Assembly: GCA_009602725.1 (NCBI GenBank)
Contig: WELB01000346.1
Coordinates: forward strand, 18,635 to 63,960
DNA: 45,326 nt
From: Spirogloea muscicola
Lineage: Eukaryota > Streptophyta > Zygnematophyceae > Spirogloeales > Spirogloeaceae
Reading direction: 5' to 3'
Shown here: piece after piece, positions 1-45,326 of the stretch
Layout: the number at the start of each line of letters is the position of its first letter
How positions within the stretch are numbered: position 1 is the first letter of the stretch
Made by a program: the position numbers and the translations under genes
The notes under the pieces: generated by a model
Database searches by the model: none
Told to the model about the DNA's origin: nothing
The model's input: only the letters and a program-made list of their open reading frames with translations

Positions 1-17
1 GGGGACCCACTTCCAGG

Positions 18-200
18 AGCCCAGCATCTCTGATCTGCGGCTGCTTAGCAGGGGTTACTGAGTGTCTCGTAGCAGCTTTGTTTCTGTTACTTAGCGCTTC
101 CCCTGGCCCCCTTCTCGTACTCTGTTCATTCTTTTTCGGGCTGGTTGTTCCAGCCCCTATTCTCAATGGGCGAGCACTTTCTTCTTTTCCCGCCAGCCGC
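18..200 (+). repeat. LINE 3' tail unit (last codons, 3' UTR, terminal hairpin)
   Basis: The unit starts with the end of a LINE reading frame reading SISDLRLLSRGY followed by a TGA at 59-61. It then continues through a 3' UTR to a perfect hairpin at 138-156, GGGCTGGTTGTTCCAGCCC, followed by CTATTCTCAATGGGCGAGC. The same series recurs at 12540-12700 and 35260-35550, and inverted at 36710-36870 and 37865-38020. The protein end matches the C-termini of the longer LINE fragments in this window, so it reads as a 5'-truncated LINE insertion. Confidence 0.8.
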
Positions 201-304
201 GCGGGCGTGGAGGGATTCCGGAGGGTAAGCGGCGGCCGCGGCGCGCCACCCCGCCGCTGACGCTGACGCTGACGCCACAGCAAGAAACAGCTCGTCCATG
301 ATGA

Positions 305-850
305 CGGCTATGGCTGTGAGAGGCCAGCCCAAATGAGAAAATCTCGTCTAGTTGATACAAACGAAGGCCAAATGGCCAAGTACAAAGGCAAGCACATCTA
401 GAACCCTACATGACTTACAGCGGATTAACCCGCTCAGTAACCACGGGTCAAAACATGAAGGTCGCTCATCGATGCCTTAATTCTAGATAGCAGATACGAA
501 GCCCTTCTGCCACCAACTAGAACACGCCCAGCTTTCTGGTGCAAAGCATTAGCCTGAGCACGCTGCAAACAGGCCGAAACTGGTTGTCGCAAGGACGACA
601 GATATGCAGCTGGGCATCTCAGTCAGAAACACATCTGCACGACGTGTGTAGCCCAATTTGGCAAAATTCCAGAGGAGTGTGTGGAAACGAAGACCCAGAC
701 AGCCAAAGATGTCGACTGCCGCTGGCAGGAGCTGATCGCACTGGGGATTATCGGAGTAGTGCTGCAGCTTTGTTGTGCACCGCCCAATGCGTGCCAGCGA
801 TGTGTGTCGATGAAGGGGTCGGGGTTTAAGCACCTCGGGCTTCCCTTCGA
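305..850 (-). pseudogene. LINE C-terminal fragment with 3' UTR hairpin (broken)
   Basis: On the minus strand, 549-850 encodes a stretch with HYSDNPQCDQLLPAAVDIFG, nearly the same as the LINE copy at 7961-8677 (HYSDYPRSDHLLPAAIDTFG). A frameshift near 545 separates this from the conserved tail SDLHVLTRGY, which ends at a TGA at 434-436. About 100 bases beyond the stop is the tail hairpin (312-330). Upstream of about 850 the frame is no longer recognisable. This is a dead copy of the C-terminal part of a non-LTR retrotransposon polyprotein, after its endonuclease domain. Confidence 0.75.
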
Positions 851-895
851 CTGAACAGCATTCGCTATCGCGCTTGTAGGCCCCTCCGAACCTTC

Positions 896-956
896 GGCAT
901 TTCTTTTTGGGCAGGCTTTTCGCAGCCCTTGCACCCAGTGGGAGTGCCACTTCTCT
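896..956 (+). repeat. LINE 3' tail hairpin, second subtype
   Basis: A hairpin-type tail, GGGCAGGCTTTTCGCAGCCC at 909-928, is followed by GGGAGTGCCACTTCT. The same hairpin-plus-flank combination occurs inverted at 4751-4815, so the two copies belong to one subtype. Between about 960 and 1785 I see no supported gene; open frames there show no recognisable domain. Confidence 0.6.
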
Positions 957-1784
957 CGCTATCATCACCCGGCCGCTGCCGACGTGTGCCCCTTTGCCAC
1001 GAACCACCGGAGGGAGGAGGCGCTCCCGTTCCTGCTCCGTGTCCTTCGATGGGCACGCCCACATGCACGGCGTGCCCTCAGCCCCGTGATGCAGCGCATC
1101 GCGGCGGACCACCACTTCAGGCAGTCTGGACAATTGTCATCCTCTTCCTTGCCTGTTGCTTGCATGCGTGTCCCATGAGGGCTGCAGTCATGGCCCGCCA
1201 GCCGCTCTTGGGCGCATCTCCCTCTTTGAGAGCAGGCGGTGCGCGGAGCTCCTGCGCAGCATGACGACGCTGTGACGATGCCGCGGCCAGTCGACATGAA
1301 CGCCCCCATCATTGATGTCACACAGGGCAGGTTGCTGTACGGCGTGCTCTTTGTTTGGCTACGGTGGTGAGCTCTCATGGGCAGTGTTAGCGCTGGACGA
1401 CTCCTCGCTGCCGCGCCAGCGTCCACGGCAACCAGACGATCCTTAGCTCCTGCACACCAAGGCATGCGCCTCTCACCTCCTTGACTGCCCTCCTTTGACC
1501 CGCAAGAGGGCAGGTGGTCCTCGATGCCGCTGCCCTCCACATGGCACTCCAGGGCAGCCGCTGTGCAGCTGCAGGCGGCTACTCCCACACACGCATGGAC
1601 CATCTGTGAGAGCTTCCATTGGAGGGGAGGAGCCAGAGATACGGGCGTCGCCCCACATTTTTCAGCTCGTCGCGCAAGACAAGGTCCCTGCTGCCACACG
1701 TGCAGTGCTCTGCACCAGCACCCTGCTCGATTAACAAGATGAATGGTGGAGTCCGCTCCGTTACTGTTGAGAGTTACTGTACCG

Positions 1785-2340
1785 CCTGGTGGCCTGCACA
1801 CTGTGGCAGCAGCACGTAAGGCAGGCCCAGACCCACCCTGCACCCCACCAGCACGGTGCTGGTTAGCGGAGCAGCGGTGAGCTGGATTTCACGGGGTCCG
1901 CGCAACGCTGGACCTGCCATTGGAGTGGATGGTCTTGGCGGTGCAGGTTTGCAATGCATTCAACAGTGTGGACCGAGGCAACATTGCTGAGGAGCTGCTG
2001 GAGGCCTTCTCCTCCCTCCTGCGCTGCATTGTCGCCAGTCTCAGCAGCGGCTGGCCGACCACAGCTTGACCACCCGGGCGGAGAAGTGCGTTGCTTGGTC
2101 CCCGAGAGGCCTCCCAGTCCCTTGACGCTGCCCTCTGGCTGCCAGACTCCTCAAGGCGGCTTCACCCTCTTGGAATCCCTCAGTGCACCGTCATTTGTGG
2201 AGGAGCAGCTGCGAGCACGGCTACAGGAGCACCTCCAGACAGCGGCCCTCCTCACTGAGCTGCAGGGCATGCAGCTGGCCCTCTCCTTGCTCACCAGGAG
2301 CATAGCGCAGCCTTTCCAGAATCTCACGTGGTCAAATCAG
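1785..2340 (+). pseudogene. LINE reverse transcriptase fragment, 5' part of a split copy
   Basis: The plus strand carries a decayed reverse transcriptase domain. Around 1930-1990 it reads VLAVQVCNAFNSVDRGNI, matching the LINE motif A block in which a catalytic Asp normally precedes xxNAFN; here the usual Asp has become Gln. From about 2155 to 2335 it continues with LLESLSAPSFVEEQLRARL and a helical stretch ending in LALSLLTRSIAQPFQNL, typical of the thumb region after the RT core. Stops and frameshifts make it non-functional. The copy breaks off at 2340, where copia sequence starts, and appears to resume near 6600. Confidence 0.65.
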
Positions 2341-2376
2341 GTGCAAAAATAGTCGCAGATCCAGGGCAGGGTCAAT

Positions 2377-2565
2377 GTGTCTGGGGTTGAGAGGAACAAC
2401 TGTAAGCAGTGGCATGCTTGTCTGGGACATCCCGATCTTCAGAAGATGGACAAGTTGAAGGGGATGGTGCATGGAGTAGACATTCCTGCAAAAGCTAATA
2501 AGTCTGAGTTCTGTCAGAGCTGTGTTGAGGGTAAACTTCCTCTTCAGCCACAGCCTGCTGTGTAG
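2377..2565 (+). pseudogene. Copia GAG-pre-integrase fragment
   Basis: This 62-codon open stretch contains WHACLGHPDLQKMDKLKGMV and a C-terminal SEFCQSCVEGKLPLQPQP. The H..L.H plus C..C pattern is the zinc-binding GAG-pre-integrase block that precedes the copia integrase core. It ends at a TAG and runs straight into sequence that belongs to the protease region, which is upstream in a normal copia polyprotein, so the order is inverted by rearrangement. No integrase core follows. Confidence 0.8.
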
Positions 2566-3640
2566 GGAGAGGAGAAAGTGCAGCTGCATCTGCCTACCTT
2601 CAATGGTACTGAGACGCAGCTTCTGAAGAGTGTATACCATGCACCTGGTCTGGCATCCAACCTACTGTCCGTGCCTCAGCTGTTAGACCAGGGCTATTAG
2701 GTTGTTTGTGACCGAGACCTCTGTACAATTAGGTTATAGGCCCACCGGGCGGCTCGCTTTCTGTCCTTACTCCCAACTTTTCAAGGACCACAAAATATAG
2801 GGTGGAAGTTCAAGATGACCAAGATGCTGCAGTTCAGAAACTTTTGGCACTTTTGATTTCTGTAGAGCCGACTTCAGATTGAGAGCTATGCCGGCCTCTC
2901 TCAAGAGAAAATGCTGTAGCTACAGCGATCCTCGTCGGAAATCGTCTAATGAGGAACTAATTGGAGTTATCAACAAACCTCTGGCTAGTGGCTTCTGAGA
3001 GCATCTACACCACAAAACAAGCAGGAACTGACAGAGCGTATGATCTTAGTATGAGACTGCGTGAATGCAGAAAGGAGGAGGATGAGCAGGGACAGGAGCC
3101 GGGACAGGAGCAGCCAGACCAAGAAAGATATCAGGTTGTGGGCACGGACGGAGGTGGGTATAGGTATAAAGCCATAAGTCGTCAATATATTCTGGCCAGA
3201 GTTGGAAAAAGCCAAGGTCAAGAACAATGGGGTTGCCGGCCAGGTCATGCTGGCTGCCCCATGATGACCTTCATTTACTTCTGGGCTCGCCAGCATTACC
3301 CCGGCAACAATCCCACTGCCTCCACCACCAGACTGTTCCTCAACTTCACCTTTCTAACTCTGGCCAGAATTTACTGACGACCTATGGCCTTGGTCCCTGT
3401 AACCACCTCCGTCGGGACCCATTACCTGACCTTAAGATTGTCTTGGTCTGGCTGCTCCTGTTCCTGTTCCTGTCTGCTGCAATCAACATTCTCAGATTCT
3501 TGGTTTCTCCAGTTAGAGTCCTCCATTGGATATTTGCCATCCTCCACAGTCCCAGCAGACTGCCCTCATCGCGGCGGCACAAGCGCCGATCCGCTCAGTG
3601 CGGCAGACAGCAGTCAGACTAGCACAGAATGTGCTTTCTC
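2540..3640 (+). repeat. Left arm of large inverted repeat in copia
   Basis: This stretch is repeated in inverted orientation at 5220-6420, with roughly 80-90% identity by eye. Coding-like sequence occupies 2540-3000 and noncoding sequence 3000-3640. The arm has its own internal palindrome centred near 3280: 3097-3215, with the GGAGCAGCCAGACC block, is inverted in 3345-3500. The mirror copy has a matching internal palindrome centred near 5610. Confidence 0.75.
2572..2720 (+). pseudogene. Copia protease-region fragment (copy 1)
   Basis: The frame reads VQLHLPTFNGTETQLL and then VYHAPGLASNLLSVPQLLDQ, the conserved stretch after the aspartic protease of copia Pol, before a TAG interrupts it. The minus-strand copy at 6400-6520 has the same sequence and additionally retains the DSGA-like protease active-site region upstream. 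Confidence 0.75.
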
Positions 3641-3755
3641 TGTTGTTGTCTCGATTCCTCTTGCGCCCCTGATCCTTGCTCAAAATTTCTCGTCTCCTGT
3701 GGAGAAGAGATGAGGTTGCAGTCTTGCATACCAGACCTGTCCAAGAGTACAGTAA

Positions 3756-4190
3756 TGTACGTAGCTGTGGCAGCACGTCCAGGTATAGCAGCAGCAGTGG
3801 GAGTGGTTGCTCAAAATGTACAAAATCCTGGTCGGGAACATTGGCAAGCTGAGAAATGGATCACGAGATATTTGCAGGGAACCAAGAGTTTCTGTCTGAC
3901 GTAAGCAAATATTAACATGTGATGAGCTGGGAGGTTGTTAGTATGCTAGTTGGGCAGGAAGTCTGGATGACAGAAGGTTGGTGATAGGTCATACTTGTGA
4001 GCTGGGAGGAGGAGCAGTCAGTTGGACTAGTAAGAAACAGCAGATGGTGGCGACTTCACATCATGAAGAAACCCAAGTACATGGCGACGACTGCAGCAGC
4101 AAAGAAAGCAACCTGGCTGACGAGACTACTTCGAGAATGTGGATATCTTACTTCGTCAAGTGCAACCACTTCATGCATTGATAGTCAAGG
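3756..4190 (+). pseudogene. Copia reverse transcriptase end and RNase H fragment
   Basis: The plus strand first reads AVGVVAQNVQNPGREHWQAE followed by WITRYLQGTKSFCLT, the conserved end of the copia RT. It then reads DDRRLVIGHTCELGGGAVSW, SKKQQMVATSHHEE and SNLADETTSRMW, the RNase H region. Stop codons and at least one frame change interrupt it. It lies in the loop between the two inverted arms. Confidence 0.8.
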
Positions 4191-4750
4191 TAGTATTCTT
4201 TGATCAAGATCCTGTCTATCATGCTCGTACTAAGTATGTAGAGATGCAAATGTAAAAGCAGAAGAGCTGTGACTAAACCAGATCAAACAGATGAAGGTAG
4301 TCTGTGCATAGTCATACCTGGACCACACATAGTAACATAGTGGTAGTAAAGTTAGATCGCTCTGAGAGTTGAAGAGATTCCTGATAAACGTACACTGAAA
4401 CTAGCTAAACCCACAGCTCCACCTGAGTGACATCACTTCATCAGAGGAAAGGTAGACGAGGAGTCATCAAAATGCAGAACTGTAGTACATCAGGTATGAC
4501 TGCAGATACTCTTATTCTGACCAAGGGCTTGCCTAAGCCCATGTATGATTGATGTGGAAGTATACTAGGTCTTGCTGATATCCCGTATGATGTGTGTGAT
4601 AGATCGCTGAATCAGCGGTTGAGCTGGGAGCCGTTTGAGCAGCCCAGTGGGCCGAAGGAGCGCTCCCGGTAGATATGGATGCCCAGGCACATCGGTCTCA
4701 ATTCTGTTGGTAGGAGTATTCTTCGGAGACTCGTGACTGCTAGCTGCACA

Positions 4751-4815
4751 TGCAGAAGTGGCACTCCCGATGGGGGCAAGGGCTGTGAAAAGCCAGCCCG
4801 AAAAGACTTGACAAT
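4751..4815 (-). repeat. LINE 3' tail inserted within copia
   Basis: On the minus strand the hairpin GGGCTGGCTTTTCACAGCCC (4780-4799) is followed by GGGAGTGCCACTTCT, as in the copy at 896-956. The tail is inside the copia loop and so may have landed there after the copia element did. The rest of the loop, 4200-4750 and 4816-5220, shows no recognisable gene. Confidence 0.6.
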
Positions 4816-5219
4816 ATGGTCTGGGTCTGGCTGTTGCGTGTGGAGCATGCGCTGTAGCGCCTCGGGATGCTCGTCACGGACAGCGGTAGACGAGGTCGAG
4901 GGCTTTGGACCCGGGAGTGGGTGGATGCCATGGGCCCCACACGCTGGCTGCCAGGCCAGCAGCCGGGTTGGCCGACCAGCTCAGCCTCCCCGCCGCGAGT
5001 CCCCTGCGGGTCGGGCCGGGGTCATGAGACACTGGAGGGCAGGCACCCCTTGCTCTTCTCAACACACCTTCGGGCCCTCCTAGTCCGGCCGCTTGCCAGC
5101 CGCCGCCGCAGCTGTCGTCGCCGCCGCCGCGCCATGGCAGGCGCGGCTCTCTCACAAATCCCCCATCTGAGGCCACGCAGTGCTCCCGTGCGCCCTAGCC
5201 ATGGCTGCCACCCACCTCG

Positions 5220-6420
5220 GGCGAGGGCAGAGTCTGTGCTAGTCTGGCTGCTGTCTGCCGCCATGAGCGGCTGTGCGCCTGCGCTGCCGAGACGATGGCG
5301 GTCTGCTGGCCTGTGGAGAAGGGCACACGCCCGATGGAGGCCTCTGACTGGAGAATACAAGAAACTGGAAATGTTGATTGCGGCAGACAGGAGCAGGAGC
5401 AGGAGCAGCCAGACCAAAGAAAGTTTCAGGAAGGGTACGGATCGAGGTGGGTGTGGGGACACAGCCATATGTCATCAGCATATTCTGGCCTGAGTTGAGA
5501 GATGTGGGACTTTGAGGTACAGTCTGGTGGTGGAGGCAGTGGGGTTACTGGCAAGGTATTGCTGGCGAGCACAAATGTAGACGAAGGTCGTCATGGGTCA
5601 CCCCGCCGGCAACCTGACTGCCTCCACCACGATGACCTTCGTGTGCATCTGGGCTCGCCAGCATTACCCCGCCCCGCTGGCAGCCTAGCTGCCTCCACCC
5701 ACCAGACTGTTCCTCAATTTCATATTTCCATGAAGTTGAAGACTCCGGCCAGAATGCACTGACGACCTACGGCTTTGTCCCCACACCTACATCAATCCGT
5801 ACCCATAGCCTGCACTGAAAGCTCTCTTGGTCTGGCTGCTCCTCTCATTGCTCCTGTATTGGCTCATCCTCCTCCTTTCTGCATTCACGCAATGTTATGC
5901 TGATATAAGACGCTCTGTCAGCTCCTCATATCAAACTTGTATTCTAGATGCTCCTAAATCCCGCTAGCCAGAGGCTGGACAACTGACATCTCCAATCAGT
6001 TCCTCATCAGACAGATTTTCCACGAGGATTGCTGTAGCTCCAGTATTCTCTCTTGAGAGAGGCCGGCATAGCCTTCGATCTGAAGTTGGCTCTACAGCAT
6101 GCCAACCGTTTTTGAGTTGCAGCATCTTGGTTATCTTGAGCTTCCACACTATTACAGGTTGTGGTCCTTGAAAGGTTTGGGACGAAGGACAGGAAGCGAG
6201 CCACCCGGTGGGCCCATAACCTGATCGTACAGAGGTCTCGGTCTAAACAACCTGATATCCCTGGTCTAACAGCTGAGGCACAGACAATAGGTTGGATGCC
6301 AGACCAGGTGCATGTTACACATTTCCCAGAAGCTGCATCACAGTACCATTGAAGGTAGGCAATTGCAGCTGCACTTCTCCTCTTCCCACAGCAGGATGCC
6401 CACTGTCATCGTCCAGATAT
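5220..6420 (-). repeat. Right arm of large inverted repeat in copia
   Basis: The reverse complement of this stretch matches 2540-3640. On the minus strand it includes the APGLASNLLSVPQL protease-region peptide (about 6250-6330), and it extends further to a DSGA-stop-HH peptide near 6500, the degenerate aspartic protease motif. A stop codon replaces the residue after DSGA, so this copy is inactive. Confidence 0.75.
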
Positions 6421-6599
6421 GTCTTGAAAGTAGGAACAGACTGATATATGTGCAGCCAATCCTGCTTGTAGGTCAGGTGGTGCTATGCTCCACTATCATC
6501 TCAACAGCTGTGATAGCTTGGCCTATCAAAGTTTGTTGACAGATTTGCCTGTCCTTCAGCCAGCACTTCTGTTTCTTCCTCTTCCGATGTAGTCATCAG

Positions 6600-7830
6600 A
6601 CTCCACTCCCCTCCAGAGGTGCTGGCAAGGTACGCGGCAGTCGACATGGGCGTCATGGCGAGCCTGGCGGCCCTCATCAGACACCGGGCCTTCCTCACCT
6701 CTCCAGCTGCACTGCACCAGGCAACTCTGCCCTGCTCTCCGGCTATGGTAGTCTAAGCTGCTGACTGCTTGCCCGCATGTGCAAGGCAAGGTACCTGGGC
6801 AGCTGGCGCAGGTCCCCTTTCAGGTGTCCCCGCAGCTTCCTCCTCCACGGTCGCTGTGCGCTGAAGCAGGCAGTTGCTCCAGCGGAGACGGGCTCGCTGC
6901 CGTCCAAGATGACTCTCTGCTCGGCTCACAACGAGCTGCTGGATGGGCACCCAGACCTGGCAGGCGATGCAGCCCCTTCTGTGCACCTCGCGCACACCGC
7001 CGACCCCTTGGGCTCAGGTGGACTATGCGGCAGATATGGGAAAAGAGATTCTTCACGATCACAGCTTCTCCCTGAGGCGGATCTGCGAGGGCGTGCATGG
7101 CTGCGGACGTCGTTGAACCCCAGAGCAGCAGCATGGCGCGTTACTCTTCCTATCTATGATGTGCTATGGACGCTGGATGAAGCCTTCAACACAAGAGTCC
7201 ATACTGGCCGCCTCGGCCTTCCTCCGCCCTGCCTCCTGAGGGTGTTGCAGAGCGATTGCAGTGAGAGGGGGCGAATGCAGCAGAACTGGTGGCACACGTC
7301 CTCCAATGTGCACATGGATTGGAGCGGATGGCAGCCCATGTCCTCCTTCGAGAGTTTGGCATCTCCTGGAGGCTGGATATCATGTGGTCATGTGAAATAT
7401 ATCCATCATGCCCATCCAGATCAGGGCTGACTAGCTATCAGTACGGCACGTCGACCTGATTGCCACCAAGCCGGGTGGGGGGCCACGAGTCCTTGTAGAT
7501 GTGGACATTGAGGCTGACTTCATTGCCGCTGGCTCTCTGGCCCCTGATGTACCGCATGCGGCTCCCCATCTCCCTGCAGAGTTCTTCGGTTCACGCCTTG
7601 TGTCTGCGAGCAGGCCATGCCCTGGGTGCCGCCTCTGGCTATAAACAGGGGGGACTCCTGTCCGGCTATTAGGTTTTGGTGTTGCGGCTGCTGCCTAGGG
7701 CGTTGTTACCGAGCGGCCATCCTTAATGATTCCTTGTCATATGCGTGCTATTCGCATTCCGTCTCTTCTGGACCTTGTCACCCTTGGTGGGCTGGCTTTT
7801 CACAGCCCTCGCCCCCCTCAGATTAAAAGC
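6600..7830 (+). pseudogene. LINE connector, endonuclease and 3' tail: 3' part of the split copy
   Basis: After the copia edge the plus strand resumes LINE-like coding: PPEVLARYAAVDMGVMASLA (about 6610-6670), then LPIYDVLWTLDEAFNTRV and LGLPPPCLLRVLQ (about 7140-7260), which correspond to the block before the zinc knuckle. Next comes VDLIATKPGGGPRVLVDVDI (about 7450-7510), the restriction-like endonuclease core with two Asp separated by 14 residues. Frameshifts and stops separate the blocks. The tail hairpin GGGCTGGCTTTTCACAGCCC is at 7789-7808. This copy faces the minus-strand LINE at 7961-8677 tail to tail. Confidence 0.65.
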
Positions 7831-7960
7831 TGCTCTCTGTCACAGCCCTTGCCCCTGTGGAAAATGCGTGTATATTAAGAGATGGGGAGGCCATGTGTGG
7901 CCAAGTACAAAGGCAAGCACATTGGACAAATGTACGTCACCTGCTGCTAAGCTGACCCGC

Positions 7961-8677
7961 TCAGTAACCACGAGTCAGCACATAGAGGTCGCTAGCTGAC
8001 GCTCGAATACCGGACGGCAATTGACTAGCTCTTGTGCCAGCAGCTAAGGCTCGACCAGCTTTCTGATGCAGAGCATACGCCTGAGCTCGTTGCAGACAGG
8101 TTGACACTCGACGTCGCAGAAATGACAGATAGGCTGCCGGCATACCCATCTGGGCTGGGAGCATATCCTCGCGTCGTGCATATCCCAGACTCGCTATGTT
8201 CTCGAGTAGGGTATGGAAGCGAGGACCCAAGCAGCCGAAAGTGTCGATTGCGGCCGGGAGGAGGTGGTCACTGCGGGGGTAGTCTGAGTAGTGTCGGAGC
8301 TTTTTCTGCTCAGCACCTCCCACTGCGTGGCCAGCAATGTGTGTGGAAGCGGAACTCTTGTATGCCTCAGTCACCACCACATCAACCAAAGCTCGTGGGC
8401 CTCCGCCAGGTTGTACACCCACAATGTCCAGGGTGCGACGGTGATGGCCTCCCTGGGAATCCGTGGTGATGGGCATTACATTGCTCACTTCAACGATGGC
8501 GCGGTAGCCGGCGTCGCGCATCAAGCCCGCCAGGGCGTCCCGTAGGAGATTGTGGACGCCCACCACCTCAGGGCCTGTGGGACACCGCAGCATGTGGGAT
8601 GAGCCCTTCCGCTTTTGTACAGCCCTCGCCCCATCATCAGGAGCTGCTTCTTCCTGCGTGACATTTGCATCCAACAA
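7961..8677 (-). pseudogene. LINE C-terminal region with restriction-like endonuclease domain
   Basis: This is the longest open LINE stretch on the minus strand (238 codons). It contains SHMLRCPTGPEVVG, the end of the CCHC zinc knuckle, then RTLDIVGVQPGGGPRALVDV, with two Asp spaced by 14 residues as in the R/KPD-X12-14-D/E motif of R2-type endonucleases. HYSDYPRSDHLLPAAIDTFG and the tail SDLYVLTRGY follow, with TGA at 7961-7963. The RT part is missing, so the copy is 5'-truncated and defective, although this stretch has no internal stop. Confidence 0.8.
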
Positions 8678-8760
8678 GCAGTTCCGCGTTCCATCTCATC
8701 GATCCATGGTTCATCCTTTTGCGGCGGGCCCTTCACAGCCGTCATCTTCTCCTCCAGAGA

Positions 8761-9000
8761 AAGAGCTTTTCCATATAAGGCAATGGCTGTGCGAGGCCAG
8801 CCCGAAGAAGGAACAGCTTTCCAGCCCCTATTCTCAATGGGCGAGCACTTTCTTCTTTCCATGTTACTTAGCGCTTCCCCTGGCCCCCTTCTCGTACACT
8901 GTTCATTCTTTTCGGGCTGGTTGTTCCAGCCCCTATTCTCAATGGGCGAGCACTTTCTTCTTTCCATGCAAGGCAATGGCTGTGAGAGGCCAGCCCAGAG
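8761..9000. repeat. Cluster of LINE 3' tails, two in tandem
   Basis: Two plus-strand tail units follow one another at a period of about 106 bp: CCAGCCCCTATTCTCAATGG begins near 8820 and again near 8926, the second inside the complete hairpin GGGCTGGTTGTTCCAGCCC at 8914-8932. Minus-strand hairpins lie on both sides at 8785-8803 and 8978-8996. The cluster ends about 290 bp before the MAP kinase start codon; 9001-9283 shows nothing else recognisable. Confidence 0.75.
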
Positions 9001-9283
9001 ACGACAGGGCTGCCTCCACAAAGAGGCCCTTTCCGGCCCTTTCCTACCTTGTACAATCCCGTTCGTCTCCCGTCGCCTGCTCTTGGGCCCGCTCCCCGCG
9101 GACTTCCACGCCCGTCAGCGCCTCCTGGCTGCTGGCTTTCGCAGCCGCTCGTTAAATATCAGCAGCACCATTCCCTTGTTCCTTGTGGGTAACTCTGCGC
9201 TAAGTCGGCCCGCGCTGTCGGCCACCCCCCCCACGGGGCGGGCGCTCGCCAGGCCCAGGCATGGCGCCGTGAGGCGGCGCGCC

Positions 9284-11345
<2,062 letters not shown>

Positions 11346-12180
11346 TTAGCCAAAAGCCCTCTTGAGCCACAACAGCTGTAGGATCAGCTTAAATCACAGG
11401 GCATGACTAGGCAATGCCTCTGGGTTCGAGGTATAGGTTGCTGAGCCATGTGCAAGAACTATGTGGCGCTTGCACGTGTTGGACCGCTGCGATGCACAGT
11501 CAATCTGCAGCTCCTAGCGCGTAGTCATTACATTACCTAAAATAGAGTAGAGGTCGCATTAGTCTGCCAACCTTTGTGCACACGATCTTGTCTTGCCCAT
11601 CAATTTGCCTTTCATTAGTTGAGGCGCCACCAAGCAGCTAGGCCTTCTGCTTCATGTCGAAAAGCGAAGTGGTGAGCGTGGAAGCAGGGTCGTGCTGTGT
11701 GTCCCCCGGTGCAGGTCATGGGTAGTCCGGTCTAAACATGTCCGGATTGCAACCGATTTTGACCAGCGTGTGTTGCTCTCGGGAAGGCCAGCTGGAGTGA
11801 GAGGACCACCTGTGATCTCTGCTCCGAGTAGCAGAGGAAGGATGAACGCTCAAAGAGGCAATTGCATTTGAACAATGCAAAGGTGTGGATTTTCTCCATG
11901 GTCAGGATCCACCAAGATAGTGGCGCCCCAGACCAACTGGCGACCTCTTTCCATGACCGTGCCGTCGGTTGTACGCCGCGCTACCCCGCAGCCAAGGTGG
12001 GGCCCTCTACCCTCATCTGGATGGATGTCTGGGTGGTTGAATGTTATCAGTCTTGAATACTGAAGTGTTATAAGATACCGGATCACAGGCACCAGGCGTC
12101 GGGGAGAGCGGCTGCCGGGGTCCCAGTGTCACCCAGTGGCTTGCGCCCAGACTGGCAGGAAGGAAGCGGCTATCTCAATG
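11346..12180. other. MAP kinase 3' flank, no gene seen
   Basis: I find no supported gene, RNA gene or clear repeat in this stretch. It probably contains the 3' UTR of the kinase. Short open frames on both strands lack recognisable motifs. Confidence 0.5.
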
Positions 12181-12189
12181 GAAAGAGAG

Positions 12190-12260
12190 AGAGTGGCTCT
12201 CAAAGGGGGCGAGGCTGTGAACAGCCAGCCCGAGAAGCATTGACGAGCAGGAAGGAGCAG
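12190..12260 (-). repeat. LINE 3' tail hairpin
   Basis: On the minus strand the hairpin GGGCTGGCTGTTCACAGCC (12213-12231) is followed by TCGCCCCCTTTGAGAGCC, the second tail subtype seen also at 7789 and 36510. The stretch 12262-12540 after it is GC-rich with several open frames but no recognised domain. Confidence 0.6.
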
Positions 12261-12539
12261 TGTGTCCTTCGCCTCACTCAGAAGGCGGCTGCTGCTCGTC
12301 CTACCGCCGGTCCACCCGAGTCCGGCTCGCGGCCCGCCAAGGCGCCCTGGTGCACGCCTCCGGCAGGCCGTGCGCCGGCAGGAGATGGGCAAGGCGGGCG
12401 CGCGGTGCCCGCGACATGGACAAGCACCTGTTCCCTTCGCTACGAGAGCAAGGCAGTAGGAGACGGCGGGGCGCCAGCGGCACAGGGGCGAGGCGAGTGG
12501 GGAGACGGGGCGGGCGCCGTCTGGCTCTGGCTCTGTCCA

Positions 12540-12785
12540 GGGGACCCACTTCCAGGACCCTAGCCTCTCTGATTTGCGGCTGCTTAGCAGGGGTTACTGA
12601 GTGATTCCTCTGGCTTCCTCTGGCCCCCTTCTCGTTCTTTGTTCATTCTTTTTTGGGCTGGCTTGTCCAGCCCCTATCCTCAATGGGCGAGCCCTTTCTT
12701 TCTCTCTTTGTGTGCTTTGGTTTCTTAGCGCTTCCTCTGGCTTCCTCTGGCCCCCTTCTCGTTCTTTGTTCATTCTCTTTTGGGA
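12540..12785 (+). repeat. LINE 3' tail, one complete and one partial unit
   Basis: The unit begins with the LINE tail peptide SLSDLRLLSRGY and TGA at 12598-12600, passes a 3' UTR and reaches hairpin GGGCTGGCTTGTCCAGCCC at 12655-12673. A second 3' UTR copy follows (12723-12780) and stops abruptly at the start of the LINE endonuclease fragment. A tail array directly upstream of a 5'-truncated LINE suggests insertion of one copy into the tail of another. Confidence 0.75.
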
Positions 12786-13419
12786 GAAAACGCTCTGCCG
12801 ATCTACGAGTCCCTTCGGCTTTCTGACAACCTTTTCCGCACGGCGCTCCACCACCACCTTGGCCTCCCCCCCCCTTGCTTGGCTGGCATCCGCCAGTGCG
12901 AGTGTGGCCACATTGCCGACGACAAGCTCGCCTTAGCTTCGCACATGCTGAGGTGTGTTGAGGGGGGTGAGCGCATTGCCTCCCACGACCTACTAAGGGA
13001 TACCATGTTTGGCATTGTGCGAGAGGCGGGATATCATCCGGCGATGGAGGTGTCTGGGATCATGCCAATCTCCTCAAGGCGCGGCAAGCCATACGTGCGG
13101 CGTCTGGACGTGGTCGCTACCCCGCGGGGCGGTGGGCCTCGTCTGCTCTTGGACGTGGTACTGATCGACGCATACAAGGCTGGCGCACCAACGTCAACCG
13201 TGTCTGGCTGGGCCACGTCCAGCGCGGAGCGCAAGAAGGAGCGGCACTACCATGATCATCCTCGAGGGGACCATCTTTACCCGTGTGCCATGGATATCTA
13301 TGGAGGCTACGGCGTGAAATGGTCCTCCCTGATCCAGCATCTGGCCCGGCTGGTTGATGCGCGTCGTCGAAGTCGGGGGGGCAGCTTGGGCCACTCCAGC
13401 ATTCCGCAGGCCTTAGTTG
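12786..13419 (+). pseudogene. LINE zinc knuckle and restriction-like endonuclease, open, cut by assembly gap
   Basis: The frame is open for more than 200 codons until the gap. In order it shows LGLPPPCLAGIRQCECG and ASHMLRC, together a C-x-C...H-x3-C zinc knuckle, then VRRLDVVATPRGGGPRLLLD, with Asp-X14-Asp as in R2-type restriction-like endonucleases. It goes on to HYHDHPRGDHLYPCAMDIYG, the conserved block near the LINE C-terminus. It is the best-preserved copy of these domains in the window. The RT is absent upstream, so it is 5'-truncated; the C-terminal tail and 3' hairpin, if present, are in the gap. Residues shown after the gap in the same frame are unrelated. Confidence 0.8.
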
Positions 13420-13829
13420 NNNNNNNNNNNNNNNNNNNNNNNNNNNNNNNNNNNNNNNNNNNNNNNNNNNNNNNNNNNNNNNNNNNNNNNNNNNNNNNNN
13501 NNNNNNNNNNNNNNNNNNNNNNNNNNNNNNNNNNNNNNNNNNNNNNNNNNNNNNNNNNNNNNNNNNNNNNNNNNNNNNNNNNNNNNNNNNNNNNNNNNNN
13601 NNNNNNNNNNNNNNNNNNNNNNNNNNNNNNNNNNNNNNNNNNNNNNNNNNNNNNNNNNNNNNNNNNNNNNNNNNNNNNNNNNNNNNNNNNNNNNNNNNNN
13701 NNNNNNNNNNNNNNNNNNNNNNNNNNNNNNNNNNNNNNNNNNNNNNNNNNNNNNNNNNNNNNNNNNNNNNNNNNNNNNNNNNNNNNNNNNNNNNNNNNNN
13801 NNNNNNNNNNNNNNNNNNNNNNNNNNNNN
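13420..13829. other. Assembly gap (410 N)
   Basis: The sequence is unknown. The right edge is a (GCC)n run, so the gap probably covers GC-rich triplet sequence upstream of the flippase start plus the end of the LINE copy. Confidence 0.99.
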
Positions 13830-13888
13830 GCCGCCGCCGCCGCCGCGGCCGCCCCGAGCGGCAGTGGTTGCGGTGGTGGGCTGCCTGC

Positions 13889-16800
13889 ATGGAGAACGGC
13901 GGCGGCGACCGCCTGCCAACGTTCGACGGCAGCGGCGGCGGCGGCGGCGGCGGCGCCTCGTCGAGCGGCCTGGACGCGAAGCTGCGCAGCGGCCGCAATA
14001 GCTCGCTGGTCCAGCACCCGGCGTATGGCGAGGTCGGCGGCCATCGCACCGTGTGCGTCAACGACCGCACAGCCTCGGAGCTCAACCACAAGGTGCGCCG
14101 CTGCACCGCCAGACGAGCTCTGCAGCAGCAGCGGCACCACAGAGACCTTCGCCTCGTCGGCCCTGGGGCGTCGATGACAAGCCTCACCGCCGTTGCCTCG
14201 TGTGCTGGTGCAGAGCAACTCGGTGTCCACGACCAAGTACACGGCCTTCACCTTCCTCCCCAAGGGCCTCTTCGAACAGGTCTGTGGGAGGCCCGAGCCC
14301 GCACATGCGGCAGCCAGTCCTGGCGCAGCAGCCGCACTTGCAGCCGCCCTTGGTGGGACTGCCAGCAAGAGGAACAGCTTGACCGTGGCCGATGACGTTC
14401 CTCGAAGTCCTATGCTTGCGGCTCGACTGGCTGCGGCCGGCGCTTGCTGCCGCTCTGAACACGTCAGGAGTATTGGCTTCCTCACTAGAAAAGCATTAGA
14501 GAAGGCCAAAGTCAAGACGAAATTATTCTCGTGCAGCACTTACCCCATCCAATTGTGGCCGCTCAGAGAGGACCCTCCAGGTTAGCTGAATTGTGAGGAC
14601 AAGCGTTGCTGCTGCGTTGGGGCTCTCTGTCTGGTCATCTGATCCTACGCCGCTGTCCTGGCACGCTTGCAGTTCCGGCGGGTAGCCAACTTCTACTTCC
14701 TGCTCATCGCAATCCTGTCCACCACCCCCATTAGGTGAGTGGATAGCCCTGCACTACACCAGGCGCCTCTGTGGCCAACACTTTGCCGCTCCCCAAGATT
14801 AGCAGTCGGGAAAGGCAGGGAAAGGCTTCTATTTAAGCATTGAATGTGCTCCTCAAGGTTAGCATATTGTTGGTAGAGTTCCTAGAGAGGGTTGCTGCAG
14901 AGGTTATTACCCACAAGTTATTCTGCCAGCAGCTTGATCCTGCTTCTTTTGTGGTGTGTAGCCCTGTGCACCCGATCACAAATGTTGGCCCGCTCGTCCT
15001 GGTGCTGGCCGTCTCCCTCATGAAGGAGGCATTCGAGGACAGGGTGAGCAGCTTGAAGTCAGAAATGGGACTTGCCTGCTTCTTGGCATTTACATCAGGG
15101 AGACATTTATGGACATAGGCGCTGCAAAGATAGCGACTATTGCCATTGTGTTAACGGTCTTTGAAGTGCGTGAGGGCAGCTGCTTTTGCTGCACCCTTTG
15201 TTGCCGCATCTGCAGAAAAGGTACAACAGCGACAAGGTGATCAATGCCAGCCCGACAGAAAGTCTCAGCGGGAGAGAGTGGGTGTCCGTTCCCTGGAGTG
15301 CAGTTAAAGTTGGCGACATAGTCAGGGTGAGTTCATATCCGTCATGCTATGAAGTGTCACGAGTGTGTAGCACCTTACTCCCAAGACTGTCCCCCTGCCT
15401 TCTGCCAGTAACAGTGACAAGTAGCTGTCAGGACAGCCAGGCGAGCTCAGATCTGCTCCAACGCAGTAGATGTAGATGCACTGACGCAGTTTGCAAGAGC
15501 TGGACTTTGTGCAGGTCAAGTGCGACCAATTCTTTCCCGCGGACCTTCTGTGCTTAGCCAGCACCAACGCGGACGGCATTTGCTACATCGAGGTAGGTGA
15601 ATGCTGGCCGTTGCTCGCCTTCCAAAGACAATTCTGGCAGCCGTCTGGTGCTTCAGTTGCAGCTCTGCATTGCCCGCTTTGTCTGCATCCAGCAAACGCT
15701 CCTCTTGGGGTTACCTTGCAGACATCCAACCTCGATGGCGAAACAAACCTGAAGATACGCAAGGCGCTCGAACGGACTTGGGAGTATGTGACCTCTGAAG
15801 CAGCTGCTGAATTCAAAGGTGAGAATACTGTGCTATGCAGTCAACAACATCAACAAGTTATCCATCCATTGACCAATCATATCACAAGGTTTGAGTGGAG
15901 CTATGCGGCTGAAGCCCTACACATAATAACTTCAAAGCCTAACCAGTGCTTAGGGAAAGAGTGACTAAGCAGGGGTCACTGGATGTCACAGGCACAGTGG
16001 AGTGCGAGCAGCCTAACAACTCACTGTACACCTTCACTGGCAATCTTGTGACTGGCAAGCAGACCCTTCCAGTGACTCCGAATCAAATACTGTTGCGGGT
16101 GAGGTCCATCAGATGTCCACAGTGTCAGGGTTCTGATGCTCCAGCTCTGCCTGGCGCGCAGGTGTCTCATAGGTCTGTCTTGCTTGTTTTGTTGCCCTGC
16201 TGTTTGGCCATGTCAACGTAATCTGGAGCCTTGCAGGGATGCAGTCTGCGAAACACAGAGTGGATTGTGGGTTGCGTCATTTTCACGGGTCATGAAACAA
16301 AGGTGAGTCATCACTTACCTCATTTCATGCACAGGGAAGGCACTTGACAATGCAATCTGCAGAACCTTGTCTATGCCCCTAATGTAGGTGGCCTGCAGGT
16401 GCATTGCATATGCTGGGGGAGCTCGATGTGCATGCTGTCAATGCTTGCATGGAGCTGCAAAGTAGGCAGAAGACCATAGTTGCATGGTTGATGCTGAATG
16501 CCTGAGGTCAACAGTTGATTCTGCTAAGTGACCAGACTGGTAAGCTTCGTTCTGTAGAGCTGCCAGCAACAATCACAGGGCAGCCAAATAGAGGAAGGGA
16601 GGAGAAGTCAAAAGATCAGCTGGCCTTAGTGGTCACGGACAAGAGCTGACTTACCAACTGTAGCCTTGAGTGATGACCTAAGTCCCTTCTTACATCCTTC
16701 TTACGACGTAGTGACTTGTGAGAGCTACTGATCTAGTACAGTGCTTCTGTTCTTAATAGGTGATGATGAATGCCATGGACGTCCCATCTAAACGCAGCAC

Positions 16801-19800
16801 GCTGGAGCGCAGGCTTGACAAGCTAATCCTGATTCTTTTTCTTATCCTCTTCTTGATATGTTTCATTGGTGGCATTGGGAGGTGAGCAGTGAACCTGATA
16901 TTCTCAATAAGCGCATCAGTCGAGATTTTCAGCAAATCTCGACTTACCTTCGAACGATCTTGGGCAGTACAACCTATCAGCAATCTGGAGATACATGCTT
17001 GATGCTGGGAGTAAATGCTGGTAACCGGCACTAGTGTATGCTTATGACAGTGCGGTGCTTTATATTATGGTGTGCAGTGCCGTGTTTCTCGATCGTAAAT
17101 ATTGGTACCTTCACCTGGAGGATGTGAAGGAAGCGCAGTATGACCCTAGCAATCGCTTTGTGGTGAGCATTGACTGATCCGATTTCTGACACAGACTAAG
17201 GAGCAAAGTTCCTTTGCTGGTATGAGATTGTACAAGAATGAGGACAAGTCTGCAGCAAGCTAGTAAGCCACATGAGGGTGCATCTGAACGGAGATACATT
17301 CGGTGATGCAGGTTGCAATACTAAACTTCTTCACTTTCTTGACTCTCTACTCAACAATCATACCCATTTCACTCTACGTGTCTATAGAGGTACTGCCTCA
17401 ATAATTTCAAGAAATGGTTGCACTGCTTAAAATAACCATTTACAGTACATGGTGCTCTTCCCTACAAGCATTGAAGTATGCAATTTCATTCCAGTTGCCT
17501 GAAGTTGCTCGAAGGTGATCCTTCTTAATGAGCATAGCAATGGCAACTGCTCTTTGCTTGCTTCAGATGATAAAGATTGTGCAGTCGACGCAATTCATCA
17601 ACAAGGACCTGAACATGTACTACAGAGAAACAGACACGCCAGCTCTTGCTCGGACGTCAAATCTTAATGAGGAGCTAGGGCAGGTACAGTGATGCCAGAT
17701 TAATCATATGGACGCATCATGTGAGCAGCGCTGTGCGTTGTTGGATGTTCACTTGAGAACGTGTGCTGGCCTATTGTGTTTGTCCAGATTGAGTACATCT
17801 TCTCAGACAAGACCGGTACCCTGACCCAGAACATGATGGAATTCTTCAAGTGCTCGATTGGCGGCGTGATGTATGGGACAGGTGTGACTGAGATCCAGCG
17901 AGCCTCTGCCAAGCGCACCGGCATAGCCCTTGACGAGGTATACACTCTTACATACACAGTTGCTAATGCTGTGAAGTGAACTGATGGGGATGTGATCCTC
18001 CTAAGAAGGCCTTCATCGCTAGTTGCAGATGCATTTGGGCCTGCCGGCACTCACTGTTGCCATTTACCTTTGCCTTCTGTAGTACGAGAGATCTGAGGAA
18101 GCCGTGTACGAGAAAGGCTTCAATTTCGACGACAAGCGACTCATGCGAGGAGCGTGGAGAAATGAGCCAGTTGCTGAGATTTGCAAGGTCTTTCTTGCTC
18201 TCTGACAGCCTGGTTGTCAAGGCCGCTGTAGGCGGTTGTGCAGATTGAGAGCGAGGCTGCGGCCTATAATTACTTGCAGGCAGCAGCAGTACAACAATGT
18301 AGGTGCTTCTAAGTGTTGTTTTGCCTCCTGCAGAAACCTCATGACGGACCTCTTGTGCATGCAGGAGTTCTTTAGGTTGCTTGCCATCTGCCATACGGTG
18401 CTCCCCGAAGGTGAGGAGACAACAGACAAGATTGAATACCAGGCTGCTTCACCTGACGAGGCAGCCCTTGTGGCTGCAGCAAAGAATTTTGGGTTCTTCT
18501 TCTACAGGTTCACACTGAGTGTCTCCTTTTCCTGCTTGTCGTATACAACCTTGTCACATGGCATATGATTAGTCTGGACCTCGGAAGACGCACTCCAATA
18601 TTTGCAATCCATAGCCAGGAGCTCTGTGAGCCTCGCCTAGCGATTCTTATCTTCAGCAACACGCAGGCGCACGCCCACCACTATTCGGGTACGAGAGTCC
18701 CATGTGGAGAAGCTGGGAAGAATCATGGAGGCGGAGTATGAGATTCTTAACGTGCTTGAGTTCAACAGCACCCGGAAGCGGCAGTCTGTTATCTGCCGCT
18801 TCCCCAACGGCAGGCTTGTCTTATACTGCAAGGTAGATAGCGCACTGCAAAGTATCAATTGCGTTTCTGGCTTTTTGTAACACAGTGCTTAGGGGAGGGG
18901 GCTTGCTCTCATTCAAAGCAGAAGAGTGTCACTTATGCTGTCTCTGAGGTGGAAGCTTCGCCCTGGAGTGTGCAGGGTGCTGACAGTATGATATTTGAGC
19001 GGCTATCGGAGAAGGGTTCAAAGTACAAAGACAGCACAAGGCAACATCTTGAAAAGTTTGGTTCTGACGGCCTCCGCACTCTGTGCTTGGCTTGTCGCGA
19101 CCTGGACCCTGCATTCTACGAGGAATGGAATGAAAAGTTTGTGTTGGCCAAGTCGTCGTTGAGGGAGCGTGAGCGCAAGCTTGACGAGGTATGTCAATAG
19201 TGGATCGTAGTCCTAGTTTACTGTGTGGCGCTTGTGAAGGACATCATTACTGGAGTTTAAGTTGAGGGCCTTCATTTTCCTTGCTTTGTCAGGTTGCAGA
19301 AGAGGTGGAGAAGGAGCTTGTGCTTCTGGGGTGTACAGCCATTGAGGACAAGCTCCAAGATGGGGTGCCTGCATGCATCGAGACTATCTCTTCTGCAGGG
19401 ATAAAGATATGGGTTCTGACAGGCGACAAGTTGGAAACTGCTATCAATATTGCCTATGGTAAAAATCCACTCACTCACTGCGTGTTATTAGCACCTAGTC
19501 TGACTAAGTGGCAACCTGCTTGAGACGTCTTGATTAAATATTGTAGGGCAAGCCTTGCGGCTCTTGAGCCTACCTTGCACAGCGTCGTCGCCTTTCTATG
19601 GCTGACATAACAAGGGCTAAGCTCATGAGCTCGTCCTACTTGCTGCAGCTTGCAGCCTCCTGACAAATGAGATGAAGCAGTTCATCATCAGCTCAGAGGC
19701 CGAAGTCATCAGAGAAGCAGAAGGAAAGGTAATAGTTGACGTCTATGAAGCCAGCTCTGTGTTTTGTGCCGCACTTTGGCAAGGAGAAGAGCCTCAGTAT

Positions 19801-22800
19801 GAGATTCTTACACAAACTGTCCACAAAAATCGTAAACACACACAGATGCTATTGACATGCCAGCCTTGCAAGCCAGCCGACATTTAGCTTGTGGTTGGGG
19901 ACATTGCAGTGATATGTGTTGGTCCTTGCATTTTCTTTTGGAGTTGTACAAGGAGGAAAGGTGTGTGCAGTATGTCCTTGTTCTGTGGATGACTTACACT
20001 ACTGTCTTGACCGATGATTGGTCCGTCTTATCACAGAAGAATGCCCTGGAAGTGTCAAGGACCATACGGGAGTACGTAGTCAAGCAGCTACAAGATGCTA
20101 TGCGGCAAGCGCTGTCAAACGAGCTTGATGGGAATGGCTTTGACATTGCCCTGGTGATTGATGGGCGATGCCTCATGTATGCGCTGGAGCCGGCTCTCCG
20201 AGGGGACCTGGTCGGATTGGGGACCAGATGCAAGGCTGTCGTGTGCTGCCGCGTCTCACCCCTTCAGAAGGCTCAGGTGGGTAGGCTAACCTCCATCTTT
20301 GAGCAAAGTACCGAAGCAGCTAGATGAAGCTCACCTAGACTCCAGTTTCAAAGCAGGTTGGTCAGATGCTCAAGAGGACTTCAAGTTGCTAGGTTGAGTG
20401 GTGATAGTAGTATGATGTAATATGCACACATTACTGTGTCTAGACTTATCTTATCTCGTCGTCTAAGCTTAGAATCTTATTATCTACCACTTAAAGCAAA
20501 GCAAGCTTTCATGAGAGAGAGTTCTTGGTTGCTGCTGTGCATATGACATAATTATCTCAGCCTATGATTATCGTGAATCTGGCTGGGCTGGCAAGATGTA
20601 CAATGACAATATGGAATCACTTCTGATGCCTTGGCAACCATAGGTTACCACACTGATGAAGGAAGGGGCCGGCAAAATCACGCTGAGCATTGGGGATGGT
20701 GCCAACGACGTCAGCATGATCCAAGCAGCTCACATTGGTGTCGGTATCAGTGGCCAAGAGGGCATGCAAGCCGTCCTGGCTTCTGATTTCGCGATCGCTC
20801 AGTTCCGCTACCTGACTGATCTGCTCTTGGTCCACGGTCGCCTCGCTTACATGCGATTGTCCAAGGTGAGGATTTCCTTGGTACCACCGTGCACCTGCTG
20901 CTGCAAGAATATGTCATATTGCACAGTGATCGATTGTGAGCAGGGACGTGTACAAACTCATCCAAATGGATTATCTAGCAGTTCCTTTGAGTACATGGTC
21001 ATCTTGATTCGCACCTTAATATGAGTCCATGACAACAAGGTCTATCGGATCCTAGCATTGGTTCACTTCATGCACCACGAGCAGCTAGGAATGACCACAC
21101 ATTAGCTTGCTTAGTGGCATGAGCATGGCGAACACCAGAATATTGTTACAGTATGCACAAAGCTTATGACCTGAGTTTATTTGAAGTGCAGGTGGTGGTT
21201 TACTTCTTCTATAAGAATCTGGCCTTTACTTTGACATCTTTCTGGTTCAACTGTTATGCTGGGTACTCGGGACAACGGTTGTACGATGACTGGTTTCAGT
21301 CGTTGTTCAATGTTGCCTTCACTGCATTCCCAGTGATTGTTGTTGGGATTTTCGACCAGGCAAGTTCTCAGCTTTTGCAGCACCTGAGAGTAGCTCGTGT
21401 ACTTACAACCAGGCCAGCTTCAAACATGCTGCCGAGCGTGCTATAGCCTCATGCTAGTTCCAAGGCCACAAAGCACACTAATGCGCATCCATACTGCACT
21501 CTTGACTGATGGCGCAGGACGTTGACCCAGCCACAAGCAAGATATACCCGCAGTTGTACAAGGCAGGTATCAGGAATATGTACTTCAACTGGTGGGTGAT
21601 AACTCTCTGGCTCATTGCAGCCATTTACCAGTCCATCATATTCTTTTTCCTACCTCTGGGCGCCGGTGTCTCTCCCCAGAACAATGGAGCGCAGTCTCTG
21701 GGCCTCTGGGAGATTGGGACAATGGTGTACACCGTGGTGATCATCAGTGTGAACCTCCGGCTGTTCATGGCAGTCTCCTTCTTCAACAAGTGGCACTTTT
21801 ACAGTGTGCTCGGCTCCATAGGCTTGTGGTTTGTCGTGGTGCTCATCTATGATGCGCTTTCCCCCAGCTGGAGCAGCATCGAATCACAGGTCTTACTCTG
21901 CTATCAAGTCCTACACAGGCATGGTTCTTATTGATGTGCATTCTTGATGTGTCCTCATTGACCTGTTTTGTGAGCTTCGAGGCAGCCATAGTGACCTTCT
22001 CTAGCATGTTGTACCCCAGCAGTGTGAGGTCGTTCATCCGCTCACTGCATCTTATTGTGAGCTGCAACAGGGTAATCAATACTGGGTAATTTACAACCTG
22101 CTAGGGACGGTCTACTTCTGGCTCATGGTCTTGTTTGCGCCATTTGTCGCGCTGATGTTCGACCTTCTATACCAGGGGTGAGTGTATCACCTCACTTCAA
22201 TTAGTGGGAACTAATAGAGCTGAACAAACATGAGAAAGATGCAATGGCACAAGCACAGGCTCGTATAGGACTTCGGAAGTCCTGGTTACTTGATGATTGT
22301 TGCAGATTGGAAGTGATATAGATTGCTCACTGTTTGCTCTGGACCAATCTTGCTGCAGATTGCAGCGCTGGTTGAAGCCACACGACTACCAGATCATACA
22401 GGAGAACCTCAAATTCCACGGCGGCCTAGGTATTCCTCCCAGCGGCCACCTCGAGATGCAGTCTTTGACCGATGATGAGCCCGTCGTGAGGCCATCAGTG
22501 GAGGAGCAGCGACGGCGAGCCATGGCCGCGCTTCCCACGCTCGCCTCCAAGAAGCACACTGGGTTTTCTTTCGACAGCCCTGGCTTCGACTCATTTTTTG
22601 CCATGCAGGTGAGAGTTACTTGGCTACCACTATCTGAGATTAGCATAACCATTAGAAGTCTTGTCTGCTTGACAGTTGCTCGTCTTGTAATTTCAGTTCC
22701 TTCCTCTGGTTTACTGGTCGGCCAATTGGAGGTTCAAGTATTTGTCGATTGTCCTCTACTATCTGGCAACAGGAGGGCGTGTCGTCTCCAGCGCGATCCT

Positions 22801-23195
22801 GGGATGTTGCGCGGCGGGCGAGCATGACGAGGCGGCGCAGCCAGGCGGCGTCCCCCGAGTTCATTCCCTTCCCGCGGGTACCCGAGCGGCCTCGCTCCTC
22901 GCAGCCCGGTACCTCCGACGCCCTGCCAACATCCACATCCCCGTCATCCTTAAGCTTCCCAGCCCAGCCGTCGCGGCAGTTCCGGCAGCCGGTCCACGGG
23001 GGGCTCGCCTTTGACTCCGCCTTCTCGCAGCAACCGATTGGTGACCCCTTCAGCGTGAGCAGTAGTCGCGGCAGCCATCGCGGGGAGCTCGCTTTGGGGG
23101 CGACCCCGCCGATTTTGGAGGCCCCTCCTCCCCCTCCGCGGCAAGCGCAGAGGAGAGAGCCGCCTGACCCGTTCTCGGACATCTCGCTCATCTGA
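13889..23195 (+). CDS. P4-type ATPase, phospholipid flippase
   Basis: This is an integral membrane ATPase of the family that moves phospholipids from the outer or lumenal to the cytosolic leaflet, usually with a CDC50 partner. Exons: 13889-14092, 14214-14279, 14673-14734, 14962-15043, 15216-15326, 15515-15592, 15722-15818, 15992-16098, 16237-16302, 16760-16881, 17078-17162, 17312-17389, 17567-17683, 17788-17937, 18083-18187, 18365-18507, 18667-18832, 18976-19188, 19293-19458, 19649-19728, 20037-20276, 20644-20865, 21192-21359, 21518-21889, 22071-22177, 22359-22608, 22773-23195. Joined length is 1359 aa without a stop. Motifs are DGET at 206-209 (actuator domain), PISL at 378-381 in M4, characteristic of P4 pumps, DKTGTLT with the phosphorylated Asp 432, TGDK at 727-730 and GDGAND at 863-868, plus hydrophobic segments for ten membrane helices. 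The N-terminus has a poly-Gly run; the Ser/Pro-rich C-tail has two DPF motifs. One intron (after 21359) starts with GC. Lipid specificity cannot be told. Confidence 0.96.
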
Positions 23196-24117
23196 GCACT
23201 TCTTGTGGCAGCATCTTAAGTCCTGCACTGCGCCCGTGCAACGGTATGGAGCCCTCGGGCGTCCTGCTGCCTCGCCTTTTCAGCCCCTCCTCCATGCGTC
23301 CTGTTCTTGTGTGCCTGGCTTACTCGGACGCTGCCGACGCCGCACCGCCCAGCAGAGCAGCCGTCGTCAAGACGTCGCCGCCAACGGCGCGCACACGTTG
23401 CTTCGGTGCAAAGGGTGGTGGTCGGAGCACGGCTGGGAGGTGCTCGAGGCCGGCAGCCGAGCAAGCGGGCTGCGGCGGGGAAGAGGGCAGAAGGGTCTCT
23501 TCCGGAGGGGGAGACGGAGAAACAGAGACAGCTCTTCCCATGAGAGGCCTTGGCTGTGTGAGAGGGCCAGCCCAGGAAGAAGGACGCTTCCAGTGGAGGG
23601 CGATGGCTGCAGTTGGCCAGCCCAGAAGAGCAGTAGACAGCGGGAAGGGGCCAGAAGAGCGCCAAAGCACACAGCAGCTCAAGTGGCTGCTGGGGTGGCC
23701 AGCCTAGAAGCGATGGCAAACGGCTCTGCCAATTCACGGCAAGAAGCTGTGAGAGGCCAGCCCAAGGAATGGATAAGGTCCGAAAGGGGTCGGATGGCGC
23801 GACAAGCAGGAGTGATGGGTTTCCTGGACAACAGCGAGAGGCGCTCAATAACCTCTAGTCAGCAAGTGCAGCTGAGGATGGGAGGAGGACGGAAAGTGGA
23901 GTGGGATGGGATGGGAGTGGACAGGAAAAGCAGCGGGGGGTGGGGAGGGTGGGGGCCACCCGGGGGTGGCCGTCACGGCAGACGGCAGCCGTCAAGCCCG
24001 GCGCGGCGCGCTTGACGGCGGCCCGCCGACCTGCCCCGCCGTCAAGAAGCTCCGCCCCCGCCGGGCGGGGAGGCAGGCAGAGGCCCCACCCAGGCCGCAC
24101 CCGCCGCGCCCGCCGCC
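23196..24117. repeat. Flippase 3' flank with three LINE tail hairpins
   Basis: Minus-strand tail hairpins occur at 23552-23573, 23605-23623 and 23746-23763, each a variant of GGGCTGGCC-loop-CAGCC. Between them are decayed 3' UTR-like pieces. From about 23870 the sequence becomes very G-rich and then GCC-rich up to the gap, probably the promoter side of the next gene. I see no gene here. Confidence 0.6.
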
Positions 24118-24410
24118 NNNNNNNNNNNNNNNNNNNNNNNNNNNNNNNNNNNNNNNNNNNNNNNNNNNNNNNNNNNNNNNNNNNNNNNNNNNNNNNNNNN
24201 NNNNNNNNNNNNNNNNNNNNNNNNNNNNNNNNNNNNNNNNNNNNNNNNNNNNNNNNNNNNNNNNNNNNNNNNNNNNNNNNNNNNNNNNNNNNNNNNNNNN
24301 NNNNNNNNNNNNNNNNNNNNNNNNNNNNNNNNNNNNNNNNNNNNNNNNNNNNNNNNNNNNNNNNNNNNNNNNNNNNNNNNNNNNNNNNNNNNNNNNNNNN
24401 NNNNNNNNNN
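24118..24410. other. Assembly gap (293 N)
   Basis: The left edge is (CGCCCGCCGCC). The gap hides the 5' end of the TCP11 gene, whose first visible exon starts at the right edge. Confidence 0.99.
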
Positions 24411-24412
24411 CC

Positions 24413-27400
24413 TCGGTCGTGGACATCGAGGCGAGGCTGCGCGACGCCGATGCCCGCCGCCAGGTGCCGGACGGGCGCCTCCGCGGCGCTGCCCCGCGGG
24501 AGCGATAAGACCTCGCAGCAGCACATGAAAGGCAGGCGATCGAATCTCGGCGGCTGATCCGTGCGCCGGTTTTTGCGCCGCCCGCGGCAGCAATTCCACG
24601 ACTGGCTGGCCAACAAGGCGCGGGGGCGCAAGCGGGCCGCCCAGGAGGCCGCGGCGTCGGCGGCGCTGGCGGCCGCCGCCAGCAGCCCCCAGGACCTCGT
24701 GCAGCGCCTGGAGGCCCGCGCCGTGGCGGCGCGCCAGAAGAAGTGCGCTCCGGAAGACCCCTGGCTCTCGATCATGCGATCAGTGTTCAATTCTTAATCA
24801 TGTCGTCAGCTGCGCTGTGGCCCTGCCGAAGCAGCGTCAGACTGACGGGTTGTCGAGCTCGCTGCTGCCGCGATGCGCGGAGCAGGCTGGAGCGGCAGGG
24901 CCGGGAGCAGGCGCGGCTGGCGGCGGTGCAGGCGCTGCGGGCGCAGGCGCGGGGCGAGATCCTGGCCGCCCTGCAGCGGCGGCGGGAGGAGCTGGGCCTG
25001 CGCGCCGCCCGGCGCGCCGTGCAGGCCCAGGCCCAGCGGCTCGCCCGCGGCGAGCAGGACCGCCGGCGCCACGCCGCGGCGCGCGAGCGCGCCGCCAAGC
25101 TCTCGCAGGACCGCGCCCTCTTCCAGAGGTGCGCTCGCTTCGAGCACTCGATCGGCCTGTCGCTACCTCGCTTACCCCAGTCGGTCTTCCTTGATTCCGC
25201 AAGGAGCAGCCTGCTGTCAGCAATAGGGCAGCGGTGCTGACAGCGTGCCTACGCTGGTTCTGGCCATTTGATGTGGCTGCAGTCAGCGGGCGAAGCAGCT
25301 GCAGGCGGCGCTGCTGAGCAAGATCTCGCGCGCCAACGCGCGGCGCCTGGCGCTGCTGGCTGCTGAGCGGGAGCGCGCAGGGGCCAGCGCAGCTCTCGCC
25401 CGCCAGGTGGCCGAGGCCGTGGCGGCGGAGCGCGAGCGCGAGCACGTGGCGCTCATCGAGCGCCTCGAGGCCAAGCTGGCCAAGGCGCGGAGGCGGCGTG
25501 CGGAGATCCTGAAGAAGCGCGGCGGGTGCATCGGCACGGTACACAGCCACAGCCGGAAGCCCGCGGCCAGCGGAGACCGCCTCTCCCGCAAGCTCACCAG
25601 GCGAGCCCTCGCCTCCTTCTCGCTGGCTTGATGGGGCAGTGTTCCGCTGCCCACAGTCGACATTGGCAGAGTCGGATCTCTCACGATTTCTCATTGTTTG
25701 GCGCTGAAGCGTCACTTGCTCCCTGCCGGCACAGGTGTTGGCGCCAGTTCCGGGCGTCGCAGCAGACCACGTTGGCGTTGGCGCAGGCGTTTGCGCGCTG
25801 CCGAGTGCAGCTTTCACTGTCAAGTGGTATCCCATTTGAGCAACTGGCGGCGCGCATCACGGCGCCGGCCACGCTGCGAGCCGCGCGGGCGTTCCTCGTG
25901 CGCCTGGAGAGTCGCCTGCTCTCGCGCAGCTCTCCAGCCTCACAGGGGGTCAGCAGCGGTGTCAGCGGCAGCAAGGATGGCATGGGGGCAGCCGTAGACA
26001 TCCAGCCTCTCCTGAGGCGGCTGGCAGGGCCCAAGCGGCGGGCGGCAAGGAATGGCGGCCCGGCCCTAGGCGCTGGGCTCGCTGGCTCCCTCGTCGACAG
26101 CAGCTCTGGCAGCAGCGGCACCGGCGAGGTCGTGCCGTTGGAGCGCTACCCGGCGCGCATCTTCCTGTGCAGTTACATGGTGCTGAGCCAGCCGGCGGTC
26201 GTCTTCAATCAGCACGGCGTCCACGAGGAGGCCCTCACAGCCGCAGCGCGCATCTTGATTCCCACCTTTGAGGAGCTCCTGGCTGCCATCCTCTCTGCCT
26301 GCAGCAACGGCAGTGGCAGCAGCAATGCTGGCGGCAGCGTCAGGAGGGAGGGCGGCGTACTGCCCTCCTCTGGCTCCCCCCTTCCTCTCCCCAGCTCGCT
26401 CCACCTTGCCCCTCCCGCTCCGATCCCCCCTCCGCCACCGCCCTCGTTGCCAGAGCCACCAAATCTCAGAGTCGAAGGCCCTACGGAGAGCGAAGCTGGG
26501 AGCTCACATCCGCCCCTCACCTTTGGCGGCAGATTGCGGAAGCCCTTCGCGAGCTTCCTGGCGGCATTCGATGCCGCGTGGGTCGTGTACCTGGAGCGCT
26601 TTGTTGCGTGGAAGCTGCGAGACCAGGTGCAGCTGGAGGAGGACCTCATTGGCATGGCGTGCCAGCTGGAGGCCTCCATGCTGGCAAAGTGCCAGTTGCC
26701 CGCCACCGGCGCCGCCGCCCCCTCACCAACACGCTCGCATGACCTCGCCGCCATCCGCCACCAGGCACGCCTCTGGCCCCCACTGACTTGCGGCCTGTGT
26801 TCAGAGCTAGGATCAGCGCAGCATCGACATGACTGCACCTAATCTGCACTTAAGCATTGTGCAGGTTAAGTAATTGCAAGTGCAGGTTAGGTGATGATCA
26901 TGTCCTAGTACTCATCTATCTAGCAACATTTGTCCTGCCAGGTCGCTGGCGACCAGCAGCTCCTGAGGGAAAAGGTCCTGCGGTTGACCGGACCGTCCGG
27001 CGAGGCCCGCATGGACGCTGCGCTGGCTGCTGTGCGGAATGCTGTGGCCCAGAGGAGCCCGGTGCTGGAGCTGCCCACGCCGCCTGCCCGCTCAGACAGC
27101 CCTGACGGAGGCGCGCAGCGGCCCGACTCCGGCTCTCAGACACCTCCCCGGGCTCGTCGATCGCTCTTTCCACGCTCTTCCTCGCCGGCTCCGCTGCCCG
27201 CCGCACCAGCAGCGACGACGTCCTCCGCCAAACCTGCGGCAGGGATCCCTGTAAGCCTGCGCACGAGCTCAGAGAACGAGCGCCTAGTCCAGGAGATGCT
27301 GCTGCGTGGAGATGCCTGGCTGCTCCCTACCAAGGGGTCGGCACCTGCAAGTGCTGCAAGCAATGCTGCACTCACAGGAGGCACTGCCCAAGTCCTGCAG

Positions 27401-30400
27401 GTACATGTTCTACGTCTGGCTGTGATGGGTTGCGGTGCTTGGCTTATCGTCTAGGCTGACGTCCAAATTAGTGTGAAAATTAGGCTATGTTACATAGTAG
27501 CCTCTCGATTCCCCGTTGCAGTTGTCATACGTGGGGCTTGACCGCTTCAGAACGTGCAATTAGAGCGGGATGGAAATACGTCAAGGCCCTCGGACATACC
27601 CAGGTCATGCCATGCCATGCACAGGTCATGCTCATTGCCCACAGCATCCCGGAATTCTGTGACGGCAGGCAAGGGTGCGGTCTATGATGGAGAGCGCGTT
27701 CTGGGACTCGGTGCTGGAGGGCCTGCTGCAGGCACCGCCCGACAATTCCCGCGTCACCGCCCTGGTCAGCGAGGTCCGCGCCGAGCTGGCCGCGCTCTCG
27801 CCCGCGAGCTGGCGGCCTGCGCTCGAGGAGGCCCTGGACGCTGACCTCCTGGCGCAAGTGAGCCTCCTATGCTGGCCCCAGTGCAGCCCGCATCTGTCCT
27901 TTGGCGAGCATTTGCGCGCCAGTCCTATCTTGTCTGGTGCATTCGTGATGTGCCAGGTTGCAGAACTGATCAGGCGCCTGCCCTGTGCGTCGTTCCTCAT
28001 CTAGGTGCTGGCAACAGGCTCCCTGGACTTTACCTACATGCGCCAGCTGCTGAACTACTCGATCGACTACATGCTGAGGCTCGGAGCGCCGTCGCGGGAT
28101 GCGGAAACCAAGCTTGCTCACAGGAAGCTCCTGGAGGAGCTGAGTGCGGAGATGGAGAGTGGCTGCCAGGATCCCTGCAAGGGCGAGGAGGCTGTGGAGG
28201 GCAAGAGGCGGCGTGCCTTTGCTGCGACGGTCGTGCGAGGCCTCCAGTTCCTCTTCACCCAGTTGCAGGTGCTCCGCGCTGCTTGCCGGCAGTCTTGTCA
28301 CAGCAACCTGTGAGCAGTCATACTGCAAAAGAAATCTGAAAGACAGTTTGCTTCGATTGCTTGCAGTCGCGGCAGACCTGCTGTTTGCTGTTAGTGGGCT
28401 GGTGCATGCAGTCGGAGTCGATGGCTGTGTTCAGCAGTGGTCACAGTGGCTTCGAGACAGCGATATGGAGGTCCTGACTGAACGGACTCTGACGGATTCA
28501 TCTTCCTTGCTTGCCAAGTAGGTGCTGAAGCAGGACATCAGCAAGGTGCACCTGCGGCAGCTTGCGCCGCTGGTCCAGGGCTCCGCTGGCGTCGCCTACC
28601 TGCGCCAGGTGTTCGCCGCTCGCTGGGGCTTCCCTCTCATTCCCTCGTCCCCGACACCCGCCGAAGAGCCCCAGGCTGCTCGCCTGGCAGCGCTGCTTCC
28701 CAGGACCGTAGCATTGCTAGCAAATGCCAGCAGCTACATTGCAAGTGCTCGCGAGGAGCTCGAGGCAAGCCGGCTGGCGGCTCTACAGGGGCTCACCTCA
28801 TCGGCGCCTGCAGTGACAAAGACGGGCTCCAGCACCAGCACTTCCAAGGGCAGTGCTGGTGTGGCCCCCTTGGGGACGATGAAGACTGGCGGCAGTGTCT
28901 TGCCTGTGAAGAGGCAATCCACTCCGGCTCCCTCATCCACATTGCCATCAGGTGGGGACAACCCTCTTTCTGATTGACAATTCTCTGAGCTTGAGCACAT
29001 TGTGCTCGCGTACCTGCTTACTGATAAGTGCATGTCACCAGATGTCAAGATCAGAAGCTGTAGATTGTTCTTCAATTTCTTGGAACCGCAACGTTGTACC
29101 TTGCTGACACAAGTCAGCTGATCAAAGAACCGATGTCTTTCAGCGAGGTTGCTTTGAGACAGCTTGCCCATTTTACAGCTCCTTAAACTTCCTCACTGTC
29201 TGACATGCCTAAGCAAGTTGGTGAGATGGTCAACTTGACACTTCGTCTCTTGTCTGTCCACTGGCCTATATTGACATCTCCATATGATTTGTCGCATGAG
29301 CAGGCAGCCAGAAGTCAAGGCAGCTGGATTGGGCCGCTGCCGATGTCAAGCTACGCTTGGGCCTCCTAAAATTCGTGCAGAATCCACAGGACCACACTTT
29401 GCTGGATCTGCCCGAGACCCTGGAGCTGGATCTTGACAGGGTCCGCAGTATGCAGGAGCACTTCCAACAAGTCCTAGTTCTGGCCACAGGGTAAGCAGGC
29501 CCAGCTTGTCTCAAGTGCCGGCTGGCCAAAATGCAAACTAAATGAAGCAATTCTGCTCATGTGCTAGTATATGACATGCTCATATGCGAGTACATTCTGA
29601 AGAGCCAGCATGGTCGACCTTGCTTTTGTGAGAGATGTTCCAGCTTCTTTTATTGAAGCAAGGAAGCAGTACCTTGCTATCTTGGCTGGCCAGTGAGGAT
29701 GTTCTAGCAAGTATCATGTAGACCTCATTTGGCTGATGGACGGAACTCATCAAGACGATTACTTTCTCGAGCCATTGTTCTCTTTTCTTGCTCATATCTT
29801 TATTCGATTTCTTGTGCTGCTTTTGAGCAGGTCACTTGTGCTCCGTCAGGGCCTTGTAGCACGGCCCACAAGCAAGACAGGTACGGTGGAGGTGTTTGAT
29901 GCTACCATGGCGAGGTTTCGTGAGTTAGTGGCTGCCCCTGATGTGAGCCTGGCGGGCCTTGGGGAGCTTTTGGAGGGTGCTCTTGAGGAGCACTTGACGC
30001 CACGGGCCTCCAGGTCAGAGCGGTGTGGGTCTGTCGGCCTGTACAGATATATAAGTACAGTGTATGCTTCTCCTGTTAAGGCCATGTAATGAGATGTACG
30101 AGAAGGCACCAATGTACCATTGTCTTGTAGCAGGGACTGTTAATGGCATGATCAGTGCTGTGGCGGCTCCCTTAGCCATGCTTCCAGGAATTCCAATCAG
30201 CTGTAATGTTTTCTGCAGAGATGCACCGTGACCCTTATCAAGCTTGCAGGACAGATTGCACCCCGTGCTTTATCACCCCATGTTCTATTGACATGTCATA
30301 GCCGTCAGGTCTCCTCCCGTCTCTGCAAGCTGGTGCATCACTCAGCTGGATCTTGAGATGCTGACCTTCAAACGTAGCTAATCAAGACCTCTGTTTTGCA

Positions 30401-30735
30401 GGACATTGTCTGCAGACACTGGCGACCAAGGGCACTCTGCTGAAGCATGCGTTGGGTCTCTGACGCGCGTGCTGGCAAAGGCGTTGCAACCTGGCGACCC
30501 TGTGTTCACGCTTGTGTCAGCTGCCATCGGCAGAGCGCTTGCATCGCAGCTCCTGCTGGGTCCGGCCTCGAGCGAGGGCCTTGCTGTGGCCGAGCACGAC
30601 CTGCGGCGGGCAGGCGCTGCGGCCCTGCTGCCTGACCTGCGGCAGCTGGCCGAGTGCGCCGATCGCCTCGCCACTGTCAATGTCCGCGTCCACAAGCCAC
30701 TGTATGCTGTCCTCGCCCTTAATGTACAGCAGTAG
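24413..30735 (+). CDS. T-complex protein 11 (TCP11) domain protein, 5' end in gap
   Basis: This is a plant-type TCP11 protein; the molecular role of the plant and algal members is not established as far as I know. Visible exons: 24413-24463, 24591-24742, 24886-25128, 25283-25600, 25735-26764, 26942-27400, 27669-27857, 28005-28268, 28522-28951, 29304-29490, 29831-30013 and 30402-30735, giving 1279 aa. The N-terminal part begins VVDIEARLRDADARRQ, then a long Ala/Arg/Glu-rich coiled coil (first four exons). It continues with CWRQFR and PFEQLAARI, RYPARIFLCSYMVL after a linker, and FVAWKLRDQVQLEEDLIGMA. Further on come MMESAFWDSV, LDFTYMRQLLNYSIDYMLRL and a C-terminal VKLRLGLLKFV, all in the order known from plant TCP11 proteins. 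A Ser/Pro-rich linker interrupts the domain around 26330-26510. Two introns (after 25600 and 26764) begin with GC. The start codon and any further upstream exon are not visible. Confidence 0.93.
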
Positions 30736-31510
30736 GAGTAGCACTCACAGCACAGCCTCGTAGAGTACCCGGCCAGCCATCATTTAGTGTCAGATGCTGG
30801 CTGACGACCTGTCAGGGCGAGTGCCAACTTTGTTCATACAGGAGGATTAAGTAGCAGCAGCTGCACCCATCAGCCTCGTCCTCCAACAACATTCCGCCTG
30901 TGCAAGCAGTGAGGTGTATCACATGCATGTCAGCTGATGATGTAGGCAGGGCGAGGAGTGTCAAGTGATGCTAAGTGCAGTCCGTTGATCTTTTGGAAAG
31001 TATGGGATTCAAGGCCGCCTATGCTTGCTTCCTCTCATGTGCTAGGTACTTGGGTTTCACTGTCCCTTTGTAGTCCCAGAGATTGCAAAACACGACAATT
31101 CATGTGGATGTCAAAAGGCCCTCTCTCGTGGCTGAAATGACGACAATAATACTAATGACAACGGTCTCCACATGGTGAAAGCGAAATACTACGAACTTGG
31201 AAAAGTTTGTAAAGTTCTGCAAATGTTGCTGAGATGTTATGTCAAACTGCTGCTACTATCCATTCAGTATGCCGAGCAGCACAAACATCTGACCAAACAT
31301 CTGAACTCCTCATGTCGAGGAAGACTAGTTGCCCTGTGAAGGTGGACTTATTATCTGGGTTTATAAGAACTGCCTGAAAAGTCTGAAGGCGCGCTCCATG
31401 GGAAGGGGCACAGGTTGGTGGCTGTGTCACGCTGTAAAGCAGTACAGCAGTCATACAACCGTTCTACTAGCTCTTAGGTGAGCCATGCAACATGACACAA
31501 AGGTACTGCT
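30736..31510. other. Convergent 3' intergenic region
   Basis: This stretch separates the 3' ends of the TCP11 gene and the minus-strand cysteine-rich gene. It should hold both 3' UTRs. I see no gene or repeat in it. Confidence 0.6.
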
Positions 31511-34500
31511 TCAGCGCGGAGGGTAGCCCTGTGGATAGCCCTGAGGAGGGTAGCCCTGCTGCGGCGGGTAGCCCTGCTGCGGCGGGTAGCCCTGCTGCGG
31601 CGGGTAGCCCTGCTGCGGCGGGTAGCCCTGCTGCGGCGGGTAGCCCTGTGCAGGGTAGCCGGGTGCTGGGTAACCTGCGGGCGCTGGGTATGGCTGGCCC
31701 TGTGGGGGGTATCCTGCTGGAGGATGTTGTGGGGCATAGGGAGCCGGCGGCTGGGGCGGATAGCCCTGTGGGTAAGTCTGAGGAGGAGGACCCTGCGCAT
31801 ACGGGATTGTCTGCGGACAAGCCACATAATTATCAACAAAGGCTCAATGTGCTGAATCAAGGCAAACACCTGGATATCTGAGGCAGGAATTGAACGAAGG
31901 TCAACTTCAATAACATGTGTTTCCTGAAAACAGAGCAGTGTAAAAGTATGTATGTCACTGACTATAGAAACTTGTGACAACAAGAACTAGGTGTCAATAT
32001 GGCTCAGGTTATAGAAGGAGAAAGTGGAAGGAGCATGACATCTTTGTAGGCCCCCAATTTGCATCTTTGTCCATGAGATTCTCGAAGGTGTGAAGGCAGA
32101 GTCGATCAGAGAAGTGAGGGTGCAACTCACTTCATCCCTTCTCATCTGCTGTGGTGCTGGCGGAGCCATGACAGGAGCGCCCCCAAACTTGCCATCCCGC
32201 TTGTCCAGCTCAAGCTTGTGCTGGGTCTGTGTCCCAAGATGGCATCCCAGGTGTTAAAGAGGGGGCCTGGGCCTAACCACGCCCCACTCGATGAATATAG
32301 AGCACCCAACGTAGTACAGGAAACGCACTTGAGAATTACCAGGTACTGGGAAGACAGATGGCACAACAGAAATCATTGTCTAAGTTGCTACACTTAAAAG
32401 TACCATAAATGGCTGGAGGGACATACCTGCATGCAGGCGCAAACACTGAAGCAGCACACCAGGATCGCATTCAGTGAGTGTGTTAGCAACAGTGATGAGA
32501 GTGACAGAACCAGTTTTGAGAATGTGAGACCAAAATCTTCAAATGTGCATCCTCCCAAGTGCTACACACCACAAATTTCTTGGTTGTACTAACATTCTTA
32601 CATCGTGCACAGCAATGCATGCTTGAGTACCTGCAATATACAATGTCGGACAGTAGGTTCAAAATGTTGGCAGCCTCTTGAAGGTCGCCATTGCCACTGA
32701 GTGCAGCAATGCATGAGAAGATGCAGGCAACTTGCTGTAGAATAAGCATAAAGCCCTGCAACAGCCACGTGGATTGGTTAGTCGGGGCGAGGGCTGCAAA
32801 AGGAAGCCACGTTTCTCTCAAAGGGCAAACCTCTATCTAACAAAGCACGTGCAGACTATGTGCCATGTCTCTTTAGCTTAACCAGTTGTGCACTTGTAAC
32901 CACCGGTGCACTTCGTTAAGCCTTTCCGCCAGCTAATCGAATACCAACTAAGACTGCAAGAGACGGAAACCTTAGGCTCCAAAGAGACTGTACACAGTGA
33001 GTGACTCACAATGATGCAATTGTCACATTTTGTCGTCTGTATGTTGAATTCGTCCTGGAGCAAGAAGCGCGTGGATGCAACGGAGTTGGCGAAGCAACAA
33101 AACACCTGCATAAAATCACAAGGCTGGTATGAGCTACGTTACGGACTTTGGTAATCTGGCTAAGTATCTATCTTGCTTGTGAAAACTCGTGACTAAGAGA
33201 TAGCTCTCACAGTCCCTCTTGTGGCCTTGTCACCAGTAGAGCCGTTCAGCATCCTGAGCTGAACATGCTGTTACCCTGTCCTCTACTGTTGCCTGCTAGG
33301 CTGTTGCCAGGCTTCAGCGAGCAGCTCTAGGTCCAAAGCTCAAGGTGCACTATGCAGAAGTGCCATGGCGCACAGCCTAGACCCCGTGCAAATGAGATGG
33401 TGTGCATCAGAATGAACGCCTGGACAAACGAGAGCTCACTTACTTCCAGACAGAGGCAAAACTCCGGGCACTTGGATTCGCCACACCGGCCGCTGCAAGG
33501 AAGATATCCTCCACAGCATTGGTACCTGCCCAATGAGTCAATGAGGAAGTGTGACTGATTGGAGCAAGCTTCTAGCTCCAGCCGGAGCAGAAGGCCTTTG
33601 CAGGCAAGAGATGGGGTGACCATTGGCCCCTAGCGGCAGCTTCTGTATGCCATTGGCTATAGCATAGGCACTAAAGTCTCAGAAGCCAAGGACATGCAGA
33701 CACTGGCTAGACATCGGTACGGAAAACTCACGAGTCGAGGACATACATGCAAGTTTGCAAGTGCAGGATCTGAGTTTAAGGTCAGAGATACAATGCCCTA
33801 CACAAGAGCATCCTGTATTGCAAGGAGGCTGCTGACTCCGCACCTGGTCATGTCATCATACAAAGTCCTCTTCCGCAGGAGGTAGGATACACAGGAGCCA
33901 CTGGCAAGAGAAGCAGACAATCAAAGAGCGCCGATGTGAGAAGCCGGCAATCCATCTCCATAGAAGGCTGCTACACGGGGTGTGCTCTAGATGCTCATTG
34001 CACGGCTCACCATCTCAAGAGCTTCCTTTTACATAAATGCTCTCATTCTGGTAGTCAAGAGTGAAGGCCACATAGGACAGGGCTATTTGAGACTTGAGAG
34101 ACTGCCGAAAGGTTTGTAGCGTATCATGATGGTTGGTTACAGGCTGGGGAGCTCACCAAAATGCCGAAAACATGCAATCTGGACACAAGGAGCACAGTAG
34201 AAGCGGAAGCAGTCACGAGGCAACCAGCAGTAAGTACATGGCCAGAGCCTCAAGCTTGTCCACAACTCAAGGCTGCAACTGCAGTGACTGTTATGCGCAA
34301 CAGCCGGCAAGACGGCTGACTAATGACTCTGCCAAAAGCTAGAAAAGTTAGATTTGGAGCAGTCTGTGCTCCACTTGCAAACAATTGCTGCTTAGATAGA
34401 CCGCCGAGCCAAGGCAATCTGCGATGGAGCTCGGAGCTGAAGTTCCAGGGCAATCGGGGGCACGCGGCTGGACGTGAACACGGCCAGCCAAGCAGAGCTG

Positions 34501-34656
34501 AACGCAGGGCCAGGGCGGGAGCGGAGAGCAGGGCGGGGGCGGCTGGCGCTCACATCCGCAGTCGGCCTGAGGCGCGTGCATGAGGTCGGTGTGCCAGTTG
34601 TGCGCGTAGTTCTGCCGCGCCTGCATTTTCTCCACGTTCATCTTGTTGATCGACAT
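31511..34656 (-). CDS. Cysteine-rich conserved protein with GYPPQQ-repeat tail
   Basis: Minus-strand exons, 5' to 3', are 34656-34554, 34178-34157, 33900-33844, 33525-33444, 33105-33010, 32755-32631, 32445-32427, 32226-32131 and 31810-31511, giving 299 aa with every junction GT-AG and in frame. Two are micro-exons of 22 and 19 nt. The N-terminus [20 protein letters not shown] leads into cysteine clusters: CMFSAFCGSC (36-45), [20 protein letters not shown] (62-81), [20 protein letters not shown] and TTKCDNCII (to 120). A hydrophobic stretch [20 protein letters not shown] (121-140), [17 protein letters not shown] (163-179) and a 99-aa XYPPX-type Pro/Tyr/Gln tail follow. I recognise this as a conserved, uncharacterised algal and land-plant family with PLAC8-like cysteine spacing; the function is unknown to me. 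Pro/Tyr/Gln tails of this type often associate with membranes or condensates, which is only a hint. Confidence 0.88.
31548..31646 (-). repeat. 18-bp coding tandem repeat (GYPPQQ)
   Basis: Five near-identical copies of an 18-bp unit (plus strand GGGTAGCCCTGCTGCGGC) lie in the last exon of the cysteine-rich gene and encode GYPPQQ. The copies are identical at the DNA level by eye, including third positions, which suggests recent expansion or homogenisation. Looser GYPP/GYPA copies flank the array. Confidence 0.95.
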
Positions 34657-35250
34657 GGCTGCCGACGCCGCAGCTGCCCGGCCTAAGGGCCACCACCGAG
34701 CTCGTGGCCACGCCGCACGAGGAGCCCGCGCTCCGGCTGCGCCAGCGGCCGAGGCGCCGCAGAGACGGCGACGCGCTTCTCCCGCGAGGCTCAGCAGCGA
34801 AGCCGCCGCTGGCCGCTGGTGCCGCTTCGGCCGCCGACCGGCAGCTGCCGTGTGCAGGCGCCGGCGGGCGCTGCGCACGGCCGAGGCTCCTCCCTTGCAA
34901 ATGAGGCGCGAGCTCGACTCCGGAAGAAGCTTATTGCCTCGGCGGCAGCGGTTTTGGTCGCGGCGGCGGCGGCGTCAGGGGTGGCGGAGGCGGCGGCGGC
35001 GGCGGCGGCGCCGGCGCTGGCGCCGCGCCCCGAGGTGGGGCTCGCTCCGCACAGCGGTAGTTCCTGGGAGCCGTTAGTAGGAGGAGCAAGCCGCGATAAG
35101 AAGTGGTTAACTGGGTGCGACGTTCGCCGTCGATCCCAGGTCAAGGCCCTCTCGAGCCGTCGATAGAATCCCACTGCCGCCGTTGCGCTCCGATTACCCG
35201 CCCGCCTTGTCTGCCACACCGACGGGGCGACTTCTGCCCCTGACCATCCT
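34657..35250. promoter_or_regulatory. GC-rich upstream region with GGC triplets
   Basis: The region upstream of the cysteine-rich gene is very GC-rich and contains a GGC/GCC run at about 34960-35015. Open frames occur on both strands (for example plus 34819-35166 with a long Ala stretch) but they have no recognised domain and resemble low-complexity shadows. It is likely the promoter and 5' UTR. Confidence 0.4.
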
Positions 35251-35255
35251 TCTCA

Positions 35256-35550
35256 CAGCCCAGCATCTCTGATCTGCGGCTGCTTAGCAGGGGTTACTGA
35301 GTGTCTCGTAGGAGCTTTGTTTCTGTTACTTAGAAAGAATGTGCTCGCCCATAGAGAAGAGTGGCTGGCAAAGCCAGCCCAAAAAGAATGGACAATATCC
35401 CAAGCCAAAGAAAGAGAAAGGGCTCGCCCATTGAGGATAGGGGCTGGACAAGCCAGTTACTTAGCGCTTCCCCTGGCCCCCTTCTCGTACTCTGTTCATT
35501 CTTTTTCGGGCTGGTTGTTCCAGCCCCTATTCTCAATGGGCGAGCACTTT
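35256..35550 (+). repeat. LINE 3' tail interrupted by an opposite-strand tail insertion
   Basis: A plus-strand tail starts with SISDLRLLSRGY and TGA at 35298-35300. It is interrupted at 35333 and resumes at 35456 with the rest of the 3' UTR and hairpin GGGCTGGTTGTTCCAGCCC (35508-35526). The interruption 35334-35455 is flanked by the direct repeat GTTACTTAG (35325-35333 and 35456-35464). Confidence 0.85.
35334..35455 (-). mobile_element. Tail-only LINE insertion with 9-bp target duplication
   Basis: The 122-bp insert contains, on the minus strand, a hairpin end TGGCTTGTCCAGCCC, the flank CTCAATGGGCGAGCCC, then another short unit with GGGCTGGCTTTGCCAGCC and a final GGGCGAGCACATTCTTT. It holds no coding sequence. 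Direct repeats of GTTACTTAG on both sides mark a true insertion event rather than decay. Confidence 0.8.
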
Positions 35551-35779
35551 CCTTCTCACAAGCAATTGCCCCTCTTCGCGGGAGAGCATCTTCACTCCTG
35601 CTTCCTCTCTTTTCCACTCAACTTCCACCCATTTTCTGCATGCGGCTAACCATATCCTTCCAACGGTCCCAGCATCAAGCAGTGCAAACCGCTATGGCTG
35701 CTGCCTCGTTGGGGTGCCTCTTTTCCAGCTGCACTTGCATAGCTGTGTTGGCGCCTTCTCGGCCCTCGGACCTCTTTGG

Positions 35780-36085
35780 ATTCTGTCCATTCTTTTTGGG
35801 CTCGCTTCTGCTCCCTCAGACCTTGTCCATTCCATTGGGCTGGCCTTTCCCAGCCACCAGTCAATCTTGGCCGCGCTTCTCTTCTGCCAGCCCCTCTCTT
35901 CTGTGGGCGAGCTCATTCTTCTTGTTCACAGCCCCCGCCCCCCATTGTACAGCTCACTTCCCCATGCCTTCTGCATATTGGCTCGGCTTGGCCTCCCTTT
36001 GCTGCAAGCGCACCGCGTGCCTCCCTGCCTTTCCCTCTAAGACCATGTCCAGTCTTTTCGGGCTGGCCTTTTAGAGCCCTCGCCC
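35780..36085 (+). repeat. Degenerate LINE tail units
   Basis: Plus-strand pieces with TTGTCCATTC followed by GGGCTGGCCTTTCCCAGCC (about 35840) and GGGCTGGCCTTTTAGAGCCC (36060-36079) then TCGCCCCCT are separated by sequence with GTGGGCGAGCTCATTCTTCT, the usual tail end. The units are older and more diverged than those at 35256-35550. Sequence from 35550 to 35780 and from 36086 to 36470 holds nothing else recognisable. Confidence 0.55.
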
Positions 36086-36479
36086 CCTTTGGCATGTAAG
36101 CTCTAAGCTCCTCTTGGAAGAGCCCCTTACTTTCCCATGCTGCTAAATATGTCCACCTTGCAGCTTTTTGCGACTGGCTGCTCTCACCGGGGTGATCAAG
36201 TGGCTATCTGCAGCGGCCACCCGTGTTGGGGTTCCTGCCGGACTTTGTCACTCATTCTTGCCTTACTCTTTAGACCTTGTTCATTGGCACACTCGCAAAA
36301 GTCACAGAATCTTCTTTTTTGCAGTTTAGGCTCCTTCCAGCCCTTTTAGACCTTGTTCAGTCTCTTTTGGGGCTAGCCTCTCAAAGCTGACTGACATTTT
36401 GACTTGCGGCTGCTAACTAGAGGGTTACTAATTGGTTATCCTACATGGTACTTGCTCAGGTGAGAGTCTCACCACTTTT

Positions 36480-36665
36480 CGGCCCTTTCGGATAATGTCA
36501 GTATTGTCCGGGCTGGCTTTCCACAGCCCTCGCCTCCTTTTGAAGAGCCACTTTCTCTCACAGCCATCACATTCCTTTGGGAGAGTTATCGTCTTCCCGC
36601 TCCCAGGACCTTTCCCTGGTCACTTCTTCTTTGGCCTGGGCTGGCCAATCACAGCCATCAAAGCC
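36480..36665 (+). repeat. LINE tail hairpins, second subtype
   Basis: GGGCTGGCTTTCCACAGCCC (36510-36529) followed by TCGCCTCC, and GGGCTGGCCAATCACAGCC near 36640, are plus-strand tail hairpins within otherwise unrecognisable sequence. Confidence 0.55.
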
Positions 36666-36699
36666 CTCTACTGAAAGAGTCGTTCTCTTTCCCCGCGGA

Positions 36700-36960
36700 A
36701 AGTGCTCGCCCAGTGAGAATAGGGGCTGGAAAACCAGCCCGAGAAAGAATGAACAGAGTACGAGAAGGGGGCCAGGGGAAGCGCAAAGAAACAGGAACAA
36801 AGCAGCTACAAATCACTCAGTAACCTCTGCTAAGCAGCCGCAGGTCGGAGATGCTAAGCTCGTTGAAGTGAGAAGAGAAAAAGCTCGCCCATAGAAGAGA
36901 GGGGCTGGCAGAAGCCAGCTAAAAAAGAATGGACAAAATCCAAAGAGCCACAGGAAGTGG
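36700..36960 (-). repeat. Two LINE 3' tail units, minus strand
   Basis: A full tail reads on the minus strand from SDLRLLSRGY-like codons and TGA at 36817-36819 to hairpin GGCTGGTTTTCCAGCC (about 36724-36740) and the CTCACTGGGCGAGCACTTTC end. A second partial unit (36871-36960) has hairpin AGCTGGCTTCTGCCAGCCCC and TATGGGCGAGC. Confidence 0.75.
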
Positions 36961-36989
36961 CCAGAGCCAGAGGCAGCAGCGAGGGCTCT

Positions 36990-37145
36990 GCCGGCACGAA
37001 GGTGCAGGTTCCCCGCCCTGTACTAAAAACTGCAGTCCTCTCGCGCGCAGGCCACGCTAGAGCTGCTGCCTTTTGGGTCTCGACGGAGCGCCTTGTTCCC
37101 AGCTGCGACTTACTCGGACTTGCTGCTGCTCACTCGTGGGAGAGA
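36990..37145 (+). pseudogene. LINE C-terminal tail codons
   Basis: One frame reads YSDLLLLTRG near 37110-37135, matching the conserved SDLxLLTRGY end of the LINE polyprotein, preceded by poorly conserved sequence. The stop codon is lost. Downstream at about 37190-37235 is a minus-strand tail piece with GGGCTGGCTTTTCCC. Confidence 0.45.
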
Positions 37146-37849
37146 AGGAAAGCGCGGCCAGATTGACTGGTGGCTGGGAAAAGAAGAAAGTGCTCGCCCA
37201 AGCCAGTGGGAAAAGCCAGCCCAAAGGAATGGACAAGGTCTGAAGGCGCGCGGTGCGCTTGAAATTAAAGCGAGGCCAATTCAAGCTAATACATTGTTCA
37301 GGCAGAATTGCAGAAAGTGCAAAGAATGCAGCGCAAAGAACGTGGCTACATGCTTACTCGTGGGAATTGAGCGTCAGCCACTTTCTTAGATTCTCGCTTT
37401 CCCCCGCCCCTGCCGAACACCGCGGGCCCGCTCTAGGGCGACGCGAGCCGGTTCGATCCGCATCCCGCGCCTGTGATGTCACACCCCCCCAGCGGGCTCG
37501 TCCCGCAGCCAGTTAAGCAGCCGCTCCGTTCTTCTCGACTGGCGGAGGCCGTCACTGTTGCGAAATGGGCTCGCCCATTGAGAATCAGTGGGACAGATAT
37601 CAACTGCGGGGGAGGGACGGATTTAACGAGTGTTACAGATTGGGGAGAGGTGATTTTTAACAGCATCCCTTGTAGCGACTTATGTCCGTGTGAGACGCCT
37701 GAGGGCAAGGCTGTAGGCACAATAACGCACTTGCAGCTTGCTGCCTAGGAGACCCCTCTCTACTGTCGATCTTTGGACGGCAGTATCAGTACAGCATACC
37801 TGTCGCTTAGGCCCGCCGTGCTTAGCGGTGCAGTAGAGCAGCTTATTGA

Positions 37850-38020
37850 CCCCTGTGGGAAGTGGACAAGCCAGCCCAAAAAAGGATGAACAAAGAACGA
37901 GAAGGGGGCGAGGCGAAGCGCTAAGAAAGACAAGCACACAAAGAATCAAAGCAGCTACGAATCACTCAGTAACCCCCTGCTAAACAGGCGCAAGTCAGAG
38001 AAGCTAGGCTCCAGGAAGTC
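37850..38020 (-). repeat. LINE 3' tail unit, minus strand
   Basis: The reverse complement carries the tail codons and TGA at 37966-37968, the 3' UTR with CCTCGCCCCCTTCTCGTTC, and the hairpin start GGGCTGGCTTGTCC, after which the unit is cut at about 37860. A small piece with TTCTCAATGGGCGAGCCC also lies at about 37567-37590. Sequence from 37240 to 37850 is otherwise unassigned. Confidence 0.7.
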
Positions 38021-38159
38021 ACTGGTACTCCTCCTGTTCTTCACCCTATTGCCTGAACGATGTATTGGCTCGCAGTGGCCACCCTTTCACCTGCTGGCAC
38101 CAGGTTGCCTCCCTTCTTCCCTTGCGCTTCCCTTGTCTGGCTGGCCCTGGAGCCGAGGT

Positions 38160-38720
38160 GGAGGAGGCTCCTTGGCATTCCAAGTGCAATTGAGGAGCAT
38201 CCGGAGAGTCAGCACTATGCTCCTTCCCCTCCCTACAACCCCTCCTCACCCCCTTCTCAGCGCTGGCCCAAGCACCAGACAAAGCGGCACAGGCCAGACT
38301 CGTTGCTGCAGTTGAGGACGAGAGTCGCAAGTCATTGAGGACGATGCCAGATATCAAGAACAATCCAAGGAGTCTGGCACGTCTCACATCGCTCGCAACC
38401 TGGGCAACGGATTGGCTCACAACACAGGCAATCCACAACGCTTTCAGAATCAGCCGCAAAGCATTCCGGACGCTTCTCCAGCTGTTCCTTGGCCTGCCCC
38501 CGACCTGCCTGATTGGAGTGACTCAGTGTGAGTGCGGCTTCCGTGCAGAGGGCGGAGACCTTGCCACCCCCATGCTGCGGTGTCCCACAGGCATCACTTA
38601 GCGACCTCTATGTGCTGACTCGTGTTTACTGAGCGGGTCAAGGTCAACTTAGCAGCAGGTGACGTACATTTGTCAATGTGCTTACCTTTCTACTTGGCCA
38701 CACATGGCCCTCCCTCTCTC
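38160..38720 (+). pseudogene. LINE zinc-knuckle fragment with internal deletion
   Basis: An 88-codon frame (38335-38601) includes FLGLPPTCLIGVTQCECG and LATPMLRCPTG, the LINE C-x-C...C knuckle block with the His position changed. Directly after CPTG comes SDLYVLTRVY and a TGA at 38630-38632, which normally lies more than 200 codons later. The endonuclease domain has therefore been deleted. The 3' UTR after the stop (CAGCAGGTGACGTACATTTG) is shared with the copy at 7961-8677. Confidence 0.7.
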
Positions 38721-38854
38721 AATACACACTCATTCTTTCATCTCATGCGCACCGCGCGCCTTCTTACCAGCAGAGCGAGCAGCCCGGCTTCAATGCCGGG
38801 TCGATCGCTTGCTCAAGTACAGGATGGGCCTGGCAACCTCCCTCGAAGGTCCTT

Positions 38855-39070
38855 AACTTTTGCTGTCCACTTGCGTGCAGGCCGCGCCTTGGCTGCTGCC
38901 TCCAGGTTCGGTCAGGGCGACGCATTTCCGCCCTCTGCTTATTCTGACTTGCACTTAATGACTAGAGGTTATTGCAAGCCTACTTGCTGACGTCTTGGAT
39001 ACTAGAATCCTGCTTGTAGCGCAATCCGGCCATTTCCATTCCTTTGGGCTGGCCTCTCACAGCCACTGCT
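38855..39070 (+). pseudogene. LINE C-terminal tail and 3' hairpin
   Basis: The frame reads AGRALAAASRFGQGDAFPPS then YSDLHLMTRGY, matching AGRALAAGTRASQLPSG...SDLYVLTRGY of the 7961-8677 copy. The usual stop is replaced, so the frame runs five further codons. A hairpin GGGCTGGCCTCTCACAGCC follows at about 39046-39063. Confidence 0.7.
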
Positions 39071-39987
39071 GTCAATCTGGATTGGCTATTTTCTATGTTT
39101 CTGTAGACACTCCGTTCATCCCCACTAGCGCGGAGGCTGGCACCAGTACGCCTTTCACGTAATATATTATAATACTATTGCCTGAACCATGTAATTGGCT
39201 TGAAACGGCCACCCTTTCATCTATGCGCACCGCGCGTCTTCTCTCTCCTGTTGTGGTTACACTTTGCGGCGCGCGTCGCACGCGTCAGTCGCGTGCGCGT
39301 CAGTGCTTAGCATTAAACTCGAAGTTAAGCGTCCCGTAACGGCGGCGAAGTCACATTTGGCCCTTCGCAGCCCTCGCCTGCTTGAGAAGGGCTCTTCTTC
39401 TCCTGGCCTCCACTTAGGACCACTCCAAACGGCACCCAGGCACGCCCATGGGCCTACAAGGTGCCCTTCTCTTGACCTTCTTGTGACAGACCCACAGAAG
39501 CCGCGCCGAGCTGCACAGGACCACTTGTGCAGTGATCATTTACACAGGCTTGTCCTGCATGCATTGCGTGACAAATGCATCGGCTTCTCATTTGTGGCAT
39601 TCACTGACATTCAGATGCCATAGGACGTCAGAAGTCCTGCAGTTGAGTCCGTCATTCAGTTGCGACCAATTTCAAGCATGTCAACATGATGCCATGTTAA
39701 GCACATGAATCCTGCTGAGCAGAACATTGCTCGCACTCTTGAGCATGGGGCCCTGAAGAAAAAAACCTCCATTTGTGAGCCTAGGTCACGAACGACTTAA
39801 GTCAGGGCTGGACATTCATTAACTTGACTATTTGGGAGTCCATCTCAACATGATAATTGGCTGAAAAAGGCATGATAGAACCTACTTAGCAACACAAGCA
39901 TGCAAAGCTTGTCCACAATCCAGCACAGCCACGACCGCTTGTGCCAACAGGTGCCTCATCACTGCAATAATTTCGACGGTCCTGATT
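39071..39987. other. Unassigned region downstream of the PDI gene
   Basis: I see no supported gene. A plus-strand frame at 39264-39623 has no recognised domain. A weak tail-like CTTCGCAGCCCTCGCCTGC is at about 39363. The right part should contain the 3' UTR of the minus-strand PDI gene. Confidence 0.5.
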
Positions 39988-41353
39988 TCAGGACACTAGT
40001 ACAGACTCTTGCCCCAGCTCGGTAGTACTCTCCTCGACATTAGCGACCGGTATCCGCTCAAACTCGTCAACGTACTTCCTCAGTACCTCCAAGTCGCGTC
40101 CACCTGGTGCACACGGCACAGGATTCTTGCGGTGCATCAGGTCATGAGAGAGAGCCACGAAGCCGCGCCATCCTGTTAGCATGCAGTGGTGAACTGGGTC
40201 TACAGGTTGAAGGCGCATTCAGAGACAGCCATGTTTGACTCAACTACCACCTGTTGACAATGAGTTGTTAGGTGACTTTGCTGGACTCGTGCAGCCAAGA
40301 AGTGCAAGCAAGCTATGTCCAATCCACCAGTCAATCATAAGAGTACGAACGGCGCACAGGAGCATCTGGTGACTTAACAGACCCTGCACTTCTCCTCTAT
40401 AAATCAAAAAAATGCTGAACGGTGGTTGTAGCATGAGAGCGTGCTTGATGTACCTGAGTACTTCTCGTGGTCCTTGCCCTCAAAGAACATCTTCAAGCTT
40501 GGATAGCCACGGATCTAACAGAGACAACACTGAGTAACTTCAAGCACTGACCTGGGAGCATACTACAATCGATTGTTCTAAGTTCTGCCATGCGACCAGG
40601 AACTTGTATAAGTGAAATGCTCAAAGAATATGTTGCAACGCAACCTGCTGCGCCCGGCTGCGTCTGTGCAATCCCTCCTGATCAATTTTCTGAGCAGGGT
40701 CTAAGTATGCAGCGAGAGCTGGACCTCGTATTGTGAGCACGTCTTCTTCTCGCTGGTGCAATCGACCTGGGCTATGATGGTGTCATCGCTGTCATCGTAG
40801 GAAGCAGCCAGCGCCTTCCATGTGGGGCTCAACCGCTTACTACCACATGCCCAAAGGACCAGTTAGGACCTGACCCAAATCATGATAATTGAAAGAGGAG
40901 GGCGTGATTATGCAAGCTGCGCAGCTTCTATGGAGGGCATACACAGAGGTCTAATCAGGACCTGACTGGATAAAGCGCGACCCGGAATGTAGGACATGAA
41001 TTGGACAGCTGCGCAGCTTTCATGGAGGCAAGCGACTGCAGGTAGCCGCATGGCAGTCAGACGCGCCCCGCGGCATGCTCACCAGTGGCCGCACCAGGGT
41101 GCGAAGAACTCCACGAAGAAGAGCTTCCCCTTCTCAGCGATCTGAGTGCCCCAGCAAAGCCGTCAGCGCCGCTAGTCAGTCGCTGGTACGGAGCACTGGA
41201 GCGTGGCGGCCACGCCGGACGGGAGGAGCTGCCAGGGAGTCCCACCGTGGCGTTAAAGGTGTCATCCGTTAGCACCAGTGGCGCGCCGCCGTCGCTCGAG
41301 ACGGCGCTGGCGGCGGCGGCGGCGACGAGCAGGGCCAGCGCCAGCGGGAGCAT
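39988..41353 (-). CDS. Small protein disulfide isomerase, single thioredoxin domain
   Basis: Minus-strand exons 41353-41246, 41141-41083, 40839-40725, 40514-40454 and 40103-39988 join to 152 aa, all GT-AG. The protein has a signal peptide (MLPLALALLVAAAAASAVSS) and then one thioredoxin fold with active site WCGHC (Cys 53 and Cys 56), VDCTSEKKTC in the middle and the cis-proline loop RGYPSLK (Pro 99). It should catalyse disulfide formation or exchange in the ER lumen. Length and single domain match the plant PDIL5-1 type rather than classical two-domain PDIs. No KDEL-type retention signal is visible; the chain ends VLVS. An upstream in-frame Met at 41443 exists, but the signal peptide favours the Met at 41353. 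Confidence 0.93.
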
Positions 41354-41359
41354 GGCGGC

Positions 41360-41690
41360 CGCAGCCGGCCCCGCGCCCGCCAGTGACGCTGGCGCAGCTG
41401 CAGGAATATGGTCCAACTTCGGATTCTTTGCGGGAGTGGGCACTTCAGCGACCGGGGTTCGAACCCTGCTGCCACCGAGGACGCGGTATTTGGCGTTTCG
41501 GAGGGGGGCCCGGTTACCGGGGGGGGGGGTTCACGCGATTATCCGAGGCCGGGCCGGGTTAGGGGCATGCCAGGCCCCGGTTAACCGGGTTAGCCCGGGG
41601 CACCCCCCGCCGGGGTTGGCAAGGCGGGGGGGCGATGCTGCGGCCCGCCGAGGGCCGTTAGGGCATCGGCGCGCGGTTAGCGAGACTGCC
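41360..41690. promoter_or_regulatory. Divergent intergenic region, GC-rich with palindromes
   Basis: This lies between the PDI start (minus) and the Rab start (plus). It is extremely G-rich, with a run of about 11 G near 41520 and a perfect 14-bp palindrome CCCGGTTAACCGGG at 41576-41589 inside a larger GCCCCGG...CCGGGGC inverted repeat. It may be a shared promoter, a decayed repeat or both. Confidence 0.4.
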
Positions 41691-41770
41691 TCTGCTTAAT
41701 GGCCTCTATTACGCTAACTCGCCCTCTGGTTATTCTGATCTGTAGTTTGATGACCAGAGGTCATTGACAG
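41690..41770 (+). pseudogene. LINE C-terminal tail codons in the PDI/Rab intergenic region
   Basis: With one frame change the sequence reads SGYSDL then LMTRGH and TGA at 41764-41766, corresponding to the LINE C-terminus. No clear 3' hairpin follows. Confidence 0.5.
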
Positions 41771-41973
41771 CCCAATCGCAGAGTGGCCACAGGATGAGCT
41801 CTTCTACTGAGAAACATATCCTGCCGCAAACGGGGACGGTGGTAATCAGCTGTCANGGCGCCGCTTGCGGCGCGGCAAGGACGGCCGCAGCGGCCGCGCC
41901 GCCGGGCCGCCATCCCGCCGGCGACGAGAGCTACCGCGTGTGGGCGCAGTCGCTGGCCGCCAAGTCCAGGAAG

Positions 41974-44305
41974 ATGTCGCACAAGCCGGACGACGAGTAC
42001 GACTACCTCTTCAAGGTCCGCCGCCGCCGCTTCCGCCGCCGCCGCCGGCGGCTCTGGCGAGGGCCTCCTATCCATCCATCCTTACAACGCCTCCGGCTCT
42101 CTAAGCTCGCTGCACACCCCACCCCGGACTCCCTCGTCGCTTCATGGCTCCCCAATCTCCAGCCTCGTGAAGGGCAGCCATAGTCCCAAAGCGTGTCCAT
42201 TACTCCGGCGCGCGTCACTCTCGGATGCCAGTCAATGCCAAGGCCTGGAGCGCCCTCGGCCATGATTCGCTAGTACTACCGGCTCTGCATGTTGCAAACA
42301 TAGTGGGGCTAGCGCTCAGAACGGCAGTTTACGAGCGGGCCGGAGGTAGGTAGCGATCCTGTGTGCGCATCTCACGCAGCCCGTGCCCTCGGTGCGCGGC
42401 TGCCCTGCCAGGTGGTGCTGATCGGCGACTCGGGCGTGGGCAAGTCCAACCTGCTCTCGCGCTTCACGCGCAACGAGTTCTGCCTCGAGTCCAAGTCCAC
42501 CATCGGCGTCGAGTTCGCCACCCGCAGCATCCAGGTGCCAGGCCTCGCGCTCGGCCGCCTTTGGGCCTGGCTTCCCTGCTGCATCTACCAACTTTGCTCT
42601 CTGCCGAGTCCGTGCCAGCTGTATTGTGTAAGACTGTGTTGGGTAGCTCGTCCGGATTGCTTCATGTTTGACAACACTGTCACGTCGGTCCCTTGCCCTC
42701 GCTGCTAGTTAGGTTCCGCTGACTACAGCCATTTGAAGAGCTTGACCAGGTTGTTAGGCATGCAAGGACACAGAATGCATCTTGGAGGACAGAGTCCTGA
42801 TCAGGGTAGTCACAAGGTCGAGAAACTCGTATCTCACGCTAACCTCTCACCTGATTGCAGGTTGATGGGAAGACCATCAAGGCACAGATATGGGACACGG
42901 CGGGGCAGGAGAGATACAGGGCCATCACCAGGTAATCCAGCTCTCTCGTTCGCGGCCCCCATGTTCTGACTACACGAGGCCAGTCATTGGTGGAGGCATC
43001 AGCGGAGGCATGCTTATGCCAATGAGTACAGGTGGCTGTGATCAGGATCACCAGCAGTGGGGCCCAAGTGGTGTTCAGCTCAATACAAGTTGAGGTTAAA
43101 GAAGCATTGGTTGCAGGCTTGCTACGAGTCCTCTTCTCTGAAGCCCATCAAGAAGGGTCAGCCTACAGTAGCATACACAGAGGAGTGCAAAGCGTCTTGG
43201 CTCTGTAAGGTGCACTCAGGCTTGGGAAGAGATTAAAATGTAGTTGTGGTCAGATTGACAGAAGTATCTGCAGATGGGGTCATGAGCTCTATGGGGCACC
43301 ACCTGCTTTCGAGTTGTGTGTTTTACATGGCTAATTTGGTGTCAGTTGACCACAAGTAGGTGTGTTATTGCTGGTGACATTGCCAGGCTAAAGCAATGTG
43401 GGCGCTTCTAGGCTATCAAATGTCTGCTCGCGTAGGAGTTCTTGCATTCATAAGGGCGCCTTGCCCCTGTTGTTCAACAGCTGCAACAGGCAAGGATGAC
43501 CTGGCAAGCAATGGCACATTGCAAGTGCAATGACAGCACTTTCATTCTCATTCCTTGCATTTTCATCTCTTGCAGCGCTTACTACAGGGGAGCAGTAGGG
43601 GCACTCCTTGTGTATGACATCACCAAGCACGTGACATATGAGAACGTAGAGAGATGGCTGAAGGAACTGAGGGATCATGCTGACAGCAATATTGTTATCA
43701 TGCTCGTTGGCAACAAGTCTGATCTCCGGCACCTCCGCGGGGTATCGACAGAAGATGCGCAGGCTTTCTCAGGTACTGGACGTCTCCTTCTTGTATGCAT
43801 TGCAGATCAAAGAGTATGAGGTCAAGTTGCACACTATCATCACATTGGATGCTGCAAGTATCCTCGTCTTTACTTGCACATTCCCTTTCTGAGTGTTGGT
43901 GGCCTCAGATGCTATTATACTCCGGGGCACGCGCTTTTCACCCCTTGTGCTAGGTGTATGTACATGAGCATGAGAAAAAGGGCTTCTGAATATGATTCTA
44001 ACTTCGTCTCTTATAATCTTCTGTTTCACTGGTCCTTTATCTGTAGTTGCATGTACACTGACACGCTTGGCCCCTTCCAAATTGCAGAAAAGGAGGGTCT
44101 TTCATTCATAGAGACATCCGCTTTGGAGGCAACAAATGTGGAGGGCGCCTTCCACAAAATTCTGACGGAGATTTACAGAATTGTGAGCAAGAAAGCCCTG
44201 GCATCGGATGAGGCAGGTGCAGCTGGGCCTGGGGAGGGGACGACTATCATTGTGGGTGACAACAACGCGGATGCGAAGAGGAAGAGCTGCTGTGGCACCT
44301 CATAG
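41974..44305 (+). CDS. Rab11/RabA small GTPase
   Basis: Exons 41974-42015, 42412-42534, 42861-42931, 43576-43772 and 44088-44305 join to 216 aa, the usual Rab11 length, all GT-AG. It is a GTP-binding switch for trans-Golgi and recycling-endosome traffic. Visible are the Rab11-type N-terminus [10 protein letters not shown]-loop GDSGVGKS (19-26), switch [24 protein letters not shown] (from 66), NKSDL and ETSALE for guanine recognition. A variable tail ends KRKSCCGTS with two cysteines for geranylgeranylation. The start is the ATG at the family-typical position; a longer upstream frame contains an N and is GC-rich leader. Intron 3 is 644 bp without recognised content. Confidence 0.97.
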
Positions 44306-45240
44306 TCTCTGGATCTGGAGTGCAGCGAGTGCCTTTGCAGCGGTCCACCTCAGTCTCCTCCTTTAGACGGCTCTTGTAGTCACCTCCAGAGGTCGCTGAG
44401 GACCCGATTGTGACATTCCTTTGTTGTAGCAGCGAAAACCCCTAAGCAGCATTCACACACCCAGCCGAGTCTGCAGCCGTGTCGGTTGTGTTGGCTAGGC
44501 CCTGCTTGTAGCTGCACCACGGTAGCTGCTCGCTAGCTGTATCAGACGTGTTGGAGTAGACCATAACATCTGGCTTGCCACGGCAAGCAGGAGCTCTGAA
44601 CAAAGAGATTGACACAACCAGGCTTGTGATGTCAATTCGAACGTGCTGCAAAGCAAAGGCCTGGTGTTGCTTCCGTATTACAAGAATCTGCTTGCACTGA
44701 CCTTGGGCTACGACCTGCCAGTGGCTCTCAGCTCGCAAGCCGCAATGTCAGCTTGCAGCTAGGACATATTGGAGGCAATCCTTCTGTCTCAGGGTCACTA
44801 TGCGCGCGTCGAGCAAGCTGGAGCAAGCAACCAGAGTGTGAACAGTGCATGGTTGAGGCACGTGCAAGCATCAGGGTCAATGGCGAGGCCGGCGACAGTA
44901 ACGGCCTCACTTTTGCTGGGCCAACGCTGAGAGGGGCTCTGGAAGTGGCTGGCTGAAGCGGCCGAAAGGGCGCTCAAGGCACACCGAAGACGAGCTATGC
45001 AACGTGACCACGGCGTCAGGATCGAGTGGAGCGGATGTGGGGGGGCCGAGCGCCTGCCGGCGACACGCGGCCCGGTCGCGGGGGACCGGCCCGGTCCGGC
45101 CGCCTCCGGGGGGCCGCGCCCGCAAGGGGGCAGGGGGAGGGGGGGGGCGCCCCGACCGGCCCCGGTCCCGGTTCTGGGGCCGGTCCCGGTTCCGGGGGCA
45201 GGGGTTTTTTGAAGCCCCACCTCCCCAGCCCGCCCTTTCT
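44306..45240. other. Rab 3' flank, possible minus-strand coding, unresolved
   Basis: The left part should contain the Rab 3' UTR. On the minus strand a 98-codon frame (44442-44738) has AG and GT dinucleotides in plausible places, and might be the last exon of a gene that reads leftward from beyond the window, but it has no domain I recognise. From about 45040 the sequence is a G/C-rich low-complexity stretch. Confidence 0.3.
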
Positions 45241-45326
45241 CCCCCAGCCCCGCGCCCGCCGCTGCCGCCGCCGCCGCCGCCAATCCCGCCGCCGTCCCCG
45301 CCGCCGTCGCAGCCGCCGCCGTCGCC
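45241..45326. repeat. GCC/CCG triplet-rich edge
   Basis: The window ends in an almost uninterrupted GCC/GTC triplet run. Comparable triplet islands mark the 5' ends of the other genes here, so a further gene may start just beyond the edge. Confidence 0.6.

Follow-up and report, generated by a model that had tools for sequence, protein, structure and literature searches.

A 45,326-nt stretch of contig WELB01000346.1 of the streptophyte Spirogloea muscicola (hereafter the window) carries one short hairpin, GGGCTGG..CAGCC, again and again, and this raises the question of whether the hairpin belongs to the 3' end of a retrotransposon and what keeps it there. A sequence-only reading had held that it defines the tail of a LINE and is bound as RNA by the reverse transcriptase. 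Our analysis supports the hairpin as part of a LINE 3' tail. The best explanation, to which we assign a probability of about 0.6, is that a LINE family of a green-lineage host, probably R2-like and equipped with a restriction-like endonuclease, has this hairpin at the core of its 3' tail.

We aligned 22 copies of one ~70-nt module with defined orientation, whose sense strand is the plus strand in 11 copies and the minus strand in the other 11, in agreement with the earlier observation of hairpins on both strands. All 20 sites listed in that reading are among them, and each holds the hairpin or a decayed form of it (decayed, for example, at 909, 36060, and 23746). Compared with 200 dinucleotide shuffles, hairpins with 6+5-bp arms were strongly enriched (18 distinct after merging; shuffle mean 1.22, maximum 5), as were those with 5-bp arms (21; mean 2.68, maximum 8), and the 7-bp-arm form occurred five times against 0.01 expected. 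The proposed number of more than 20 hairpins is correct for 5-bp arms (21) or module copies (22) but not for 6-bp arms (18). Five of six control stems were near background; the remaining one, GCTGG..CCAGC (14 vs 2.48), sits within the GGGCTGG tail hairpin itself. Rfam, consulted for known RNA families, returned two sub-threshold matches in the window, neither on a tail. In viral contigs, no relatives turned up with two DNA patterns or with a protein search, and among the papers listed by literature searches none dealt with this tail or with LINE insertion into the loop of the element's own hairpin. The copies and associated features are as follows.

116..185, + strand: tail module, hairpin start 138, subfamily A, 76 nt past a LINE stop codon
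283..352, − strand: tail module, hairpin start 330, 103 nt past the SDLHVLTRGY stop
887..956, + strand: tail module, hairpin start 909, without attached coding end
4752..4822, − strand: tail module, hairpin start 4799
7767..7836, + strand: tail module, hairpin start 7789; weak tail right half immediately after (7838-7864)
7961..8608, − strand: C-terminal LINE coding fragment ending SDLYVLTRGY, predicted endonuclease-like domain, D-x14-D spacing
8756..8825, − strand: tail module, hairpin start 8803
8818..8854, + strand: partial tail copy beginning within the hairpin loop
8863..8968, + strand: tail copy, hairpin start 8914, at the 3' end of the 8818 copy; CTTTCTTCTTTCCATG at 8848-8863 and 8953-8968, duplication length ambiguous because the repeat overlaps the element end
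8949..9018, − strand: tail module, hairpin start 8996
12184..12253, − strand: tail module, hairpin start 12231
12568..12702, + strand: coding end SDLRLLSRGY, stop, and tail module (hairpin start 12655); second partial tail at 12719-12784
23526..23785, − strand: three tail copies, hairpin starts 23763, 23623, and 23573, the last fitting the model only from the stem onward
35247..35560, + strand: 5'-truncated LINE end (35258-35549), comprising coding end, 3' UTR, and tail (hairpin start 35508)
35247-35257 and 35550-35560: 11-bp duplications TCCTTCTCACA bordering this LINE end
35334..35455, − strand: 122-nt insertion of two tandem tails (partial 35456-35414; hairpin start 35380) inside the 35258-35549 LINE end
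35325-35333 and 35456-35464: 9-bp duplications GTTACTTAG bordering the 122-nt insertion
35778..35919, + strand: tail X, hairpin loop split by a 69-nt tail-only insertion (35812-35880, hairpin start 35837)
35805-35811 and 35881-35887: 7-bp duplications CTTCTGC bordering the insertion in X
36038..36107, + strand: tail module, hairpin start 36060
36347..36586, + strand: tail Y (36347-36387 and 36555-36586), hairpin apparently interrupted by a LINE end that carries a tail of its own (hairpin start 36510)
36616..36688, + strand: tail module, hairpin start 36638
36693..36849, − strand: coding end SDLRLLSRGY, stop, and tail module (hairpin start 36740)
36873..36944, − strand: tail module, hairpin start 36920; 3' end adjoins the truncated LINE end at 36849
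37143..37250, − strand: tail Z, hairpin loop split by a 23-nt tail fragment (37184-37206)
37207-37215 and 37175-37183: 9-bp duplications CTTTTCCCA bordering the fragment in Z
37863..37999, − strand: coding end and tail (hairpin start 37877), hairpin cut by a ~270-nt insert
38943..39093, + strand: coding end SDLHLMTRGY and tail module (hairpin start 39046)

The position of the hairpin was measured from LINE coding ends. Removal of four non-LINE ends (12984, 22158, 42141, and 1689) from 14 protein-motif matches left 10, and an eleventh, 38600+ (SDLYVLTRVY), was added from self-comparison and sequence. A same-strand hairpin lies downstream of 7/11 ends, at 54, 70, 76, 76, 79, 89, and 103 nt past the nominal stop position (binomial estimate for 7/10 ends, 1.6e-11); in one of the seven, 37877-, its 3' arm is cut. 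At least seven hairpins about 60-110 bp after an SDLxLLTRGY stop had been proposed; the range measured for the seven is 54-103 nt, and the stop follows RGY immediately in four of these ends, the other three being frameshifted or reading further. The ends 35268+, 7993-, 37114+, and 38600+ have no same-strand hairpin in range; the tail of 35268+, with its hairpin at 35508, is separated from it by a later antisense insertion.

Four insertions have target-site duplications (11, 9, 9, and 7 bp), at junctions chosen by eye; among coordinate pairs drawn at random, 2.3% reach 7 bp and 0.5% reach 9 bp. In three insertions with duplications of 7-11 bp, the 3' boundary lies 42-47 nt past the hairpin start, which identifies the module as a LINE 3' tail. 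The 3' ends have pyrimidine-rich ends or flanks (CTTTCTTC-like tract), with no A tract in 32 examined. A LINE end without its nested insertion equals the copy at 19-179 in 160/161 positions. The insertions at X and Z, with duplications of 7 and 9 bp, respectively, each interrupt the loop of an older tail's hairpin, and the flanks rejoined across them match the tail with 28 bits at X and 33 bits at Z. Y is a decayed, apparent third loop insertion (rejoined match 9.9 bits, E 0.05; no exact duplication). The insertions X, Z, 35334-35455, and 8863 are cases of nested self-insertion, each placed within or at another copy. Another insertion, E1, was by eye suggested to lie in a tail loop; its rejoined flanks did not match the model, and it was not counted. 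We conclude that the hairpin belongs to the LINE tail, as first read, because of its position after coding ends, the constant 3' boundary, the duplications, and the tail-only copies that moved.

The module might instead be a separate short element, such as a SINE, acquired by the LINEs. Many copies have no coding end, and the 69-nt insert at 35812-35880 barely exceeds the module; however, self-comparison revealed no common head upstream of the tail-only copies, the window contains no tRNA gene (in a search that would miss decayed tRNA-like heads), and the module recurs at the same place after most LINE ends. Such an origin appears very improbable.

The kind of LINE was approached through its C-terminal domain. 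With the predicted domain as query, the top two Foldseek matches were R2 retrotransposon proteins (E 0.016 and 0.020, each at probability 0.99); no match had E < 0.001, and the model is of low confidence (mean pLDDT 54). The D-x14-D spacing, retained in three LINE fragments, was compared with the PD-(D/E)XK endonuclease motif. Sequence searches of Pfam, NCBIfam, and PDB yielded insignificant, unrelated matches only. Pfam detected no reverse transcriptase domain in 20 selected window ORFs, and the LINE copies are 5' truncated.

In the seven coding-anchored copies, the stem reached a mean majority frequency of 0.95, against 0.74 and 0.68 for the flanks and 0.58 for the UTR upstream, a comparison that admitted only coding ends with a recognisable hairpin. 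The stem is the best-conserved part, which agrees with the earlier statement that it is kept while loop and flanks vary. The complementary conservation claimed across subtypes was not recovered: the stem is invariant or broken, and none of its six pairs shows a double-sided, compensatory change among the 22 copies of the window, a test of low power because the stem pairs are mostly invariant. The outermost pair is unpaired in 10/22 copies, and paired cells (90.2%) are not above shuffles (90.9%). Conservation of the stem may thus be conservation of sequence. Fold z-scores of 10/22 copies ranged from -4.37 to +0.08. Single-sequence folds of subfamily A suggested an outer helix between both flanks; this was rejected because pairing of left with right flank was no better within than between copies (permutation P 0.54 for all 22, 0.61 minus three near-duplicates, 0.91 minus seven A-like copies).

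The absence of covariation would also fit a hairpin with no function, common to recent relatives that all retain their 3' ends, as 5' truncation dictates. Several copies are indeed near-identical (138, 8914, 35508, and 36740, at 88-94%), and when the most distant coding-anchored copies are compared, the module as a whole is scarcely more similar than the coding end. Descent alone, however, does not predict a stem more constant than the adjoining tail and UTR, as measured on hairpin-recognisable ends, and we regard this explanation as distinctly unlikely. Alternatively, GGGCTGG..CAGCC could be kept as a DNA landing site and not as an RNA structure, in that the endonuclease would prefer its own tail and each loop insertion would supply a new target. 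The insertions at X and Z, together with the resemblance of Y to a third, agree with this, as do the partial copies: with stem and loop at model positions 23-42, all eight right-hand partial copies start at 26-34 and all three left-hand ones end at 31-40, counts that leave out weak matches from the sequence-only model R2, one of which starts outside the hairpin (position 46, E 6). CAGCC is found within 16 nt after 6/32 tail 3' ends (P 0.005 vs a pyrimidine-context background of 5.0%). On the other hand, clean cases are few, insertions into known repeats are easier to spot, the partial copies do not count as independent (both X and Y contribute a left and a right half, and 37894- is cut by a foreign insert), and hairpin-less fragments are hardly detectable. 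Further duplication-bearing insertions sit in the UTR, at the tail end, or, for E1, in sequence without tail match. A landing site alone also leaves the constant 3' distance unexplained, and we consider it an unlikely account of the hairpin.

Since insertions occur in the loops of older tails, the hairpin may nevertheless be a landing site as well. Tentatively, and with low expectation, it could have two jobs: in RNA form it would recruit the reverse transcriptase, and in DNA form its loop, rich in pyrimidines, would be a preferred landing site, the nicked purine strand annealing to the CUUUC tail end. As a separate observation, the 3' flank of copy 138 (CTTTTCCCGCCAGCC), one of the six CAGCC cases, resembles a split loop; its 5' end lies beyond the window.

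The LINE tail was compared with known systems. UnaL2 and zebrafish ZfL2-1/ZfL2-2, of the L2 clade, have a short stem-loop near the LINE 3' end (PMC4176376), as do the tails in the window. Their stem-loop is needed and bound, with loop-specific recognition, whereas the window tails have the stem as the most constant part and a variable loop. UnaL2 ends in TGTAA repeats (PMC3747384); no repeat of this type is visible here. Within the green lineage, an L1 lineage of maize and sorghum and its SINEs share ~45-50 conserved 3' nt with a hairpin (PMC3747384), again a conserved hairpin-bearing 3' end. That stem is variable with reported compensatory changes, which the window tails lack, and plant L1s are nearly all poly(A)-ended, whereas the window tails have no poly(A) and accompany a weakly R2-like C-terminal domain. 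For the zebra finch R2 (R2Tg), the last 65-67 nt of the 3' UTR, a compact and structured RNA, suffice (PMC12222951), close to the ~70 nt of our module, and the predicted C-terminal fold also best matches R2 proteins. However, R2 targets 28S rDNA, whereas no rRNA family matched within the window, and R2 3' RNA forms two hairpins or a pseudoknot, whereas the window tails share one short hairpin only. Zepp of Coccomyxa/Chlorella inserts into older copies, giving nested arrays mostly of 3' ends (PMC8226300, PMC3446292). Nested self-insertion also occurs in the window; Zepp, however, is an L1 LINE clustered at centromeres or chromosome ends, whereas the window tails are situated among genes, with two to three of the insertions inside one small hairpin loop. 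The 3' end of Zepp is poly(A), unlike the 32 tail ends of the window.

By analogy with R2 and L2-clade LINEs, the hairpin could plausibly fold as RNA and be bound by the reverse transcriptase. We place the tail among the stringent-type LINE tails; one trait of this type, a 3'-terminal sequence with a stem-loop, is common to the 22 aligned copies. In such a mechanism, the RNA would fold in the cell, and the LINE protein would recognise the tail, probably via the hairpin and its flanks, and nick the target DNA. Reverse transcription would be primed at the tail end, on a purine run complementary to that end; the copies finish ~42-47 nt past the hairpin start in a pyrimidine-rich tract, not poly(A). 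Early drop-off would leave many copies with little beyond the tail.

The choice of RNA by LINE enzymes appears, from the literature, to have been tested in few lineages. Outside animals, a ~70-nt tail common to several diverged LINE ends, together with tail-only insertions of 23 and 69 nt bearing target-site duplications, would offer such tests a compact natural substrate. If the loop is also a landing site, this retrotransposon would confine damage to its own remains: each insertion would split an old hairpin and deliver a fresh one, and the LINE would therefore carry its own reusable safe harbour.

The hairpin GGGCTGG..CAGCC was present, intact or decayed, at all 20 coordinates that the sequence-only reading had assigned to it, and all 20 proved to be one repeat. 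We found 18 distinct hairpins with arms of 6 + 5 bp (each hairpin counted once; mean of 1.22 in 200 dinucleotide shuffles) and 21 with 5-bp arms (2.68 on average in 200 such shuffles). Twenty-two copies of the module, a repeat of ~70 nt that forms the 3' tail of a LINE family, were aligned (11 on + and 11 on -, by LINE coding strand), giving a consensus of about TGTCCATTCTTTTTGGGCTGGCTTTTCACAGCCCCTGCCCTC-ATGGG---GC-CTTTCT. A covariance model built on these copies recovered them, as expected by construction: 21 had E values no higher than 5e-6, and the remaining one, matched only from the stem onward, had E 0.0047. The extra copies among its 43 matches up to E 10 were one composite (37183-37244) and several weaker, partial ones.

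LINE coding ends (C-termini of the SDLxLLTRGY type) were collected from 14 protein-motif hits, which left 10 after removal of four that were not LINE ends; an eleventh came from self-comparison. A same-strand hairpin followed 7 of the 11, 54-103 nt past the nominal stop position. Mean majority frequency in these seven copies, which were located by coding end but needed a recognisable hairpin to enter the comparison, reached 0.95 in the stem, against 0.84 for the coding end and 0.58 for the upstream UTR; the 28 nt ahead of the stem gave 0.74 and the 26 nt behind it 0.68. In the most distant of them, whole-module similarity was not clearly above that of the coding end, and thus it is the stem that is specially conserved, not the entire module. 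The SDLYVLTR-type ends at 7863-8002 (-) and 38591-38734 (+) have in common a 3' UTR that contains a further small palindrome (GGCCACACATGGCC); their alignment stops about at the expected position of the tail hairpin.

The compensatory stem changes claimed from the sequence failed to appear: no pair was changed on both sides among the 22 sequences. Two of the six stem pairs never varied, and the outermost was unpaired in 10 of 22 copies. Covariation was not above chance (457 of 500 shuffles of the 3' letters reached the observed value), and shuffled letters gave as many paired stem cells in the 22 copies as observed. Single-sequence folds of 10 copies had z-scores from -4.37 to +0.08. An outer flank-to-flank helix can form in subfamily A, the tail group that includes the copy with its hairpin at 138; it was rejected as a common structure because pairing within copies was no better than between copies. 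On the stem-pair, shuffle, fold and flank-pairing results, a short hairpin can form in nearly all copies, and conserved structure is not distinguished from conserved sequence.

The following copies showed repeats at their borders.

35258-35549: LINE element, 5' truncated in the coding end; flanking duplications of 11 bp
35334-35455: antisense two-tail insertion of 122 nt, interrupting the element 35258-35549; 9-bp duplications
35812-35880: tail-only copy of 69 nt in the hairpin loop of tail X (35778..35919, +); 7-bp duplications
Within 37143..37250: tail fragment of 23 nt in the hairpin loop of tail Z (-); 9-bp duplications
8863: further tail copy; 16-bp repeat, overlapping the copy's own end

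Between random coordinate pairs, duplications of 7 bp were reached in 2.3% and of 9 bp in 0.5% of trials, background figures that flatter these cases because the junctions were hand-picked by eye. The 3' end lies at a near-fixed distance, 42, 44 and 47 nt after the hairpin's first base in the three full-hairpin insertions with duplications. Without its nested insertion, the LINE end 35258-35549 equals copy 19-179 at 160 of 161 positions. Tandem tails occur at 12655-12784 and 35334-35455; since the latter unit was inserted as a single piece with one duplication, transcripts may carry two tails.

The loop itself was the target in two or three insertions. Joining the flanks restored a tail match of 28 bits for tail X, 33 bits for tail Z and 9.9 bits (E 0.05) for tail Y (36347..36586, +), apparently split in its hairpin by a LINE end with its own tail; the joined flanks at the target of E1, another insertion with duplications, gave no match to the tail model. 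Right-hand partial copies started at model positions 26-34 in 8 of 8 counted and left-hand ones ended at 31-40 in 3 of 3, within the hairpin at 23-42, counts that are biased because two left-right pairs each derive from a single tail and hairpin-less fragments are hard to detect. CAGCC followed within 16 nt at 6 of 32 tail ends (P 0.005). The breakpoints and the CAGCC positions are consistent with insertions favouring runs of pyrimidines, of which the loop is one. An insert of roughly 270 nt (37594-37863) cuts, within the hairpin, the tail of the LINE end at 37999 (-); by eye the insert has no duplication, and the cut tail has lost about 6 nt.

For the LINE, sequence searches of Pfam, NCBIfam and the PDB gave no significant match. 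Three C-terminal fragments have a D-x14-D spacing in common, and two an AE-KK-HY segment. An AlphaFold2 model of the C-terminal domain (four sequences) had a mean pLDDT of 54, and its best two Foldseek matches in the PDB were R2 retrotransposon proteins (probability 0.99, E 0.016 and 0.020, TM-scores 0.43-0.48); of the 516 matches up to E 10, none had an E value below 0.001. The third match had a probability of 0.25; the highest non-R2 probability among the matches listed was 0.63, for an fdxN element excision controlling factor protein. The domain is probably the restriction-like endonuclease of an R2-like LINE.

The whole analysis draws on a single window of 45 kb, in which 704 bases are undetermined. 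Its MAP-kinase exon (10059-10475) scored best against chains named mitogen-activated protein kinase 6 (229 bits), followed by MAP kinase 4 (211 bits) and MAP kinase 1/ERK2 (176 bits); the first two we take to be plant proteins. This exon marks the window as eukaryotic and as part of the green lineage. The Rab exon is no help in this placement, because animal Rab11 tops its scores (122 bits), with RABA1a below (101 bits). Sense and antisense tails cluster at 8699-9020, some hundreds of bases before the point near 9284 where the MAP kinase probably starts. The window also holds an inverted pair of ~1.1 kb (2551-3634 and 5227-6398, identity 78-80%), three ORFs of which had no Pfam match, and an 18-bp minisatellite at 31518-31648 (5.6 perfect copies at 31548-31648) that would read PQQGYP on the - strand.

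In zebrafish L2 elements, 3'-tail stem-loops have been shown to be both bound and required (PMC4176376); for a plant L1 lineage they have been inferred, together with compensatory changes (PMC3747384). What zebra finch R2 requires of its 3' UTR is the terminal 65-67 nt (PMC12222951). Zepp copies lie nested within other Zepp copies, forming arrays of 3' ends (PMC8226300, PMC3446292), and RLE-bearing LINEs are mostly target-specific (PMC4640811). The Spirogloea muscicola LINE-tail family combines traits already known from these elements. Judged by the literature searched, a dual role of the tail hairpin, with few events behind it, would be novel.
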